Shown here in pieces: positions 1 to 64,000 of a DNA stretch of 64,000 nucleotides. Under the pieces are notes generated by a model. That model made no database searches. It worked only from the letters and a program-made list of their open reading frames with translations, and was not told the origin of the DNA. A program made the translations under genes and the position numbers. Positions within the stretch are counted from its first letter, which is position 1, and each line of letters opens with the position of its first letter. Source of the stretch: Caulobacteraceae bacterium (GTDB lineage: Bacteria > Pseudomonadota > Alphaproteobacteria > Caulobacterales > Caulobacteraceae); assembly GCA_003164925.1 (NCBI GenBank), contig PLRV01000010.1, forward strand, positions 116,332 to 180,331, in the 5' to 3' direction.

Positions 1-1
1 C

Positions 2-217
2 GCTACGTTCCGACAATCCGGCTCGCTACGGACCGAGGACGAGTTGGAGGGGATGGAAGCGTTTGCCAAGCAAATCCTGGCGCAGGGCCGTGATCCTATC
101 GAGGTCGGCAAGATGGTCAGGGCAGGGATCGAGGCCGACAAGGCCTACATCTTCACCGACCAAAATGTCAGGTCGACGTTGATCCGCCGACGTGATGCGT
201 TGCTTGCGTTTACGTGA
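2..217 (+). CDS. SDR-family oxidoreductase, C-terminal end only
   Basis: An open frame enters from the left edge and ends at a TGA at 215-217. The roughly 71 residues end in a stretch resembling the C-terminal tail of bacterial short-chain dehydrogenases: a PIEVGKMVRAGIEADKAYIF segment, then a short Arg-rich helix. The N-terminal Rossmann motif and the catalytic Ser-Tyr-Lys residues would lie outside the window, so substrate and exact family cannot be judged. The next gene starts five bases after the stop, which suggests an operon with the following SDR-like gene. The family call rests only on tail similarity recalled from other SDRs. Confidence 0.55.
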   Translation, partial: ATFRQSGSLRTEDELEGMEAFAKQILAQGRDPIEVGKMVRAGIEADKAYIFTDQNVRSTLIRRRDALLAFT

Positions 218-221
218 GGGT

Positions 222-905
222 ATGATGATGTCCACTCTCTACGCGGCGCTCGACGACGACGCTCTGCTCGTTTCGATCATCGCGGCCTTGCCCCAACCAG
301 CGGACCGCCTTGCCGCTCCTGCAGGCGATGCAGATGTCTCGACGCTGCGCCGCGCGCTGGAAGACGCTCCCGGCCCGGTCAGCGCGTTCGTGTTGGCCGT
401 GGGACTTGGCCGAACCGGCCCAGCTGTAGCGGACACCGACTGGCGACGGCAGGTGCTTACTCCCCTTCGCCGGGCCTTTGGCCTGCTCACGGGCGCGGGG
501 CGCCGCTTTCGTCGGGAGGGACGAGGAACGATCGTGGTCCTCGCGCCGTCTGCGGCGGTGGGGCCGGCGGAAATCGCCACGCCGCAACTTGTTCTGCTTC
601 GCTCGATCGTGGGAATGGCCGAGGCGCTACGCGCTGAACTTCAGGACACGATGGTCCGCGTCAGCCTGGTTTTTTACGACAGCGCGGATGACCGGCATGA
701 GGGACTGGTGGAGCGCTTGGCCGCCGCGCTTTCGGCCCAGCCCATGTACAGCCTCTCGGACGATATCACGAGCGAGCGGATCCAAGGCTATTTCGCCCCA
801 ATACTGCAGGCGATCGACCAGACCAGCGCGGGACCGCCCCTTCCGGATATCGGCCCGATGGCGGCGGTTTACGATCTAGCCGCGATAGGCGCCCCGTCAT
901 CCTGA
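222..905 (+). CDS. degenerate SDR-like protein without catalytic residues
   Basis: A 227-residue protein starting at one of three consecutive ATG codons (222, 225 or 228) just after a TGAGGG ribosome-site-like stretch. The middle (REGRGTIVVLAPSAAVGP, then a helix ending MAEALRAEL) lines up with the beta-5/alpha-5 part of short-chain dehydrogenases. However, the usual Tyr-x-x-x-Lys is absent; the equivalent stretch reads ATPQLVLLRS. The N-terminal glycine-rich TGxxxGIG dinucleotide motif is also absent. The protein therefore probably neither binds NAD(P) normally nor catalyses hydride transfer. It follows an intact SDR tail by four bases and lies upstream of a flavoprotein and a true SDR, so a scaffold or partner role is possible. 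That role is inference; the fold assignment is moderate. Confidence 0.55.
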   Translation: MMMSTLYAALDDDALLVSIIAALPQPADRLAAPAGDADVSTLRRALEDAPGPVSAFVLAVGLGRTGPAVADTDWRRQVLTPLRRAFGLLTGAGRRFRREGRGTIVVLAPSAAVGPAEIATPQLVLLRSIVGMAEALRAELQDTMVRVSLVFYDSADDRHEGLVERLAAALSAQPMYSLSDDITSERIQGYFAPILQAIDQTSAGPPLPDIGPMAAVYDLAAIGAPSS

Positions 906-1196
906 GCGGCTCGCCTCCCGAAGTCACGCTGGTGATCACAAGCAGCCAGAAGACGGGCGAACGCCGAACCTGCTCCCAGGCAAAGCGCTCCTAACCAGAA
1001 GAACCCGTCCACACCGCGTAGGAAGGAAAGGCAGAGCATCCCGAGTGCGGCCAGCGTCATCCGACGCACGCAATTCCAGATAGCCCCCTTCGGCAGATCC
1101 GCGCGGATCGGTCATAGTGCCGTCTGGTTTGACTTTCCCGCGCAGGTACCTTTGACCGGACAAATCGGCAGGACTGGCCGAACGAGCCGAGGATAC

Positions 1197-2480
1197 ATGA
1201 GCGGGTTTGCGCAGACATCACTTCACGAGTCGATTTACTCGACGCCAAAAGGCCGGGAGATTCGCGATCACGTCCGTGCGCTCGCGCCCCTCATCCGCGA
1301 ACACGCGCCGGAGGGTGAACAACTCGGCTGCCTGCCTCCGCCCACGCTGACGGCGCTTGCAGACGCGGGCGTGTTCCGCATCTCGGCGCCCTTGGAGTTC
1401 AACGGTTACGCGCTTGGCGCGCGTGATCTGGTCGAGATCGTCACGGAAGTCGCGCAGAGCGACGGGTCAGCGGCCTGGATCACCATGATCGGGTCCGGTT
1501 TCGCCCGAGTCATGCTGACGTTCCCTGATCAGGCAGTGAAGGACGTCTACGGCCTTGTTCCGGACTGGAAGGGACCGGTGGTCGCGAGCGCTTCGCTGTT
1601 CTCGGAGCGCATCCAACGCGCGCACAAGGCGGACGGCGGCTATGTCATCGAAGCGGGTGGCAAATGGGCCTTCGGAAGCGGCTGCAAGCACGCCGCCTTT
1701 ATGGTTGTCGGCGTCCAGGTCGACGAGATGCGCGGCATGGTTCTGCTCGAACGCGGCCAGTATGAGATCCTGGATGATTGGAAGGTGATGGGCCTGTGCG
1801 GCTCATCCAGCAACAGCGTCACGGTCCAGAAGGAAGTATTCGTTCCAGAGCATCGATTCTCCAATCTCGCCGAGATGCCGAACAATCTCAACAGCCTTCG
1901 CCACCGCTTCTCCGGCCCAGGATTCAGCCTGGACGGCCTCGGGCTAATGCTGATCGTGGCAATGGAGACTATGGCCATCACGCTTGGCATGGCGCGAGGC
2001 GCCTTCGAATGCTTTGTCCAGCAGTGCGAGAAGAAGAAGCCCTTCAACCTTCCATACGAAACACTGGCGGCAACGCCTTCGATCCAGGTGGCGGCCGGCA
2101 AGACGCGGGCGATGATCAACGCCGCCCAAGCGCTGATCTACAGCCGCGCCGACTACATCGATCGCAAGGCGGTTGCGGGGGAGGACTTCACGTCGCCCGA
2201 GGAAGCCGAAATCATGATGGACTTCGTCCACGCTGGGAACGTCTGCGGCGCGGCGATTGACATGATCCAGATCGCGCTCGGGTCCTCAACCGTGAGCCTG
2301 TCCAATCCTATCCAGCGGTTCGCGCGCGATACGCGCGTGGCGCTCACGCACGGGTCGACCCGGCTCGATCCCGCGGCGGAGATCAGCGGGCGTCTGCTGA
2401 TGGGCTTGGCGCCGTTGGGGGGGTTCGCTGCGGCCGTGCCCGGTGTGGACAAAGCGACTAAAGGCGAACGAACCACCTGA
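1197..2480 (+). CDS. acyl-CoA dehydrogenase-fold flavoprotein (HsaA/HpaB-like monooxygenase group)
   Basis: About 427 residues with the three-part acyl-CoA dehydrogenase architecture. An N-terminal helical domain carries LADAGVFRISAP and a SDGSAAWITMIG stretch. A beta domain around residues 130-240 includes GGKWAFGSGCKHAAFMVVGV and the KVMGLCGSSSNSV loop. A C-terminal helical bundle ends with RDTRVALTHGSTRLDPAAE. In this subgroup (3-HSA hydroxylase HsaA, indole and phenol monooxygenases) the enzyme takes reduced FMN or FAD from a separate reductase and hydroxylates an aromatic or polycyclic substrate. No flavin reductase lies next to it. ATG 1197 is preferred over an upstream in-frame start because GAGGA lies just before it and the homologous N-terminus begins there. 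Substrate unknown. Confidence 0.75.
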   Translation: MSGFAQTSLHESIYSTPKGREIRDHVRALAPLIREHAPEGEQLGCLPPPTLTALADAGVFRISAPLEFNGYALGARDLVEIVTEVAQSDGSAAWITMIGSGFARVMLTFPDQAVKDVYGLVPDWKGPVVASASLFSERIQRAHKADGGYVIEAGGKWAFGSGCKHAAFMVVGVQVDEMRGMVLLERGQYEILDDWKVMGLCGSSSNSVTVQKEVFVPEHRFSNLAEMPNNLNSLRHRFSGPGFSLDGLGLMLIVAMETMAITLGMARGAFECFVQQCEKKKPFNLPYETLAATPSIQVAAGKTRAMINAAQALIYSRADYIDRKAVAGEDFTSPEEAEIMMDFVHAGNVCGAAIDMIQIALGSSTVSLSNPIQRFARDTRVALTHGSTRLDPAAEISGRLLMGLAPLGGFAAAVPGVDKATKGERTT

Positions 2481-2614
2481 AGGGTTCGAGAAGCACCGGT
2501 TGCGGAGCGACCGGCGTTCGGCTGAGGGGCCGGGCCGCTCAGGCTGATCCGCAGCCTGGATTGGTCTGAGCGGCTCTGATCAGCTTGTGATCGGTACAAG
2601 ATTGGGAGGATGAG

Positions 2615-3415
2615 ATGGACTTGCAACTGAGGGGTAGAACCGCGCTTGTCACGGGAAGCAGCTCCGGCATCGGGGAGGCAATCGCGCACTTCCTCGCGGA
2701 CGAAGGCGTCGCGGTGGTGGTCCACGGCCGCGACCAGGGCCGGACGCAAGCGGTCAGCGAAGCGATCACCCGCTCCGGGGGGCGGAGCTTGTTCGTCACG
2801 GGCGACCTAACCGACGGGGCCGCGGTCGCGACGATGAGTGAGGTCATAGCGCGTGAGTTCGACGGCGTGGACATCCTCGTGAACAACGCCGGTGGCAGGC
2901 CCAAGGGCTGGGAGCGTAACGGCTGGCTCGGTCAGGGCGCTGAGGCGTGGATTGACACCTTTAAGCTGAACGTCGTCGCTACCGCCCGCATGATCGACAC
3001 CTTCGCCCCCGGGATGATCAGCAAGGGCTGGGGGCGGTGCATCCAGATCGCCAGCGCGATCGCGTTGCACCAACCGCCGAACTTTCCAGACTATCAGGCG
3101 GCGAAAGCGGCTGAGATCAACCTCTCGCGCAGCCTTTCGCGCTCGCTCGCCGGCAGCGGCGTGACGGCGAACTCGATCAGCGCAGGCATCATTCAATCCC
3201 CAGGTTCGCAAAATGAACTGCAGGGAATCGTGCGCGAGTTGGGCCTCGGTGAACGCTGGGAAGACGTGGAGCGCACGTTAGCGCTGGACATCTTTAAGCA
3301 GACCACGGGGCGGGTCGGTCGGGGCAAGGACATCGCCGCCACGGTCGCCTTCCTCGCGAGCCCGCTGGCCGATTTCATCACCGGCACGAATATCGTCGTG
3401 GATGGGGGAATTTAA
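2615..3415 (+). CDS. SDR-family NAD(P)-dependent oxidoreductase
   Basis: A complete 266-residue classical short-chain dehydrogenase. The cofactor motif TGSSSGIGEA is near residues 13-22, the NNAG motif (VDILVNNAGG) near residue 90, a Ser precedes the active site, and the catalytic Tyr and Lys appear in PDYQAAKAAEINLSRSL near residues 155-170. It ends with the usual FITGTNIVVDGG. It would oxidise or reduce a hydroxyl or keto group with NAD(H) or NADP(H) in the cytoplasm; an Arg after the second beta strand (VVVHGRDQGR) hints at NADP. A strong GGGAGGA lies six bases before the ATG. It is about 130 bases downstream of the flavoprotein gene, so the two probably belong to the same catabolic cluster. 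Confidence 0.88.
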   Translation: MDLQLRGRTALVTGSSSGIGEAIAHFLADEGVAVVVHGRDQGRTQAVSEAITRSGGRSLFVTGDLTDGAAVATMSEVIAREFDGVDILVNNAGGRPKGWERNGWLGQGAEAWIDTFKLNVVATARMIDTFAPGMISKGWGRCIQIASAIALHQPPNFPDYQAAKAAEINLSRSLSRSLAGSGVTANSISAGIIQSPGSQNELQGIVRELGLGERWEDVERTLALDIFKQTTGRVGRGKDIAATVAFLASPLADFITGTNIVVDGGI

Positions 3416-3478
3416 GGCGCCATCCGCAGCGGCCGCAAAGCGCGACGAGCTGATCGGAAATGGCTCTACTTCATATGT

Positions 3479-3530
3479 TAGAGCGTTTTTTGACCCGATA
3501 ACCGCGTCACACTTATCGGAAAATGCCCTA
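3479..3530. repeat. imperfect intergenic palindrome
   Basis: The left arm TAGAGCGTTTTTTGACCCG and right arm CGGAAAATGCCCTA fold back through the shared CGATAA/TTATCG core. The two arms flank a short spacer between the 3' ends of two convergent genes. Similar TAGAGCATTTT...CGATAA hairpins are scattered through many alphaproteobacterial genomes as short repeated palindromes. Here it could also serve as a bidirectional terminator. Only one copy was recognised in this window. Confidence 0.5.
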
Positions 3531-3626
3531 GCGTGCGACATCTCACGCGCCTGCGTCAACGCTGGCGCGAAGGTCGCGTTTTCCTATCGGACGCGGGTGC
3601 ATCCACAACGGTGGCCAAAGGCAAGG

Positions 3627-4115
3627 CTATCGCGCGTCCGGTGGGGAACTCATTGTAATTTCGTCCCAATGTTCATCGACCTTTGTTCCCTTGAACCGCC
3701 ACATCTCGAAATGCGTTGTGGTGTAGGTCTCACCTGGCTTATCGGGGCGGGGCAGCGCGTCGGCGCTGGCGACCACGATTATGTCGCCCTCGGCGACGAC
3801 AGCGAACACTGGAATCTCACCTTTTTGCGGCAAGGGGTGTACGCGCATGTAGGTCTTGATGGCCTCCCGACCGGAGCCGATGTTCGGATCGTGCTGAATA
3901 TATCGTTCGGTCATATACTCATCGGCCAAGTCCAATCGTCCACCCTCGAATATATCGGTAAGGATGTGATATACGACTTGCTTGCGGGCCTCGAGCAGCG
4001 GATCGCTGCTGTGGAACAATGCCGCACGATCCGCGACGCCAGTGACCGCTTCTTGTGCTTGCGTAGCGGATGACAAGAGAATAGCCGCCATAGTCAACGC
4101 AAATTTTCTAATCAT
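3627..4115 (-). CDS. exported NTF2-like (SnoaL-type) protein
   Basis: A 162-residue protein with a cleavable signal peptide (MIRKFALTMAAILLSSATQA) followed by an NTF2-like fold. Typical SnoaL elements are ADEYMTERYIQHDPNIGSG near the middle, and strands ending THFEMWRFKGTKVDEHWDEI at the C-terminus. Proteins of this group form cone-shaped dimers with a hydrophobic pocket and act as isomerases, dehydratases, aldol-type enzymes or binding proteins; no catalytic assignment can be made. ATG at 4115 is preferred to 4127 because the signal peptide then begins in the usual MxRK form. A second, longer member is at 11278-11868. Convergent with the upstream SDR gene. Confidence 0.75.
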   Translation of the reverse strand: MIRKFALTMAAILLSSATQAQEAVTGVADRAALFHSSDPLLEARKQVVYHILTDIFEGGRLDLADEYMTERYIQHDPNIGSGREAIKTYMRVHPLPQKGEIPVFAVVAEGDIIVVASADALPRPDKPGETYTTTHFEMWRFKGTKVDEHWDEITMSSPPDAR

Positions 4116-4471
4116 GTGACGCCTCATCTTCTAAAATCTGGAATACGAACCGGCTCTGACGAAATGCAGGCGAAAAATCGCTCTCTTGATCAAGTAGGCT
4201 TTGGCGTCATTGCCCATAGATAAGTTTACTTTAATACAGTATCGGCTACTCTATAGATTGACGAAAAACTAGACGGCGCAATATGGATTTCGCGCCATAT
4301 GAGGTGGCTGGGTTTTGAGTCGGGCTCTTACGACGGCCAGGACCGCAAGAGGCGCTGTCATCTTTGGACGGCCCCTGCGCGGCAAGAGTGAATTTGGGCT
4401 TTTCTGACGATCTGTCGAGGTGCGGTCATCTTTCCGGCCTGTTTGTGCGGCGCTGATGACCGCTGGCCCTG
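4116..4471. other. AT-richer intergenic stretch
   Basis: No protein with recognisable homology was found. The part near 4200-4275 is much more A+T-rich than its surroundings, which suits the promoter of the minus-strand NTF2-like gene. The rest is probably decayed sequence upstream of the LuxR remnant. Confidence 0.3.
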
Positions 4472-4732
4472 ATGGAGTCCGCTGGTCCCATTCAGTCTAT
4501 CGAGCGCGAAGCTCCGACAGCACCTTGGGTTGTCCTAGCAGCGGCCGCGTTCAGATCGTCATCAAGTCCTTTGCACCCTTACAGTCTGGAGCGGCGACGT
4601 CTGGCCACGTCCCAGTCCATCGCCGCCGAGCTGGGCATTGGGGCGGCCACGGTGCTCACCTATCGGCAGCGCGCCTACGCGCGCCTGGAGATCAGCCAGG
4701 CCAGCGCCATGCTCGACCGGCTCCTCGACTGA
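4472..4732 (+). pseudogene. LuxR-type HTH regulator, C-terminal remnant
   Basis: The last ~45 residues (SQSIAAELGIGAATVLTYRQ, then RAYARLEISQASAMLDRLLD) are a clear LuxR/NarL-type helix-turn-helix: an S-x-x-IAxELGIG scaffold, the TVxTYRxRAYxRL recognition helix and the closing dimer helix. The preceding frame bears no resemblance to a LuxR sensory domain, and the first HTH helix is partly lost. I read this as the 3' end of a decayed regulator that once stood upstream of the DUF6152 and secreted-protein genes. The stop codon at 4730-4732 is intact. Confidence 0.6.
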
Positions 4733-4862
4733 GAGTAGGGGCGCTGGGGGCGTCCTCGGGGAGGCGGCGGCCAATTGCGGCGCCTATTTTCCCGAGCCTT
4801 TTGGGCACACATCCAACTTGTCCATGGCGGCGTACCGAAGACATTACAAAAGGCAATACGCG

Positions 4863-5315
4863 ATGAGAACGCATTTTTCAGCCCGTATCCCGGGCCTATC
4901 GGCAGCGGTCCTGCTGGCTACGGCGGCATTTCCGGCGGCGGCGCATCACTCGGTGGCCGTGTTCGACATGTCGAAGACGATTTCTATCCAGGGTACGGTG
5001 GAAAAGTGGCTGTGGGCCAACCCGCACTCCTGGCTTTACATCCGGGTCATGAAGCCCGACGGCTCCCAGGAGGTCTGGGGTTTTGAGGCTGGCAGCACGG
5101 GCATGCTGTCCCGCAACGGCTGGAACGCCGCCGACATGAAGCCAGGCGACAAGGTCACCGTTAGCGGGGCGCCCAGCCGGGACGGCAGTCACATCTCATT
5201 GCTGAACCAGGTCCAGTTGGCAGGCGGCCGAGCGCTGAACGCCGGCTTTGGTTCGATTCCCTCTGGGCCTCCGCCGGGCGCGGCCGGCGCCAGCCCTCCC
5301 ACCGCCCCCCGCTAG
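4863..5315 (+). CDS. DUF6152 family exported protein
   Basis: 150 residues. A signal peptide ends in FPAAAHHSVAVFD. The diagnostic DUF6152 pattern follows: AHHS, KTISIQGTVEKWLWANPHSW, a Trp-Gly-Phe-Glu strand, LSRNGWNAADMKPGDKVTV and SGAPSRDGSH. The C-terminus is a Pro/Gly-rich tail. The family is probably a small periplasmic OB-like beta-barrel of unknown function. Two paralogues occur in the window (27811-28233 and 49029-49457), each beside a GHWEGDTLVV-type secreted protein, as here, where the next gene starts 16 bases downstream. ATG 4863 is chosen over upstream in-frame starts because it places the signal peptide at the N-terminus. Confidence 0.85.
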   Translation: MRTHFSARIPGLSAAVLLATAAFPAAAHHSVAVFDMSKTISIQGTVEKWLWANPHSWLYIRVMKPDGSQEVWGFEAGSTGMLSRNGWNAADMKPGDKVTVSGAPSRDGSHISLLNQVQLAGGRALNAGFGSIPSGPPPGAAGASPPTAPR

Positions 5316-5331
5316 TCGTCGAGGTCGCTCA

Positions 5332-6156
5332 ATGATCAAACACAAAGCCCTGCTCGCCGTTGCGCTGTGTTCGGCGATGTTCGCCTTGCCAGCCGTCGCC
5401 GCCGAGCCGCTGGGATCAAACTGGTCCGACGTCGCCAAGCTGCCCGATTTCTTCACTGGCAACTGGCAGAGCGCGACATGGATGCTGGATAAGCCGACAA
5501 ATGTCCCGTACACGGCGCCAGCCGAGGCCTACATCGCCCATTACAAGCCCATTGAAGACCTGCCCTTTGCTAGCGCTAGCTGTAAAACGCCGGGCATGCC
5601 TATTGTTCAGCGGGCGGGATCGCCGCTGAAGTTCTTCTATCAGCCGGGCATGATCGCGATCTACATTGAAAACGACAGCATGACGCGCTTCATCAAGCTC
5701 AATGGAGAGCATTCGGCGCGTCCAAATCCAACCTATCTGGGCGAGTCGATCGCGCATTTCGAGGGCGACACTCTGGTGGTCGACAGCGTCGGCTTTGCCG
5801 ACGACATCATGCTTCAGTACGGGGTTTTGCCTGGCGGGGGGCAAGGGCCGATGGTCCAAATTCCCGAAGTGATTTTTGGGCCCCATGGGCCAAATCTGCG
5901 CATGGTCGAACGCATCCGCCTGCTCGATCCGGATACGATGGAAGACCAACTGACGATCTATGACGACACGATCTGGAAGCAGCCCTATGCCTCTCAGCCG
6001 CAAATTTACAAGCGCAACCGGGGGGAAAGGGGCTGGCCCCAAGAATGGGTGTGCAGCACGGCCGATATCTTGGCTTTCGATCCTAGCCAGAACAAGACGA
6101 TTGAGGAGGACCCCGCCGATGTCCTCAAACGGCTCCAAAAGAACGATAATCACTAA
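5332..6156 (+). CDS. exported protein of the GHWEGDTLVV-motif family
   Basis: 274 residues beginning with a signal peptide (MIKHKALLAVALCSAMFALP, cleavage after AVAAE). The conserved family signature appears as ESIAHFEGDTLVVDSVGFAD in the middle. It is followed by the second hallmark, MVERIRLLDPDTMEDQLTIY, and a terminal Trp-containing strand (DTIWKQPYASQPQIYKRN). The protein is probably beta-rich and periplasmic. I know of no established biochemical function. It lies 16 bases after the DUF6152 gene and very likely shares its transcript. Eight relatives occur in this window, always near DUF6152 genes or TonB receptors. The stop is 17 bases before an inserted IS6-type remnant. Confidence 0.75.
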   Translation: MIKHKALLAVALCSAMFALPAVAAEPLGSNWSDVAKLPDFFTGNWQSATWMLDKPTNVPYTAPAEAYIAHYKPIEDLPFASASCKTPGMPIVQRAGSPLKFFYQPGMIAIYIENDSMTRFIKLNGEHSARPNPTYLGESIAHFEGDTLVVDSVGFADDIMLQYGVLPGGGQGPMVQIPEVIFGPHGPNLRMVERIRLLDPDTMEDQLTIYDDTIWKQPYASQPQIYKRNRGERGWPQEWVCSTADILAFDPSQNKTIEEDPADVLKRLQKNDNH

Positions 6157-6173
6157 CCATCAAATTGGCCGGG

Positions 6174-6546
6174 GGGGCTGGCAGTCTAACGATAAAAGGC
6201 TTCCAGTTTGCCCCGTCAGGCCGATTTGGAGGTGCTTTTGGCCCAACCGATCTCGTTCATGCGTCACCGCTTTCCGCCGGAGGGTATCCAGCATGCGGTT
6301 TGGCTCTATTTTCGGTTCACCCTGAGCATCCGCGCCGTCGAAGAATTGCTGGCCCAACGCGGGATCGAGGTCAGCCGGGAGGCGGTGCGCTGCTGGGTGA
6401 TCAAGTTCGGGCCGTTGATCGCCGACCGACCCTCCGCCGCTTCCGGGCCGAGGTCCATCAGATGTGGCCGGCCGCCGCTGCGGCCGCCTGATGGGAAGGG
6501 CGGGGAGGGTCTTCCTCGGGTTCGTCCCGGTTAACTTGCCAAAACC
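6174..6546 (+). mobile_element. IS6-family deletion derivative (copy A)
   Basis: About 373 bp bounded by imperfect terminal inverted repeats (left GGGGCTGGCAGTCTAAC, right, reversed, GGTTTTGGCAAGTTAAC). Inside, from about 6229, an open frame encodes only the N-terminus of an IS6-type DDE transposase: PISFMRHRFPPEGIQHAVWL, FTLSIRAVEELLAQRG and an HTH ending CWVIKFGPLIA. It then jumps to a low-complexity Ala-rich end. The DDE catalytic core is missing, so this copy cannot transpose by itself. Copies at 11970, 27343 and, more decayed, 37346 and 60283 share the ends. Copies A, B and C share the same internal junction. Confidence 0.75.
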
Positions 6547-6574
6547 TTTTCGGCGGACACCGTATCTCGGCTGC

Positions 6575-6605
6575 AGCGTTGTCAGGCCTTCTGCCTGACA
6601 ACGCT
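6575..6605 (-). terminator. strong hairpin after the TonB-receptor gene
   Basis: A perfect 13-bp stem (AGCGTTGTCAGGC with its complement) closes a CTTCT loop, 31 bases downstream of the receptor stop codon at 6636. There is no clear T tract on the minus strand, so intrinsic termination is only probable. It could also stabilise the 3' end. Confidence 0.5.
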
Positions 6606-6635
6606 GGCCGGTTTAGCGGCTAAGGCGTCGGAGCC

Positions 6636-8855
6636 TTAGTACTTGGCGGTGAGGATCACCCCGAAGGTCCGCGGATCACTGAGGCTGGGCTCACCTGCGG
6701 GCGGAGGCATAGAGCCCTGGTAGTCAACGTTCCAGTTGTTCGGAATGAACCGGGTGTCGGCGACATTCCGGACGTAGGCGGTGATCGAGTAGTGGCCCCC
6801 GATCAACAGGGTGGCGTCGAAGTCTCCGATGGCCTCGTCCGGGACATGGACAAAGGGTTCGACGCCTGCCGCCTGCCAAGCTACGGGGATGGACGCGGTG
6901 TCGTGAGCCGTGAAGAAGTGAACGTCGCCGTGCAGCAGCAGAGTGTTGTCGCCGATGGGAATGCGATGGTCATAGGCCACGCTGCCCTGGAACGGGGCTA
7001 CGCCAGGGACGACCTTCGTGGAGAACAGGGTGTTTGGTTGGACGCCAGGTAAGTCGGTCGTGAAGTTGCCATACCGGGCGTTGGTATAGGATCCGTTGGC
7101 GGTGATCGTGCCGTTGGCCCAGGGGCGCGCCACCACTTCCAATTCCGCGCCGTAGGACTTCATGGGCGAGACGAGCGTCGAGAAGGTCGGATACGTCCCA
7201 CCGGGCGTGACGTCTTCCCCGGCGGTCTGGAAGCCGCCATAGTCGTTGAAATAGACGTCGCCGTTCACCTGCAGGTGGTTGTCCAAGAACCGATTCTTCG
7301 AACCGAGCTCATAGGCCGTCAGGGTTTCAGCCTTCAGCGCTTGCACTGTGGGCTGGTTGGTTACGGGCGCCGTGACGATGGTGACGTCACCGGGCGAGGC
7401 GCCGGTGGAGATCATCGCGTACAGCAGATTGCGCGGGGTCAGATCATGCTCCAGCCGCACCTTGTAGGTGAGGTTGCTGAAGTCCCGCGTGCCTTGGCCG
7501 GGGGTCAGCGTCAGGGGCGCGCCGCCGAACGCCCGGTAAGCCTCGGAATTGACAACCTGGGTGTGGTCGTAGCGGAGACCCCCGGTCAGGCGGGTGTCGG
7601 GCGCGAAGGCATAGGTGGCTTCGGCGAAGCCGCCTTCAGCGGTGGTGGATTTAGTCGTGGCCGATTGGAATATGTATCCTGGGAGGAATAAGGGGGGGAC
7701 CGGATTCAGGCTGTACAGGTTGTTCACGTCGCTCAGTTGGTTATCGTAGTATAGGAACCCGGCCTGCCACTTGAGCTTCGCATCGTTGTCGGTGTTGTGG
7801 ATCCGCAGCTCATGGGTCATGAACCAGTCGGTCGGCGTTTGGACCGTCTGGTTGACGTTGAACGCGCCGCGCTGACTAACGACCGCGTTCTGGTGCCAGG
7901 TGCGATAGGCCGGGATGTAGGTGATCGCCACCGGCCCGAGGTTCAGATTGAAGTTACCCCAATACTGATGGAAGTTGTTATTGCCCGTCGGGGATAACGG
8001 CTCCGGGAGGAAAACAAAGGTTGACGGCGAGGCGCCTTGGTTGATCGACACGCCCTCGGAATTGGTTACGTTGTATTGTTGGGCGTAGCCGAGCAGGGCG
8101 GAGAAATTGTCGGTCGGGGTCCACAGCACCTTGACCCTGGCGTCCGCGGAGGCGACGGCGCCCCCGTCGGCCGAATAGTAGCCGTCCCGCTCGTACTCGT
8201 TGCCGGACACCCGCACCGCCAACTTGTCCTGAATGAGCGGGACGTTCACGTCGCCGGTCACGTGACGCAGGTCATAGTTGCCGTATTCCGCGGCGACTTG
8301 GCCGCTGAGCTGCGTGGTGCTGGGATCGTGGGTGTGGATGGCGACCACGCCCGCGGTCGCGCTGCGGCCGTAGAGCGTGCCCTGCGGCCCGCGCAGGACC
8401 TCGACGCGGTCCAGGTCGTAGCCGCCGCCGATGCCGTTGTAGACGTCGTCCACATAGATGGCCGCCGACGCCGCGGTGGTGGTGACGCCGCCGCCGCCGC
8501 CGGTGTTGGACTGCACGCCGCGAATGGTCAGGCCCGTGGCCGGGTTGTCCGTGCCGAGGCCTTGGATGCCCGTGCTCACCCCGTTGGCGGCGCCGCCGAC
8601 CACGCCGGGCACGTCCTCAAGAATGTCGCTGAGCTGGTAGCGGCCTTGGGTGAGCATGTCCGAGCCGGTCCGGACGCTGACCGAAGCGGCCGTCTTCTGG
8701 GCCGTGCTGGTGCGGTGCTCCGCCGTGACCACCACTTCTTGCAGCACTTGAGGCTGAGCCGCCGCCGGGGCGGGCGCGTTCTGGGCGAACGCCGGCTGGA
8801 TCAAGACGGCGCATCCCAGCACCGACGTCGACAATAAAAACTGAATACGATTCAT
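6636..8855 (-). CDS. TonB-dependent outer-membrane receptor
   Basis: 739 residues. A signal peptide (MNRIQFLLSTSVLGCAVLIQ, ending AFAQ) is followed by a TonB-box-like QEVVVTAEHR, a plug domain (ILEDVPGVVGG, LTIRGVQSN, IYVDDVYNG, VEVLRGPQGTLYGRSATAG) and a 22-strand-type barrel. It ends in DPRTFGVILTAKY with a terminal aromatic residue for BAM recognition. It imports a scarce large substrate across the outer membrane using TonB-ExbBD energy; the ligand is unknown. GAGGGGAAG lies six bases before the ATG. Its closest relative in the window is the receptor at 32607-34796, which shares the C-terminal and plug wording. It stands alone on the minus strand between plus-strand secreted-protein genes. 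Confidence 0.92.
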   Translation of the reverse strand: MNRIQFLLSTSVLGCAVLIQPAFAQNAPAPAAAQPQVLQEVVVTAEHRTSTAQKTAASVSVRTGSDMLTQGRYQLSDILEDVPGVVGGAANGVSTGIQGLGTDNPATGLTIRGVQSNTGGGGGVTTTAASAAIYVDDVYNGIGGGYDLDRVEVLRGPQGTLYGRSATAGVVAIHTHDPSTTQLSGQVAAEYGNYDLRHVTGDVNVPLIQDKLAVRVSGNEYERDGYYSADGGAVASADARVKVLWTPTDNFSALLGYAQQYNVTNSEGVSINQGASPSTFVFLPEPLSPTGNNNFHQYWGNFNLNLGPVAITYIPAYRTWHQNAVVSQRGAFNVNQTVQTPTDWFMTHELRIHNTDNDAKLKWQAGFLYYDNQLSDVNNLYSLNPVPPLFLPGYIFQSATTKSTTAEGGFAEATYAFAPDTRLTGGLRYDHTQVVNSEAYRAFGGAPLTLTPGQGTRDFSNLTYKVRLEHDLTPRNLLYAMISTGASPGDVTIVTAPVTNQPTVQALKAETLTAYELGSKNRFLDNHLQVNGDVYFNDYGGFQTAGEDVTPGGTYPTFSTLVSPMKSYGAELEVVARPWANGTITANGSYTNARYGNFTTDLPGVQPNTLFSTKVVPGVAPFQGSVAYDHRIPIGDNTLLLHGDVHFFTAHDTASIPVAWQAAGVEPFVHVPDEAIGDFDATLLIGGHYSITAYVRNVADTRFIPNNWNVDYQGSMPPPAGEPSLSDPRTFGVILTAKY

Positions 8856-9434
8856 TTTACTTCCCCTCTAGGCCTGACGTCAGCCAGGTCAGTTTATGTT
8901 GGCGTTCGGAGGATCACTGAGCCGGTCCGTGAGAGCGCGCACCTCAATTGCTTTGCGCCTCAGGGGTCGCCCGACGTTATTCCCCAGCCTGGTCGCGGCC
9001 TTTGCAAGACCTTGTTATTTCCGTCGTTGAAGACTTCTCGCAAAGGACCAATCGCAAAGGACTCAAGACCATCAACCCCCGATACTAGCAGGGGGCGAAA
9101 GCTAAAATAGCTGCCTTAATCTCGTTCTTCCCCGTCGTCCGTGAAGTACGCCCAAGCCTCTGATCGGCCAACTTCACGGACGACGAAATGGGACCGAACG
9201 CCCCGTCCGTGCGATGAGACCAAAACCCTCCCCTAGCAGGACCCCTGAAGCTGTCTCATTGGCGCTGACGGCAGACAGTCGGGCACATGCAGTTTGAAGA
9301 ATTTCTGCTCGATCTCCTCATTGGTCTCCGCTAGCTGTGTCGGATCGCTCTGGTCCGAACTGGCTAAGGGGATGGCCGCAGCTGGGCGGCCGTCCTGGGA
9401 CCGGGGACGGCCGTGGTTTCAGGGAGTCGTTTTG
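8856..9434. other. 579-bp divergent control region
   Basis: This lies between the minus-strand TonB receptor and the plus-strand secreted-protein pair. It contains no convincing gene. It holds a small palindrome AGCTA-AAA-TAGCT at 9100-9112, C5 and G5 runs that could pair around 9076-9095, and a 15-bp perfect inverted repeat at 9133-9185 described separately. Promoters for both directions must lie here, but I cannot place -35/-10 boxes with confidence. Confidence 0.4.
9133..9185. repeat. 15-bp perfect inverted repeat
   Basis: The arms CGTCGTCCGTGAAGT (9133-9147) and ACTTCACGGACGACG (9171-9185) are exact reverse complements around a 23-base spacer. It sits in the divergent region between a TonB receptor and a secreted-protein operon. 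No T tract follows on either strand, so an operator or a cruciform remnant is more likely than a terminator. Confidence 0.6.
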
Positions 9435-10196
9435 ATGTTCGGTGGAGCCTGGTGGAGAGCCACTGCCGTGGCCGGCGCCTTGTTGGGGGGCGTGGTCCCC
9501 GCGGCGGTGGCGCAGCAGCCGCCCGAGTTCCAAAAACCGGGGCCATGGCCGACCACTCCGCCGCCGGCGGCTGCGGCGAAGTTCGAAGGCGTATGGAAGA
9601 TCGCCAAGCCAACCGACACCCTGAAGCCAGTGTCGGGCGAGGTCCCCTTCACTCCCGAGGGCAAGGCGCGCTACGCCGAGAACGAGAAGCTCAAGGCGCA
9701 AGGCAAGATCGATGACTACGACATCGCCACGTCCCGCTGCTCCACGCCCGGCGTGCCGCGTCTGATGCTGACGCCGCAGCGGTTCGAGCTCTCGATCCTC
9801 AACCATGTGGCCACCTTTGATTTCGAATGGAACCGGGCCGTCCGTCAGATCGACATGCGGGGCTGGACCGTGACGGCGCCCCTGGTTCCCCAAATGAACG
9901 GCCAATCGATTGGGCATTGGGAGGGCGACACCCTGGTGGCCGTGACGACGGGGGTCTCCGAGCGCACGTTGCTGGATGACCTCGTGCCGCACACCGATGC
10001 GATGAAGGTGACCGAGCGCTTCCGGCTGATCGACGCCGACACCCTCGAGGACCGCATCACCATCGAGGACCCGGCCTACTTCACCCGGCCATGGGAAGCG
10101 GTGCTCACCTACAAACGCCAGCCGGCCGCGCTGTTCCCTGAGGATGTCTGTCTCGACCGCCTCGAGGCGAACAAGCCCGCCCTTCCGTCCTCATGA
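9435..10196 (+). CDS. exported protein of the GHWEGDTLVV-motif family
   Basis: 253 residues. Start at ATG 9435, nine bases after AGGGAG; an upstream in-frame extension would bury the signal peptide (MFGGAWWRATAVAGALLGGV, cleavage near VAQQ). A Pro-rich linker leads into KFEGVWKIAKP, a Cys-containing turn (SRCSTPGVPRLMLTP) and the family signature GQSIGHWEGDTLVAVTTGV. Then come VTERFRLIDADTLEDRITIE and YFTRPWEAVLTYKR. The reaction is unknown and the location is predicted periplasmic. The stop codon overlaps the start of the next family member (ATGA), so the two proteins are translationally coupled and probably work together. Confidence 0.75.
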   Translation: MFGGAWWRATAVAGALLGGVVPAAVAQQPPEFQKPGPWPTTPPPAAAAKFEGVWKIAKPTDTLKPVSGEVPFTPEGKARYAENEKLKAQGKIDDYDIATSRCSTPGVPRLMLTPQRFELSILNHVATFDFEWNRAVRQIDMRGWTVTAPLVPQMNGQSIGHWEGDTLVAVTTGVSERTLLDDLVPHTDAMKVTERFRLIDADTLEDRITIEDPAYFTRPWEAVLTYKRQPAALFPEDVCLDRLEANKPALPSS

Positions 10197-11122
10197 GACG
10201 CCCCCTGATTTTGGAGCCAGTCAGCATGATGGCTGATCAAATCGTCGGCGGGGTCGCCCGCCGGCCCAGCCCTTGGGCCCTGCTGGGCGCTGTCGCCCTG
10301 TCCTTGGCCACAAGCGCCGCCCTGGCCCAGGGCCCGCCCCCCGAAGAGCCGCTCACTCCGGCGCAGCAACTGGTCAAGTCAGCGGGACCGTCCCCCGGCG
10401 GGTACTATTACGTCCCCCCGCCGTCCTTGCCCGACGCGCCGATGCCAGGCGCGGACCCGCGGGATATCCAGGGAACCTGGTTCCATAACCAGGGAATGGA
10501 GTTCCGCATCGCGCGGGACATGTTCGGCAATTCGGCGCCCTATACGATGAAGGGCGCGGAGATCGTCGTGCGCCGCTTGAAGGGCGACCGGGCGGGCAAG
10601 CCCTACACCAACCCGTCGGCGAAATGCCGGCCGCCCGGGCCGCAAACGCAGCTCGACCTCAACATGCCCTTCACGGTCTTCCAGTCCAAGGACTGGATCA
10701 GGTTCGTGTTCGAGGAGTTCCACGGGCGCTGGCAAATCATCACCAACCCGGACGCCGTGCCGGCCCCTGCCGAGAAGGCGTACATGGGCCACTCGGTCGG
10801 CCATTGGGATGGCAGCACCCTGGTGGTCGAGACCAAGGACTTCAAGCAGGCCATGTGGCTTGATGTGGAAGGCACGCCGCTATCGGCGAACGGCAAGCTG
10901 ACGCAGCGCATCCGTAAAGTCGACAATGGCGACCGTGAGCCGTACCTCGAGATCATTACGACGATCGACGATCCGGTCTACTACACCAAGCCGTGGTCGG
11001 TGGTGCGCAGCTTCGGCTGGACCCCAAATCTGGCCTACCACAAGGAGTATAACTGCGAAGAGCAGATCGGGGACCGCAGCGTGGATGCCGACGCGGGTCT
11101 TGTGCCAGAGCCCAAAGATTAG
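10193..11122 (+). CDS. exported protein of the GHWEGDTLVV-motif family, paralogue
   Basis: Up to 309 residues. The ATG at 10193 overlaps the preceding stop, but ATG 10226 (MMADQ...) is an equally good start, giving a long n-region before a hydrophobic core ending ATSAALAQG. The mature part has DIQGTWFHNQGMEFRIARDM, a Cys turn (SAKCRPPGPQ), the divergent signature GHSVGHWDGSTLVVETKDF, QRIRKVDNGDREPYLEIITT, DDPVYYTKPWSVVRSFGWTP and a C-terminal Cys (EYNCEEQ). The Asp-to-Ser change inside GDTL sets it apart from its neighbours. Function unknown; it is coupled to the gene before it. Confidence 0.72.
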   Translation: MRRPLILEPVSMMADQIVGGVARRPSPWALLGAVALSLATSAALAQGPPPEEPLTPAQQLVKSAGPSPGGYYYVPPPSLPDAPMPGADPRDIQGTWFHNQGMEFRIARDMFGNSAPYTMKGAEIVVRRLKGDRAGKPYTNPSAKCRPPGPQTQLDLNMPFTVFQSKDWIRFVFEEFHGRWQIITNPDAVPAPAEKAYMGHSVGHWDGSTLVVETKDFKQAMWLDVEGTPLSANGKLTQRIRKVDNGDREPYLEIITTIDDPVYYTKPWSVVRSFGWTPNLAYHKEYNCEEQIGDRSVDADAGLVPEPKD

Positions 11123-11153
11123 AGGGCCGGCCCAAGCTCGCGAAGGAAGCCAC

Positions 11154-11285
11154 ATGCTGAGGTCCGCCCGAAACCTGCTGCTCGCCCTGGCGCTGGGCCT
11201 CCCATCGGCGGCCGCGGCGGGCTCGCCGCGGATCCGGCAGCTCAGCAGCGGAAAACAACCAGGGCCTGCTTCGGTTGCTACTTAG
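11154..11285 (+). pseudogene. truncated secreted protein (signal peptide only)
   Basis: A good ribosome site (GAAGGAAG) and ATG at 11154 open a frame that encodes a textbook signal peptide (MLRSARNLLLALALGLPSAA). It then stops after only 43 codons, overlapping the 3' end of the convergent NTF2-like gene by eight bases. It looks like the third gene of the secreted-protein operon, cut off by a deletion that brought the NTF2-like gene next to it. The lost protein cannot be identified. Confidence 0.5.
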
Positions 11286-11868
11286 CCGCCTTGGGCGACC
11301 CGCCCCAGTGCTCCACGATCTGGCCGTTCTCGACGCGGAAGATGGTTACCGGATTGTAGATGTAGGTCTTGGAGTTATCCGCAGGATCAGGCAGGTGAAT
11401 TTCGAAAACCAGCGCTACATAGTCGCCTTGCGCCACGACCACAGTGGGAATCGCGGAGTTTTTTGGCGGGGTCTCACCGGGTTTGGCCTTGATCACCGGC
11501 GGCGACACGCCGGCCTCGAACGAGTGGATGATCCCTTCTCGGCCCGGTTCGACATTCGGATTATACTGGATGTAGTTGGGCGCAATATAGTGTTCGAAGA
11601 TCTCCCGAACGTGGCCGTAGCGCAGCGCTTTCGCGAAGCCCATTTCGGCTTCCATGACGAGGCGGCGGCTCGCGGCCGACTTTGGGTCCAGATCTTTCGG
11701 GGACTGTTCGATGGCTGCATCCCACTCCTTCTGGTCGGGAAGCGGCGGCAAACTGTCAAGCAGCGCCCAAGTAGCGGCATGGGCAGACTGCCCGGCAAAC
11801 AGTATCAACATGGCCGCCAGCGAGGCGCATGCCAGAGCGTTCTTCTTCGACGGCGGACGCATATGCAT
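11278..11868 (-). CDS. exported NTF2-like (SnoaL-type) protein
   Basis: 196 residues. A signal peptide (positive n-region MHMRPPSKK, hydrophobic core, cleavage near GQSAHAA) precedes a mature domain with EIFEHYIAPNYIQYNPNVEP, a TVVVAQGDYVALVFEI strand pair and the closing VTIFRVENGQIVEHWGG, the usual SnoaL-like end. Paralogous to 3627-4115, but with a ~55-residue N-terminal helical insertion (KDLDPKSAASRRLVMEAEMG). It is probably a periplasmic small-molecule binding or isomerase-like protein. Its 3' end overlaps the truncated secreted-protein gene, and an IS6-type derivative lies 100 bases upstream, so its own promoter is probably between them. Confidence 0.75.
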   Translation of the reverse strand: MHMRPPSKKNALACASLAAMLILFAGQSAHAATWALLDSLPPLPDQKEWDAAIEQSPKDLDPKSAASRRLVMEAEMGFAKALRYGHVREIFEHYIAPNYIQYNPNVEPGREGIIHSFEAGVSPPVIKAKPGETPPKNSAIPTVVVAQGDYVALVFEIHLPDPADNSKTYIYNPVTIFRVENGQIVEHWGGSPKAAK

Positions 11869-11969
11869 ACCTGTTCAATCCCCCCTGTATCAGACTGACG
11901 CTACAACGCGCGTTGCGGCCGCGCCAGGATTAAAACAGTTGCGGTCCAGCACTGACTCCGGGGTGTGAG

Positions 11970-12229
11970 GGTGCTGGCAGTCTGACGATAAGAGGTCTCC
12001 GGTTTGCCCCGTCAGGCCGATTTGGAGGTGCTTTTGGCCCAACGTGGGATCGAGGTCAGCCGGGAGTCGGTGCGCTGCTGGGTGATCAAGTTCGGGCCGT
12101 TGATCGCCGCGAACCTGCGCCGCTTCCGGGCCGAGGTGCATCAGACGTGGGCGGCCGCCGCTGCGGCTGCCTGATCGGAGGGGAGGGGATGGTCTTCCTC
12201 GGGCTCGTACCGGTTAACTTGCCAAAACC
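11970..12229 (+). mobile_element. IS6-family deletion derivative (copy B)
   Basis: A 260-bp copy with the same ends as copy A (left GGTGCTGGCAGTCTGAC, right GTTAACTTGCCAAAACC) and the same Ala-rich junction. Compared with copy A it lacks about 111 bp between two GGCCCAAC direct repeats (6240 and 6351 in copy A), leaving one repeat, as expected from slippage or recombination. Only a stub of the transposase HTH survives. Confidence 0.72.
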
Positions 12230-12455
12230 TGCCGACAGGCTTTGAAGATTACAGCTAATCTCAAGACCGGGACTCGCCGGAAACTGGATAGCGCGGCTGA
12301 GACCATGCAGCGCGGTCGCAACTGCCTCGGCAATTGCGCCAACGCTGGAACAAACTAGGGGCCGTGCCGTTTCTCTCCAGCTCCAAAAGGAGCGCCGAGG
12401 CGCGGGCGGGCTGCGCGACGCATAGCTCGATGGCTATAGCAGGCGAGTATCCGCC

Positions 12456-13187
12456 ATGGTCCAAGCGATCCAATCAGTCGCCGGGCAAGGTGAAGGCGCC
12501 AAAGGCGCGATGCATGCGGGCTCTAGGTCCCCGCAATCCGCGCCGCACACGCCCGACCCTCAGGCTCCTGCAACCGCCGGGAAGATATTCGTCGTGGACG
12601 ACGACTATTTTGTCCGCGAGGGCATCTGCGGCCTGCTTCAGGATGTCGGCCTGGACGTGGAAGCCTTTTCCTCCTGTGAGGATTTCCTCGAGAGCCATCG
12701 ACACGGCCCAAACACCTGTCTTGTGCTCGATGTTCATTTCCCTGGCATGGGTGGATTGGCGTTGCTCCGCCACATGCGTGATGTGGCGGACAGCACGCCG
12801 GTCATCGTCGTCAGCGGCAGCAGCGAAATCAACGAAGCCGTGCGATCGATGAAGAAGGGCGCGCTGGATTTCATCGAAAAGCCGGTCGCGCGCGATCAGC
12901 TGGTCGACAGCGTCATGCGCGCCTTAGCTCTGTCTCGGCGATCACAGGAGATCTCGGTAGCGCGCGACGAAGCCCTCCGCCATCTCCAGGGCCTTACCAG
13001 CCGGCAGAATCAGATCATGGCCCTCGTGCTTTCAGGGCATCCGAGCAAGAACATTGCGGCCGACCTCGGGATCAGCCGACGGACCGTCGAGAACCATCGC
13101 GCGGCGATCATGGATCGGACCGGCGCCCATTCGCTGCCGGAACTCGCCCGGTTGGCCATGTTCGCCCAATGGACGCCCGATCATTGA
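12456..13187 (+). CDS. FixJ/NarL-type response regulator
   Basis: 243 residues. An unusual 40-residue Pro/Gly/Ala-rich N-terminal tail precedes a receiver domain with the acidic pocket VVDDD (residues 46-50), phosphoacceptor Asp92 in LVLDVHFPGMGG, the Ser switch in VIVVSGSS and the Lys in FIEKPV. A LuxR-type HTH follows (LTSRQNQIMALVLSGHPSKN, then IAADLGISRRTVENHRAAIM). It would activate or repress transcription when phosphorylated, but no histidine kinase lies beside it. A shorter start at ATG 12510 is possible. It may control the divergent or downstream redox genes, but nothing in the sequence proves that. Confidence 0.85.
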   Translation: MVQAIQSVAGQGEGAKGAMHAGSRSPQSAPHTPDPQAPATAGKIFVVDDDYFVREGICGLLQDVGLDVEAFSSCEDFLESHRHGPNTCLVLDVHFPGMGGLALLRHMRDVADSTPVIVVSGSSEINEAVRSMKKGALDFIEKPVARDQLVDSVMRALALSRRSQEISVARDEALRHLQGLTSRQNQIMALVLSGHPSKNIAADLGISRRTVENHRAAIMDRTGAHSLPELARLAMFAQWTPDH

Positions 13188-13200
13188 GGTCTGCGTATGA

Positions 13201-13860
13201 TCATGACGCCTTTGGTCCTGTGTTGATCCTCGATGCAGGGGCCGGCGAGGACTGAGCGGAGATCTCTGGTTCTGGCCGATCAATCGTCCCGGATGGCTCA
13301 ACCGTCTCTAGATTCAGCGCCTTTCGGAGGGCGGTGAGCTGGCGCTGCGCGGCGCTGTCCAGCCGCGCCATTTGCTGGTTGCAGGCGTCGAAAATGGCGC
13401 CGCGCTCGGCTTCATCTGCGGCACGGACCGCCGTTTCGAGATTGGCGTAGATTTCCGCTGCGTTGGCCAAAGACACGGGAAACCGTGAAAACTCGACCAT
13501 CGCCGCAGCATCGCTCAGCGACTGGATCGGGAAGGCCGTCAACATCCGCTCGGTCCCAAGAAGCGTGCGACTGGCGGACACCCGGGTGACCCGCCCTCGC
13601 CAGGCATCATCCACAAGAAGGTCGTGAAGATCGTGGATCTGGGTTGACGCGAGAATAGCGAGATTGAGCGCCGCGGTCTTGGTGGCGAGCACCGCTCGGT
13701 CCTCCTTCAAGACCGCCGCCGCCGCCGCGCGCTCTTCGCGACGACGGCTGGCTCGCGACTCGCTGGCGGCTACCCATCCAGAGCCGACAACAGCCGCAAT
13801 GGCGCCCAGGGCTTCCACCCAGGCTGCCGTCTCGGACCAGATTGACCCGTTATTGTACAT
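13201..13860 (-). CDS. single-pass membrane protein, function unknown
   Basis: 219 residues not recognised as any named family. One predicted membrane helix near the N-terminus (WVEALGAIAAVVGSGWVAAS) is followed by a basic, Ala-rich coiled-coil-like segment (SRASRRREERAAAAAVLKED) and a helical cytoplasmic domain. The C-terminal tail is Pro/Glu/Ser-rich. The layout (short outside, one helix, long cytoplasmic helical part) resembles phage- and defence-associated membrane sensors as well as many hypothetical proteins. It is convergent with the FixJ-type regulator (12-base gap) and 59 bases downstream of the old-yellow-enzyme gene on the same strand. Confidence 0.55.
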   Translation of the reverse strand: MYNNGSIWSETAAWVEALGAIAAVVGSGWVAASESRASRRREERAAAAAVLKEDRAVLATKTAALNLAILASTQIHDLHDLLVDDAWRGRVTRVSASRTLLGTERMLTAFPIQSLSDAAAMVEFSRFPVSLANAAEIYANLETAVRAADEAERGAIFDACNQQMARLDSAAQRQLTALRKALNLETVEPSGTIDRPEPEISAQSSPAPASRINTGPKAS

Positions 13861-13919
13861 GCCTGACTCGTTCCCCGCTGCGCCGCCGGTTCAAGGATGA
13901 CCGCCGGCGCCGCTCGCGT

Positions 13920-15068
13920 TCACGCCGCAGTGCTGGCAGCCAGCTTGGCGGATTTTTGAACCTGCTCGAGGGTGGGATAGTCGGTGTATCCATGCGCGCC
14001 GCCGCCATAGAGGGTTGCCGGATCCATCAGTGGGTTCAGCGCCGCGTTCTCCTTCAGCCGTCTCACAAGATCGGAATTGGCGAGGAAGAGGCGGCCAAAC
14101 GAGACCAGATCGGCTTGGCCGCTGGCGACGGCGTTGATCGCCATCTGGCGGTCGTAGCCATTGTTGACCATCCAAATCCCCTCGAAGCGGTCGCGCAGAG
14201 CGGCGTAGTCGAACGGAAGGCTATCCCTGCGCCCACCGGTCTCGCCCTCCACCACATGCATGTAGGCCAGACGAAGGGGACTGAGCCGATCAACCACATG
14301 ATCGAACAGCGGCTGAGGATCACTGTCATGGGAGTCCCCGGCCGTGGAGACGGGCGACAGCCGAACCCCTAGCCGATCCGCCCCGATAGCTTTGGCGCAT
14401 GCTTCCGTGACCTCGAGCAGCAACCGTGCGCGATTTTCGATCGATCCGCCATAGGCGTCGGTCCTGTGATTGGTCCCATTGCGCAGGAAGGCGTCCAGCA
14501 AATAGCCGTGGGCGCCGTGCAACTCCACGCCGTCGAATCCAGCATCGAGGGCTCGCATCGAGGCATGCCGGAAGTCAGCGATGATGCCAGGGATTTCATC
14601 GAGCGCGAGCGCCCGTGGCGTCGAGCAATCGACGAAGCCCTGACCGGCGATGAACGTCTTGGTGTTCGCCCGGATGGCCGACGGACCGACCGGGGCTTGG
14701 CCATCCTTCTGGAAGCTGGTGTGCGAGACCCGACCCGTGTGCCACAGCTGCACGACGATGGTTCCGCCTTCGGCATGGACAGCGTTGGTGACTTTCCGCC
14801 AGCCTTCCACCTGGGCGTCGGAATAGCAGCCCGGCGTCCCGGAATAGCCCTGCGCCTGCGCCGAGATTTGGGTCGCCTCGGCGATAATCAGGCCTGCGGA
14901 GGCGCGCTGGCTATAGTAATCGGCTGCGAAGACGCTGGGTACGAACCCTGGGCCGGCGCGATTACGGGTCAGGGGCGCCATCACGATCCGATTCGACAGC
15001 TGAAAGGCTCCAACTTCCACGCGCTCAAACAGAGCGTTGGCAGAGCGGGGCTGGTAGGTTCGGGACAT
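13920..15068 (-). CDS. old-yellow-enzyme family alkene reductase
   Basis: 382 residues of a complete FMN TIM barrel. It shows the N-terminal RIVMAPLTRNRA, the VVQLWHTGRVSH active-site strand, ELHGAHGYLLDAFLRNGTNH with the paired substrate-binding histidines, DAYGGSIENRARLLLEV, and the phosphate-binding GRLFLANSDLVRRL. The C-terminal YGGGAHGYTDYP is typical of NemA-type enzymes. It reduces activated C=C bonds (enals, enones, maleimides) or nitro compounds with NAD(P)H. ATG 15068 (MSRTYQPRSA) is the conserved start; an upstream extension is not. It is the last enzyme of a minus-strand redox run and 126 bases after the Zn-ADH gene. Confidence 0.9.
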   Translation of the reverse strand: MSRTYQPRSANALFERVEVGAFQLSNRIVMAPLTRNRAGPGFVPSVFAADYYSQRASAGLIIAEATQISAQAQGYSGTPGCYSDAQVEGWRKVTNAVHAEGGTIVVQLWHTGRVSHTSFQKDGQAPVGPSAIRANTKTFIAGQGFVDCSTPRALALDEIPGIIADFRHASMRALDAGFDGVELHGAHGYLLDAFLRNGTNHRTDAYGGSIENRARLLLEVTEACAKAIGADRLGVRLSPVSTAGDSHDSDPQPLFDHVVDRLSPLRLAYMHVVEGETGGRRDSLPFDYAALRDRFEGIWMVNNGYDRQMAINAVASGQADLVSFGRLFLANSDLVRRLKENAALNPLMDPATLYGGGAHGYTDYPTLEQVQKSAKLAASTAA

Positions 15069-15193
15069 GGTCGGTCTCCAGGCCAGTTTGGCCGGTGTCA
15101 TTTGAATGTCGGCGTGCGGGAAGGTCAGCGTCGAAACGTGGTTGGAAAGACGCCCCCCGGCTGCAGGATGCGGCCGGCTGGGCGCATCCTCAG

Positions 15194-16288
15194 CTAGGCC
15201 ACGACCGGAACGGGCCGAACCGCGTCCTTGGTTACACCGGCAGCGCGCTCACTTTTGGTGTCGGTGAAATCAAGCACAACGCGAGATGGGACATCGCCGT
15301 GGTCCAGCCGCTCGAAGATGGTGTTGATTCCCGAAAGCGGCTGCAGTTCGATGTCGGCCTTGACCTTGCCCCTGGCCGCGAAATCCAGGCATTCGGCCAT
15401 GTCCTTGCGCGTGCCGACGAACGAGCCGCGCACGGTGACCGCGCCGGCCACGAGGCCGAAGATATCCAACGGGAAGGCTCCAGGCGGCAGGCCCACCAGC
15501 ACGCAGGTTCCGCGCTTGCGGGTCATGCCGACTCCCTGCTTGAACGCCGGGAGCGACGGGGCAGTGATCAACACACCGTGTGCGCCCCCGCCGGTTTCCT
15601 TTTTCAGGACTTCGCCCGGATCGTGGATCTTGGCGTTGATGACGAGGTCCGCGCCCAGGCGCTTGGCGTGCTCGAGCTTGCCGTCGTCAATATCGACGCC
15701 GCAGACCAGCAGGCCCATGGCCTTGGCGTATTGAATGGCCAGGTGGCCGAGGCCGCCGCAGCCGGAAATGGCGATCCACTCGCCTGGCCGCGCCTCGGTT
15801 TCCTTGATCCCCTTGTAGGTGGTGATGCCCGCGCAGATCAGGGGCGCAGCTTCCTTGGGGCCGAGGCCTGCGGGAATGTGGGCGACATAGTTGGGGTCAG
15901 CCAGGAGGTATTCGGCGAAGCCGCCGTTCTGGGTATAGCCCCCGAACTTTGCCTCGTCGCAGACCGTTTCCCAGGCTGACAGACAGTATTCACAGTGACC
16001 GCAGGCCGAGTAGAGCCAAGGGACGCCAACCCGGTCGCCTTCCTTGACGATCGTCACTCCAGCGCCCATCGCGACCACAATGCCGATCGCCTCGTGGCCC
16101 GGGATGAACGGCGGCGTCGGCTTCAGCGGCCAATCGCCGTTGGCGGCATGCAGGTCGGTGTGGCAGACGCCGCAGGCTTCGGTCTTCACGAGAATCTGGC
16201 CAGGACCCGGTGTCGGAATGTCCCATTCCTCGAGCACGAGCGGCTTGCCGAAACCCCGCACGACAGCGGCTTGCATTTTGTTGGACAT
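15194..16288 (-). CDS. adhP: zinc-dependent alcohol dehydrogenase, AdhP type
   Basis: 364 residues. The catalytic zinc site is ACGVCHTDLH with GHEAIG, and the structural zinc site is CGHCEYCLSAWETVC. The GYTQNGGFAEYLLADPNYV stretch is typical of AdhP/AdhA, and the NAD-binding motif is SGCGGLGHLAIQYAKAMG. It interconverts primary alcohols such as ethanol with aldehydes using NAD. Relative to family members of about 340 residues it has a slightly longer C-terminal tail (KSERAAGVTKDAVRPVPVVA). It lies 49 bases after pntB in the same orientation, making alcohol oxidation and transhydrogenation probable partners. Confidence 0.88.
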   Translation of the reverse strand: MSNKMQAAVVRGFGKPLVLEEWDIPTPGPGQILVKTEACGVCHTDLHAANGDWPLKPTPPFIPGHEAIGIVVAMGAGVTIVKEGDRVGVPWLYSACGHCEYCLSAWETVCDEAKFGGYTQNGGFAEYLLADPNYVAHIPAGLGPKEAAPLICAGITTYKGIKETEARPGEWIAISGCGGLGHLAIQYAKAMGLLVCGVDIDDGKLEHAKRLGADLVINAKIHDPGEVLKKETGGGAHGVLITAPSLPAFKQGVGMTRKRGTCVLVGLPPGAFPLDIFGLVAGAVTVRGSFVGTRKDMAECLDFAARGKVKADIELQPLSGINTIFERLDHGDVPSRVVLDFTDTKSERAAGVTKDAVRPVPVVA

Positions 16289-16337
16289 CTGGATCCCCCT
16301 TCGGGTTCGGGTTCAGGCGAAATCGCCTCGATCTGGA

Positions 16338-17786
16338 TTAGGCCGCCGCGGCGCCGAGGCCGCGCACGGCCTCGATCATCTTGACCAGAACGGCCTGGGC
16401 GTCGCCGTAGACCATGTTGCAGTTGGGTGAGTAGAACAGCGCGTTGACGATGCCCGAGTAGCCTTTGCCCTGGCCGCGCTTGATCACGTAGATCTGCCTG
16501 GCCCGGTCGGCGTTGAGGATCGGCATGCCGAAGATCGGCGAGGACTTGTCGGTGCGCGCCGCCGGATTGACCACGTCATTGGCGCCGATGACCAGGGCCA
16601 CGTCGGTTGCGGCGAAGTCGTCATTGATGTCGTCGAGCTGGAAGATCATGTCGTAGGGCACGCCGGCCTCGGCCAGCAGCACATCCATCTGACCGGGCAT
16701 GCGTCCGGCCACGGGATGGATGGCGAATTTGACGGAAACCTTCGCCGCCAGCAGCAGCTTGACGAATTCATAGAGCTTTTGCTGGGCGTGGGCAGCCGCC
16801 AAGCCGTAGCCAGGTATGATGATGACACTGCTGGCGTAGCGCATCTTGATGGCGGCGTCAGACGCTTCTGTCGGCCGCTCGCTGCCCTTGATGGCGCCGG
16901 GCTTGGCCTTGGCCTCCGTTCCGAAGTTGGTGAACAGCACATTGGCGATCGAGCGGTTCATCGCCTTGGCCATGATCACCGTCAAAAGCAGGCCCGCGGC
17001 GCCGACCACCATGCCGGCGATCATCAGCGCCGGGTTCTGCAGGACAAAGCCCTCCAGCCCCACGGCCAGGCCGGTGAAGGCGTTGTAGATGGAGATCACC
17101 ACCGGCATGTCCGCGCCGCCGATCGGCAAGGTCATCAGAACGCCGAACACTAGGGCGCAGCCGAAGAAGATCCAAATCCACGTCGGCGCGGTGAGCCACA
17201 GACCGCCGACGCCTAGGGCGGACGCCACGATCACACCCGCTACAGCCAGAGTCGCGACCATGACCGCTGCGTTGGCGAACTGCTGGCCCTTCACCCTCAG
17301 GGGCTTTTTGAGCACGCCATCGAGCTTGGCCCAGGCGATGACCGAACCGGACAGCGACACCGCCCCGATCAGTCCGCCCAACAGGGTCACGATGAGCTGG
17401 GTGGCGCCATGGGTGTGCCCGCCGAAGAGCTCCACAGCGGCGATCGAGCCGGCGGCCCCGCCGCCCATGCCGTTATAGATCGCCACCATCTGCGGCATGG
17501 CCGTCATGGCGACCTTACGCCCGACAAGCCAGGCGCCCACGCCGCCGATCAGCAGGGCGGTCACGGCCAGGCCGACATTGACCATCATGTGCGGTCGCGC
17601 CGCGGCGTCGATGGTGAGCAGGTAGAGGAAGCTCGCCAGAACCGCGGCGACCATGCCCAGTCCCGCAAGGCGGATGCCGGACGGCGCCGTGGCCGGCGAG
17701 GACATGCGCTTCAGGCCGAACATGAACAGGAAGGCGGCGCCAAGATCGGCGCCGCTGATGACAAATTGTGAGACCAAGGTGAGCAT
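16338..17786 (-). CDS. pntB: NAD(P) transhydrogenase subunit beta
   Basis: 482 residues. Nine or so membrane helices (domain II) carry the conserved YNGMGGGAAGSIAAVELFGG and MPVVISIYNAFTGLAVG elements. A soluble NADP-binding domain III follows, with VIIIPGYGLAAAHAQQ, FAIHPVAGRMPGQMDVLLAE and VVNPAARTDKSSPIFGMP. With PntAA and PntAB it forms the inner-membrane pump that uses proton-motive force to drive hydride transfer from NADH to NADP+. ATG 17786 is used; a TTG at 17798, overlapping the pntAB stop, is an alternative. Order and strand match the usual alphaproteobacterial pntAA-pntAB-pntB operon. Confidence 0.95.
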   Translation of the reverse strand: MLTLVSQFVISGADLGAAFLFMFGLKRMSSPATAPSGIRLAGLGMVAAVLASFLYLLTIDAAARPHMMVNVGLAVTALLIGGVGAWLVGRKVAMTAMPQMVAIYNGMGGGAAGSIAAVELFGGHTHGATQLIVTLLGGLIGAVSLSGSVIAWAKLDGVLKKPLRVKGQQFANAAVMVATLAVAGVIVASALGVGGLWLTAPTWIWIFFGCALVFGVLMTLPIGGADMPVVISIYNAFTGLAVGLEGFVLQNPALMIAGMVVGAAGLLLTVIMAKAMNRSIANVLFTNFGTEAKAKPGAIKGSERPTEASDAAIKMRYASSVIIIPGYGLAAAHAQQKLYEFVKLLLAAKVSVKFAIHPVAGRMPGQMDVLLAEAGVPYDMIFQLDDINDDFAATDVALVIGANDVVNPAARTDKSSPIFGMPILNADRARQIYVIKRGQGKGYSGIVNALFYSPNCNMVYGDAQAVLVKMIEAVRGLGAAAA

Positions 17787-17794
17787 GGCGGGTC

Positions 17795-18145
17795 TCAACT
17801 CTTCTTCAGGTGATGGACCCGGGCGTGAGCGTGGGCGGCCTTCGGCTTGGTCTCGCTGGTCTTGAACATGGCGAGCATGCGGTCGGTCACGGCGTAGCCG
17901 CCGGCGGCATTGCCCGCGCCGAGCAGCACCGCGAAGAATCCGATCGCCTGTTCCAGAGGGGTGCTGGCGTTGAACAGGGCGTAGAGGCCGCCGACCACCA
18001 CGATCCCGTGGACAAAATTGGAGCCGGACATCAGCGGCGTATGCAGGATCGCCGGCACGTTGCCGATGATCACCCAGCCGGCGAAGGCCGCGAGCATAAA
18101 GATGTACAGGGCGACAAACCCGGTCATGGCTATGTCGAAAGTCAT
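17795..18145 (-). CDS. pntAB: NAD(P) transhydrogenase subunit alpha part 2
   Basis: 116 residues. The membrane part of the split alpha subunit has three hydrophobic helices; the first covers FVALYIFMLAAFAGWVII, followed by the conserved VPAILHTPLMSGSNFVHGIV and the glycine-rich LLGAGNAAGGYAVTDRML. A basic, His-rich tail ends the protein. ATG 18145 (MTFDIAMTG) gives the normal family N-terminus. It starts 19 bases after pntAA and its stop is eight bases from the pntB start. Confidence 0.93.
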   Translation of the reverse strand: MTFDIAMTGFVALYIFMLAAFAGWVIIGNVPAILHTPLMSGSNFVHGIVVVGGLYALFNASTPLEQAIGFFAVLLGAGNAAGGYAVTDRMLAMFKTSETKPKAAHAHARVHHLKKS

Positions 18146-18164
18146 CGCGGGGGTCCGATCGTTC

Positions 18165-19325
18165 TCAAGCCGCTTTCGCGGGTGTTTTGGAGGCTTTGGT
18201 CTTCGCACCGTCGTCCGGCTTGGCGTCGGCATCGCAAAGCTTGCCGTCGTGGGTCAGGGCCGTCTTGGCGATGACCTCGTCGGTCCAGTCGATGGTGATG
18301 ATGTTGTCCTTCATCATCAGGGCCAGCAGCGCGTATTGGTTCTTGGCGTAGAGCTCGCTGGCGTCCCTGCCGAGCAGCGAAGGGACGTTCAGCGGCGCGA
18401 CGATCGTCACCGCGCCGACCTGGGTCGTCTGCCCCGGAGACGTGTCTTCGCAGTTGCCGCCGCCCTCGGCGGACAGATCGACGATCACGGCGCCGGTCTT
18501 CATGCCGGCCACCTGCGCCTTGCTGATCAGCTTTGGCGACGCCTTGCCGGGGATCGCCGCTGTAGTGATGATCAGGTCCGAGGCCTGAATGTGCTGCGTC
18601 AGGGCCGTGTCGACCTTCGCCTTTTCGTCGGGCGTAAGGGCGCGGGCGTAGCCGCCCTTTCCGGTGGCGTCGACGCCGGTATCGACGAAGGTGGCGCCCA
18701 GGGACAGAGCCTGCTCGCGCGTGGCCGGACGGACGTCGTAGCCTTCCACGACGGCGCCAAGGCGCTGGGCCGTGGCGATGGCTTCCAGTCCGGCGACGCC
18801 CAAGCCCATGACCAGAACCTTGGCCGGACCGATGACCCCGGCGGCCGAGGTGATCTTGGGCAGTACGCCGGTCATGTGGGTCATCCCCAGCGCAACCGCG
18901 TAGTAGCCGGCCAGGGCCGATTGGCTCGACAAGGCGTCCATGGACTGCGCCCGGGAGATGCGCGGAATACGCTCCATGGCGAAGCAGGTGATCTTCTTGG
19001 CCAGCAGCCTCTTCACCAGCTCGGGCTCATTGGCCGCGTAGACGAAGCAGACCAGGATCGAGCCCGGCTTCATGGCGTCGACCACGTCCAGCGCGGGCGG
19101 CTGGACCGCCAGCACCACATCGGCGTCGGCGACCATCGCGGTTCGATCGTCGAGGATGGCGACATCCTTGAAAGCCGAATCGGCGAGTTTGATCGCTTCG
19201 CCCGCGCCGGCCTGCATATGCAGCCGGGCGCCCAGTTTGATCAGCTTGGGGACGACCGAGGGCGTCAAGGCGACGCGCCGTTCTCTGGCTTGGGTCTCCT
19301 TCAGCACGGCGACGTTCACATACAT
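18165..19325 (-). CDS. pntAA: NAD(P) transhydrogenase subunit alpha part 1
   Basis: 386 residues forming the NAD(H)-binding domain I of the split alpha subunit. It opens with VAVLKETQARERRVALTPSV and contains the alanine-dehydrogenase/PNT signature area (ERIPRISRAQSMDALSSQSA), the Rossmann motif VLVMGLGVAGLEAIATAQRL, the mobile loop area near GYARALT and VIVDLSAEGGGNCE. It has an extra Lys/Ala-rich C-terminal tail (KTKASKTPAKAA). It is 69 bases downstream of the aldehyde dehydrogenase gene. Confidence 0.95.
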   Translation of the reverse strand: MYVNVAVLKETQARERRVALTPSVVPKLIKLGARLHMQAGAGEAIKLADSAFKDVAILDDRTAMVADADVVLAVQPPALDVVDAMKPGSILVCFVYAANEPELVKRLLAKKITCFAMERIPRISRAQSMDALSSQSALAGYYAVALGMTHMTGVLPKITSAAGVIGPAKVLVMGLGVAGLEAIATAQRLGAVVEGYDVRPATREQALSLGATFVDTGVDATGKGGYARALTPDEKAKVDTALTQHIQASDLIITTAAIPGKASPKLISKAQVAGMKTGAVIVDLSAEGGGNCEDTSPGQTTQVGAVTIVAPLNVPSLLGRDASELYAKNQYALLALMMKDNIITIDWTDEVIAKTALTHDGKLCDADAKPDDGAKTKASKTPAKAA

Positions 19326-19394
19326 TGGGGGTCCAGTTCTCGGATGCAGAACAAGGCGCGAGGGCGCCGGAACGACGCCCTCGCGCGGCCCGAT

Positions 19395-20777
19395 CTAGGT
19401 CGGAGCGTGCTCGTTCGCGGTGCGGACCAGCTTCTTGTTGACGAACTCCTGGATGCCCATGTCGCCGAGCTCGCGGCCGTAGCCGGAGTTCTTGATGCCG
19501 CCGAAGGGTAGTTCGGCGTCTGACCAGTCGATGTTGTTGATGAACATCATGCCGGTCTCGACCTTGGTGGCGACCCGTTTGCCGCGCGCGACGTCCTTGG
19601 TCCACACCGAGCCGCCCAGTCCGAAGTCGGAATCGTTGGCCAGGGCGATAGCCGCCGCCTCATCTTTCACCCGGAAGAACAGGGCCACCGGGCCGAAGAA
19701 CTCGTCCCGGAAAGCGGGGTTCTCTGGCTTGATGTCGGTCAGGATCGACGGCTGCATATAGGAGCCGGGGCGATCGATCCGCTTGCCGCCCATGAGCAGC
19801 TTGGCGCCCTTGGCCACGGCGGTGTCCACCTGCTTGAGCAGTTGCACTAGGGCCGCCTCGCTGGACAAGGGTCCGAGCGTGGTCTTCTCGTCCATCGGAT
19901 CGCCGGCCTTGAGCGCGCCGAGTGCGGCCTGGAACCGTTCGATGAACTTGTCGGCGATGCTGTCGACCACGATGAAGCGCTTGGCCGCGCAGCAGGTCTG
20001 GCCGGTGTTGTACATCCGGCCCCACACCGCCCAGGGGATGGTGTGATCGAGATCGGCGTCCTCGAGCACGATGAAGGCGTCGCTGCCGCCGAGTTCCATG
20101 GACGAGACCTTGAGGTTCTTACCGGCCCGCGCGGCGACGCTTTGGCCCGCCGCGACGCTGCCGGTCAGGCAGACACCCTTGATGCGGGGGTCATCGACAA
20201 CCTGGTCGCACTGCTCATGGGAAATGAAGAGGTTGGTGTACAGACCGACCGGCGCGCCGGCGTCTAGCAGCAGCTTCTCGAACGCGAGCGCGCATTGCGG
20301 CACGATGCCGGCATGTTTCACCACCAGGGTGTTGCCGGCCATCAGATGCGGCCCGGCGATGCGCGCCAGCTGGTAGTACGGGAAATTCCAGGGCTCGACG
20401 CCGAAGATCACCCCGATCGGGCTCGACTCCATATGCGCTTCGCCCACTGTCGGGTTGAGCTTCACCGGCGCCAGGAAGCGTTCGGCGTTCTTGGCGTAGT
20501 AGGCGAGAATGCGCGAACTGAACTCGACCTCGCCGCGGGCCTCGCCGATTCGCTTGCCCATCTCCAGCGTCATGGTGCGGGCGAAGGCGTCGGCCTGCTC
20601 ATGCAGCAGCTTGGCGGCCTTGGCGATGATCACCGCCCGCTCGGCATAGGTCTTGTGCCGCCAGGTCTCGAAGCAGGTCTGGGCCGCCGCCAGCTTGGTC
20701 TCGTATTGCGCGGCGTTGATATCCTCGAAGCCCTTGATCAGCTTGCCGTCGAACGGGCTTAGGCTCTGGTAGGTCAT
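19395..20777 (-). CDS. NAD(P)-dependent aldehyde (succinate-semialdehyde type) dehydrogenase
   Basis: 460 residues. Class-3-like ALDH fold with general base Glu228 in SSMELGGSDAF, catalytic Cys262 in NTGQTCCAAKR, the FGVEPWNFPYYQLAR cofactor segment and the C-terminal ELPFGGIKNSGYGRELG. Length and wording are closest to succinate-semialdehyde and related NAD(P)+ aldehyde dehydrogenases of the GabD/Sad group. It would oxidise an aldehyde, plausibly the product of the neighbouring alcohol dehydrogenases, giving NAD(P)H that the transhydrogenase can rebalance. The exact substrate is not determined by visible residues. Confidence 0.87.
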   Translation of the reverse strand: MTYQSLSPFDGKLIKGFEDINAAQYETKLAAAQTCFETWRHKTYAERAVIIAKAAKLLHEQADAFARTMTLEMGKRIGEARGEVEFSSRILAYYAKNAERFLAPVKLNPTVGEAHMESSPIGVIFGVEPWNFPYYQLARIAGPHLMAGNTLVVKHAGIVPQCALAFEKLLLDAGAPVGLYTNLFISHEQCDQVVDDPRIKGVCLTGSVAAGQSVAARAGKNLKVSSMELGGSDAFIVLEDADLDHTIPWAVWGRMYNTGQTCCAAKRFIVVDSIADKFIERFQAALGALKAGDPMDEKTTLGPLSSEAALVQLLKQVDTAVAKGAKLLMGGKRIDRPGSYMQPSILTDIKPENPAFRDEFFGPVALFFRVKDEAAAIALANDSDFGLGGSVWTKDVARGKRVATKVETGMMFINNIDWSDAELPFGGIKNSGYGRELGDMGIQEFVNKKLVRTANEHAPT

Positions 20778-20830
20778 TGGATTTCCTTTTGGGTGTCATT
20801 CGGCCCCCCGAAGACGTGGCCCTGTCGGCG

Positions 20831-21895
20831 TCAGGCCTCTAGGATCACCTTCAGGGCCTTGGTCTTGGCGGCGTTGCCGAAGGTCTCGTAGGCGTCGAGG
20901 ATGTCGGCGAGCTTGAAGCGGTGGGTGATCAGAAGCTTCGGATCGATCTTCTGAGCCTTGAGGACCTTGAGCAGCATCGGTGTGCTGACGGTGTCGACCA
21001 GCCGGGTCGTGATCGAGATGTTGCGATCCCAGAGCTTTTCGAGGTGCAGGTCGACCTTGACCCCGTGTACGCCGATGTTGGCGATCACACCGCCCGGCGC
21101 GACGATCTGTTCGCAGAGTTCGAACGTGGCCGGGACGCCCACGGCCTCGATGGCGGTGTCGACGCCGCGGTTGTCGGTCAACTTCATCAAGGCCTCGACC
21201 GCCTTGCCGTCGCTGCTGTTGATGGTCTTCGTCGCGCCGAAGCGCTTGGCGACCTCCAGGCGATTGTCGTCCAGGTCGATCATGATGATCTCGCCCGGCG
21301 AGTAGAACTGCGCCGTCAGCAGCGCGGCCAGACCGATCGGTCCCGAGCCGACGATCGCCACGCTGGCGCCGGGCTGGACCTTGCCGTTGAGCACGCCGCA
21401 CTCGAACCCGGTCGGCAGGATGTCGCTCAGCATCACCAGGGCTTCTTCGTCGGCCCCCTGCGGGATCGGATAGAGGCTGGTGTCGGCATGCGGCGTGCGG
21501 ACGAACTCCGCCTGGGTGCCATCGATGGTGTTGCCGAGGATCCAGCCGCCCGTCGTGCAATGGGAGAACATCCCCTTGCGGCAGTATTCGCACTTGCCGC
21601 AGGCGCTGACGCAGGAGATCAGCACCCGGTCGCCCACCTTGAACGCGGTGACCGCCGAGCCGACGCTGTCGATCACGCCGACGCCTTCATGGCCCAGAAT
21701 GCGGCCGGGCTCGCAGCTCGGCAAATCGCCCTTCAGGATGTGCAGATCGGTGCCGCAGATGGTCGTCTTCGTGATCTTGACGATCGCGTCGGTGGGCGCG
21801 GTGATGGTCGGCTTGGCGTGGGCTTCGAATGCCTTCTTGCCTGGCCCATGATAGACAAGGGCCATCATTGTCGACAGCTTGGTCATCGCATTCAT
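20831..21895 (-). CDS. zinc-dependent alcohol dehydrogenase (secondary-alcohol/FdhA-like group)
   Basis: 354 residues. The catalytic zinc site is TICGTDLHILKGD with GHEGVGVI, the structural zinc cysteines are CGKCEYCRKGMFSHC, and the Rossmann motif is VAIVGSGPIGLAALLTAQFY. The TTGGWILGNTIDGTQAEFVR stretch is typical of MDR enzymes acting on isopropanol-like secondary alcohols or related substrates. ATG 21895 is preferred over 21901 because a GAGG then sits eight bases upstream. It is first in the minus-strand run ADH-ALDH-pntAA-pntAB-pntB-ADH-OYE, with gaps of 49-126 bases (19 or less inside pnt). Confidence 0.85.
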   Translation of the reverse strand: MNAMTKLSTMMALVYHGPGKKAFEAHAKPTITAPTDAIVKITKTTICGTDLHILKGDLPSCEPGRILGHEGVGVIDSVGSAVTAFKVGDRVLISCVSACGKCEYCRKGMFSHCTTGGWILGNTIDGTQAEFVRTPHADTSLYPIPQGADEEALVMLSDILPTGFECGVLNGKVQPGASVAIVGSGPIGLAALLTAQFYSPGEIIMIDLDDNRLEVAKRFGATKTINSSDGKAVEALMKLTDNRGVDTAIEAVGVPATFELCEQIVAPGGVIANIGVHGVKVDLHLEKLWDRNISITTRLVDTVSTPMLLKVLKAQKIDPKLLITHRFKLADILDAYETFGNAAKTKALKVILEA

Positions 21896-22238
21896 GGTCA
21901 TACCTCGGGCTGGTCGCGAACTGGGCGCGAGGCAAAGTCCCCGGTCCAACTATGACGCTCAGAGTGGGTCCGAAGGCGGCCGCTCGACAGGATCGGAAAC
22001 TACTCAATCGAACAGAGATGGGCGGTGAGCTTCGGGCGACCGAACCACGGGAAGCCGCTTCAGGCGTGAGATGACAGTGAACGCCTGAGTATATGCCGAG
22101 CCTGCTTTGACGGCGCTTCGCGCGCTAGCCTCGACGAGAACGACCTGGAGTCAGGAGCATGGATGGCGCGTCTTGCCGCCGTCCCGCCCCCTCGGCCCGC
22201 AAGCGTCGCCAAATGACGCGACCCGGGAGACACATCGC

Positions 22239-22670
22239 ATGTTCAAGACCGAGATCCTCGCACCGGGCGTTCTGAAAATCGTCGCGCCGGAGACCCTCCA
22301 TGCCGACGACTTTCTCGCGCTAGCGCCGCAGGTCGATGCGATCATCAAGGACTACGGCGAAATCAGGCTGCTGATCGACGCGTCGCATCTGGAGGGATGG
22401 GATAGTCTCTCCACTCTCGAAAAGCACGCTGGGTTCGTCAAAGCCCACCAGGCAAAAGTTACGCGGATCGCGGTCGTCGCCCGGCGCGACTGGCAGCACT
22501 GGCTGGTGGGCGCCGTGAAGGTGTTTCTCCATCCGGAGATCAAGTCGTTCGACCCCGGACACGAGAGCGAAGCCCTCCGCTGGATCGGGAAGGCCGACAC
22601 AAACGTTGTGGCCACCGCAGCGGGTGAGCCTGTCGAACGTCTCATCGCGGACGTCGTCGACCGACATTGA
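22239..22670 (+). CDS. SpoIIAA/STAS-like protein
   Basis: 143 residues matching the SpoIIAA-like family: APETLHADDFLALAPQVDAI, the central strand IRLLIDASHLEGWDSLSTL, VTRIAVVARRDWQHWLVG and a helix-rich end with ALRWIGKAD. These cytoplasmic STAS-related proteins are thought to bind lipids or regulatory partners; no enzymatic role is known. GGGAGA precedes ATG 22239; upstream in-frame starts add a non-conserved stretch. It opens the plus-strand run, divergent from the ADH operon across about 340 bases that carry the promoters for both. Confidence 0.72.
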   Translation: MFKTEILAPGVLKIVAPETLHADDFLALAPQVDAIIKDYGEIRLLIDASHLEGWDSLSTLEKHAGFVKAHQAKVTRIAVVARRDWQHWLVGAVKVFLHPEIKSFDPGHESEALRWIGKADTNVVATAAGEPVERLIADVVDRH

Positions 22671-22778
22671 TCTGCAAGTCGCCCCGACCGATGGCCGCCA
22701 GGGCGAAGCCTTCAGCTGAGTAGATTCCGATCCTGTCCGCTGAGGAAGGACGGCGGCCATCATGGGGATTGCCGGCGG

Positions 22779-24278
22779 ATGAATATGATCACCGATCCCA
22801 AGTTCGAACACAGCGGGCTCGCCTTGCTGACCCCCGCCCAAATGGGTGACGCCGATCATGCGGCTGAGGCCGCAGGCGTCTGGGGTGCTGATATGATGGA
22901 GGCGGCTGGCAGCGCCGTCGCGGTCGCCATCGGAGCGCGCTGGCCGATGCGGCCCGTCAGCGTCCTGTGCGGCCCAGGCAATAACGGCGGCGATGGCTTT
23001 GTCGTCGCTCGCCACCTTCAGGCGGCGGGGTGGCCGGTGACGGTGGCTCTCCTGGGCGCGCGCGACAAGCTCGCCGGAGACGCCGCGCACGCAGCCAGCC
23101 AATGGACGGGCGATATCGCCCCATTCAGCCCCGACAGCCTTGATGGCGCAGGTGTCATCGTTGACGCCATATTCGGCGCTGGGCTCTCCCGGCCTCTAGA
23201 TGGCCAGGCCCAGATTCTCGTCGAGGCCATGAAGTCGCGCAAAGCGCCGGTCTGCGCGGTGGATGTCCCGAGCGGTCTAGACGGCGCGTCCGGGATAGTG
23301 CGCGGCGCCGCGGCGCCGGCCGACCTGACCGTAACCTTCTTCCGCAAGAAGCCTGGGCACCTGCTCTATCCGGGACGGGCGCTGTGCGGCGACATGGTGG
23401 TGGCCGACATCGGCACACCGGTTTCCGTGCTCGACGCCATCGCCCCGAACACCTGGGAGAACGGTCCCGGCCTATGGCTGGACGGCTACCCTTGGCCTGA
23501 GCCAGAAAGCTACAAATACAGGCGCGGCGAGGTCCTGGTCCTCGGCGGAGAAGCGATTACGGGCGCCAGTCGCATGACCGCGCTCGCCGCGTCGCGGGCT
23601 GGCGCGGGCATGGTGACGCTGGCGGCGCCGGAGGCCGTCTGGAGCGTCTACGCCACGTCGCTAATCAATGCGATCGTGCATAGCTTTCAGGGCGCCTCAG
23701 GCTGGCAGGCCTTGCTGGCCGACAAGCGGCGCAACGTCATCGCCATCGGCCCCGGCGCGGGGGTGGGCGCGCCGACGCGGGCATATGTCATCGCCGCGCT
23801 GGCCACGAAGCGCGCGGCGGTCCTGGATGCCGACGCGCTGACGTCATTCGCCGAGGCGCCGGAGGATCTGTTTAGCGCGATCGACGGGCCCTGCGTGATG
23901 ACCCCCCACGCCGGAGAGTTCATGCGGCTGTTTCATGTCGAGGGCGATAAGCTGGCGCGCACGCGCGCCGCCGCCAAACAGAGCGGCGCTGTCGTCCTTC
24001 TCAAGGGGCCCGACACGGTCATCGCCGCGCCGGACGGGCGCGCGATCATCAACGCCAACGCGCCGGCGCAACTTGCCACCGGCGGGACCGGCGATGTGCT
24101 GACCGGATTCATCGCCGCGCTGCTGGCCCAGGGGATGGCGCCGTTCGAGGCAGCCGCAGCCGGCGTTTGGCTTCACGGTGCGGCGGCGGCGGAGTTCGGC
24201 CTGGGGCTTGTTGCGCAGGACTTGCCCGATGCGCTGCCGCGCGTGCTCCAGAAGCTCAGGGCGCAGGTGGATGGCTAG
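22779..24278 (+). CDS. nnr: bifunctional NAD(P)H-hydrate epimerase / ADP-dependent dehydratase
   Basis: 499 residues in two domains. Residues 1 to about 215 are the YjeF_N epimerase, with CGPGNNGGDGFVVARHL, DAIFGAGLSRPL and AVDVPSGLDGASG. The rest is a ribokinase-like carbohydrate-kinase domain, with VLVLGGEAITGASRMTALAA, VMTPHAGEFMRLF, VVLLKGPDTVIAAPDGR and the anion-hole AQLATGGTGDVLTGFI. Together they epimerise S/R-NAD(P)HX and dehydrate it back to NAD(P)H, repairing damaged cofactor. Standing next to transhydrogenase and alcohol dehydrogenase genes, it fits a nicotinamide-cofactor maintenance block. Confidence 0.93.
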   Translation: MNMITDPKFEHSGLALLTPAQMGDADHAAEAAGVWGADMMEAAGSAVAVAIGARWPMRPVSVLCGPGNNGGDGFVVARHLQAAGWPVTVALLGARDKLAGDAAHAASQWTGDIAPFSPDSLDGAGVIVDAIFGAGLSRPLDGQAQILVEAMKSRKAPVCAVDVPSGLDGASGIVRGAAAPADLTVTFFRKKPGHLLYPGRALCGDMVVADIGTPVSVLDAIAPNTWENGPGLWLDGYPWPEPESYKYRRGEVLVLGGEAITGASRMTALAASRAGAGMVTLAAPEAVWSVYATSLINAIVHSFQGASGWQALLADKRRNVIAIGPGAGVGAPTRAYVIAALATKRAAVLDADALTSFAEAPEDLFSAIDGPCVMTPHAGEFMRLFHVEGDKLARTRAAAKQSGAVVLLKGPDTVIAAPDGRAIINANAPAQLATGGTGDVLTGFIAALLAQGMAPFEAAAAGVWLHGAAAAEFGLGLVAQDLPDALPRVLQKLRAQVDG

Positions 24279-24341
24279 TCAGCTGAAACGACGATCATCG
24301 TTGCACTCGGTCCTGGGACCCGTTGGAACAAGGACAAAACC

Positions 24342-25325
24342 ATGAAGGCGATGGTGCTAAACAAGCCCGGAACCCCGCTCGAATGGACGGACTTGCCTGA
24401 CCGCCAGCCTAGCGCCGGGGAAGTGCGGGTCAAGGTTCTCGCCTGCGGGGTCTGTCGCACGGACTTGCACGTCGTTGACGGCGAATTGCCTGACCCGAAA
24501 TCGCCGATCATTCCCGGCCACGAGATCATCGGTCGGATCGACGCGATAGGGCAGTGTGTTACCGGGCTGACACTGGGTGAGCGGGTAGGCATTCCCTGGC
24601 TCGGCCATACTTGCGGTGTCTGCCCCTATTGCGAGGCGAACCGGGAAAACCTCTGCGATGCCCCGCTATTCACCGGCTACACGCGTGACGGCGGCTTCGC
24701 GACCGCCGTCATCGCCGACGCGCGCTTTGCGTTTCCGCTCGGCGAGACGGGCAGCGACGTATCGCTTGCGCCGCTGCTCTGCGCAGGACTGATCGGCTGG
24801 CGTTCCCTGAAGATCGCCGGCGACGGCAAGCGCCTGGGAATTTATGGCTTCGGCGCCGCCGGTCACATCGTCGCCCAGGTCGCCAGGTGGCAGGGCCGGG
24901 AAGTCTACGCCTTCACCCGGCCGGGCGACACCGGCACGCAAGTCTTCGCTCAAAGCCTCGGCGTCGCCTGGGCGGGCGGCTCGGATGAAATGCCCCCAGA
25001 GCCGCTCGACGCGGCGATCATCTACGCCACCGTGGGCGACTTGGTTCCCGTGGCGCTGAAGGCCGTCCAAAAGGGCGGTCGCGTGGTCTGCGCCGGGATC
25101 CACATGAGCGACATCCCAAGCTTTCCTTACCGGATTCTTTGGGAAGAGCGGCAACTGCTCTCCGTCGCCAACCTCACCCGGGAGGATGGGATCGAGTTCC
25201 TCGGGCTGGTTCCGAAAATGGGCATCGTCGTCAAGACGACGACCTATCCGCTTCAGCAGGCCAACAAAGCGCTGGAGGACTTGCGCGCCGGCCGGTTCGA
25301 CGGGGCCGCGGTGCTCGTGCCGTGA
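24342..25325 (+). CDS. adhA: zinc-dependent alcohol dehydrogenase, AdhA type
   Basis: 327 residues. Zinc sites are ACGVCRTDLHVVDGELP with PGHEIIGRID, and structural cysteines CGVCPYCEANRENLC. GYTRDGGFATAVIAD and the compact Rossmann GIYGFGAAGHIVAQVARWQG are the hallmarks of the short AdhA subgroup, which often sits with stress and redox genes in alpha- and betaproteobacteria. It probably oxidises simple alcohols with NAD. It is 63 bases after nnr, with a weak AGGAC before the ATG. Third Zn-ADH of this block, with low similarity to the other two outside the metal sites. Confidence 0.85.
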   Translation: MKAMVLNKPGTPLEWTDLPDRQPSAGEVRVKVLACGVCRTDLHVVDGELPDPKSPIIPGHEIIGRIDAIGQCVTGLTLGERVGIPWLGHTCGVCPYCEANRENLCDAPLFTGYTRDGGFATAVIADARFAFPLGETGSDVSLAPLLCAGLIGWRSLKIAGDGKRLGIYGFGAAGHIVAQVARWQGREVYAFTRPGDTGTQVFAQSLGVAWAGGSDEMPPEPLDAAIIYATVGDLVPVALKAVQKGGRVVCAGIHMSDIPSFPYRILWEERQLLSVANLTREDGIEFLGLVPKMGIVVKTTTYPLQQANKALEDLRAGRFDGAAVLVP

Positions 25326-25356
25326 CGACCGTTCATGGGCAGATGACGGGTGACGC

Positions 25357-26226
25357 TTGAAAATCAGGACGGATGACTTCCGGGTTCGCGAAGGCGGCGA
25401 CGTCAAGCTGCACAAGCTGCCGACGGTTACAGATCCGATCTACGGATCGACCAAGGACTATCAGGATCTATTGGCAAAACATGTCCTAAAGCTGAGCGAG
25501 CTGCAGGAGCTGCTTTACGCCTCCAATCGCTTTTCGATCCTGCTGATCTTCCAGGCCATGGACGCCGCCGGAAAAGACGGCGCGATCAAACACGTGATGT
25601 CCGGGGTTAACCCACAAGGGTGCCAAGTCTACAGCTTCCAACATCCGAGCGCCGCCGAACTGCAGCACGATTTCCTCTGGCGCACGACCCGTGATCTGCC
25701 GGCGCGGGGGCGGATCGGAATCTTCAACCGGTCCTATTACGAAGAGGTCCTGATCGTTCGGGTCCATCCTGAGCTTCTGCAAAGCGAGGGCCTGCCGGAC
25801 GTCTCGCCGGACGATCCTTCGGTTTGGCGTCACCGTTTCCGGTCCATCACCAACTTGGAACGACATCTGCATGAGAACGGCACGCGCATCATCAAGATAT
25901 TCCTGAATCTTTCCAAGGAGGAGCAGCGAAAGCGCTTTCTTCAGCGCATCGACCAGCCGGAGAAGAACTGGAAGTTCAGCCTTGACGATATCAAGGAGCG
26001 GGGCTTCTGGAGGCAATACATGCAGGCTTATGAAGAATGCCTCAGCGCGACGAGCACCGAGGACTCCCCTTGGTTCGTTGTCCCAGCTGACGATAAGCAG
26101 AACGCACGTTTGATCGTATCGCAAATCCTCGTTGACACACTTCACGGACTGAAGATGCACTATCCGGAGGCGTCGAGCGCGCGAGCCGATGATTTGCTCG
26201 AAATTCGCAAACACCTCCAGAAATGA
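25357..26226 (+). CDS. ppk2: polyphosphate kinase 2 family protein
   Basis: 289 residues. The PPK2 fold has a Walker-A-like loop [18 protein letters not shown] at residues 67-84, the [20 protein letters not shown] base-binding stretch, the Walker-B-like [19 protein letters not shown] and the lid [20 protein letters not shown]. Size and motifs fit the short single-domain PPK2 enzymes that phosphorylate AMP, ADP or GDP from polyphosphate. The start appears to be TTG 25357, since no ATG in frame lies between the previous gene and the conserved start ([20 protein letters not shown]). The stop overlaps the CYTH gene start (ATGA), pairing polyphosphate use with a triphosphate-binding protein. Confidence 0.88.
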
Positions 26227-27176
26227 CACCTCCACTGGGAACGGCTCTGAACCCGAGGGAGGTCGAGCTGAAGTTCCACCTGCCGGTGGGCAGCCGGGTC
26301 CTACTGGAGCATTACCCGGCGCTTGCGACGGCGGCCCCCGCGCACCATCACTTGGTGAGCACCTATTTCGATACGCCCGACCGGGCTCTGGATCGATGCG
26401 GTCTGACCCTGCGGGTGCGACGGGACGGGGAGCAGCGGATTCAGACCGTGAAGTCCCGTTCGAACGGTCATGACGTGGCCGCCAGTCGCGGCGAATGGGA
26501 GTGGCCAATCGGGCAGGACTCGCCGGAGGTCGCTCGGCTGTCACAGACGCCGCAGTTGGCGGCGGCGGCACTCGCGATCAAGGGCCGCCTACAGCCTGCA
26601 TTCGTTACTGACATCCGCCGAACCACGTACCTCCTACACCTGGACAACGGCACGACGGCGGAAGTGGCGTTCGACGAGGGCGACATCCAGGCCGGCTTCG
26701 CCCGCGAAGCCGTCAGTGAGCTCGAGATCGAACTCAAGAGCGGCGGAGTGGAGCCGCTCTATCGGCTTGCCGGATCGCTGCTGTCGACCGCGCCCCTTTG
26801 GCTGATGTCAGAGAGCAAGGCGTCGCGCGGCTGGCGGTTGCGGACAGGCCAGGGCGCGGGCGCACAACTGACGCGGCCTCTAAAGTTGAAACGGAGGCTC
26901 TGCGCTGACGCGGGCTTTCGCCAGATCTTCGGCGGCACGCTCGGCCATTTGACGGCCAACGTCGGCCCGACCCTCCGCGGCGATCCCGAAGGCCTGCACC
27001 AGGCCCGCATCGCCATTCGGGAAGCGCGAGCGGTGTTGCAGTTGTTTGATCCATATCTCGACGCCGACGGCGCCAGGCGATTCACGGAGACCCTGCGAAC
27101 CTACCGTTTGCGTTTGCGACGAGCTACGGCGGTCACGGTCTGCGGGACGGTGACCGGGAGCGGCCGTTGCTGGTGA
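26223..27176 (+). CDS. CYTH-domain protein with truncated CHAD domain
   Basis: 317 residues. The CYTH tunnel domain (about residues 10-200) shows the ExExK motif [28 protein letters not shown] and late acidic strands [10 protein letters not shown]. It binds or hydrolyses inorganic triphosphate. A CHAD domain starts around residue 225 ([40 protein letters not shown]). It breaks off after one and a half helical repeats; from about 27113 the frame is foreign DNA giving a meaningless Arg/Thr-rich tail. Full-length relatives have around 500 residues. CHAD domains bind polyphosphate, fitting the coupled ppk2. The CYTH part may still work. Confidence 0.75.
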
Positions 27177-27238
27177 AGCCGTTTGAATGTGATCGACTGG
27201 AAAAGCTGCTTACGGGTCTGCTGTCGGCGCCCAAATAA
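27113..27238 (+). pseudogene. receiver-domain C-terminal remnant
   Basis: In a frame different from the CYTH gene, 41 codons read [20 protein letters not shown], then [20 protein letters not shown] and a TAA at 27236. This is the last third of a CheY-like receiver domain: the FATGYG beta-4 loop, the conserved Lys-Pro and the alpha-5 helix. The phosphoacceptor part is missing. It marks the deletion junction that truncated the CHAD domain: a response-regulator gene that once lay downstream has lost its 5' two thirds. Confidence 0.7.
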
Positions 27239-27342
27239 TTGAGCTTTCGAAAGAACCAAAGCTTGGCGACTTCCATTGCGGTCTGTGTGCCTCGGCGCAA
27301 TTCACATCCGAAGGCTCTTTGATCTTGCCCATGGCCGCCGAC

Positions 27343-27671
27343 GGTGCTGGCAGTCTAACGATAAAAGGTCCCCAATTTGCCCCGTCAGGCCAAATTGAAG
27401 GTGCTTTTGGCCCATCCGATCTCGTTCAAGCGTCGCCGCTTTCCGCCGGAGGTTATCCAGCATGCGGTTTGGCTCTATTTTCGGTTCACCCTGAGCATCC
27501 GCGACGTCGAAGAATTGCTGGCCCAACGCGGGATCAAGGTCGGGCCGTTGATCGCCGCGACCCTCCGCCGCTTCCGGGCCGAGGCCCATCAGACGCGGGC
27601 GGCTGCGGCTGCCTGATCGGAAGGGCGGGGAGGGTCTTCCTCGGGTTCGTACCGGTTAACTTGCCAAAACC
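27343..27671 (+). mobile_element. IS6-family deletion derivative (copy C)
   Basis: A 329-bp copy with the standard ends (GGTGCTGGCAGTCTAAC and GTTAACTTGCCAAAACC). The encoded transposase stub PISFKRRRFPPEVIQHAVWL is followed by FTLSIRDVEELLAQRG. About 36 bp present in copy A, encoding the second HTH helix, are lost between two GATCAAG-like repeats. The Ala-rich terminal junction is identical in kind to copies A and B. Confidence 0.73.
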
Positions 27672-27810
27672 TGTCCGCTCCTCCGAAATGTTATTGTCGT
27701 TGAGGTTTTGACCAGGATTTTGACCGAACCAGCGCAGAATGCTGGTGACGCGCCCCCGTTTCTCACCCAGCTGCAACTGCAGTCCGGTCGTCTTTGATTC
27801 AAAACCCAAT

Positions 27811-28233
27811 TCATCCTCGTCCGGAAGCCGCCTTCCAGACTTTCATGGTGGTATCGGCGTTCGCAATGCCGTCGATCGAGCGGATGCCGACGTAGGCGCC
27901 GCCGGGGTCCCCACTGCGCAGCGGTTGGACGTCCATCACCACCACCTCGCCGACCTTGAAGGTCGTCACGGTGACGCCCATGCTGACCATATGGCCAACG
28001 CTGGACATCTCGAGGTTGTAGACAGGCATAGCCCCTCCGCCCTTGGCGTAAGATGCGTCTCGCAGCTGAATGTAGACGTGTGGGTTACCGAAAAAGACCT
28101 TAGCGACCGTTCCAGTAATCGTCTGCACTTTTTCCGAGTCATACATCGCGTGCGAATGGTGCGCATAGGCTGAAGCCGAGAAACACAGCACCGCCAGCCC
28201 TCCAAACGACGCCGCCAGAACAGTCTTTTTCAT
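27811..28233 (-). CDS. DUF6152 family exported protein
   Basis: 140 residues. A signal peptide ends FSASAYAHHSHAMYD; then come the DUF6152 core KVQTITGTVAKVFFGNPHVY, a Tyr-Asn-Leu-Glu strand with SSVGHMVSMGVTV and FKVGEVVVMDVQPLRSGD. It lacks the exact GW-xx-KPGD motif of the first paralogue, and the GRDG turn is replaced by GDPGGAYVG. Predicted periplasmic, function unknown. It is 46 bases downstream of the 450-residue secreted protein and is the last gene of that unit; the IS6-type copy C follows it. Confidence 0.8.
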   Translation of the reverse strand: MKKTVLAASFGGLAVLCFSASAYAHHSHAMYDSEKVQTITGTVAKVFFGNPHVYIQLRDASYAKGGGAMPVYNLEMSSVGHMVSMGVTVTTFKVGEVVVMDVQPLRSGDPGGAYVGIRSIDGIANADTTMKVWKAASGRG

Positions 28234-28279
28234 CGATTTTCTCCTTAGTGTTGTGATTTTCGGTTCTCGCTAATCCAAC

Positions 28280-29632
28280 CTACTCAACCGTCGATGGGTC
28301 AGCCGGCAGGGTTGAAACTCCCTTGAAGCTGAGGAACGACGGAGCCGCCGGGATCTTGCCCTCAAGCTTAGCCTTCTCGGCCTTTTTGAAGACCGTCGTC
28401 CAAGGCGTCTGGTCGAACAGGTCGTGATAGCGCGGGTCACCGATCGCGAAGTCGGCAAGCAGGCCCTGTGCGTCGTGGTAGACGAGGTTGGTCGAGACGC
28501 ACTCGTTCAATGTGACAAAGGTGCTCTTCCACGCCTGGACCGCATCGGGGGCCTTGGTCTGGATCGACGTCCCGTGCAGTGGGAACTTGAAGGCCAGCGG
28601 GTCGTACCAGGTCACGTCCACAAGCATTTCGTTTCCGATCTTCTTGTACCGCTCGATGACCTCAAGCTGGTCGGAGTTCTCAGGCGCACCGTGGCCGCGC
28701 GTGTTCGCCTTGATGTTCTTGGTCCACACCACCAGCTCATCACCGTCCCAGAAGCCTTGGGATTCGCCCAACCACTGCGAAATGCCGAGATCCGGGGGGA
28801 GGAAGCCCCGACCGTCAGTGAAGACATAGCGATCGCGCTGGTATTGGCCGGTGGAGTTCATGAGGATCATGGTGGGCGTCACCACCAGGAAGCGGCCGCT
28901 TGCGGTGAACGATTCCGGGACGCAGGAGTCGGCCGGCCACCAGTGCCGGCCCTCGAGCTCGGCCTGCAGCTGCAGCTCGTAGCGCGGCTTGTAGGCGTCG
29001 GACACCGCTTGCCAGAAGTCGCGAACAAGAACGATTGGAAAGCCGTTGGCCTGGGGCGGGTCACGCCAGTCGCCTGTCCAGTCGGGCAGAGTGGCGAGCG
29101 TATGCTTGGTGCCGCCCTTGGCCGCCTTGAGCCAGGCGTTGTAATGCTCCTCGGCGGTCGTGAACGCGTAGGGGCTCCGGGCCTCGGCCGTGAAGCCGTC
29201 GCCCGCGGTGCCCTTCAGCGTATCATAATAGTCCTTGAAGGACGTTCCCTTCCGCACCGCGTTCGCCCATGCGCCGCGCCAGGCCGAGGGCAGCGGCGGC
29301 GGGGCGCTCCACCACTCGAAAGGCGTCAGATTGTGGAACGGATCGTTTGGATCCACCTTCGCTGTCCGCTTGAATAGATTGGCCCATTCGCTGGCCGTCT
29401 TCAGCCCGGCGAAGGGGTGCAATGGGTCGAATTGGTACTTCACTTCGGCGCCTTCGGCCGGGGGGAGCGGTCCGTCCGCCGCCTCCCAGATCGGACCGAC
29501 GCCGTAGGCGCCCAGGGCAGATGTGGGCGTAAAGACTGCGGTGCTTGCTTTTTCCCCCTGGGCCCAAGTGGCGCTGGCGCTGAGGGCAAGCGTGAGCGCA
29601 AGCCCTGCGCCGTACAACCGATATTTAATCAC
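28280..29632 (-). CDS. large exported protein distantly related to the GHWEGDTLVV family
   Basis: 450 residues. A signal peptide (MIKYRLYGAGLALTLALSAS, cleavage near TWAQG) is followed by an N-terminal Trp/Pro-rich region (FEWWSAPPPLPSAWRGAWAN) not found in the smaller relatives. The C-terminal half carries the family outline: a Cys turn (PADSCVPESF), VVTPTMILMNSTGQYQRDRY, a degenerate signature GESQGFWDGDELVVWTKNI and LEVIERYKKIGNEMLVDVTW. It is about 200 residues longer than typical members, so it may be a two-domain version. Reaction unknown. It sits between DUF6152 and two exported VOC proteins on the minus strand. Confidence 0.7.
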   Translation of the reverse strand: MIKYRLYGAGLALTLALSASATWAQGEKASTAVFTPTSALGAYGVGPIWEAADGPLPPAEGAEVKYQFDPLHPFAGLKTASEWANLFKRTAKVDPNDPFHNLTPFEWWSAPPPLPSAWRGAWANAVRKGTSFKDYYDTLKGTAGDGFTAEARSPYAFTTAEEHYNAWLKAAKGGTKHTLATLPDWTGDWRDPPQANGFPIVLVRDFWQAVSDAYKPRYELQLQAELEGRHWWPADSCVPESFTASGRFLVVTPTMILMNSTGQYQRDRYVFTDGRGFLPPDLGISQWLGESQGFWDGDELVVWTKNIKANTRGHGAPENSDQLEVIERYKKIGNEMLVDVTWYDPLAFKFPLHGTSIQTKAPDAVQAWKSTFVTLNECVSTNLVYHDAQGLLADFAIGDPRYHDLFDQTPWTTVFKKAEKAKLEGKIPAAPSFLSFKGVSTLPADPSTVE

Positions 29633-29731
29633 GTATCATCCTCCTCAATCACAGATCAAATGCCGCCGCCTGATGCATCTAACCTTCAGACTGCAGTGTG
29701 CTGTGGCTGGTCGATTTTTGATGCTCGGAAC

Positions 29732-30856
29732 TCATTTCAGCGGAGACTGACCTGAGCCCGTTTTGCCGGGTTCGGGCGAAGTGCTAGCCGGGGCCGGCGC
29801 AGCTGGATTGGGCCGCGGCGACTCCTCGGCGAGCTGCAGCAACTGGCCGTCCGGGGTCACGATTACGAGGATGCGCGTATTGTTGCCGAGCACGATGGGA
29901 GCTGTGTTGCCCGGCGCCACGGTCGCGCCAGCGGTCATGGCCTTCGCCAGCGAGGCGTCGAAGTCACGCACCCTCATGCGCAACATCGCCGTACCGGGTC
30001 GCGGCAGCGCCTGATCGACCGTCACGCCATCAAGCTTGTCGTACTCGGCAAACTGCACCGGCAGCGTGCTGCCAGGCACGGTGCTCCCTGCCCATCGCTG
30101 CTTCAGCGTGTTGAGCCCCATCGCCCGGCCCATCAGGGGATCGTCGGTGAGCACAGGAGCTTCGTACACATTGAAACCGAAGACGGTCTCGAAGAAGTGC
30201 GCCGCCTTGTTGGCGTCGGCCGCCGTAAAGCGGAGCGTCGCGCCGATGGAGTTACCGGGTTCGGGCGCCGGCGGCGGCCGGTCCAGAGCGGTGAGATGGA
30301 TGAAGAAACCGTCCGGATCCCGGACGATCAGTACCTGCCGGTTCCCGAACCGTACCGGCACACCGTTTGGCGTCACGAACGAGCCACCGTGTTCTTTGAC
30401 CGCCTCGATGGCCGCGTCCATATTGCGCACCTGCAGTTCGAGCATCGGCTGGCCGAGATCGAAGACGCGCGATTTGACGGGTAGCCTCTGGCTGTTGCCT
30501 TCCCACTCGAAGAATTCGAGCACGAGATCTGAGTTGGACACGGTGAAGGTCGTATTCTTGAACTTGCCGCCCGGCGCGTTGTACATCACGTCAACCCCGT
30601 TGACGGACTTGAAATCCCGGTAATACGGCCAGTTCCTGGCTTCGTCGTTGGGCTGAACGCCCAGCAGCACTGTGTAGAACAACACGGTGCGCTCCATGTC
30701 GGCCACCATGTGAACGAAGTTGCCGGCCCCGACCACATCCCCCGCGGGCGCGAAGCCGACGCGGTTCTGCGCCACGGCCAAGGTGGGAGACGCCATCAGC
30801 GCGACCAACCCAAGCGCCGCCATGGCGCGTCCAACTATACCTGCCGTCCACTTCAT
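29732..30856 (-). CDS. exported two-domain VOC (glyoxalase-fold) protein
   Basis: 374 residues from ATG 30856, eight bases after GGGAGG. The signal peptide is KWTAGIVGRAMAALGLVALM with cleavage near AVAQN. Two VOC modules follow: GAGNFVHMVADMERTVLFYT...LLGVQ with DPDGFFIHLTALDRP, and GATLRFTAADANKAAHFFET with TPDGQLLQLAEESP. In ordinary VOC enzymes the DPDG loop is followed by a metal-binding Glu; here the positions read His and Gln, so the usual metal site is altered. Function could be binding rather than catalysis. The C-terminal tail is Pro/Ser/Gly-rich. Location predicted periplasmic. Confidence 0.78.
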   Translation of the reverse strand: MKWTAGIVGRAMAALGLVALMASPTLAVAQNRVGFAPAGDVVGAGNFVHMVADMERTVLFYTVLLGVQPNDEARNWPYYRDFKSVNGVDVMYNAPGGKFKNTTFTVSNSDLVLEFFEWEGNSQRLPVKSRVFDLGQPMLELQVRNMDAAIEAVKEHGGSFVTPNGVPVRFGNRQVLIVRDPDGFFIHLTALDRPPPAPEPGNSIGATLRFTAADANKAAHFFETVFGFNVYEAPVLTDDPLMGRAMGLNTLKQRWAGSTVPGSTLPVQFAEYDKLDGVTVDQALPRPGTAMLRMRVRDFDASLAKAMTAGATVAPGNTAPIVLGNNTRILVIVTPDGQLLQLAEESPRPNPAAPAPASTSPEPGKTGSGQSPLK

Positions 30857-31009
30857 GGCTGCCTCCCGGGGCGGCTGGGGCTCCTGGGACCGCATGCGTG
30901 TCCGTGAAGCCTGCGTTGTTTTGGCCTTGAGCTTATTTGCCAGTCCGGACGGACTGGCAAATCCAAGTTGAAGACGCGTCCAATGTAACGCTCTACGACA
31001 AGCAAGCTC

Positions 31010-31120
31010 ATGAACTCGGGGCTGGATCGATGACTCGCAGCCGTAACTAGGTAATCCTAGCCGGTCGGCCGTTGGGGGGGTGTATTGATAGGCGCAGCTT
31101 TCTGTAAAAATTTTGAAAGG
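31010..31120 (+). repeat. duplicated promoter-like segment (inverted relative to 34880-34990)
   Basis: Read on the plus strand, this stretch matches the region upstream of the TonB receptor at 32607-34796 read on the minus strand. Both have a shared GGGCT-GATCGATGA-GCAGCCG block (about 21 of 25 bases) and then, about 80 bases on, a nearly identical CTGTAAAAATTTTGAAAGG stretch. No receptor gene follows here, so it appears to be the stranded control region of a lost paralogue. Confidence 0.6.
31102..31119 (+). promoter_or_regulatory. PhoB-like 7-4-7 direct-repeat site
   Basis: CTGTAAA-AATT-TTGAAAG: two 7-base half sites 11 bases apart, the geometry recognised by OmpR/PhoB-type regulators. The same motif occurs at 34881-34898 (minus) and 35139-35156. 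It lies 246 bases upstream of the VOC gene starting at 30856, on the opposite strand. Confidence 0.5.
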
Positions 31121-31189
31121 CCGGACGAGGGATCGGGCCGCGGCGGCAGAGTTCGGCGGCTGCAGTGGCATCGACCGCCTGTCTCGACG

Positions 31190-31275
31190 ATCGCCGGCCA
31201 TGTCCCTTTTCTGCGATGCTGACGCTGAGCAGTAAGGTGAGGGCAAGGCGGATACCGTACAACCTAGATCAGCGC
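31190..31275 (-). pseudogene. signal-peptide remnant of a 28280-29632 paralogue
   Basis: On the minus strand, LYGIRLALTLLLSVSIA aligns with LYGAGLALTLALSASAT of the 450-residue secreted protein. The DNA shares a GGTTGTACGG start and a CTTGC-CTCAC-CTCAGCG pattern. The rest of the gene is gone. Together with the duplicated control region it shows that an additional secreted-protein unit once stood here. The remaining bases between 30857 and 31438 hold nothing else I recognise. Confidence 0.45.
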
Positions 31276-31438
31276 GAAGATCCACCCATCACGCGGAGAA
31301 GACTGAGCATCGCCAGGAGACCGTTGCGATACCTGAACAGATCCTTGAATGCAGCGCGCGGCGCCGGGCGACGCATCTGAACAGTTGTTCAAGATGGCGC
31401 AGTCGTTCGCGCCCATACACCTGGTGTCGGCGGCTCCG

Positions 31439-32467
31439 TTATTGCGCCCCGTGAGACGTGAGCTCATACATCAAGCCGTTAATGTCGCGAACCAAGACTT
31501 CGCTGGCGCCGTCTGCGCGCTTTATGGCCTGGCCGCCCGTCGAGAAAACCGTACCGCCGGCCTTCTTCCATTGATCGACAGCGGCATCGATGTCCCGCAC
31601 GACCATGATAAGTGCGGGCGCACCCGGGTCCGCGGCGGCCGGTGCAGCCTTCGCACGCGGAACGTCGGCGTATTCGATTAAACCGAAGTCCAGCGTCGTG
31701 CCCGCAATGCTGCCGTGTGTGACGCGCCATCGCGCTTCGGGCAAGTTGATCATCATGGCGGCGGGCGCACTTGCCCCCAATTGCCCTGTCGGACGCGAGA
31801 CGACGAAACCGGTCGCATCCTGCAGAAATGTCAGGGTGCGCGCAGAGTCTTCGATCGACAGATTCAGCGAGCCGCCCAGAACCATATCGGCGGAATTAGC
31901 GGCGGACGCAGGCAACGGATCCGGCTGGATGAGCTGAATAAAGAGTCCATCGGGGTCGCGAACGACAAGTCCACGCATCTTGCTGTTCGGGTTGCCGGTC
32001 GGATTTATCGGCTGACCGCCTGCGGTCACAATAGTCGTCTTCGCCGCCTTGAGTTTCGCAAGCATCTGGTCCATGTCGCGGATCTTGAGAACCAGCGTGA
32101 CGACGCCCGGGTCCTGAAGGTTTGGCACAAAGTTCTTCCGGGTTATTCCGGTGAACTCCGCGAGTTTGATATCAAACGCTGCGTTTGGAATACTGAGGAC
32201 CGCGGCGCGAAACTTTGCGCCTTGCGTCCCGGTGAGTTTCGACTGGTCGCCGTTGAGAGCCATCGGCTGCGCCGCTAGGGAGTCGCTCCCTCCAACCCTC
32301 AGTCCGATCACATCGCGATAAAACGGCACGGTCTTATCGAGGCTGTCCACGGCGTGCGCGACAGTCTGGATCTGGAGAACCGGAGTCGCCGGGGCTTGTT
32401 GTGCAAAAGCCAGGACGGGCAGCGCCAGTCCTACCATGGCAAGCGTCAAGAGTGTTTTTGGAGACAT
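31439..32467 (-). CDS. exported two-domain VOC (glyoxalase-fold) protein
   Basis: 342 residues from ATG 32467 (345 if ATG 32476 is used). The signal peptide is MSPKTLLTLAMVGLALPVLA, cleavage at FAQQ. The first VOC module has QTVAHAVDSLDKTVPFYRDV-IGLR and closes with DPDGLFIQLIQPDPLP, where the usual metal-binding Glu is Gln. The second starts GGSLNLSIEDSARTLTFLQD and ends DINGLMYELTSHG, where a Glu is kept. It is paralogous to the VOC protein at 29732-30856. Exported VOC proteins are unusual, and the pair flanked by a TonB receptor suggests periplasmic handling of an imported aromatic or similar ligand; that is inference. Confidence 0.77.
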   Translation of the reverse strand: MSPKTLLTLAMVGLALPVLAFAQQAPATPVLQIQTVAHAVDSLDKTVPFYRDVIGLRVGGSDSLAAQPMALNGDQSKLTGTQGAKFRAAVLSIPNAAFDIKLAEFTGITRKNFVPNLQDPGVVTLVLKIRDMDQMLAKLKAAKTTIVTAGGQPINPTGNPNSKMRGLVVRDPDGLFIQLIQPDPLPASAANSADMVLGGSLNLSIEDSARTLTFLQDATGFVVSRPTGQLGASAPAAMMINLPEARWRVTHGSIAGTTLDFGLIEYADVPRAKAAPAAADPGAPALIMVVRDIDAAVDQWKKAGGTVFSTGGQAIKRADGASEVLVRDINGLMYELTSHGAQ

Positions 32468-32570
32468 GCGCGGCATACCCGGGGAGAGGGACTGGGACGA
32501 TAAACACACGGTAGGGGCCGCTCTGCCGGGCAGATCTGCGAGTAACAAATACCGGCCGCGCCGTTCAGTC

Positions 32571-32598
32571 GGGGCGGCTGGCGTGGGCCAGCCGCCCC
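32571..32598 (-). terminator. GC hairpin after TonB-receptor gene
   Basis: A perfect 12-bp stem GGGGCGGCTGGC with its complement around a GTGG loop starts nine bases past the receptor stop codon. No T tract follows on the minus strand. It may end or attenuate transcription before the VOC genes. Confidence 0.5.
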
Positions 32599-32606
32599 GT
32601 GAGGCT

Positions 32607-34796
32607 TTAGAAGCGAGCGCTGAGGATCACGCCAAAGGTGCGGGGGTCTTCCAGGCTCGGTGTCACTGTGTCGCTGGAGAGGGTTGTAGAGGTGGTGCTG
32701 GTCTCCTTCAGGATAGAGCCCAGCCTCTCGCGGCTGTCGGCCACGTTGCGGACGTAGCCGGTGATCGAGTAGCGGCCCTGCGCCATGGCCCAGGTGGCGC
32801 TGAGGTTGCCCAGAACCTCGGCCTCGTGCTCGATATAGGGCAGCCCCCCGGAGGCTAGATCTTGGGTCGTGAGTCGCGAGTCGTCATATTGCGAGCCGTA
32901 CCGCATGTCGCCGTGCAGCGTCAGTTCCGAATCGCCGCCCAGGGGGAGCCGGTGATCGTAGGCGAGGGTTGCCTCGAAGGGGACAACGCCGGGGACGGTG
33001 TTCCGGGCGAAAAAGAAGGCGTATTCAGCGGGAATGCTCTCGCGCGCGTGAGTGTAGCCCAGATTGAGGCCGAGTTTGCCGTTTGTCCACGGCACCGCCA
33101 GAATCTCGAGCTCTACGCCGTAGACCTTCACCGGAGTGATGACGGTATTGTACGTCGGGTTGCTCAAGTCCGGGGTGAGGTTGATGCCCGCGGATTGATA
33201 GCCGGCGTAGTCGTTGTAATAGACCGCCCCGTTCACCTCCAGGTGGCCATTGCTGAAGCGGTTCTTGCTTCCTAGTTCGTAGGAGGTCAGGGTCTCGGCG
33301 TTGAGCGCCAGGACCTGGAGCCCACCGTTGGTGCCCGACGCTATCTCGACCTCGCCGGGAGAAAAGCCGGTGGCGGTCGAAATGTAGACGAGGTTCTTAG
33401 GAGTCAGGTCGTGTTCGAGCCGCACCTTGTAGGTGGTGTTGTCGAACTTGCGCTGGCCCGCGGCTCCGGAGATCGACAACGAGCTCAACCCCGCAAAGCC
33501 GGTGTAGTCCTCATTGTTTTGCACCTCGGTGTGGTCGAACCTGAGGCCTGCCGTCAGGCGCGTATCGGGCTGCAGTGACCAGGTGGCCTCGGCAAAGGCG
33601 CCGAGGGCGTTGGTGGACTTGCGGGTCTCCGACTTGAACACGCTAGTTTCGATCGGATCGAGGATGAGCTGCGTCTGGTCGTGGACGTTGTTGGAATAGG
33701 AGATCACCCCCGCCTGCCACCGCAGGGCTGAATCAGTTTTGGAGGTAAACCGCAGTTCGTTGGTGAAGAACTGGTCCGTGGGGGTAAAGACCGGCTGGTG
33801 GAAACTAAGACCGTTGAACTCGCTGACGACCAACGCATTCTCATACCAGGTGCGCAGCGCCGGAATATAGGTAACGGCGACGGGCCCGAGGTCCAGGTTG
33901 AATTCGGCCCAGTACTGGCGATAGTTGTTCTGACCCGATCCAACGGGCACGGTGTAGTCGAAGCTGTAGACGTTGGGCGTGGTTTGCGTGATCGCCACCC
34001 CGCCGGTGTGGGTCGTGTTGTCCTCCAAGGCGTAGCCGAGCAGGGCTGAGAAGTTTTCGGTGGGCTTGAACAGCAGCTTGGCCCGGAAATCTGTGGTGGA
34101 GCGCCGGTCACCTTCGGGGGAATAGTAGCCGTCCCGCTGGTACTGGTTGCCGGAGACCCGCAGAGCCAGCTTGTCCTCGATTATCGGCACGTTCAGGGCG
34201 CCTGTGACATGCCGCAGCGCGTAGTTTCCGGCCTCGACGGAGAGGTCGCCGCCGAGATTGTGCACTGACGGGTCCTGGGTGTGGATGGCGACCACGCCCG
34301 AGGTCGCGCTGCGGCCATAGAGGGTGCCCTGCGGCCCGCGCAGGACCTCGACCCGGTCGATGTCATAGCCGCCACCGACGCCGTCATAGACGCCGTCGAC
34401 ATAGATGGCGGCGGCCGCCGCGGTGGAGGTGACGCTGCTGCCGGCGCCGTCGTTCGACTTGATGCCGCGGATGATCAGGCCCGAGGCCGGGTTGTCCGTG
34501 CCGCTGCCTAGGGAGCCGCTGACGCGCTCGGCGTCGCCGCCGACGATGCCGGGCACGTCCTCCAGGATGGTCGTCAGGGTATACTTGCCCTGGCTGACCA
34601 GCTCCTCGCCTGAGCGCACGCTGACGGACGCCGCCGTCCGCTGAGCCGTGCTCACACGGTGCTCGGCGGTGACGACGACTTCCGTCAGCGAGTTGGCGCC
34701 GGCGCCGTCCGTGGTCTGGGCGACAGATGGTAGACCGATGGCCAGCGCGCCGAGAACAACGGACGCAGACGTCAGATTTCGAAGTTTGATGTTCAT
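32607..34796 (-). CDS. TonB-dependent outer-membrane receptor
   Basis: 729 residues from ATG 34796 (MNIKLRNLTSASVVLGALAI); a GTG-like upstream start is less likely. Signal peptide, TonB-box-like LTEVVVTAEHR, plug elements ILEDVPGIVGG, LIIRGIKSND, IYVDGVYDG and VEVLRGPQGTLYGRSATSG, and a barrel ending DPRTFGVILSARF. It is the clear paralogue of the receptor at 6636-8855 (same plug wording, YSITGYVRNVADSR near the end). Its promoter region carries the PhoB-like repeat, and the divergent gene pair encodes a two-component system, so receptor expression is probably controlled by that pair. Ligand unknown. Confidence 0.92.
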   Translation of the reverse strand: MNIKLRNLTSASVVLGALAIGLPSVAQTTDGAGANSLTEVVVTAEHRVSTAQRTAASVSVRSGEELVSQGKYTLTTILEDVPGIVGGDAERVSGSLGSGTDNPASGLIIRGIKSNDGAGSSVTSTAAAAAIYVDGVYDGVGGGYDIDRVEVLRGPQGTLYGRSATSGVVAIHTQDPSVHNLGGDLSVEAGNYALRHVTGALNVPIIEDKLALRVSGNQYQRDGYYSPEGDRRSTTDFRAKLLFKPTENFSALLGYALEDNTTHTGGVAITQTTPNVYSFDYTVPVGSGQNNYRQYWAEFNLDLGPVAVTYIPALRTWYENALVVSEFNGLSFHQPVFTPTDQFFTNELRFTSKTDSALRWQAGVISYSNNVHDQTQLILDPIETSVFKSETRKSTNALGAFAEATWSLQPDTRLTAGLRFDHTEVQNNEDYTGFAGLSSLSISGAAGQRKFDNTTYKVRLEHDLTPKNLVYISTATGFSPGEVEIASGTNGGLQVLALNAETLTSYELGSKNRFSNGHLEVNGAVYYNDYAGYQSAGINLTPDLSNPTYNTVITPVKVYGVELEILAVPWTNGKLGLNLGYTHARESIPAEYAFFFARNTVPGVVPFEATLAYDHRLPLGGDSELTLHGDMRYGSQYDDSRLTTQDLASGGLPYIEHEAEVLGNLSATWAMAQGRYSITGYVRNVADSRERLGSILKETSTTSTTLSSDTVTPSLEDPRTFGVILSARF

Positions 34797-34880
34797 GGTT
34801 TCCTCACCCCGCCCCATTTTTATTGGGCCTTATTCGCCTATACTTGGAGAGAAAGGCGGCGCGCAAAGCCTTTATAAGTC

Positions 34881-34898
34881 CTTTCAAAATTTTTACAT
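34881..34898 (-). promoter_or_regulatory. PhoB-like 7-4-7 direct-repeat site upstream of TonB receptor
   Basis: Read on the minus strand, ATGTAAA-AATT-TTGAAAG lies 85 bases before the receptor ATG. It shares spacing and all but one base with the site at 31102. The rest of the 400-base divergent region (34797-35196) shows no gene. Confidence 0.55.
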
Positions 34899-35138
34899 AA
34901 AACTGTGCGTTTCATGGCGGTCCTCTAGCGGTCGGCTGCAATTCATCGATCGAGCCCAGAGTGCACGCGCTGACTTGTCGAAGATTGTTACATCTGGCGC
35001 GTCTGCAGCTTCCGAGCTTAGCTCCCGTTCCTGACCCCACGGCGAACGTCCGCCCGCCGAGTACGGAGTGCGCTGATTTCGATGAAGAAGGCCTGGTTTT
35101 AGCTGTCGGCTGAGGGCTGTCATGATACAGACAGCGTT

Positions 35139-35156
35139 CTGTAAAAGTTTGGAAAA
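35139..35156 (+). promoter_or_regulatory. PhoB-like 7-4-7 direct-repeat site upstream of the response regulator
   Basis: CTGTAAA-AGTT-TGGAAAA, 41 bases before ATG 35197. The same half-site spacing as the sites at 31102 and 34881 suggests autoregulation of the two-component genes. Confidence 0.5.
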
Positions 35157-35196
35157 GCCTGATGACAGACCGGAACCAAGGCGGCACGGTTCCCAG

Positions 35197-35901
35197 ATGA
35201 GGACAGCCGAAACTGCGGCGCATGTCTTGCTGGTCGATGACGATGTCGATCTGAGCCGGATGTTACAGCTTTATCTTGAAAACGAGGGCTTCAGGGTCGC
35301 CCTGGACTTCAACGGCAAGCTGGCCGCCGCCGCCAGCGGCGTTTACGACGCCATCATCCTCGACATCATGCTGCCGACGGTCACAGGGATCGAACTGCTC
35401 CGGCGCATACGGCAAGACAGCACGATCCCCATCATCATGCTGACGGCGAAGGGCGACCAGGTCGACCGCGTGATCGGGCTCGAGCTCGGCGCGGACGACT
35501 ACATAGCCAAGCCCTACTATCCGCCGGAATTGGTCGCGCGACTGAAAGCGGTGCTGCGCAGGCGCAACGGCGCGGCGGCCGGCGCGGACGAAGAGGCGGA
35601 AATGGCGCTGTCGGAACTTCGGGTCAATGCGCCGGCGCGCCGGGTGACGTGGCGGGGCGCCTCCGTCCAACTTACCACGACCGAATTCAACCTGCTTGTG
35701 GCGCTGCTTCAATTCGGCGACCGGGTCGCGACCCGAGATCAGCTCGCGCGCAACGTCCTGGGACGGCCCTGGGAGAGTTACGACAGAAGCATTGACGTCC
35801 ACGCCAACAATCTGCGGCAGAAGCTCCTGAACGCCTCGGAAGGCGGCCTGGAGATCGAGACCGTCAGGGGCGTCGGCTATCGCGCCAAGGCCCGCCAGTG
35901 A
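35197..35901 (+). CDS. OmpR/PhoB-family response regulator
   Basis: 234 residues. Receiver domain with acidic pocket LLVDDDVDL, phosphoacceptor Asp56 in AIILDIMLPTVTG, switch Thr in IIMLTAKGD and Lys105 in DDYIAKPYYPPE. The C-terminal winged helix (LTTTEFNLLVALLQFGDRVA, RSIDVHANNLRQKL, ETVRGVGYRA) is of the CpxR type. ATG 35197 is preferred to 35122 because the upstream part contains the putative operator and is not conserved. Its stop overlaps the kinase start (GTGA). It probably responds to envelope or ligand status and controls the divergent TonB receptor. Confidence 0.92.
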   Translation: MRTAETAAHVLLVDDDVDLSRMLQLYLENEGFRVALDFNGKLAAAASGVYDAIILDIMLPTVTGIELLRRIRQDSTIPIIMLTAKGDQVDRVIGLELGADDYIAKPYYPPELVARLKAVLRRRNGAAAGADEEAEMALSELRVNAPARRVTWRGASVQLTTTEFNLLVALLQFGDRVATRDQLARNVLGRPWESYDRSIDVHANNLRQKLLNASEGGLEIETVRGVGYRAKARQ

Positions 35902-37208
35902 AAGGCGGCCTGTTCTGGAAGCTTCTGCTGGCCTTCTGGGTGGCGTTTTTTGTCATCTCCGAACTGTTCTGGGTTCTTGTGACCTTCAAATTCCCCGTCG
36001 CGACGCAGGAGGACCTCGTGGCCCAGCGTGCGGCGCCCGCGGTCCTCGATGCTGTGGGAACGGTGCTGAATAGGATGGGCGAGGTCTCCGCCCTGAGGGT
36101 GCGCGATTCCCTGCCCATGTTTGAACGCACCAAGGTGGAGATCCTGCCGCCATCCTTGCGCCCTGCGCGCCTGACCGGATCTGACGCGGTCATCGAGCGC
36201 CAGGTCCGTGGACCGGACGGCTCGTTGTTCCGGCTCCGTTATCACTATCAGGGCGCCAGGCGGTTCCTGGCGGTGCCGATCGAGCCATTGATCCTTGCCC
36301 TGTTCTTCGGGCCGATCTTCGGGGTGGTCACGGCCTGGTATTTGGTCGCCCCGATCAGGCGCCTCCGCCAGGGATTCGAACGCCTGGCGGCCGGAGACCT
36401 CTCGGTGCGCCTGGCGCCTGGCATGGGCGGGCGACACGACGAGATCGCCGACCTCGCGCGAGACTTCGACGTCATGGCCGTGCAGTTGGAGCAATCGATC
36501 CAGGCGCGCGAACGGCTTCTGCACGACGTGTCGCACGAGCTGCGCTCGCCGCTGAGCCGTCTGCAGCTCGCCATCGGTCTGGCGCGGCAGGATTCAACCG
36601 GCGTCGAAGCTTCTCTGGACCGGATTGAATACGAAGGTCGCCGGCTCGATTCGGTGGTGCGGGAGCTGCTCAGCCTGGCGAGGGCGGAGCGCGGGCATAC
36701 GCCGGGCGAGGACTATTTCGATCTTAACGCCCTGCTTGAAAGCGTGCTGGCCGACGCCCGGTTTGAGGCGGACGCAGCCGGTGTTGGGATCAGATCCGAC
36801 GTCGCCGCCGGCGACGACGACGCCCCGAGCCTGCGCGGCAACACCGAGCTCGTGCGCTGGGCGCTCGACAACGTCGTCCGCAACGCCCTTCGCTTTTCCA
36901 CCAGCGGTCAGTCGGTGCACGTGACGCTGGCCTACGACGAGGCGGCTCGGCGCTACGAGATCGATATCGTCGACGAAGGACCCGGAGCGCCGGCGTCCGC
37001 GCTTGCCACACTGTTCGAACCGTTCGTACGCGCTGACGAGACCAGCCCCGGATTCGGGCTCGGCTTAGCTGTCGCCAAGCGGGCGGTGATGGCCCAGGGG
37101 GGAACGATCGAGGCGAGCAACCGGGCGGGCGCCGGGCTCGGGGTTCACATCATCTTGCCCGCCGACCGCCTTCCCGAACGGGTGCGGGCCCTGCCGCACC
37201 CCACCTGA
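35898..37208 (+). CDS. CpxA-like sensor histidine kinase
   Basis: 436 residues from a GTG overlapping the regulator's stop. Membrane helix 1 is LLLAFWVAFFVISELFWVLV, a ~100-residue periplasmic sensor follows, and helix 2 is LILALFFGPIFGVVTAWYLV. Next is a HAMP domain (APIRRLRQGFERLAAGDLSV). The H box is LLHDVSHELRSPLSRL with His213, followed by the N box DNVVRNALRFS, G1 IVDEGPGAP and G2 GFGLGLAVAKR. The complete kinase autophosphorylates His213 and passes phosphate to the partner regulator. The small periplasmic domain has no recognisable ligand pocket. A GC hairpin (CCGCCGCG arms, 37261-37278) follows downstream. Confidence 0.92.
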   Translation: MKGGLFWKLLLAFWVAFFVISELFWVLVTFKFPVATQEDLVAQRAAPAVLDAVGTVLNRMGEVSALRVRDSLPMFERTKVEILPPSLRPARLTGSDAVIERQVRGPDGSLFRLRYHYQGARRFLAVPIEPLILALFFGPIFGVVTAWYLVAPIRRLRQGFERLAAGDLSVRLAPGMGGRHDEIADLARDFDVMAVQLEQSIQARERLLHDVSHELRSPLSRLQLAIGLARQDSTGVEASLDRIEYEGRRLDSVVRELLSLARAERGHTPGEDYFDLNALLESVLADARFEADAAGVGIRSDVAAGDDDAPSLRGNTELVRWALDNVVRNALRFSTSGQSVHVTLAYDEAARRYEIDIVDEGPGAPASALATLFEPFVRADETSPGFGLGLAVAKRAVMAQGGTIEASNRAGAGLGVHIILPADRLPERVRALPHPT

Positions 37209-37345
37209 TCTCCCGCCCTGGCCTTCGCACTCTGCGAGCTCAAGCTCACAGGGCGTGGGCCGCCGCGACCGCGGCGGCGTAAATGGGGAGGGGGTGTTTG
37301 CGCGCTGAGCGAGTTATCCTGACAAGACCGGCGCGCCTGCGTGGC

Positions 37346-37467
37346 GGTGCTGACAGTCTAACGATAAAAGGTCTCGCCCCTGTTGGATGCGGAGCTTCCC
37401 GTCGCGGTAGCGGACGAGCAGCCTGCGCCCAGGCCGGCCCGAAATGTCCAGACTTGGCAAAAACACC
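37346..37467 (+). mobile_element. IS6-type left-end remnant (copy D)
   Basis: The left end GGTGCTGACAGTCTAACG-ATAAAAGGTC is unmistakable, but the sequence departs from the other copies after about 30 bases. A stretch ACTTGGCAAAAAC at 37452 may be the decayed right end. No transposase coding remains. The remainder of 37209-37569 carries the post-kinase hairpin and the palindromic operator described next. Confidence 0.5.
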
Positions 37468-37473
37468 TAGGAA

Positions 37474-37496
37474 ATTCCTATTAAGTTAGTAGGTAA
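37474..37496 (+). promoter_or_regulatory. palindromic operator, ATTCCTA-N9-TAGGAAT type (site 1)
   Basis: ATTCCTA-TTAAGTTAG-TAGGTAA, 73 bases before the FAD/NAD(P)-binding protein gene. It is the least perfect of five sites (right half TAGGTAA) but keeps the exact 9-base spacer. Confidence 0.55.
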
Positions 37497-37569
37497 TACC
37501 CGGCGGGCGAACACGGGCGGGCGATTCCCGTCGCTGCTGCTCAGGCCTGACCGGATTTGGGAAGCCGAC

Positions 37570-38937
37570 ATGACCACAGTAGTGATCGTCGGAGGTGGGT
37601 TCAGCGGCCTTTTGACCGCCATTCATCTGCTGCGGTCCAGTCCGGACCTATGTGTGCGCCTGTTCGACCGTTCGGCTCAATTCGGCCGGGGACGGGCCTA
37701 TTCCACCACGAACGAGCGCCATCTGCTGAACGTGCGAACGGGCAATATGAGCGCCTTTCCCGATCAGCCGGGCCATTTCCAGGCTTGGCTTGCGGCGCAG
37801 GCCCTCAGCGCCGGCCCGCAGGATTTCGTCAGCCGTGGACTTTATGGGATCTATCTGCAGGTCCAGTTACGGGACGCCCTGGCGTCTTTCGCTTCGGGCC
37901 GGTTCATCCTGGAAGCCGACGAGGTCGTGATCCTTCGCCCGGCCCCCTCCGGAGGATGGGTGCTGGCCAGCCGAAAGGGCCGGCAGTTTGCTGCGGACGC
38001 CATCGTCCTCGCGGTCGGCCTCATGCCGCCGCACGCCCTGCCAGGGGCGTCTGACCGGCTGCTGCGATCCCGCGGCGCCTATTTCTCCGATCCATGGTCG
38101 AGGAATCTACAGGAAGTCCCGGCCGGGGATGTGCTGCTCGTCGGGTCTGGACTCACCATGGTCGACGTCGCGTTGGAGCTGGCTCGTCGGGGCCGTCGTT
38201 TGGCGGCCATTTCCAGGCGTGGTCTGCTCCCCCGCAGCCATGCGTCCACGGCGGCTGTCTTGACGCCCCGCGGCGACCTTGGCTCACCCCTGGAGGCGCT
38301 CCGGACGATGCGGCGCCATGCGAAGGCGGTTGGCTGGCGCGATGCCGTCGACAGTATCCGCCCCGTGACTCAGACGATCTGGCGCGATTGGCCGCTCAAG
38401 GAGCGCCGTCGCTTTCTGCGGCATCTACGGCCCTGGTGGGACGTGCACCGGCACAGGATGGCGCCGGCCGTAACCGCCGAGATCCACAGTCTGATGGCCG
38501 CTGGGGGCCTGACGGTGACGGCGGGCAGGATACTCAGCCTGGATCTGGACGAGGACGGCGCGGTGATCCTCCGTTTTCGGGAGAAAGGGGAGTCTGCACT
38601 GCGGCAACGGCGTTTCGCCGCCGTGATCAACTGCACCGGCCCGCACGGCGACTTGGCCGTTGCGGATAGCCCACTACTGGCAGACCTGCGCCTGCAGGGT
38701 CTCGTGCGCAACGACCCACTGTCGCTTGGCCTCGACGTGGACGAACACGGCCGGGCCCTGGGGCGGAACGGCCGCTCGGTCGCCGGCCTGTTTGTTGTCG
38801 GCCCCCTGACTCGGGGCGCCGTCTGGGAATCCATGGCGGTCCCGGATCTGCGCAACCAAGCCGCCCAAGCGGCCGCCTGCCTTGCCGCCGATCTGGGCGC
38901 GACGCTCGGTGGCTGTAGGACGGCCGCCGGCGCTTGA
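37570..38937 (+). CDS. FAD/NAD(P)-binding oxidoreductase
   Basis: 455 residues. The N-terminal FAD-binding motif is VVIVGGGFSGLLTAIHLL, and GRAYSTTNERHLLNVRTGNM is typical of the NAD_binding_9 group. A second dinucleotide motif, DVLLVGSGLTMVDVALELAR, lies near residue 190. Conserved late segments are NCTGPHGDLAVADSPLL and VGPLTRGAVWESMAVPDLRN. Members often accompany sulfonate and organosulfur genes and may supply electrons to monooxygenases, but the reaction is not established. It is preceded by palindromic operator site 1. It is convergent with metY, with 30 bases between the stops. Confidence 0.75.
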   Translation: MTTVVIVGGGFSGLLTAIHLLRSSPDLCVRLFDRSAQFGRGRAYSTTNERHLLNVRTGNMSAFPDQPGHFQAWLAAQALSAGPQDFVSRGLYGIYLQVQLRDALASFASGRFILEADEVVILRPAPSGGWVLASRKGRQFAADAIVLAVGLMPPHALPGASDRLLRSRGAYFSDPWSRNLQEVPAGDVLLVGSGLTMVDVALELARRGRRLAAISRRGLLPRSHASTAAVLTPRGDLGSPLEALRTMRRHAKAVGWRDAVDSIRPVTQTIWRDWPLKERRRFLRHLRPWWDVHRHRMAPAVTAEIHSLMAAGGLTVTAGRILSLDLDEDGAVILRFREKGESALRQRRFAAVINCTGPHGDLAVADSPLLADLRLQGLVRNDPLSLGLDVDEHGRALGRNGRSVAGLFVVGPLTRGAVWESMAVPDLRNQAAQAAACLAADLGATLGGCRTAAGA

Positions 38938-38967
38938 GGCGGATCGCGCAAGCTAGGCGCGGCGTGG

Positions 38968-40281
38968 TCAGGCCGCTTGGGCCAGTTTGCCTGCGGCTGT
39001 AAGGGCCTGCTCCAAATCGGCGAGAATGTCGTCGATGTGCTCGATGCCCACCGACAGGCGCACATAGCTGTCCGACACGCCGCTGGCCAGTTGCTCGTCC
39101 GCAGTGAGTTGCGAATGGGTGGTGGTGGCCGGATGGATGGCCAGGCTGCGTGCATCGCCGATATTGGCCACGTGATAGAACAGCTTCAGGCTGTCGATGA
39201 ACCGGCGCCCCGCTTCGCGCCCCGCCGCCAATTCGAATCCGACCAGCCCGCCGTAACCGCCGGTCAGGTAACGGTCGGCCCGTTCGCGGGCCGGGCCGTG
39301 CTGCCTGGAGGGATGGATCACCTTCACCACCTCAGGGCGCGCCGCGAGGAAGTCGGCTACCGCCTGGGCGTTGCGCGAGTGTTCGGCGATGCGCAGGGGT
39401 AGGGTCTCCAGACCCTGCAGGATCTGGAAGGCGTTGAAGGGCGACAGGGCCGCGCCCAAATCGCGCAGCAACACAACCCGCGCGCGGATGATGTAGGCGA
39501 TTGGGCCGAGCGGCTTGACCGCTTCAGTCCAGATCGCGCCGTGATAGCTGGGGTCGGGGATGTTCAGCGCCGGCTGGCGCTCCGGATGGGCTTCCCAATC
39601 GAAATTGCCACCATCGACGATCAGGCCGCCGATCGACGTGCCGTGGCCGCCAATATATTTGGTGGCTGAATAGACGACGATGGCAGCGCCGTGATCGAGC
39701 GGGCGGGTGAGCAGGGGCGCGGCCGTATTGTCGACGATGAGCGGAATGCCGAATTCGCGCCCGATCTGGGCCACCTCGGCGATGGGGAACACGGTCAGCT
39801 TCGGGTTGGGCAGGGTCTCGGCGTAATAGGCGCGGGTGCGATCATCCGTGGCGCGGCGGAAGGCCTCCGGATCCGCCGGGTCTACAAAGCGGACCTCAAT
39901 GCCCTGATCGCGCAGGGTGTTGGCGAACAGGTTCCAGGTTCCGCCGTAAAGATCGGTCGAGCTGACGATATTGTCGCCGGCCCGAGCGAGGTTCTGCACC
40001 GCGAAGGCTGAGGCCGCCTGGCCGGAGGCCACGGCCAGGGCGGCCGCTCCGCCTTCCAGGGCGGCGATGCGTTGTTCCAGGATGTCGGTCGTGGGGTTGC
40101 CGATGCGCGTGTAGACATTGCCCAGTTCCTTCAGGGCGAACAGGTTGGCGGCGTGTTCGGTGTCGCGGAACTGGTAGGAGGTCGTCTGGTAGATCGGCGG
40201 CGCCACCGAGCCCGTCGCCGGATCGGCCCGCCAGCCCGCGTGCAGGGCCAGGGTCTGCGGGTGGAGGGCTCGCTCGCTCAT
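38968..40281 (-). CDS. metY: O-acetylhomoserine sulfhydrylase (aminocarboxypropyltransferase)
   Basis: 437 residues. A PLP-dependent Cys/Met-metabolism enzyme: ALHAGWRADPATGSVAPPIY at the start, the TTSYQFRDTEHAANLFALKE insert typical of MetY, and the PLP lysine in VVYSATKYIGGHGTSIGG. The C-terminus has SLAIHPATTTHSQLTADEQ and VRLSVGIEHIDDILADLEQA. It condenses sulfide (or methanethiol) with O-acetylhomoserine to homocysteine (or methionine), assimilating the sulfur released by the neighbouring desulfonation genes. Operator site 2 lies 63 bases upstream. AAAGGAAAG precedes the ATG. Confidence 0.93.
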   Translation of the reverse strand: MSERALHPQTLALHAGWRADPATGSVAPPIYQTTSYQFRDTEHAANLFALKELGNVYTRIGNPTTDILEQRIAALEGGAAALAVASGQAASAFAVQNLARAGDNIVSSTDLYGGTWNLFANTLRDQGIEVRFVDPADPEAFRRATDDRTRAYYAETLPNPKLTVFPIAEVAQIGREFGIPLIVDNTAAPLLTRPLDHGAAIVVYSATKYIGGHGTSIGGLIVDGGNFDWEAHPERQPALNIPDPSYHGAIWTEAVKPLGPIAYIIRARVVLLRDLGAALSPFNAFQILQGLETLPLRIAEHSRNAQAVADFLAARPEVVKVIHPSRQHGPARERADRYLTGGYGGLVGFELAAGREAGRRFIDSLKLFYHVANIGDARSLAIHPATTTHSQLTADEQLASGVSDSYVRLSVGIEHIDDILADLEQALTAAGKLAQAA

Positions 40282-40343
40282 GGGCTTTCCTTTCGGCTTT
40301 CCAGATTGGCCGCTCGGCGAAACCGCGAGCGTGCAACACCTAA

Positions 40344-40366
40344 AAACCTATCAATTCGATAGGAAT
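40344..40366 (-). promoter_or_regulatory. palindromic operator (site 2), upstream of metY
   Basis: AAACCTA-TCAATTCGA-TAGGAAT on the plus strand. The inner CCTATC/GATAGG arms are perfect. It lies between the ssuB stop and the metY start and so serves metY. Confidence 0.65.
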
Positions 40367-40414
40367 TTGGTCGAGGCAGAATTTCTGACCGCCTTCCCGG
40401 CATTTCTGTTCGGC

Positions 40415-41164
40415 TCAGGCCGCGCTCTGCTCGACCGCGACGCCCTCGAGCAGGCTCAGGGCCTGGCCCTCCAGCAAGGCAAGCGCCGGATCGCGCCGAT
40501 CGCGCGGGTGGGGGATGTCCACCCGCACCTGTCCCCTCAGGCGGCCGGGACCGCTGGCCAGGACGATGACCCGGTCGCTCAAATAAACGGCCTCGCCGAC
40601 ATCGTGGGTCACCAGCAGCACGGTGGCGTCATGCCGGGCCGCGATGGCCTTGAGCAGGTCCTGCAGGCGCATGCGGGTGAAGGCGTCCACCGCGCTGAAC
40701 GGCTCATCCAGCAGCAGCAGGCGCGGCCGACTGAACAGGCCGCGGGCGATGGCCGCCCGTTGCGCCTGACCGCCGGACAGCTGCTTGGGATAGGCGTTGG
40801 CATGATCGGCCAGACCGACCTCGGCCAGAAGCTCGGCGACGCGCGGGTGGCGCGCCCCCTTGGCGCCCAGCTCGAAGCCGACGTTCTGGGCCACGGTCAG
40901 CCACGGTAAAAGGCGCGGCTCCTGGAACACCAAGCCGACCTCATCCAGATGCAGGCGCGGCGCATGGCCAAGCACGCTCGCCTGGCCGTCATAGTCGCTG
41001 TCCAGCCCGGCGATGATGCGCAGCAAGGTGCTCTTGCCGCAGCCGCTGGGGCCCACCAGGCTGACCACCTCGCCCTGGACCACCTGGAAGGCGACGTCAG
41101 CGATGACCGTCTTCTCGGCGAAGCGCTTTTCGGTGATCGACAGGTCGATGAGGGGCTGTGTCAT
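40415..41164 (-). CDS. ssuB: sulfonate/taurine-type ABC importer, ATP-binding protein
   Basis: 249 residues. Walker A VGPSGCGKSTLLR at about residues 38-50, Q-loop VFQEPRLLPW, signature LSGGQAQRAAIARGL, Walker B RLLLLDEPFSAVD and H-loop LLVTHDVGEAV. Wording and length fit the SsuB/TauB group. It energises import of the sulfonate captured by the SsuA-like protein; it is the last gene of the long minus-strand operon, four bases after the permease gene. Confidence 0.9.
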   Translation of the reverse strand: MTQPLIDLSITEKRFAEKTVIADVAFQVVQGEVVSLVGPSGCGKSTLLRIIAGLDSDYDGQASVLGHAPRLHLDEVGLVFQEPRLLPWLTVAQNVGFELGAKGARHPRVAELLAEVGLADHANAYPKQLSGGQAQRAAIARGLFSRPRLLLLDEPFSAVDAFTRMRLQDLLKAIAARHDATVLLVTHDVGEAVYLSDRVIVLASGPGRLRGQVRVDIPHPRDRRDPALALLEGQALSLLEGVAVEQSAA

Positions 41165-41167
41165 GGG

Positions 41168-42031
41168 TCAGGCGCCGATGGTCTTGTAGACGTCGCGCCA
41201 GCGCAGCAACCGGCGCTCCAGCCAGGCCAGGCCGCTGTCGCTGAGCTTGCCCAGCAATGCCAGGGCCAGGATGGCGACGATCACCTCGTCGGCGCGGCCG
41301 GTTTCGCGCCCATCGCTCAACAGATAGCCCAGGCCCTTGGTGGCGGCGATCAGCTCGGCAGCGACCAGGAACATCCAGGCCAGGGACAGGCCCGTTCGCA
41401 GACCGACGAACAGCGAGGGCAGGGCGGCCGGCAGGAAGATGCGCCGGATCAGGACGCCGCCCTTCAGCCCATAGACCTGGCCGAGCTCCACCAGTTTTCG
41501 ATCGACGTTGTGTATGCCCGACACCAGGCCGGCATAGACCGGGAAGAAGGCGCCGATGGCGATCAGCACAATCTTGGGCGTCTCGTCTATGCCCAGCCAC
41601 AGCAGCAGCAGAGGGACCCAGGCCAGCGAGGGAATGGCGCGCAGGCCCTGAAAGGTCGGACCGATCAGGGCCTCGGCCTTGGCGGAAAGGCCGACCACGG
41701 CGCCGGCTGCGACGCCCAGCGCGGCGCCGATCGAAAAGCCAGCCAGCACCCGCAGGCTGGACACCAGCATGTGCCCTTGCAGCTCCCCGTCCGCGAGCAG
41801 TTCGCGCACCGTCGCGACCAGGGCGCTGGGCGGCGGGAGAAGATTGGCCGGGACAAGTCCGCCGCGAACCACCGCTTCCCAAATGACCAGCAGAACCGCA
41901 GGAACAATGAGGCCGCGGCCGCGCGCGGCCACATCCGCCAGCCGTCCGGACGCGCGCGGGCCGGTGTCGCTCGGCGCTCGCGCTCGGCGCTGTTCGGCCG
42001 CCACGGGGTGCGAGGAGACGACCTCGGTCAC
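41168..42031 (-). CDS. ssuC: sulfonate ABC importer, permease
   Basis: 287 residues from a GTG, two bases past the ssuA stop. An Ala/Arg-rich N-terminus precedes about six membrane helices. The EAA loop region is GQVYGLKGGVLIRRIFLPAA, and IPSLAWVPLLLLWLGIDETP is a signature of SsuC/TauC permeases. It forms the inner-membrane channel with SsuB. The very basic first 30 residues are longer than in E. coli SsuC. Confidence 0.9.
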   Translation of the reverse strand: MTEVVSSHPVAAEQRRARAPSDTGPRASGRLADVAARGRGLIVPAVLLVIWEAVVRGGLVPANLLPPPSALVATVRELLADGELQGHMLVSSLRVLAGFSIGAALGVAAGAVVGLSAKAEALIGPTFQGLRAIPSLAWVPLLLLWLGIDETPKIVLIAIGAFFPVYAGLVSGIHNVDRKLVELGQVYGLKGGVLIRRIFLPAALPSLFVGLRTGLSLAWMFLVAAELIAATKGLGYLLSDGRETGRADEVIVAILALALLGKLSDSGLAWLERRLLRWRDVYKTIGA

Positions 42032-42033
42032 GG

Positions 42034-43017
42034 TCAGCGGACCACGGCGCGGGCGAAGGAGGGATCGATCAGGTCGTCGACGGCCTTGTTGACGTCGGCG
42101 CCTGGCTTGACCAGCGCTTCCTCGGTGAGGATCGGCGCGGTGGCTTTCAGCGCCTTGATCTGTTCGGGGCCTGGAATGGGGTGGCTGAAGTCGTTGCGGC
42201 TGAGTTGGAGGCGCGCCACATCGATAGAGACTCCCGCCTCCTGGGACAGAAGCCTGGCCGCTTCATCGGGGTTGGCGATGATCCAGCGCCGCGCGCGCTC
42301 GTACAGTCCGATCACCTGGCGGACATCGCCGGGGTAACGCTGGGCGAAGGAGTCGGAGACGTTCAGCACGCCATAGGTGTTGTAGGCGACGTTGCGGTAG
42401 ATGATCCGCGATCCGGCCTGCAGCTGGGAGGCCGCCATCAACGGATCAAGTCCGGCCCAGGCGTCCACCTGACCCCGCTCCAGGGCGGTGCGCCCGTCGG
42501 CGTGCTGCAGGCTCACCAGTTCGATGTCGGTTTTGGACAGACCATGATCGCGCAGGGCGCGTAGCAGGAACAGGTAGGGGTCGGTGCCTTTAGCGGCGGC
42601 AACCTTCCTGCCCCTGAGGTCGTTCACCGAACGGATGGGCGAATTCTTGGGCACCACGAGGGCCGTCCATTCAGGACGGGAATAGATGTAGACGGCCTTG
42701 ACCGGATTACCGTTGGCCCGGCTTAGCACTGACGCCAGTCCGGCGGTCGAGCCAAAATCCAGGCTGTTGCTGTTCAGGTATTCCAGGGCGCGATTGGAGC
42801 CGGTGCTGAGCACCCACTTCACGGTCACGCCCTGGACGCCATAGGCCTGTTCGGCCCAGCTGAAATGCTTGAGCACCAGGCTTGTCGGCGAATAGTAAGC
42901 GTAATCGAGCCGGATTTCCTTGGGATGTTCGGCGGCGAAGGCCGGCGCGGCCAGAAGGGCGGCCATGGCGGCCCATACCGTCCGCCGGCTCAGGCTTGGT
43001 GCGGATGGCTTGTTCAT
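42034..43017 (-). CDS. ssuA: sulfonate ABC importer, substrate-binding protein
   Basis: 327 residues from ATG 43017 (signal peptide RRTVWAAMAALLAAPAFA, cleavage before AEHPKE). The NMT1/SsuA-like fold shows DYAYYSPTSLVLKHFSWAEQ, VKWVLSTGSNRALEYLNSNS, GSTAGLASVLSRANG and KVAAAKGTDPYLFLLRALRD. It captures an aliphatic or aromatic sulfonate (or sulfonate-like acid) in the periplasm and delivers it to SsuC. It lies 11 bases after the DszC/SfnB-like gene. The actual ligand may differ from alkanesulfonates, given the DszC-like neighbour. Confidence 0.88.
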   Translation of the reverse strand: MNKPSAPSLSRRTVWAAMAALLAAPAFAAEHPKEIRLDYAYYSPTSLVLKHFSWAEQAYGVQGVTVKWVLSTGSNRALEYLNSNSLDFGSTAGLASVLSRANGNPVKAVYIYSRPEWTALVVPKNSPIRSVNDLRGRKVAAAKGTDPYLFLLRALRDHGLSKTDIELVSLQHADGRTALERGQVDAWAGLDPLMAASQLQAGSRIIYRNVAYNTYGVLNVSDSFAQRYPGDVRQVIGLYERARRWIIANPDEAARLLSQEAGVSIDVARLQLSRNDFSHPIPGPEQIKALKATAPILTEEALVKPGADVNKAVDDLIDPSFARAVVR

Positions 43018-43028
43018 CGAATGGAGCC

Positions 43029-44240
43029 TCAGGAATAGAAGGACGGTGTCGGCAGGCGCCCGTTCAGGCGCCAATCGCCCAACTCATGCAGTTTGTAGTC
43101 CAGCGGGTCATGCAGGGTGTGGGTGCGGGCGTTGCGCCAGAAGCGATCCAGCCGCAGCTTGCCGGCGGTGGCGCGAGCACCGAGCACCTCGAACATGCGG
43201 CTGGACACCTCCAGCGCGGCGCGGGCGCTGGCCACCTTGGCGGTTGCGACCGCGATGGCGACCTTGCCGCGCAGCGTCTGGTCGACCCGATCTCCGAGGT
43301 CGAATGCATCCTGGAATTGCCGCCGAGCCTGATCGGTCAGGGCCCCGGCGCCGGCGGTCTGCACCCAGTACTCGCCGAAATTGCGCAGGATATAGGGATC
43401 GTCGCCGACCTTTTCCGACTTGGATGCGATCCAGGGGGCCGCCTGGGGGTCGATGGAATGCGCCGCACAGGCCAGGGTGCCTTCAGCAATCCCCAGATAG
43501 ATGTGGGTCAAGATCAACTGGCCGAGCGTCGAGCGCAGGCTGGCGAACGGCGAGCCCAGGGGGCCGGGGTCGCGAAGGATCTCGCTATCCAGCACGACCA
43601 CGTCGCGGAAGGACACGCGGCCGCTGTCGGTTTGGCGCTGGCCGATATTATCCCAATCGTCATGCACGGTGACGCCATCGCGGTCGGTGGGGATCGCCGC
43701 CACCACCAGACCTTCCCGACCGGGCCGCAATGCCGAAACGATCAGCATGTCGGAGTCGCTCGCGCCCGAGCAGAAGCTCTTGGTTCCGTTGATGCGGTAG
43801 TCGCCCACGTCGGGGCCGGGCGTGAGGAACGTGGTTTTGTCCAAGGGATTTAGGGCGTTGCCCCAGAACCAGCGGTTTCGGGCCGTCAGCTCCAGCAGCG
43901 GCGCCCACTGCGGGCGTGGCGTGTAGAACCGCAAGGTCGCCAACTGGAAATGGTGGAAGGCGAACAGGTGGGCCAGGGCGCTGTCCACAGCCGCTATCTG
44001 CCGGGTGACATCCAGGGCGTCGGCGAGATCGCCGCCCAGCCCACCCAGATCGGCGGGGATGGTAAGGGCCAGCAGGCCGCTGGCGCGGAACAGGTCGCGC
44101 TCATGCTTGGCCGTGCCGCCGGCCTTGTCGCGAGCCGCTGCGGTGGCGTCCAGTTGGGAGATCAACTCTGCCAGGGCGGCGCGATCGTACGGCGCCAGCG
44201 GAGCCGGCGCAGGGCGCGAAAAGGCGAGGATATCAGGCAT
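43029..44240 (-). CDS. DszC/SfnB-family flavin-dependent sulfur-acquisition monooxygenase
   Basis: 403 residues with an acyl-CoA-dehydrogenase fold. The N-terminal half has GLLALTIPADLGGLGGDLAD and DSALAHLFAFHHFQLATLRF. The flavin region is NGTKSFCSGASDSDMLIVSA with DDWDNIGQRQTDSGRVSFRD. The C-terminal RFWRNARTHTLHDPLDYKLH is the hallmark of the DszC/SfnB subgroup. Members use reduced FMN and O2 to oxygenate sulfur in dibenzothiophene, sulfones or related organosulfur compounds. It overlaps the amidohydrolase-fold gene by eight bases. No flavin reductase is in the operon, so FMNH2 must come from elsewhere. Confidence 0.87.
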   Translation of the reverse strand: MPDILAFSRPAPAPLAPYDRAALAELISQLDATAAARDKAGGTAKHERDLFRASGLLALTIPADLGGLGGDLADALDVTRQIAAVDSALAHLFAFHHFQLATLRFYTPRPQWAPLLELTARNRWFWGNALNPLDKTTFLTPGPDVGDYRINGTKSFCSGASDSDMLIVSALRPGREGLVVAAIPTDRDGVTVHDDWDNIGQRQTDSGRVSFRDVVVLDSEILRDPGPLGSPFASLRSTLGQLILTHIYLGIAEGTLACAAHSIDPQAAPWIASKSEKVGDDPYILRNFGEYWVQTAGAGALTDQARRQFQDAFDLGDRVDQTLRGKVAIAVATAKVASARAALEVSSRMFEVLGARATAGKLRLDRFWRNARTHTLHDPLDYKLHELGDWRLNGRLPTPSFYS

Positions 44241-45105
44241 GACGAACCAAGGCCTCCGATTGCAGGCCCAACACGCGTTCGGCGTTCTTGTGCAGGATCA
44301 GGTCCAGCACCTCGTCCTTCCAGCCGAGAGCCAGGAAGTCATCGACCGTCTGCTTCATGGCGCGGAACGGATAAGAGGTGCCGAACAATAGCTGGTCGCG
44401 AAGGAAGCCGTTGCCCGCCTCCACATAGAGGCCGCCGCCAGGTGCGAAGAGGTACATGTCCGGCACGATGAAGACATTGGCGTGCTTGAAGGCCACGCCG
44501 ATGATCTCGTTCACATAGGGCCAGAAGCCGTGGAAGCAGACGATCTTCAGGTCCGGGAAGGTCGCCGCTACGCGCCCGACCGGCGCGGGATCGGTATATT
44601 CCAGGGACGGCGAAGTCGGGCCCGACATGAGGAACACCGGCGCGCCGAGCGCCTGGCAGGCCTCGTAGACCGGAAACAGCACCGGATGATCCGGCTTGAG
44701 CGGCGGGGCGCCGAAGCCGGGTTCTATATTGATGCCCGCAAGCCCGTAGGACCTCACCGCGCGCTCGATCTCCGTCGTGATGACCCGGGGCGATTGGGTC
44801 TGGGGATTGACCGAGCCGACACCGATCAACTCGTGATGGCGAGACACCAGGTCACGGATTTCTTCATTGGAGTGCTTGAGCTGGGGGGTGTCGCGCCCGA
44901 CCACCACGGCCTGAGAAATGCCGGCGTCGCGCACTTCCTGGACAAAGGCCTCCAGGGTCTTGGACTTGGCGAAATGCTCGTCGTCCTTGGAGCCCGTGCG
45001 CCGGTTAATCCAGCGCGCCGTCTCATAAGCCTTGGTGCCCGGCGTCGCCCCGTAGAAGTCGTGCAGAAACGAGGGGCGACTGCGCAGGTCGATGATCTTG
45101 CTCAT
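44233..45105 (-). CDS. amidohydrolase_2-like TIM-barrel protein without N-terminal HxH
   Basis: 290 residues. Overall outline of the ACMSD-like amidohydrolase_2 family: SVNPQTQSP, GLAGINIEPGFGAPP, FPVYEACQALGAPVFLMSG, FPDLKIVCFHGFWPYVNEII, QLLFGTSYPFRAMKQTVDDF and a final ILHKNAERVLGL. The first strand reads IIDLRSRPSFL where metal-binding members have HxH, and the late GSDxP Asp is GTSYP, so two classical metal ligands are missing. A central His (FHG) remains. It may be a metal-free hydrolase or lyase, perhaps cleaving the oxygenated organosulfur intermediate made by its neighbours. Function is inferred from context only. Confidence 0.72.
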   Translation of the reverse strand: MSKIIDLRSRPSFLHDFYGATPGTKAYETARWINRRTGSKDDEHFAKSKTLEAFVQEVRDAGISQAVVVGRDTPQLKHSNEEIRDLVSRHHELIGVGSVNPQTQSPRVITTEIERAVRSYGLAGINIEPGFGAPPLKPDHPVLFPVYEACQALGAPVFLMSGPTSPSLEYTDPAPVGRVAATFPDLKIVCFHGFWPYVNEIIGVAFKHANVFIVPDMYLFAPGGGLYVEAGNGFLRDQLLFGTSYPFRAMKQTVDDFLALGWKDEVLDLILHKNAERVLGLQSEALVRHA

Positions 45106-45119
45106 GATCTTCTCCGGTC

Positions 45120-46253
45120 TCAGCTTTGCGCGGCGTTGCGGATGGCCGCGTCGAACGGGCCGCCAGTGAAGTTCACCTCATCGGTGAACTCACGTCTCTG
45201 GCCCGGCAGCAACGGGAACAGGTATTCGGCCACGCGATAGGCTTCCTCCAGGTGCGGGTAGCCGGACAGGACAAAGGTCTCGATGCCCAGATCGGCGTAT
45301 TCCTTGATCCTGGCCGCCACAGTCTCGGGGTCGCCGACCAGAGCCGTGCCCGCCCCGCCGCGCACCAGGCCCACGCCCGCCCAAAGGTTGGGAGCGATCT
45401 CCAGCTTGTCTCGGCTTCCTTTATGCAGGGCCGCCATCCGCTGCTGGCCCACCGAGTCCATCTTGGCCTGATTGGCCTGGGCGCGGGCGATGGTCACCTC
45501 GTCGAGCCGGCTGATCAGGTCGTCGGCCGCGGCCCAGGCCTCCTTCTCGGTCTCGCGCACGATGATGTGCAGCCGTACGCCGAAGCGCACTGTGCGGCCG
45601 AGCTCGGCGGCGCGGGCCTTCACATCCGCGATCTTTTCCGCGACCGCCGCGGGCGGTTCGCCCCAGGTCAGGTAGAGATCGACATGCTTGGCGGCAAGCG
45701 CGTGCGAGGCCGGCGAGGAGCCGCCGAAGAAGATCGGCGGGTGCGGCTTTTGCAATGCGGGCAAGACCAGCTTGCCGTTCTTGATCTTGAGGTGTTTGCC
45801 GTCGTGGTTGACCGTTTCCCCGGCGAGCAGTCCCTTCCAGATGTCGAGGAACTCGTCGGCCTGGGCGAAACGCTCGTCATGCTCAAGGAACACCCCGTCC
45901 GCCGCGAGCTCCGCCGCGTCGCCGCCCGGAACAATATTGATCTGCAGGCGACCGCCTGAGGCGCGATCCACCGAAGCGGCCATGCGCGCGGCGACCGCCG
46001 GCAAGAGCAGGCTGGGCCGGAAGGCGACCAACAGGTTCAGATATTTGGTCTGCGACGCCAGGGCGGCGGCGGTGACCCATGGATCCTCGCAACCCGCGCC
46101 GGTCGGGATCAGAATCCCGTCGTAGCCGAGCGTGTCGGCGGCCACCGCGACCTGGCTCAGATAGTCGCCATCCGTGAACCGGCCGAATTTGGATCGTCCG
46201 AGATAGCGGCTGTCGCCGGATGTCGGCAAAAACCAGTAGATATCGAGGCTCAT
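45120..46253 (-). CDS. ssuD: FMNH2-dependent alkanesulfonate monooxygenase
   Basis: 377 residues of the bacterial-luciferase-like TIM barrel. SsuD landmarks are all visible: [14 protein letters not shown] at the start, Cys55 in [46 protein letters not shown] carrying the catalytic Arg/His pair, and [12 protein letters not shown] with the late Tyr. It cleaves the C-S bond of sulfonates to aldehyde and sulfite with FMNH2 and O2. It begins 55 bases after the DUF6644 gene and 14 bases before the amidohydrolase-fold gene. No ssuE-type reductase is present. Confidence 0.92.
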
Positions 46254-46308
46254 GATGGTCCTCCGGGGACATTCGCCAATCGCGGACGAGGGAAGGGGCG
46301 CGGGCGCA

Positions 46309-46779
46309 TCAGATGAACCCGATCACACGGCCGGCCACGCCCACGCCGAACCACAGGCTGAGGGAGGCGACCGCAATGGCCTTCTGTGCGGCCAGGACGG
46401 GCGCCTTGGGCCGGGTCATCTGGCGAAACAGGACCGCCTGGGTGGCTAGAGCCAGCGCCAGCAGGCCCATTTTCCACCAGAAGGCTTCGTTGAAGAAGCA
46501 CTTGAGCGGCTCGCCGACGAACAGGCAGGTTCCTGTGAACACGGCCACGATCAGGCCAATCGAGAACGCCGGCGCCAGGGACGAGGCCACGGCCGAAGCG
46601 CTCTGCCGCCGAAGCGTCACGCCCAGCAGTCGCAAATCCAGCGCCAGCACCACGCCCAGCAGCAAGCTGAGACCCAGCAGGTGCAGCACCTCGACCACCG
46701 GAAAGAAGTAGGTCGATTTGGCGATCGCCACGCCCACCGGCGTCTTGGCGACCCATTCGAAAATAGGAAGCAGGCTCAT
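46309..46779 (-). CDS. DUF6644-like four-helix membrane protein
   Basis: 156 residues with four hydrophobic helices: [20 protein letters not shown], a [14 protein letters not shown] segment, [18 protein letters not shown] and [20 protein letters not shown]. The [26 protein letters not shown] beginning, with a His in helix one, is typical of DUF6644, a family of unknown function that may bind haem or act as a small integral subunit. Its ATG overlaps the stop of the second DUF6644 gene (ATGA), so the two are made together and probably pair in the inner membrane. Confidence 0.75.
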
Positions 46780-47279
46780 GGATGGGCTCCGAAACCATAG
46801 GCGATCCAGCGGCCGAACAGTATCACCAGAGACCAGCTGGTCAGGGACGCGAAGCCCGCCAGCCTAGCGGCGGCAGGCGGCCGCAAGGGGTCGCTCCACG
46901 TGTGGGCGCGGCGGCCGATCCCGAACTCGAACGAAAGGGCGTTGGCGAGCGCCGCCACCGTGAACAACATCTTCAGGCGGAAGAGGGAGTTGACGTAGAG
47001 ATTGGCCGCCTCGGGCCAAAACAGGATGGCGCCGGTGACGAACATCAGGGCGAAGCCGGCTATCATCCACGGTCGAAAGGCGTCCAGGCTGTCGCTGACG
47101 GGCTGACGCCGCATCAGGGCGCCGATCAGCCGCAGGTCGACGATGGCCAGCAGCCCGACCGACAGGGCAAGGCCCAGGACGTGGGCCGACTCCACAGCCG
47201 GATAGAGATAGCGCGAGCCGAGGAACGCCTGGGCGGCGTCGGAGTCCTGGATGGCCTGCAGAGTCTGGATCAGGCTCAA
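46776..47279 (-). CDS. DUF6644-like four-helix membrane protein, paralogue
   Basis: 167 residues. The start is taken as a TTG at 47279, whose bases overlap the stop of the upstream secreted-protein gene (TTGA); the longer in-frame extension is Arg-rich and lies inside that gene. Helices include YPAVESAHVLGLALSVGLLA (with the same His position as its partner), MIAGFALMFVTGAILFWPEA, LKMLFTVAALANALSFEFGI and a final SWSLVILFGRWIAYGFG. The paralogous pair, coupled by start/stop overlaps on both sides, suggests a heterodimeric membrane component working with the periplasmic GHWEGDTLVV protein. Confidence 0.75.
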   Translation of the reverse strand: MSLIQTLQAIQDSDAAQAFLGSRYLYPAVESAHVLGLALSVGLLAIVDLRLIGALMRRQPVSDSLDAFRPWMIAGFALMFVTGAILFWPEAANLYVNSLFRLKMLFTVAALANALSFEFGIGRRAHTWSDPLRPPAAARLAGFASLTSWSLVILFGRWIAYGFGAHP

Positions 47280-48253
47280 GGCGTCGCCTCTACAGGCTTG
47301 CTGGCGGGCTTGGCGGCGTCCTTCTTGCGCGCGGCTGCGGCTTGCTTTTCGGTTAGCAGGGAATCCGCAGTGTTCCTTTCGCCTTCCTGGCAGGCGGCCT
47401 CCCACGGCTCATAGGCGGGGTCGTCCAGGTGCTGGCGCACGTATTTGACGTTGAGCGTCCAGGGGCGTGTGTAGACCGACGGATCGTCGAAGGTAGCCCG
47501 ATAGTCGAAGGATTTCGGGTCGTTAAAGGTGTAGCGCTCGACGATGTGCACCTTGTCGCTGGAGAAGTCGCCGATGTTGTCGAGCCGTCCCTTGGAGTTT
47601 TCGTTCTGAACATCGACCACCAGGGTATTGCCCTCCCAGTGGCCGCGTGAATTGCCCATCCACAGCTTGATGTCCTGGGATGGGTGCGCGCGACCGTCGA
47701 GGGGGATCACCCGGAAAGTGTGGTTCTGATCTTGGATGATCAGCACGTAGCCGGGATATTGCTGGATCTCGAATCCGGTCCAGATCGGCGCACGCACGGG
47801 GCCGTCGGGGAAGCAGCGCTGCTGGGGATCCAGATGCTCCTGCTTGGTCGGGTAATCGATATTGGCTTCGATGTATTTCTGCTTGGCGCGCGCCCAAGGC
47901 TGGTAGGGGATTTCGCCGTCCGCCGGATCGACGATGCGGCTGGGCCAGGTGGGGATAGGCTTTCCCGCCAGGGCCAATTCGTGATCGCGAATGACCTCGC
48001 CTTCCCCGCCGTTGCTGGGATGGGTGAGGGAATAGGTTCCCTGCTTCTGCGGGCCGTAGAAGCCGCGCACGTCGGGCTGGCCGTCCGGCAGAAGGGATGG
48101 GGACCAGGCGGTCTGAGCGGCGGGCGCCGAAGCCGGGACGGACCCGGCTTCGGTCGCGGTCGGCGCTGGCTGAGCCAGGGCGGACCCGGCGGCCGCAAAG
48201 CCGGCGAGCGCCGCCAAGGCCCAGCCCTTCGGGGGGGGATGGATTCTGGTCAT
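47276..48253 (-). CDS. exported protein of the GHWEGDTLVV-motif family
   Basis: 325 residues from ATG 48253 (GGAAG four bases upstream; an ATG at 48292 would also be in frame). The signal peptide is KGWALAALAGFAAAGSALAQ. A Pro/Ala linker leads to LLPDGQPDVRGFYGPQKQGT, PYQPWARAKQKYIEANIDYP, TKQEHLDPQQRCFPDGPVRA, the signature GNSRGHWEGNTLVVDVQNEN, DKVHIVERYTFNDPKSFDYR and DPSVYTRPWTLNVKYVRQHL. A charged Ala/Lys tail ends it. It is a near paralogue of 52829-53794. Translationally coupled to the DUF6644 gene downstream. Biochemical role unknown. Confidence 0.78.
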   Translation of the reverse strand: MTRIHPPPKGWALAALAGFAAAGSALAQPAPTATEAGSVPASAPAAQTAWSPSLLPDGQPDVRGFYGPQKQGTYSLTHPSNGGEGEVIRDHELALAGKPIPTWPSRIVDPADGEIPYQPWARAKQKYIEANIDYPTKQEHLDPQQRCFPDGPVRAPIWTGFEIQQYPGYVLIIQDQNHTFRVIPLDGRAHPSQDIKLWMGNSRGHWEGNTLVVDVQNENSKGRLDNIGDFSSDKVHIVERYTFNDPKSFDYRATFDDPSVYTRPWTLNVKYVRQHLDDPAYEPWEAACQEGERNTADSLLTEKQAAAARKKDAAKPASKPVEATP

Positions 48254-48272
48254 GGCTTCCGTCGCAACACGA

Positions 48273-49025
48273 TCATGGATAAAACTGTTCATAATCAAAT
48301 AGATAGCAGTCGTATTCGAGCAGTTGGATATTGGGCTCGATGCGCCGGTAAAGGATGGTCTTGATGGTCCAGGGACGGGTGAAGACCTTGGGGTCGTCCA
48401 GGGTCGCCTCGTACTGGATGTGGTCCTTGTCGATCGGCGTGTAGCGCTCGACGACGTGCAGCGCGTCGCTGTGGAAGTCGCCTGCGTGATCCAGCCAGGT
48501 CTCATCGTTGAAGTCGACGATATCGACCACCAGGGTGTCGCCGTCCCAATGGCCGCGGCTGTCGCCCAGGTACCAGTCGATGTGGCCGGGCGGGTGATCC
48601 GTGCCGTTGGCGAAGATGTTACGGACCGAATGGCCGAACTCGTAGAGCAGCGTCAGGCGTTTGTCGGTCTGGAAGATCTGGAATGGCAGCGGCGTGTAGG
48701 TGATGCGCGGAATGCCGGGCATGACACAGCGGTTGGACGGATCGGCGGTCTCGCGGTTCTTGAAATTCTCCGCCTTCTTGGCCAGGGCCCAGGGCTGGTA
48801 GGGAATCTCCTCCCCGACCACCGCGCCAAGGTGCCCAGGGGCGTCCTTGCGCGCGGCGTGGGGCAGAAGGTCCCGGTCCACCGGGGCTAGGACCTGCCAG
48901 ATGCCCGACAGATCAGGCTTGCCCTCAGGTGTTCGCGGAAAGTCGGCGGCGCGCGCAGGCGCCGCCGCCAGAAGCGCTGCGAAGGCCACAAGCCCAAGCA
49001 GCCGGGAAGCACGAAGTACGCGCAT
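48273..49025 (-). CDS. exported protein of the GHWEGDTLVV-motif family, short type
   Basis: 250 residues. The signal peptide ends ARAADFPRT; the mature start is EGKPDLSGIWQVLAPVDRDL. Then come PYQPWALAKKAENFKNRETA, a Cys turn RCVMPGIPRITYTPLPFQIF, GTDHPPGHIDWYLGDSRGHW and GDTLVVDIVDFNDETWLDHA. Next are HVVERYTPIDKDHIQYEATL and a Tyr/Asp-rich end YDCYLFDYEQFYP. It is almost domain-for-domain identical in layout to 53819-54565, which sits at the same place in the next receptor operon. The conserved His, Asp and Trp residues around GHWDGD could form an active site, but this is unproven. Confidence 0.78.
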   Translation of the reverse strand: MRVLRASRLLGLVAFAALLAAAPARAADFPRTPEGKPDLSGIWQVLAPVDRDLLPHAARKDAPGHLGAVVGEEIPYQPWALAKKAENFKNRETADPSNRCVMPGIPRITYTPLPFQIFQTDKRLTLLYEFGHSVRNIFANGTDHPPGHIDWYLGDSRGHWDGDTLVVDIVDFNDETWLDHAGDFHSDALHVVERYTPIDKDHIQYEATLDDPKVFTRPWTIKTILYRRIEPNIQLLEYDCYLFDYEQFYP

Positions 49026-49028
49026 GGC

Positions 49029-49457
49029 TTAGCCGGCTCCGCCCGTCGGGGCGCCGGGGCCGCCCGAGGAACCGGTGAAGAAGGCGCGGCCGTCCGGCAG
49101 CGTCACGTTCGTGGCGTTGGCGATGGGCTTGCCATTCTTGGCCAGGAAGCCCTTGACCGTGACCTCGGCGCCAACCGGGAAATCGGTCTTGCGCAGGCCC
49201 CGTCGCAGCAGGGCGTTGGGTCCGCCGAACTCGATGGCCCAATTCACCACCTTGCCGGTCTTTGGATCGAGCACGTCCACATAGACCCAGCCGTGCGGAT
49301 TGATCCATTCGAGCCGGGTCAGGGTCCCTTTCAGGGTGATCGGCTTTTCGATGTCGTATTCGCTGGCGAAGGCGTGGTGCGCCTCCGCGGGCCGGGTTTC
49401 CGCGCCGAGGACCGAGGCGGTCAGGATGGCGATCAGCAGTCCGGTGGATAGTTTCAT
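49029..49457 (-). CDS. DUF6152 family exported protein
   Basis: 142 residues from ATG 49457. The signal peptide ends near AETRPAEAHHAFASEYD, followed by KPITLKGTLTRLEWINPHGW, VVNWAIEFGGPNALLRRGL and VGAEVTVKGFLAKNGKPIAN, with LPDGRAFFTGSSGG at the end: the complete DUF6152 pattern. Predicted periplasmic. It lies 14 bases after the TonB receptor and three bases before the next secreted-protein gene, so it is deep inside one operon. The regular pairing with GHWEGDTLVV proteins suggests a shared function. Confidence 0.85.
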   Translation of the reverse strand: MKLSTGLLIAILTASVLGAETRPAEAHHAFASEYDIEKPITLKGTLTRLEWINPHGWVYVDVLDPKTGKVVNWAIEFGGPNALLRRGLRKTDFPVGAEVTVKGFLAKNGKPIANATNVTLPDGRAFFTGSSGGPGAPTGGAG

Positions 49458-49471
49458 GAGATTTCTCCGGA

Positions 49472-51667
49472 TCAGAAGAAGGCGTGGGTGAGGCCGATGG
49501 AGAAGTTGCGGGTCTCGCCGGGCGAGAACACCGCGCTGGCGGCTGTGCCCAAGGCGGTGGTCGAGGTGGCCGCCACATAGTGGGCGTCGCCCAAGTTGTC
49601 GCCCTGAGCGAACACTTCCCACTTCTTGTCCGGGGAGCGATATCCGATCCGGGCGCCGTAGATGAGGTAGGATGGGACGTAGAGCTGATTGTAGAAGTCG
49701 ACCGGGTAGTGAACGAAGACTGATTCAGTCGTCAGGCTGGCGTAAAATCCAGAGCGGTCCACATAGTTCAACTCGCCCTGATACACATCCTCCGGCACGG
49801 CCGGGATTTCGTTGTTGTGGTACACTGGGTCGTTGACGAACTGGAAGTGGTCCACCGTCAGGGCCGAGCGCCACACCAACGAGCTGCCGTCCGAACGCCA
49901 CAGGGTGACGTCCAGCGTTCCTTCCAGCCCCTCGTGGGTCGTGGGACTCGCCGAGTTGCTGGTGATGGTCACGGGGTTGGAAACGTTGGGATTGCCGACG
50001 ACCTGCGTCAGAATTTCGTGCTGCACATAGGTGTGGAAGACGGCCGCATCCCATTTGAAGATGCCGACTTCGCCGCGAACGCCCGCCTCCAAATTCTGCT
50101 GAGTCTGATTGCGGATGTAGTTGTTGCTGCTGTCGACACTCTCCTTGAGGCCGCCGGAGCCTGGGATCGACAGGCTGGCGGTGACGGGCAACTGGTGCGC
50201 GATCGGCGCTTCGTCCGAACCGCTGTAGTTGCCGTAGATCTGCAGATGCGGGGTGAAGTCGTAGCGTAGGCCGACGCGGGGCGTGACCGTGTTGAAGTTC
50301 TCGGTCTCGTCCGCCGTGGTTCTCAAGACGAAGTTCTGGATATTGCTGACCCGCTGCTGCCAGATCGAGGCTAGGCCGGTGGTCAGCCAGAAGCCGTGGG
50401 CGATCTCAAGGTCATCCTTGAGCAGGAGCGTGCTGTCGTAACCGCCGAAGGTGGCCTTGTACAAGGTGGTCGGCGTGGCGGCCGTGTGCGGGCCGATGTA
50501 CAGGCCGCGGTTGGTGGAGTCCGGAAGAATGCCGGCATAGACCCAGGCCGCCTCGCTGTTGCTCTGCAGGCCGCCGAGCACCTGATCGCTGCGCTTGTAG
50601 CGTGCGGTGATCGCCAGGTCCTTGACGTCCCAGTCGCCGGGGGTGAAGCCGCCGCCCTCGTTGCGTAGCGGGAAGTTCTTGTACAGGAACCCGCCTTCGA
50701 TATCGGAATTGGGGGTGACGTTGTAGGTCGAATAGTCGCCCAGGATGGTCGAGCCCTTTTCCCGGCGCATGGATTGCTCGGTCTGGCCCGTGGCGCCGGT
50801 GAAGGTCTGCGGCGTTTTGGTGTAGGTGCTCTGGTTCGGGTCCTGCTCGACTTGGGACAGAGTCAGGCTGGTGGCGCTGCGGGTGTTCTGCTGGGCGTAT
50901 TCGAAGAGTGCGCGCGTCTTGAAATCGGTCGTGGGCTGATAGCCGACGTCGCCGACCAGCCGCTGGCTGTAGGAGCCGTTGCCGTCGCGGAAGCCGTCGG
51001 ACCCGAAGTGGGTGGCGGAGACGTAGTAGTCCAGCGGGCCTGACACCCCGCCGGAGCTGACCTGTTCGCGATTGTAGCCGTAGCTGCCCGCTTCCACCCG
51101 CGCGAGCAGCGGCGTGGAATCGTAGCCGGTGTGCGCCACGAAGTTGATCGCGCCGCCCTGGGTGCTGGGCGAAAATTCGAAGGCGTTCGCGCCGGGATAG
51201 ACCTCGGTATAGTTGTTGCTCAGGGATTCATAATATTCGAACGGGCTGCCTTCCGGCGTGGTCAGGGTCAGGCCGTTGAACAGGAACTGGATGCCCGTGC
51301 CCCACGATCCCGCGGCGCGGATGATGCCCGACCCGCGCATGGAGAAGCGCGTGGCCTCTTCACCCGTAGCCGACTGAGCCAGCAGGCCAGGCTGGAAGCG
51401 CAGCACGTCGGCGATGGTCGCCGCGCGCCCCAACTCCACCCGGTCGGCGCTGATCACGGCGGTGTTGCCGGCGACATCGGTCAGGGTGGGGATGTGGTTG
51501 CGCTGAACGGTGACGACGACTTCGCTGGAGGCCGCGTCCGTAGCAGCGGCTGTGCTGGTCGTGGCGGCCGTGGCGTCGGCCGTGGCGTCCGCCGCGTGCG
51601 CGGCGACGCCCACGCCCAGAGCCGAGATCATGGCTGCCGAAAACACGGTATTTTTCCAGATATTCAT
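49472..51667 (-). CDS. TonB-dependent outer-membrane receptor heading the organosulfur operon
   Basis: 731 residues. The signal peptide is NTVFSAAMISALGVGVAAHA; an Ala/Thr-rich linker and TonB-box-like SEVVVTVQRN follow. The plug has IADVLRFQPGLLAQSATGEE and RFSMRGSGI, and the barrel ends RNFSIGLTHAFF. Its plug (GLLAQSATGEEATR...RGSG, EYYESLSNN, FEFSPSTQGGAINFVAHTGY) is shared with the receptors at 54638 and 57696 but not with those at 6636 and 32607, so two receptor subfamilies are present. It is the first gene of an apparent 12-gene operon ending at ssuB, so it probably imports an organosulfur compound. Operator site 3 lies upstream. Confidence 0.92.
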   Translation of the reverse strand: MNIWKNTVFSAAMISALGVGVAAHAADATADATAATTSTAAATDAASSEVVVTVQRNHIPTLTDVAGNTAVISADRVELGRAATIADVLRFQPGLLAQSATGEEATRFSMRGSGIIRAAGSWGTGIQFLFNGLTLTTPEGSPFEYYESLSNNYTEVYPGANAFEFSPSTQGGAINFVAHTGYDSTPLLARVEAGSYGYNREQVSSGGVSGPLDYYVSATHFGSDGFRDGNGSYSQRLVGDVGYQPTTDFKTRALFEYAQQNTRSATSLTLSQVEQDPNQSTYTKTPQTFTGATGQTEQSMRREKGSTILGDYSTYNVTPNSDIEGGFLYKNFPLRNEGGGFTPGDWDVKDLAITARYKRSDQVLGGLQSNSEAAWVYAGILPDSTNRGLYIGPHTAATPTTLYKATFGGYDSTLLLKDDLEIAHGFWLTTGLASIWQQRVSNIQNFVLRTTADETENFNTVTPRVGLRYDFTPHLQIYGNYSGSDEAPIAHQLPVTASLSIPGSGGLKESVDSSNNYIRNQTQQNLEAGVRGEVGIFKWDAAVFHTYVQHEILTQVVGNPNVSNPVTITSNSASPTTHEGLEGTLDVTLWRSDGSSLVWRSALTVDHFQFVNDPVYHNNEIPAVPEDVYQGELNYVDRSGFYASLTTESVFVHYPVDFYNQLYVPSYLIYGARIGYRSPDKKWEVFAQGDNLGDAHYVAATSTTALGTAASAVFSPGETRNFSIGLTHAFF

Positions 51668-51984
51668 AAGGCTGAGCCCCTCTTAGGTTCGATCGGCGTG
51701 GGCGCTCTTGAATGGCCCTTGCGCGCAAAAATGGTCGTTCGCCGGGAGCCTCTGCCCCGGCGCTGATGTTGGGATGGGTCTGAGTTGGCCGCGCGCGGCG
51801 CGGACGGCGGCTAGAGCGTCAACAGCTCTTGAGCCAAGTCCTGGTGATGAAACGCATGATAGACTTTCCTTGCTGGACGGCCGAGCGGCGGGCCTCGGGG
51901 AGGAAGGCGCCGCCGCTGACTCGACGGCCACTGCCAATAAGCCGTCCGAGCGCCGATCCGACGGCCCATGCCGCCAGACAAACT

Positions 51985-52007
51985 AATCCTATCGAATTAA
52001 TAGGAAT
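51985..52007. promoter_or_regulatory. palindromic operator (site 3) between TonB receptor and msrC
   Basis: AATCCTA-TCGAATTAA-TAGGAAT with the exact 9-base spacer. It is 91 bases before the msrC ATG and 318 bases before the receptor start, so it may serve one or both divergent units. A second short inverted repeat TATCGC/GCGATA follows at 52020-52039. The rest of 51668-52097 shows no gene. Confidence 0.65.
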
Positions 52008-52097
52008 AAGACATACGATTATCGCTAAAGGTCGCGATAGAAAATCAGGAAGGGTGAACGGGGCGCCAGCTCCCATCCTCCGCTGGCCGTTCACGTC

Positions 52098-52607
52098 ATG
52101 GAGCCTTCGATGTCTGCATCACGCCTGTCACCCATGCCCATCCAAGACAAGCGCGTCCGTTACGTGGAGGTCGCAGGCGAGATCGCCGCGGTGCTCGAAG
52201 GCGAGCGGGATAGGACCGCGCGGATGGCCACGGTGGCCGCCCTGCTGCGCGAGGCTTTCGAGCACTTTTTCTGGGTCGGCTTTTACGTGGTGGACCGGGC
52301 CAACCCGCATGAGTTGGTGGTTGGTCCCTACCAAGGCACGCTGGGCTGTTTGCGCATCGCCTTCGGACGTGGGGTTTGCGGCGCCGCGGCCTTGACCGGT
52401 CAGATTCAGATCGTGCCCGATGTCCACGCTTTCGAAGGCCATATCGCCTGCGACAGCCGCTCGCAAAGCGAGATTGTGGTCCCCGTGTTCGACGCTTCCG
52501 GCGCCTTGATCGCCGTGCTGGACGTGGACGCGGTGCATAAGGCGGCTTTTGACGCGGTGGATGGCGAAGGCCTGGACGCCATCCTCAAGGCGACCTTTTC
52601 CATCTGA
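52098..52607 (+). CDS. msrC: free methionine-(R)-sulfoxide reductase (GAF domain)
   Basis: 169 residues. A single GAF domain carries the three redox cysteines at positions 84, 94 and 118 (TLGCLRIAFGRGVCGAAA and HIACDSRSQSEIVVPVF), the same numbers as in E. coli fRMsr. VGPYQGTLGC and IVPDVHAFEGHIACDS are diagnostic. It reduces free Met-R-sulfoxide to methionine with thioredoxin. A start at ATG 52110 is also possible. Divergent from the receptor-led organosulfur operon and sharing operator site 3, it adds a sulfur-salvage or oxidative-repair step. Its 3' end is three bases from the convergent mini-TetR gene. Confidence 0.93.
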   Translation: MEPSMSASRLSPMPIQDKRVRYVEVAGEIAAVLEGERDRTARMATVAALLREAFEHFFWVGFYVVDRANPHELVVGPYQGTLGCLRIAFGRGVCGAAALTGQIQIVPDVHAFEGHIACDSRSQSEIVVPVFDASGALIAVLDVDAVHKAAFDAVDGEGLDAILKATFSI

Positions 52608-52610
52608 GCG

Positions 52611-52832
52611 TCAGTCGGTCCGCTGGCTGAGGCGGGCCTGCGCGGCCTTCAACAACGCCGCCCTGCTGCCGAACAGGTTGACGACGGTGCTGGGATGCAC
52701 GCCGACATTTACGGCCACCTGCCGTGCCGATACGTCGAAGAAGCCCTGCTCGGCGATCGCGCGCTCCGCCTCACGCAGAAGCAGCTCCCTTAGCGATGCG
52801 GCCGGGTCCTTGGCGGAACAGCACTGGCTCAT
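52611..52832 (-). CDS. TetR-type DNA-binding domain only (mini-regulator or truncated gene)
   Basis: 73 residues from an ATG overlapping the stop of the upstream secreted-protein gene (ATGA). The sequence is a plain TetR N-terminal domain: LLLREAERAIAEQGFFDVSA, RQVAVNVGVHPSTVVNLFGS and RAALLKAAQARL, the HTH plus helix 4. The ~120-residue ligand and dimerisation domain is missing, and the gene stops three bases before the msrC 3' end. It may be a real minimal regulator of this regulon or the stub of a gene truncated by deletion. It is the only DNA-binding protein within the region that carries the five palindromic operators. Confidence 0.65.
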   Translation of the reverse strand: MSQCCSAKDPAASLRELLLREAERAIAEQGFFDVSARQVAVNVGVHPSTVVNLFGSRAALLKAAQARLSQRTD

Positions 52833-53794
52833 GGCTGAGCGCCCTGGGGCGGATGGGCCTTGCCGGAGGTCTTTGCGTGCGCCGCTTGCTCGATCTCGGC
52901 CGAAAGCTCCTTGATGTTCCGCTCGTGCTCCCAGCACTCGTCCTCCCACTTTTCGTAGTCGGGTTCTTTCAGGTGGGTGCGGATGATCTTGGTGGAGACC
53001 GTCCAGGGGCGCGTATAGACGGTGGGGTCCTCCACCGTGGCCTGGTAGGTGAAGGCGTTGGGCCCGCTGAAGATATAGCGCTCGACGATGTGGACCTTGT
53101 CGCTGGCGAAGTTACCGGCGCGGTCCAGTCGCCCCTTGGAATTGCTGTTGGCGACGTCGACCACCAGGGTGTTGCCCTCCCAGTGGCCGCGCGAGTCCGA
53201 ATTCCACAACTTGATCGCCGAATCCGGGTGCGGGCGCCCGTCCAGCGGGATCAGGCGATAGCCCTCGTGCAGGATCAGGACATAGCCGGGATACTGCTCG
53301 ATCTTGAACTCATAGTGGAAGGTGTCGCGGATCGGACCGTCGAGGAAGCAGCGCTCCTGGGGATCCAGGTGCTCCTGTTTGGTGGCGTGATCGACATTGG
53401 CTTCGATGTATTTCTGCTTGGCCTGGGCCCAGGGCTGATAGGGGATCTGTCCGTCGGACGGATCGACCACCTTGCTGGGCCAGGACGGCAGGGGTTTGCC
53501 CTGCTGCGCAAGCTTGTAGTTGTCGATCACCTCCTGCTCGCCGCCGCCGCCCAGGGGGCCGCCGGTGATCGAATAGGTGCCGCCGCGCGTCTGCTCCTCC
53601 TCGCCGTTCACCTCGACCGTGCCGCCGGCCGTCCAGTATCCCTGAACGTCCGGCTGTCCGTCCGACAGTTTGGCCGGGACCCAGGGACCGGCGGCGGAAG
53701 GGGCCGGCTTGGCGGCGGTCTGGGCCAGAAGCGGCCCGGGGGAGAAGGCGGCGAAGGCCGCAACAAGCGCCGCGGCGCCGGTCATGCGAGTCAT
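52829..53794 (-). CDS. exported protein of the GHWEGDTLVV-motif family
   Basis: 321 residues. The signal peptide is GAAALVAAFAAFSPGPLLAQ. The mature protein has LSDGQPDVQGYWTAGGTVEV, SITGGPLGGGGEQEVIDNYK, PYQPWAQAKQKYIEANVDHA, TKQEHLDPQERCFLDGPIRD and the signature SDSRGHWEGNTLVVDVANSN. Then come DKVHIVERYIFSGPNAFTYQ, DPTVYTRPWTVSTKIIRTHL and a Glu/His-rich C-terminal helix. It is a close paralogue of 47276-48253. Its stop overlaps the mini-TetR start. Role unknown; it is probably periplasmic and acts with the receptor two genes upstream. Confidence 0.78.
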   Translation of the reverse strand: MTRMTGAAALVAAFAAFSPGPLLAQTAAKPAPSAAGPWVPAKLSDGQPDVQGYWTAGGTVEVNGEEEQTRGGTYSITGGPLGGGGEQEVIDNYKLAQQGKPLPSWPSKVVDPSDGQIPYQPWAQAKQKYIEANVDHATKQEHLDPQERCFLDGPIRDTFHYEFKIEQYPGYVLILHEGYRLIPLDGRPHPDSAIKLWNSDSRGHWEGNTLVVDVANSNSKGRLDRAGNFASDKVHIVERYIFSGPNAFTYQATVEDPTVYTRPWTVSTKIIRTHLKEPDYEKWEDECWEHERNIKELSAEIEQAAHAKTSGKAHPPQGAQP

Positions 53795-53818
53795 CCTAAG
53801 GGCTCCATTCCGCTGGGT

Positions 53819-54565
53819 TCAGGGATAAAACTTTTCATAATCAAAGGTGTAGCACTCGTTTTCGAGAAGCTGCACGCCCGGCTCTATCCGGCGGTAGAGC
53901 ACCACACTGACGGTCCATGGACGGGTGAAGACCTTGGGGTCCTCCACGGACGCATCATACTGGATGTGGTCCTTGTCGATCGGCTTGTAGCGTTCGACCA
54001 CATGCAGCTGATCGCTGTGGAAGTCGCCCGCGTGGTCCAGCCAGGTCTCGTCGTTGAAGTCCACGACGTCGACCACCAGGGTGTCGCCGTCCCAATGGCC
54101 GCGGCTGTCGCCTAAGAACCAGTCGATATGGCCGGGCGGATGGTCCGTGCCGTTGGTGTAGATGGTGCGCACCGAGTGGACGTACTCGTACAGCACCGTC
54201 AGCTGCTTATCCTTCTGCAGGATCTGGAAGGGCAGGGGGGTGTAGGTGATGCGCGGAACGCCGGCCATGAAGCACTTGTTCTGCGGATCTTGCGTCTCGC
54301 GATTTTTGAAATTCTCCGCCTTCTTGGCCAGGGCCCAGGGTTGGTAGGGGATATCGCCGCCCACCACGGCGCCGAGGTGAGCCGGTGAATCCTTGCGGGC
54401 CGCATGGGCCGAAAGGTCCTGGCCGGCGGGCGTGATGACTTGCCAGATGCCCGACAGGTCGGGATGGCCGTCCGGGGTGCGAGCCAGGTCCTGGGCGTGG
54501 GCGGCCGCTGTCAGGGCCGCCGAGGCGATGAGGCTCAGCCAGACGGTCGAGGCGAAACTGCGCAT
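53819..54565 (-). CDS. exported protein of the GHWEGDTLVV-motif family, short type
   Basis: 248 residues. The signal peptide ends TAAAHAQDLART; then come DGHPDLSGIWQVITPAGQDL, PYQPWALAKKAENFKNRETQ, KCFMAGVPRITYTPLPFQIL and GTDHPPGHIDWFLGDSRGHW. Further on are GDTLVVDVVDFNDETWLDHA, HVVERYKPIDKDHIQYDASV and the end ENECYTFDYEKFYP. It is a very close paralogue of 48273-49025, with the same neighbours (TonB receptor upstream, longer family member downstream), showing that a three-gene module was duplicated. AAAGGAG lies before the ATG, just after a strong hairpin. Confidence 0.78.
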   Translation of the reverse strand: MRSFASTVWLSLIASAALTAAAHAQDLARTPDGHPDLSGIWQVITPAGQDLSAHAARKDSPAHLGAVVGGDIPYQPWALAKKAENFKNRETQDPQNKCFMAGVPRITYTPLPFQILQKDKQLTVLYEYVHSVRTIYTNGTDHPPGHIDWFLGDSRGHWDGDTLVVDVVDFNDETWLDHAGDFHSDQLHVVERYKPIDKDHIQYDASVEDPKVFTRPWTVSVVLYRRIEPGVQLLENECYTFDYEKFYP

Positions 54566-54588
54566 GGAACGGCGCTCCTTTCTTGTTT

Positions 54589-54613
54589 CGGCGGGCGGCG
54601 TGGCCGCCCGCCG
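54589..54613 (-). terminator. GC hairpin between receptor and secreted-protein genes
   Basis: A perfect 11-bp stem CGGCGGGCGGC with its complement around a GTG loop. It sits between the receptor stop (54638) and the ribosome site of the next gene. With no T tract it is more likely an attenuator or mRNA-stability hairpin that lowers expression of the downstream genes than a full terminator. Confidence 0.45.
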
Positions 54614-54637
54614 GTGGATTGGACAATGTGCGATGGC

Positions 54638-56764
54638 TCAGAAGGCGTAGCTCGCCCCCGCCGTGATGGTGCGCCCCTCGCCCGGCGTGTAGACAGCCGC
54701 GCTGGGGGTCCACAGGCCGGTGGTGGAGGTGAAGGAGACGTAGTTCACGCCGCCGAGGTTTTGGCCCTCGACGAACACGCGCCATTTCTTGTGAGGCTCG
54801 ACATAGCCGATGGAGGCGCCGGCCAGGGCGTAGGCCGGAGCCGTGCCGGCGTTGGCGAAGTCGACCGGGTAGGAATCCACGGCCTGCACATTGGCGCTGA
54901 CGTAGAGGCCGGAGGCGTGGTTGAAGGTCAACTCGGCCTGGTAGGTCTGCTTGGGAAGACCGGGCAGGACCTTCTGTTCGGGCCCCTGTTGGGCGAAATA
55001 GAAATGACCCCAGGCGTAGGACTGACGCAGGGTCAGCTCGCTTCCCTGATCCTTCCACAGCGTGGCGTCCAGCGAAGCTTCCACGCCCTCATGCACCGTC
55101 GGCCGCGCATTCTCGGTGTAGGAGATCCCGTTGGGGTTCTTGGGGTCGACCCCCGGCAGCACGGCGTAGGTGGTCAGCAGCTCGTCGCGGACCTGCTCGT
55201 TGTAATAGTCCACATCCCATTTGAACCGGTCGGTCTGACCCTTCACGCCAATCTCCGACGAAATGCCGGACTGCACCTTCAGATTTCGGGTGTTCAAGAC
55301 GTAGGAGACGCCGTTGGAGACGGTGGGGGTGGTGACGTAGCCGGTGTAGGCGCTGTTGAGCGACTGGGCGAAACTGCCGATCTGCGGCGCCTCGACCAGG
55401 CGACTGACGTTGGCGTAGGCCTGGATCCGCGGCGTGACGGCGTAGCGCAGGCCCACGCGCGGCGTGAAGGTTTGATAGGTCTTGTTCAAATCGGGATTTA
55501 CCCCGGCGGGCAGGGGATTGGTGATCTGGTTCTGGCGATTGAGCCAAAGGCCAGCGATCCCGGTCGTCAGCCAAAGCTTGGAGGTCACGGCGAAGTCGTT
55601 GCTTGCCAGCAGCGTATTGTTCGAGCCGCCGTATTTGATCGATCCCAGGTAGGTGCTCGGGGTCGTCAGGGTGTTGTAAGTCGACAGCTGCGAGCCGGCC
55701 AGGACGTAGGAGGGCAGGAAGGCGACGGTGGTGTCGCTCTCGTGGCCCCCGAACAGCACGTCCTGGCGCTTGTACTTGACCAGGCCCGACACATCGCTGG
55801 TGTCCCAGAACGAGCGTGCGCTGGGCGCGCTGTCGTGGATCGGCGGCTTTTGATATTCGATGCCGACTTCCAGGGTCGATTTGCCGTCGATGACATAGAC
55901 GGTCTTGTCGGCGACGACGTATGTCCCGGGATTGATGCGGTCGCCGATGACCCCGATGTTGGCCCGCGCATTGGCTTCAAAATTGGCCAGGGTGACCGAG
56001 TTGATGTGCTGCTGGGTCTGGTCGGCGTATTCGAAATAGAATCGGGTGCTCAGATCGGGGGTAAACTTGTAGCCGAAGTTCGACACCAGCCGGTTGCTGA
56101 ACCCCGCCGAGTCCGACAGGTAGCCGGTCGAATTATAGTGGTTCAGGCTGATGTAGTAGTCGAACGGCCCGATCACCTGGCCTGAACTAACCTGCTCGCG
56201 CTGGTAGCCATAGCTTCCGCCCTCCGCGCGCACGAAGAGGGGGGAGGAGTCATATCCGGTGTGCTCAATGTAGTTGATCACGCCGCCCAAGGTGAAGGCG
56301 CCGTACTCAAAGCCGTTGTCGCCCTTGTAGACCTCGATGGCGTTGTAGGCGTTGGGTTCATAGGCTTCGTAGGGATTGCCGTAGGGCGTGCTGAGCGGCA
56401 GGCCGTCCAACAGGACCTGGATGCCGCTGCCCCAGGTGAAGCCGCCCTTGCCGGCGCCGGAGCCGCGTATCGACAGGCGCGTGCCTTCGCCTCCCTGCAC
56501 CGACTGGGCGAATAGCCCCGGAACGAAAGCCAGGGCGTCGGCGGTGTTGGCGATGCTCTGCGCTTGCAGATTGGCGGTGGAAATCACGGCCGTGCCGCCA
56601 GGGACGGCGTCAAGCGTGGGCGTGGTTTCTCGCTTGGCCGTTACGACGACGCTGTCAGACCCCCTCGCCGCATCCGCGTCCACCGTGTCGGCCCGGGCCA
56701 CCCCTGCGGCCATCGACAAGCCGATGAGCGCCGCTGACGCCGCCAGTCCGTATGTGCTGCTCAC
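54638..56764 (-). CDS. TonB-dependent outer-membrane receptor
   Basis: 708 residues from a GTG (VSSTYGLAASAALIGLSMAA) preceded by AGGAGGG; the ATG-less start agrees with the related receptor at 57696. TonB-box-like DSVVVTAKRE, plug with VISTANLQAQSIANTADALA, FVPGLFAQSVQGGEGTRLSI, GSGIQVLLDGLPLSTPYGNP and IEVYKGDNGFEYGAFTLGGV. The barrel ends RTITAGASYAF. Same subfamily as the receptors at 49472 and 57696. Operator site 4, the most perfect palindrome, lies about 100 bases upstream. Ligand unknown, probably an organosulfur compound from context. Confidence 0.92.
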   Translation of the reverse strand: MSSTYGLAASAALIGLSMAAGVARADTVDADAARGSDSVVVTAKRETTPTLDAVPGGTAVISTANLQAQSIANTADALAFVPGLFAQSVQGGEGTRLSIRGSGAGKGGFTWGSGIQVLLDGLPLSTPYGNPYEAYEPNAYNAIEVYKGDNGFEYGAFTLGGVINYIEHTGYDSSPLFVRAEGGSYGYQREQVSSGQVIGPFDYYISLNHYNSTGYLSDSAGFSNRLVSNFGYKFTPDLSTRFYFEYADQTQQHINSVTLANFEANARANIGVIGDRINPGTYVVADKTVYVIDGKSTLEVGIEYQKPPIHDSAPSARSFWDTSDVSGLVKYKRQDVLFGGHESDTTVAFLPSYVLAGSQLSTYNTLTTPSTYLGSIKYGGSNNTLLASNDFAVTSKLWLTTGIAGLWLNRQNQITNPLPAGVNPDLNKTYQTFTPRVGLRYAVTPRIQAYANVSRLVEAPQIGSFAQSLNSAYTGYVTTPTVSNGVSYVLNTRNLKVQSGISSEIGVKGQTDRFKWDVDYYNEQVRDELLTTYAVLPGVDPKNPNGISYTENARPTVHEGVEASLDATLWKDQGSELTLRQSYAWGHFYFAQQGPEQKVLPGLPKQTYQAELTFNHASGLYVSANVQAVDSYPVDFANAGTAPAYALAGASIGYVEPHKKWRVFVEGQNLGGVNYVSFTSTTGLWTPSAAVYTPGEGRTITAGASYAF

Positions 56765-56850
56765 TCAATTGCCCTCCTGCTTGCCCGCGGCATTGGTCGG
56801 CCGGGTCGGCCGCACTCGCCGCGGGGGCTGCTCATTCGCGGCCCAGCGCC

Positions 56851-56891
56851 ACGCACCTAATTCCTATCAAAATAGTAGGAATTAGGTGCGT
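56851..56891. promoter_or_regulatory. palindromic operator (site 4), extended 16-bp perfect arms
   Basis: The arms ACGCACCTAATTCCTA (56851-56866) and TAGGAATTAGGTGCGT (56876-56891) are exact complements around TCAAAATAG. The ATTCCTA-N9-TAGGAAT core equals the other sites. It lies 87 bases before the receptor GTG start. The rest of 56765-57095 carries an AT-rich stretch and the hairpin at 57027. Confidence 0.8.
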
Positions 56892-57026
56892 CAAAATCTC
56901 TACAAGTCGCCACAGATTATCTATCTAAATAGAGAGAGCCAAATAGTTGTTATTACTGGAAGAAAATGACGACACACGGTGCAGCTGATAAATAGGTTTT
57001 CTGATGATGATCGCGCCCAACTGCAA

Positions 57027-57060
57027 CCGCCGTGATCGGTCTGTTGACCCATCACGGCGG
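57027..57060 (-). terminator. hairpin downstream of the YHS gene
   Basis: A perfect 10-bp stem CCGCCGTGAT/ATCACGGCGG with a 14-base loop, 36 bases past the YHS gene stop. It is moderately placed as a terminator of the receptor-YHS operon; no long T run follows. Confidence 0.5.
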
Positions 57061-57095
57061 AGCATTTGGATTGAGATCGCGGGCCAGGATCGGTC

Positions 57096-57671
57096 CTAGC
57101 GGGCCGCGGCTGCCTCCGGCGTTGAAGTCTGGGCGGTCTGTTTCGGCTTCTTCAAATCCGGCCATTGGGCGCCGGCTTCCGCCAAGGGCTTCAGCTGCGC
57201 CCAGTAGCTTTCACCAACGGGAATGCGGCTGATGGGACCGCCCTCGGTTTCCAGCCAATGCTTGCGCCAGTAGTCGAAGTCGTCGGGCTTGCCTTCCGCG
57301 AACAGGTACAGCTTGCCGTCGTGGATATCGAAGGAGCCCTTGACCAGGTGCTTGCTGAGGTGGCCTTCAGACACGCCGACGGCGCAATATCCGCCCCATT
57401 GAGGCGCATATTTCTCCGGATCGGCCTTGAACAGGTCGCGGTCCTGCGCGCTGGCGAACAGCCAGCGGGCGCCCTTCCATTCATAGAAGATGGCCTCGTC
57501 GCCCTGCACCGGCTTGTGCTGGGTAAAGAAGGCGACGGTGTCCAGACCGCTGATGGCCACGTTGTGGTCAGACCCGTTGGTGTTGATGACCTCCTTGGCC
57601 AAAGCGGGGGACCCCGCTAGAGCCGCGAGGATCAGGGCCGCGGCGGCGAGCGCCGATCTCAAAAAGCGCAT
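57096..57671 (-). CDS. exported YHS-domain protein
   Basis: 191 residues. The signal peptide is SALAAAALILAALAGSPALA. A YHS-type domain follows: NVAISGLDTVAFFTQHKPVQ, YEWKGARWLFASAQDRDLFK and DPEKYAPQWGGYCAVGVSEG with the typical single Cys. Then come SFDIHDGKLYLFAEGKPDDF and a Trp-rich helix (YWRKHWLETEGG). The C-terminus is Ala/Thr/Lys-rich. YHS domains often bind metals or accompany copper proteins; in this exported form the role is unknown. It starts 24 bases after the TonB receptor stop and is cotranscribed with it. Confidence 0.82.
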   Translation of the reverse strand: MRFLRSALAAAALILAALAGSPALAKEVINTNGSDHNVAISGLDTVAFFTQHKPVQGDEAIFYEWKGARWLFASAQDRDLFKADPEKYAPQWGGYCAVGVSEGHLSKHLVKGSFDIHDGKLYLFAEGKPDDFDYWRKHWLETEGGPISRIPVGESYWAQLKPLAEAGAQWPDLKKPKQTAQTSTPEAAAAR

Positions 57672-57695
57672 GGGATGTTCCTCTGCTGCGATTGA

Positions 57696-59909
57696 TCAGA
57701 AGGCGTAGGACAGGCCGCCGGTGATGCTGCGCCCTTCGCCGGCGGTGAACACCGCCGAGGACGCCGTCGCCAAGCCGGTGGCGGAGGAGAAGGAGGCGTA
57801 TTTCGTGCCGCCCAGGTTCTCGCCATCCACGAAGACCCGCCACTTCTGCCCCGGAGGGGCGTAGCCGATGTTGGCGCCGACCAGGGTGTAGGACGGTGCG
57901 AAGGTCTTGTTGAAGTAGTCGACCGGGTAGGGAGAGGGCGAGGACTCGACGCTGAGGCCGGCATAGAAGCCGGACTCGTGGCGGTAGTTCAGGCCGGCCT
58001 GATAGAAATATTTGGGCAGGCCCGGCAGCACGCCATAGCCGGCGGCCACGTCTTCGTGCGCGAAATGGAAGTTGTTCCAGGTGAAGGCCTGGCGCAGCGT
58101 CACGGTGTTGACGCCGTCCTTCCACAATTCGGTGTCCACCGACGCCTCGACCCCCTCGTGCACGGTCGGCCGGGCGTTCTCGGTGTAGGAAACGCCGTTA
58201 GGAACCGCGGGATTGACGTTCGGAAGGAGGGCGTAAATCGTCAGCAGTTCGTCATGGATCTGTTCGTTGTAGTAGTCGATGTCCCACTTGAAGCGGTCAT
58301 ACTGACCCTTGACGCCGAACTCGTAGTTGGTCCCGACCTGCTCCTTCAGATTGGCTTCGTTGAACGTGAATCCCCCCGTCGGCGTGGTGATGAAGCCGTT
58401 GTAATAGCTGTTCGAGTAAGTGGTGGAGCCGATCTTTTCCGAGAAGGTCGCGGACTGGGCGTAGCTGATGATCTGCGGCGCTTCGACCAACTGACTGATA
58501 TTGCCGTAGGCCTGGATCTGCGGCGTGATGTCGTAACGCAGGCCAATCCGCGGCGTGTAGTTGATGTACGTCTTGTCCAGGCGGGGGTTTATGCCCGCCG
58601 CCACAGGAGAGTACGCGGGGTTCGCAGGCGTGTATTTGACCCCCGGACCAGCGGGGGGGACGACGGGGTTATCGATCTCGTTGGTGCGGGTCTCATAAAG
58701 CCAGCCGATGCCGGTCACCAACCACAGTTTCTGCGTCAGTTGCAGGTCGTTGGCGGCCAGGACGGTGGTGTTTGACCCGCCGTATTTGACAAAACCGGTG
58801 GTCAGGCCGGTCGCGTCGTTGCTGGCGTAGGCGCCCGATCCCGGCAGGACATAGCTCGGTAGGACCGACAAGGTCGTATTGCTCTCGTGGCCGCCGAACA
58901 CCTCGTCCTTGCGCTTATAGGTCAGCGATCCGGTCAGGTCGCTGGTGGCCCAGAAGGTGCGGCTGGGCTCGTTGCCGTTGTGCAGCGGCGGGTTCTTGTA
59001 GGCTAGACCGAACAGCAGGCTGGAGTTGTCGTCGATCTGCCAGTTGGTCTTGTTGGCCACGAAGATCGACCCCATGGTCACGCGCGCCCCGGTGTAGGCG
59101 TTCGTCTGGGGCGCGCCCAGTAGTTGGCTGAGCGTTTGGGAGGAGATGTTCTCTTCGTACTGGCGCGCGTCCTCGAAATAGAAGCGCGTGTTCAGTTGGG
59201 GTGTGACCTGATAGCCGACATTGCCGATAAAGCGGCCGGCGGTGGCTTCGGAATTCTGCAGATAGCCGGCGGTCTGGTAGTGGGTCGCAGTGACATAGTA
59301 GTCCCACGGCCCGATCACCTGGCCTGAGCTGATCTGCTCGCGCTGGTAGCCATAGCTGCCGGCCTCCAGCCTGATCGCCAGGGGCGAGGAGTCGTAGCCG
59401 GTGTGCTGCACCAGATTGATCGCCCCGCCCAGCTGGGTGGCGCCGAATTCAAAGGCGTTGGCGCCCTTGTAGACCTCGATCCGTTGGTAGGCGTTGGGTT
59501 CGAAGGACTCATAGGGCGTGCCCAGCGCGCCGCTGAGCGGCAGGCCGTCGAATAGTACGTCAACGCCGTTGCCCCAGGTGAAGCCGCCCTTGGTGACGCC
59601 CGACCCGCGGATCGACAGGCGCGTGGCTTCGCCGCCGCTGGCCGATTGCGCGAACAGGCCGGGCACGTATTTCAACGCGTCGTCCAGGTTGGCGATGCTG
59701 GTGGCCTGGATCTGGTCGGCGGTGATCAAGCCTGTGCCGCCGGGCACGACGGCCAGGGTCGGCGCTTCCACGCGCTTGGTGGTCACGACTATCTGATTTT
59801 GCGACGCAGTATCGGCAGCCGAGTCGGTATCGGCGGCGTAGGCCGTTCCTCCTGCGGCCAACACGGCGATCAAGGCGGCCGAAGCCGCCAGTTCCATTCT
59901 CAAACTCAC
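57696..59909 (-). CDS. TonB-dependent outer-membrane receptor
   Basis: 737 residues from GTG 59909, seven bases after GAGGGA; a TTG at 59924 in the same frame is less likely. The start VSLRMELAASAALIAVLAAG parallels the VSSTYGLAASAAL start of the receptor at 54638. TonB-box-like NQIVVTTKRV, plug YVPGLFAQSASGGEATRLSI, VDVLFDGLPLSGALGTPYES and IEVYKGANAFEFGATQLGGA, and a barrel ending RSITGGLSYAF. It shares long stretches with the receptor at 54638 (for example SGQVIGPWDYYVTATHYQTA). Operator site 5 lies 92 bases upstream. Ligand unknown; sulfur context. Confidence 0.92.
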   Translation of the reverse strand: MSLRMELAASAALIAVLAAGGTAYAADTDSAADTASQNQIVVTTKRVEAPTLAVVPGGTGLITADQIQATSIANLDDALKYVPGLFAQSASGGEATRLSIRGSGVTKGGFTWGNGVDVLFDGLPLSGALGTPYESFEPNAYQRIEVYKGANAFEFGATQLGGAINLVQHTGYDSSPLAIRLEAGSYGYQREQISSGQVIGPWDYYVTATHYQTAGYLQNSEATAGRFIGNVGYQVTPQLNTRFYFEDARQYEENISSQTLSQLLGAPQTNAYTGARVTMGSIFVANKTNWQIDDNSSLLFGLAYKNPPLHNGNEPSRTFWATSDLTGSLTYKRKDEVFGGHESNTTLSVLPSYVLPGSGAYASNDATGLTTGFVKYGGSNTTVLAANDLQLTQKLWLVTGIGWLYETRTNEIDNPVVPPAGPGVKYTPANPAYSPVAAGINPRLDKTYINYTPRIGLRYDITPQIQAYGNISQLVEAPQIISYAQSATFSEKIGSTTYSNSYYNGFITTPTGGFTFNEANLKEQVGTNYEFGVKGQYDRFKWDIDYYNEQIHDELLTIYALLPNVNPAVPNGVSYTENARPTVHEGVEASVDTELWKDGVNTVTLRQAFTWNNFHFAHEDVAAGYGVLPGLPKYFYQAGLNYRHESGFYAGLSVESSPSPYPVDYFNKTFAPSYTLVGANIGYAPPGQKWRVFVDGENLGGTKYASFSSATGLATASSAVFTAGEGRSITGGLSYAF

Positions 59910-60000
59910 GTTCTTATCCCTCAAGTTTTTGGCGCCTCACTGCGGGCGCCGCTATGGCGTCGGCCCGTTGTGCGCAGGCGATGCGCGTGGGCCGCCTGCA

Positions 60001-60023
60001 ATTCCTACTGAAATAATAGGAAT
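60001..60023. promoter_or_regulatory. palindromic operator (site 5), upstream of TonB receptor
   Basis: ATTCCTA-CTGAAATAA-TAGGAAT: perfect 7-bp arms with the 9-base spacer. It is followed by an AT-rich stretch (60025-60110) with no gene. Confidence 0.7.
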
Positions 60024-60282
60024 AAGGGATGCGAAAATCGCTGATAGCAAAGCTAGTCGATTAGAAAAACTCCAAGCAATTTATGGGTAAGTATTTGAAA
60101 AACTTCGAGCGTACCTAGCCGATCAGGCCCTCGCGGAGACGGATAGGCTATTAGGGTAGGAATTTGCGCGCGGCTGCATCCTCGGAGACCGAATCGCGTC
60201 TCCGCAGCCCCGTAACTCGCGCAAATGTCAGCGGAATATCGGAGGGCTGTATGTCAGCTTCCTTATCGAGAGACTGAGTGGC

Positions 60283-60500
60283 GGTGCTGGCAGTCTAACA
60301 CAAACTTGTCTCCGGTTTGTGGCCTGGGGCTGATCTGGAGGCAAAATTGGTCAAGCCGATATCGTTCAAACGCCACCGTTTCTCGCCTGATGTGATCCGG
60401 TACGCCGTGACTCTTCTCGGTCGTTGGGTGAGTCCGCTTGTCGGCCCTGGCTCGAGCTTCGCTATCCGACGGCTCGAAATCCAACGACGTCAAGGGGCGT
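60283..60500 (+). mobile_element. IS6-type remnant (copy E, most diverged)
   Basis: The left end GGTGCTGGCAGTCTAACA is intact. A short open frame gives LVKPISFKRHRFSPDVIRYA, the IS6 transposase N-terminus, then diverges into unrelated sequence; no right end is visible. It differs from copies A-C at many bases, so it is probably an older or distinct insertion. The stretch 60500-60800 holds no recognisable gene; a GGCCGTCG/CGACGGCC hairpin occurs at 60703-60722. Confidence 0.55.
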
Positions 60501-60809
60501 AACAGGAAGCATAATAATCGGTAAGCACCATGCGGACGGCCAGATCGTCGTCGCCGGTCGGACCCGACGTTCGTCGCGCTGCGCCCGATCTGCGCTGAGG
60601 GTGAATCGGCTGTTCAGGGAATCCTGTCCCGCTGCGGCGGCGACGTCGAGACCTCCTGTGACTACCGGCGCCGACTGCATTCATGCATGACGGTGCGACA
60701 GGGGCCGTCGCTATCGACGGCCGATAATGTCGAACAAAATGAGTCGGGTAGAATATAGAAATATTTATAGAGGCAGCCATTCACGACGACACGCCGAAGA
60801 TCTTCTAAA

Positions 60810-61010
60810 GGCAAACCGCCTTGGCAGCTTGTGCTGGGTGATGTTTGCACTGCCTGGATGTTCGATCATGGCCGCTACAACGTCATGGCCGACGCCCGCA
60901 ATGTTACCGACAACCGCTTCATACCGGGCGGCATGTTTGTGTTAGCCAAACCCGGCCTCCCGATCGCCGGCTCCACCAACGCCCTGGGCGACTCCGCACA
61001 TTTGTCGTGA
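60810..61010 (+). pseudogene. TonB-dependent receptor C-terminal remnant
   Basis: The frame reads GKPPWQLVLGDVCTAWMFDH, then GRYNVMADARNVTDNRFIPG, GMFVLAKPGLPIAGSTNALG and an early stop. This matches the last barrel strands of TonB receptors (compare YSITAYVRNVADTRFIPNNW at the end of the receptor at 6636). A one-base shift near 60990 would restore the usual LRTFVVIPRR-like ending, so a frameshift sits in the last strand. All upstream parts of the receptor are absent. It precedes the cresol-dehydrogenase-like operon, as receptors do elsewhere in the window. Confidence 0.6.
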
Positions 61011-61100
61011 TCCCGCGCCGCCCGCGTCTGAAGCGGGCGGTCGATCGCAACGAGATGTGGGACCCCGCCTAACTCGATTTCCGGGGGGAGCAACTGAGAG

Positions 61101-61709
61101 ATGACCATGAGCAAACCTGTTCTTGCCCTTTCGCGCAGAGGCGCCATCGCCGGTCTCGGCGCGACCGGCGTCGGGCTGGCGGTGGCCGACCGCCTGGCCT
61201 CAAGACCGCTCGCTGGCGCCTCCCTGTACAAGATCGTTTACGACGATCGCGAGGTTGAAGGACGCCACTTCGGCGCGCGGTTCGCGGCTGCAGGGTTTGC
61301 GACCGCGACGGTGGGGGACGATCCCACCTGGCTATGGTTCGACGACCTGCATCATCACTGGCGCCGGGCGGGCGTCGCTGGCCTGACCACGCCTGCCGTG
61401 GCTTTATCGCTGAAATTAATGGCCGAGTTGGCCGGCGTGCGCGCCGTGATCTGGGGTCTTCACCAGATCGGTCTGGGCCGGACATCCCATGACCTCTCGG
61501 CGACGAAGCCGGCCCTGGCGGCTTGGAAACGCCAAGCCGATGCGGGCGCGGCGTGGACGGAGGCGCTGCACGGCATGATCGTGGCCGCCGCCGCGCAACC
61601 CACCGCCGCCGCCCGCTTCACCCATGCCAGCGGCGCACGCGAAGACGGCGCCAGGGAAATGGTGTCCTGGATGCTAGCGCCCGTTTCCAAAGGATCTGCC
61701 GGAACATGA
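61101..61709 (+). CDS. exported protein, possible Tat substrate, unknown function
   Basis: 202 residues. The N-terminus LALSRRGAIAGLGATGVGLA has twin arginines before a weakly hydrophobic Gly/Ala stretch, as in Tat signals. The mature part contains YKIVYDDREVEGRHFGARFA, WLWFDDLHHHWRRAGVAGLT and RAVIWGLHQIGLGRTSHDLS, with many histidines. I do not recognise the family. Its stop overlaps the ATG of the flavoprotein gene (ATGA), so it is translationally tied to it. Cresol-type operons in other bacteria also carry small accessory proteins of unclear role; equivalence is speculative. A start at 61107 is possible. Confidence 0.6.
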   Translation: MTMSKPVLALSRRGAIAGLGATGVGLAVADRLASRPLAGASLYKIVYDDREVEGRHFGARFAAAGFATATVGDDPTWLWFDDLHHHWRRAGVAGLTTPAVALSLKLMAELAGVRAVIWGLHQIGLGRTSHDLSATKPALAAWKRQADAGAAWTEALHGMIVAAAAQPTAAARFTHASGAREDGAREMVSWMLAPVSKGSAGT

Positions 61710-63322
61710 GCACGAAACTCCCGCCGGGCCTGGATCAGGGAACCTTCGACCTAGCCATCAAGGAAATGGCCGCGGTTGTGGGGAGTGAATGGGTCTTTAC
61801 CTCAGCCGACGACATCGACCTCTACCGCGACCCCTATTCTCCGAGGCGCGGTCAGCCCGACGAGAGCATTCCATCGGGCGCCGTCGCGCCGGACGACCTG
61901 GAGGAGGTCCAGGCGATCATGCGGATCGCCAACAAACACCGCGTTCCGATCTACCCGGTGTCGACGGGAAGAAATCTCGGATACGGCGGCGCCGCGCCGG
62001 TCCTGTCCGGCAGCCTGGTGCTCGATCTCAAGCGGATGAACCGCATCATCGAGGTCAACGAGGAACAGGCCTACGCCATCGTCGAGCCTGGGGTCAGCTA
62101 TTTCGATCTCTACCGGTATCTCCAGGACAACAAGATCAGGCTCTGGGTCGACTTTCCTGGGCCCGGCTGGGGAAGCCCCATGGGCAACGCCCTGGATCGA
62201 GGCATTGGCGGCTATCGCTACGAAACATCCATTCACTGGACTCAGCATTGCGGCCTGGAGGCGGTCCTGGCCAACGGCGACTTGGTTAGAACCGGCATGG
62301 GCGCCATGCCCAACGCCAAGACCTGGCCGGTGTTCAAATACGGATTGGGCCCCGACATCGATGGGCTATTCAGCCAGTCCAATTTCGGGGTCGTGACCAA
62401 GATGGGCTTTCGCATGACGCGGGAGCCCCAGGCGCTTATGTCGGGGACGGTCATCATTTCCCGGCACAGCGACATCCACAAGGCGATTCCCGTCCTGCGC
62501 CAACTGATCGATCAGGACATCCTGCGCTGCGCATTTGGCTTGATGAGCCCGGCCGTGGAGGATGCCTACAAGCTCGACTATCCGGAGGATGGGCCCTTCT
62601 GGAAGCTGATGGAGCGGACTGAACAGCCCAGCGACGCGGAATACGACGCCTTCTTCACGGCCGCTGGAAAGCCCGCCTGGACCGCGCTCATGACCTTCAT
62701 GGGCGTGGAAGAGGTGATCCTGGCGCAATGGGCCACGGTCAAGAAATGGCTCGGCGTCATCGACGGAGTCTCCTTCCAGGAGATGCCGATCACGCGGTTT
62801 CCGCTATCGGAAGAGCAACGCGCGAACACGCCGATGAAGATATGGGAGCCGAGCCTGTCCGCCTTCGCCATGGGGACCCGGGTTCAAGGGTGGCCCAACG
62901 CCAGCGCTGGACACATCTTCTTCTCGCCGATCTATCCAATGACCTCGCACGACATCTTGAGGGCTCGTTTCGAGTTCACGCACGTGCTGCGCAGGCACAA
63001 GCTGAGGACGGTAGACGCCAACATGGCCGTGCTGGCCGATCGCTATGGCGGCATCATCATGGGGCTGCGGCTTACACAAGACGCCGAAGAGAACGCCCGC
63101 GTCCGCGCGGCGTATTTGGACCTGGTCAAGGTCGGGGCGGAGCTCGGCTATGCGGAATACCGGACGCACGCGATGTTCATGGACGACGTCGTGGACACCT
63201 TTTCCTTCAACAATCACGCCTTGCTGAGACTGACCGAGACGCTCAAGGACGCCATCGATCCCAACGGCATCATCTCCGCCGGCCGCTACGGCGTCTGGCC
63301 GAAATATCTGAGGAAGAGCTGA
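61706..63322 (+). CDS. 4-cresol dehydrogenase/vanillyl-alcohol-oxidase-type flavoprotein
   Basis: 538 residues. VAO/PCMH-family FAD domain with the pyrophosphate loop PVSTGRNLGYGGAAP at residues 84-98, followed by YAIVEPGVSYFDLYRYLQDN and GPGWGSPMGNALDRGIGGYR. The substrate domain ends YAEYRTHAMFMDDVVDTFSF, NNHALLRLTETLKDAIDPNG and IISAGRYGVWP. Members oxidise 4-alkylphenols (p-cresol, eugenol, 4-ethylphenol) at the benzylic carbon, handing electrons to a cytochrome c when one is encoded beside them, as here. It overlaps the genes on both sides (ATGA before, TGATG after), so it is a tight three-gene operon. Confidence 0.88.
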   Translation: MSTKLPPGLDQGTFDLAIKEMAAVVGSEWVFTSADDIDLYRDPYSPRRGQPDESIPSGAVAPDDLEEVQAIMRIANKHRVPIYPVSTGRNLGYGGAAPVLSGSLVLDLKRMNRIIEVNEEQAYAIVEPGVSYFDLYRYLQDNKIRLWVDFPGPGWGSPMGNALDRGIGGYRYETSIHWTQHCGLEAVLANGDLVRTGMGAMPNAKTWPVFKYGLGPDIDGLFSQSNFGVVTKMGFRMTREPQALMSGTVIISRHSDIHKAIPVLRQLIDQDILRCAFGLMSPAVEDAYKLDYPEDGPFWKLMERTEQPSDAEYDAFFTAAGKPAWTALMTFMGVEEVILAQWATVKKWLGVIDGVSFQEMPITRFPLSEEQRANTPMKIWEPSLSAFAMGTRVQGWPNASAGHIFFSPIYPMTSHDILRARFEFTHVLRRHKLRTVDANMAVLADRYGGIIMGLRLTQDAEENARVRAAYLDLVKVGAELGYAEYRTHAMFMDDVVDTFSFNNHALLRLTETLKDAIDPNGIISAGRYGVWPKYLRKS

Positions 63323-63795
63323 TGGGTACACGCCCGTTCCTGTTGATGTTCGCCGGCGCATGCGCCTTGGGGGCGGCCAGCCCCGCTCTCAGCTACGACG
63401 AGGCGGACAAGCCCTCACGGGCCGAGCCGGCGCGCTCGTCGGCATGGGCGACCGTGACCTATCCCGATGGTTCGGCGCCTCACGGCAAGCTCGTGTTCGA
63501 GCGCGTCTGTGCCGCTTGCCATGGGCCAGCTGCGCCATCGCCAACGGGCCCCGGCGGGCCGGCGAGGGGCAGCAGCATGGGCGGCGGCCCGGCGGTCCCG
63601 CCCGGCACAGCGGAACTGCAGGTGAAGTACGGCGGCAAGATCCCAGCGGAGCTCGAGGAGCGGACCGATCTGAGTCCGGCGGCCGTCATCTACTTTGTTC
63701 GGCACGGCGTCGGGGTCATGCCTCCGATACGCAAGACGGAATTGAGCGACGCAGACCTCAAGAGTCTTGCGGACTACCTGGCGCACGGACGGTAG
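63322..63795 (+). CDS. cytochrome c subunit of the cresol-dehydrogenase-like enzyme
   Basis: 157 residues. The signal peptide is RPFLLMFAGACALGAASPAL. A single c-type haem motif CAACH lies in GKLVFERVCAACHGPA, with distal Met candidates in HGVGVMPPIRKTELSD (typical RHGVGVMPPI of PchC-like cytochromes) and a closing helix LKSLADYLAHGR. It would accept electrons from the flavoprotein and pass them to the respiratory chain in the periplasm. The insert with SPTGPGGPARGSSMGGGPAV is Gly/Pro-rich. Start TGATG overlap with the flavoprotein stop. Confidence 0.88.
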   Translation: MGTRPFLLMFAGACALGAASPALSYDEADKPSRAEPARSSAWATVTYPDGSAPHGKLVFERVCAACHGPAAPSPTGPGGPARGSSMGGGPAVPPGTAELQVKYGGKIPAELEERTDLSPAAVIYFVRHGVGVMPPIRKTELSDADLKSLADYLAHGR

Positions 63796-63923
63796 AACGC
63801 GTCCGGCGAACGTGGTCGCCGGTTCTTGAGCTAATAATCTGGTCGACGATAAGACGATAAGATGGAGACGGCCGCGCTGCTGCGTGAGCGGGCGCAAAGC
63901 AGGCCAGACGGAAAGCGAAAAGC

Positions 63924-64000
63924 ATGAGCAAGGGCGACAAGAAGGTCATCATCACTTGCGCGGTGACCGGATCGGTCCACACCCCGACCATGTCGGACGC
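63924..64000 (+). CDS. BKACE-family (beta-keto acid cleavage) enzyme, N-terminus only
   Basis: The first 25 codons read MSKGDKKVIITCAVTGSVHT, then PTMSD. KVIITCAVTGSxHTPTMS is the invariant start of 3-keto-5-aminohexanoate cleavage (BKACE, DUF849) proteins. These zinc enzymes condense beta-keto acids with acetyl-CoA and split them. The gene runs off the window at 64000, and GGAAAGCGAAA precedes the ATG. It lies 128 bases after the cytochrome gene and may belong to the same catabolic region. Confidence 0.75.
   Translation, partial: MSKGDKKVIITCAVTGSVHTPTMSD

Follow-up and report, generated by a model that had tools for sequence, protein, structure and literature searches.

Five near-identical palindromes lie within 22 kb of a 64,000-nucleotide stretch of a Caulobacteraceae genome (hereafter, the window), and they are best read as putative switch sites of sulfur-scavenging genes. 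We consider it likely that the palindrome is the operator for a dimeric Rrf2-family repressor controlling the scavenging of organosulfur and sulfate, and that its reader in this genome is an Rrf2 protein encoded on contig C99. The sequences of this genome and its relatives bear out the motif and how it is conserved, the genes around it, and its tie to Rrf2.

All five palindromes reported by the earlier note are present, and the nine-base spacer that it gave to each is found throughout, as CCTA-N9-TAGG (Table 1). The 7-bp arms that it also gave to every site are a full match in two, the other three having one or two mismatches to ATTCCTA-N9-TAGGAAT, and site 4 begins one base later than given, at 56860 rather than 56859. 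Shuffled versions of the window contained a mean of 0.51 sites and a maximum of four, and none of 100 shuffles gave five. A window scan allowing up to three mismatches revealed no sixth copy, in agreement with the claim that none lies outside 37.4 to 60.1 kb. Spacers and flanks are not alike among the five sites, and the extended consensus is tWATTCCTAY-N7-RTAGGAATWa. As for the surrounding genes, the names previously given to metY, SsuD, and the SsuA family stand, with scores over the cut-offs, whereas the SfnB/DszC-like protein falls below both equivalog cut-offs and the msrC name finds no support beyond a GAF domain.

Table 1. Palindromes and genes of the island, in window coordinates
Feature	Position	Strand	Sequence or profile match	Remarks
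Site 1	37474..37496		ATTCCTATTAAGTTAGTAGGTAA	2 mismatches; centre 85 bp 5' of FAD/NAD(P) gene start
Site 2	40344..40366		AAACCTATCAATTCGATAGGAAT	2 mismatches; centre 74 bp 5' of metY
Site 3	51985..52007		AATCCTATCGAATTAATAGGAAT	1 mismatch; between TonB receptor 1 and GAF/msrC-like gene
Site 4	56860..56882			0 mismatches, perfect arms; palindrome extends to 16-bp arms (56851-56891)
Site 5	60001..60023			0 mismatches, perfect arms; centre 115 bp 5' of receptor 3 ATG
FAD/NAD(P)-binding protein	37570..38937	+	PF13454	
metY, O-acetylhomoserine/O-acetylserine sulfhydrylase	38968..40281	-	TIGR01326, 596.9 (cut-off 495.1)	
ssuB-like ABC ATPase	40415..41164	-		
ssuC-like ABC permease	41168..42031	-		
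ssuA-like sulfonate-binding protein	42034..42966	-	TIGR01728, 253.9 (cut-off 163.5)	
DszC/SfnB-like flavin monooxygenase	43029..44240	-		below both equivalog cut-offs
Amidohydrolase	44233..45105	-		
ssuD, alkanesulfonate monooxygenase	45120..46253	-	TIGR03565, 584.7 (cut-off 518.2)	
Two DUF6644, two unassigned, and one DUF6152 protein	46309..49457	-		within same minus-strand run
TonB-dependent receptor 1	49472..51667	-		heads minus-strand run reaching ssuB
GAF-domain protein (msrC-like)	52098..52607	+		
TetR-like stub	52614-52835		TetR_N	about 73 aa, DNA-binding part only
TonB-dependent receptor 2	54638..56764	-		
TonB-dependent receptor 3	57696..59897	-		

The motif appears confined to the island in this genome, as far as the genome search reached. 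Namely, a whole-genome search with a profile of the sites, a check that the earlier note had proposed, returned ten matches at E ≤ 2 (150 of 210 first-look candidates scored), which are the five window sites on both strands. The pattern CCTAY-N7-RTAGGAAT likewise occurs only at the five window places, and its control nowhere, while the bare core CCTA-N9-TAGG shows no enrichment (13 places versus 51 for the reversed control pattern). Across 250 genomes of the family, a strict pattern was found in 14 versus 1 for its control, and a looser one in 22 versus 25. Since the looser pattern is no commoner than its control, abundance alone is weak proof, and the case rests on which genes adjoin the sites and on how the sites are conserved. 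Profile searches (E ≤ 0.06, 30 candidates scored per genome) placed the motif in 35 of the 250 genomes, although they missed 10 of 13 sites directly seen in genus g3.

To describe the gene context, we took the 72 proteins whose starts lie within 250 bp of any of 56 sites, in loci fetched by the motif, together with, as controls, 72 genes of the same loci that lie 3 kb or more from the sites. The site-near set comprised TonB plugs (12), TonB barrels (10), FAD proteins (5), SsuC-type permeases (4), alkanesulfonate-monooxygenase-like proteins (3), and sulfate-binding proteins, TauD, and TauE (2 each). In the control set there were two TonB barrels, two permeases, and two CysA, and no other site-near family among those with at least two members in the first 25 families listed. 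The strongest sites precede a dienelactone-hydrolase gene (7 of 72), which has no evident sulfur role. Sites in relatives recur upstream of sulfur uptake genes beyond what control genes show, and a sulfur regulon around the motif is supported because the motif often precedes TonB receptor, Ssu, Tau, sulfate uptake, and FAD/NAD(P) genes there. The median distance from operator to start codon in relatives is 68 bp, sometimes 30 bp or less.

The site is also kept in the promoters of one gene across genera and in another order. Homologs of the FAD protein are preceded by it in loci L129, L176, L180, and L181 and in Niveispirillum, and a homolog of TonB receptor 1 in genome G001 (57 percent) carries it as well. 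Among plasmid loci of named organisms that encode FAD-protein homologs, 4 of 13, all Azospirillaceae, have a position of at least 14 bits before the gene; no such position precedes the plasmid homologs of Sphingobium, Sphingomonas, Novosphingobium, Lichenicola, Paracoccus, Methylomagnum, Rhizobium tropici, R. leguminosarum, and A. fabrum. Together, context and promoter conservation in relatives support, at the sequence level, the proposal that a single dimeric regulator controls a sulfur regulon. We rejected the idea that the site was imported with the gene cluster: locus L022 (Methylophilaceae) has the ssu, SfnB, TonB, YHS, and DUF6644 genes without the operator, and none of 80 loci retrieved with the SfnB-like protein contains the CCTAY-N7-RTAGG core.

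The proposed check of co-occurrence with one regulator family points to Rrf2. The gene is present in 32 of 35 motif genomes versus 125 of 215 others (Fisher's test, 5e-5, with shared descent left in); those 125 had no site at E ≤ 0.06 in the search that scored 30 candidates per genome and missed 10 of 13 g3 sites. Within g3, the site in the FAD promoter tracks Rrf2, being present in 13 of 15 Rrf2-positive versus 0 of 5 Rrf2-negative genomes (p = 0.0014) when FAD homologs with 49 percent identity or more are counted; the scan covered all 20 of these and 10 of the more distant ones. A 14th Rrf2-positive genome has a site with a spacer one base shorter. The site also lies about 170 bp upstream of two Rrf2 genes (L235, 25.4 bits; L283, 16.2 bits), and in Niveispirillum the order is Rrf2 gene, site, FAD gene. 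In named relatives, Rrf2 adjoins sulfate ABC genes, sulfate/sulfonate ABC and TauD genes, or LLM, flavin reductase, and FAD genes. Azospirillum brasilense carries its Rrf2 ortholog on a plasmid. Rrf2 was not found in three of the 35 motif genomes, G178, G223, and G161. The contig of G178 ends where the gene would be, and in G223 the neighbour gene of Rrf2 was likewise not found. In G161, an assembly of 3 contigs that is 99 percent complete, a site of 36.8 bits is present although Rrf2 is absent, and there too the neighbour gene was not found.

The candidate reader is a 151-aa Rrf2 protein (G000:C99:14344-14787), and this genome has one of its kind. It scores 105.4 against the TIGR00738 cut-off of 73.3 and exceeds that of PF02082, which places it in the Rrf2 family, yet it falls below the equivalog cut-offs for CymR (64.9 versus 195), IscR (58.4 versus 207.55), RirA (68.7 versus 193), and NsrR (56.9 versus 182). 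Its helix reads PRKFLEA, and its four conserved cysteines, CX8CX2CX5C, would coordinate an iron-sulfur cluster or serve in thiol sensing. There is no motif site near the gene, upstream of which the contig continues for 1.1 kb, and the genes around it, named by eye as CBS-domain and CsgG-like, include no evident sulfur gene.

A different Rrf2 protein, IscR, might instead recognise the sites as variant type II motifs, coupling sulfur uptake to cluster demand; we regard this as unlikely. The published Caulobacter crescentus type II motif is TCCAYRHCHTCBNCRKGGD, with a CC-N13-GG spacing (PMC11475020), and the window motif, CC-TAYN7RTA-GG, has this same Rrf2-type spacing, but the half-site is CCAY there and CCTA here. 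An IscR-like protein is encoded on C54 of this genome, and another by G161, where a site is present and a PRK-class Rrf2 is not. However, IscR-like proteins occur in all 14 genomes searched, so IscR does not explain why the g3 FAD-promoter site tracks the other Rrf2.

The earlier note had held LysR- and Rrf2-type regulators elsewhere in the genome to be as possible as the TetR-like stub; our results favour Rrf2, and a LysR-type sulfonate regulator as the reader now seems improbable. LysR sites follow the pattern T-N11-A, which CTA-N9-TAG in the window motif fits, and in L222, L225, L232, and others a LysR gene diverges from ssuC with the site in between. Yet at E ≤ 1e-40, with 10 of 18 candidates scored, the window genome gave no match to this ssu-linked LysR, and as it occurs in just 10 of the 35 motif genomes at E < 1e-80, it is not present wherever the motif is and was rejected as a general reader. 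It may itself be one of the targets, or may act alongside the reader at the ssu promoters. Ten LysR domains in this genome are over the cut-off and one is below. Another LysR gene, beside cysG-cysI-cysH (L142/L184, genes named by eye), was set aside, the intergenic stretch having no motif by eye or in the genome profile search.

It is very improbable that there is no regulator and the palindromes arose by chance, from base composition, or as a spreading repeat: AT-rich words do fall in intergenic DNA anyway, and neither the bare core nor the looser family pattern exceeds reversed controls, but the spacers and flanks vary and the site is retained in promoters of one gene across genera and in another order. 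Least probable of all is the TetR-like stub that the earlier note named as a candidate; it lies inside the island and matches TetR_N, but it consists of the DNA-binding part alone, and we rejected it as a general reader since tblastn against the compared stretches of relatives matched only the window's own genome.

Under the favoured Rrf2 reading, binding to the operator, repression, and release on a signal would proceed as follows. With ample sulfur, the repressor would occupy the operator near the start codon and block transcription; upon sulfur limitation, it would be released, and the TonB receptors, the Ssu system, MetY, and the FAD protein would be made. More tentatively, this may be an alphaproteobacterial class of Rrf2 repressors in which a labile iron-sulfur cluster on CX8CX2CX5C serves to sense the supply of sulfur. 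Such a class would be a main switch for the scavenging of sulfate, sulfonate, and taurine from the Caulobacteraceae to Azospirillum and the rhizobia, and its sites would retain the core CTAY-N7-RTAG as their outer bases diverge. Among the matches listed from the open-licence PubMed Central literature, none was an Rrf2 sulfur regulator in Alphaproteobacteria. If the reading is true, it supplies a common, uncharacterised regulator with a binding site, a list of targets, and a signal that can be tested. It also gives a probable role in sulfur acquisition to three TonB receptors, to a widespread FAD protein, and to several unassigned proteins.

Among known systems, the LysR-type regulators CysB, Cbl, and SsuR control sulfonate and sulfate genes. 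They belong to another protein family than Rrf2, and the ssu-adjacent LysR of relatives was not found in this genome by the search given above. The IscR of C. crescentus is an Rrf2 protein with identical operator spacing and a different half-site, whereas the IscR of this genome differs from the candidate in its helix (SLAYLEQ versus PRKFLEA) and cysteine pattern. NsrR and RirA are also Rrf2 proteins, and the NsrR site has the same layout as the window motif, spanning 23 bp of which 7 are central (PMC9338935); unlike them, the candidate scores below both equivalog cut-offs and has a sulfur target context. CymR, the cysteine metabolism repressor of Firmicutes, shares with the candidate the Rrf2 family and, as proposed for the candidate, sulfur genes as targets, and its structure 2y75 is the best match of the candidate among solved structures, but the candidate remains far below the CymR cut-off and would act on uptake genes and TonB receptors. 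The CymR of Bacillus subtilis works in complex with CysK (PMC9338935, PMC2869319) and binds no cluster (PMC9338935), whereas the candidate has four conserved cysteines.

The earlier note had described five copies of one palindrome with 7-bp arms in the window. All five places were confirmed, and the observation stands with corrections: the sites have CCTA-N9-TAGG in common, but the arms are perfect over 7 bp only at sites 4 and 5. The sites span 22.5 kb, and five sites were reached in none of 100 shuffles. Since their spacers and flanks vary from site to site, they are unlike copies of one repeat. The 3.4-Mb genome was searched with a profile built from 27 sites, the window's five among them; this search (E ≤ 2; 150 of 210 candidates scored) returned the window's five places and no other. 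Site 4 sits within a 41-bp palindrome whose 16-bp arms are perfect; the outer arms are absent from the other four sites.

Positions of the palindromic sites and nearby features in the window
Feature	Position	Neighboring gene or description
Site 1	37474	Upstream of FAD/NAD(P) protein
FAD/NAD(P)-binding protein gene (PF13454)	37570..38937 (+)	
Site 2	40344	Upstream of metY
Match to Methylophilaceae contig (L022 300-12903)	40415-59897	33-74 percent identity
Site 3	51985	Upstream of divergent pair, GAF/msrC-like gene and TonB receptor 1
TetR stub	52614-52835	~73 aa, DNA-binding part only
Site 4	56860	Upstream of TonB receptor 2
41-bp palindrome at site 4	56851-56891	
Site 5	60001	Upstream of TonB receptor 3

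Across 250 genomes of the family, probably the Caulobacteraceae, a strict pattern matched 14 genomes versus 1 for its reversed control, a looser pattern 22 versus 25 for its control, and the profile 35 (30 scored candidates in each genome). After loci had been fetched on sequence alone and rescanned with a weight matrix (threshold, at least 14 bits), and with gene-fetched loci excluded, 56 sites remained, a few of which are second sites in the same loci. A gene starts within 400 bp of 53 of these (median, 68 bp). Pfam and NCBIfam domains were assigned to the 72 proteins whose genes start within 250 bp of a site, a set that includes some bystanders, as both genes of divergent pairs were counted. 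These include TonB plug (12) and barrel (10) domains, dienelactone hydrolases (7), FAD proteins (5), SsuC-type permeases (4), alkanesulfonate-monooxygenase-like proteins (3), O/P porins (3), LysR (3), sulfate-binding proteins (2), TauD (2), TauE (2), and Rrf2 (1). Among 72 control genes of the same loci, at least 3 kb from sites, we found two TonB barrels, two transporter permease domains, and two CysA matches, and the first 25 families listed include no FAD, TauD, TauE, or luciferase family. The sulfur regulon proposed earlier is thus supported by these comparisons: TonB, Ssu, Tau, and sulfate-binding genes lie near relatives' sites, the control genes being largely without them, and the five sites would mark such a regulon. 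In one genome (G244), a site-adjacent porin heads a sulfate ABC operon, as judged by homology to a sulfate-binding protein of G118. In genus g6, some top-scoring sites (L133, L135, L137, L138, L174, and L224) are followed 23-45 bp later by a dienelactone-hydrolase-family gene with no evident sulfur role, and membrane dipeptidase (M19) genes carry a site in at least two genomes (L134 and L240).

In the window, the gene for receptor 1 is the first in a series of tightly packed minus-strand genes that ends in ssuB and includes SsuD and an SsuA-family protein, both over cut-off; site 3 may therefore govern the Ssu system, judging from gene spacing. The SsuABCD/SfnB-like/amidohydrolase/TonB/YHS/DUF6644 set is matched on a Methylophilaceae contig, where the operator is absent, which suggests transfer of the cluster, the operator being local. 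Elsewhere in the window's genome, a LysR gene and a cysG-DUF2849-cysI-cysH-like operon (genes named by eye; L142/L184, on contig C30) are transcribed divergently; no site was found at this locus, and sulfate reduction may be run separately in this genome.

Three candidate readers were compared by occurrence. The putative reader is probably an Rrf2 repressor. An Rrf2 type, with the helix RK[FY]LE[AS]I in the members collected, was detected at E < 1e-25 in 157 of the 250 genomes, the range from 1e-19 to 1e-28 holding no best E-value; 32 of the 35 motif genomes have it (Fisher 5e-5, without correction for descent). Of the remaining three, G178 has a contig end where the gene would be expected, G223 yielded neither Rrf2 nor its neighbor gene, and G161 (three contigs) is a true exception, having a site without Rrf2. 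The LysR adjoining ssu genes occurs in 37 of 250 genomes (E < 1e-80) but was not found in the window's genome (E ≤ 1e-40; 10 of 18 candidates scored) and is present in 10 of the 35 motif genomes, and was rejected as a general reader. The TetR stub, whose reading frame runs over the stop of the minus-strand gene before it, was set aside, having no homolog in the compared stretches of relatives.

Genus g3, in which 17 of 56 genomes encode the protein, tests the Rrf2 reading more sharply. When FAD homologs were restricted to the 20 with identities of 49 percent or more, the promoter site was present in 13 of 15 Rrf2-positive versus 0 of 5 Rrf2-negative genomes (p = 0.0014, which is optimistic because the genomes are related); for G171, whose gene match is missing its initial portion, the site-to-gene distance was inferred. 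The other two positives are G151, whose spacer is one base shorter, and G246. Ten more distant g3 homologs, all from Rrf2-negative genomes, have no promoter site.

Outside the family, the evidence for a link between Rrf2 and the site is no more than suggestive. The FAD gene of Niveispirillum cyanobacteriorum is directly preceded by an Rrf2 gene whose product has the same cysteine spacing (CX8CX2CX5C), and a 24.8-bit site lies in the gap between the two. In Azospirillum sp. TSH58, weaker sites (13.8-16.9 bits) occur upstream of the FAD gene, of the gene that follows it, and of a binding-protein/TauD pair (named by eye). Among 13 FAD-homolog loci on named plasmids, four (Niveispirillum and three Azospirillum) have at least 14 bits before the gene, R. 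tropici reaches 12.4 bits versus up to 11.0 in shuffles, and the other eight have no site there. Six Rrf2-homolog loci were fetched, and in four of them annotated sulfur genes adjoin Rrf2: Azospirillum thermophilum and Thioclava have sulfate ABC genes, Sinorhizobium americanum has sulfate/sulfonate ABC and TauD genes, and Rhizobium sp. SL42 has LLM/flavin reductase/FAD genes. A. lipoferum has none annotated beside Rrf2, and the sixth locus lacks annotation. The best profile position precedes a sulfur or FAD gene in A. thermophilum, Rhizobium, and Sinorhizobium (11-13 bits versus 0.8-9.0 in three shuffles each), and does not in Thioclava.

The candidate in the window's genome, a protein encoded on contig C99, is a member of the Rrf2 superfamily that falls below the CymR, IscR, RirA, and NsrR cut-offs; among solved structures, CymR (2y75) matches it best. 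Neither a site nor an evident sulfur gene lies near its own gene, and the contig ends 1.1 kb upstream. All 35 Rrf2 sequences collected by the helix pattern have at least four cysteines, 31 with the exact CX8CX2CX5C spacing. Known Rrf2 operators offer a comparison: the site of S. coelicolor NsrR covers 23 bp, with a central 7 bp (PMC9338935), and in the type II motif of the Rrf2 protein IscR of C. crescentus 13 bases separate CC from GG (PMC11475020), a spacing identical to that of the present sites.
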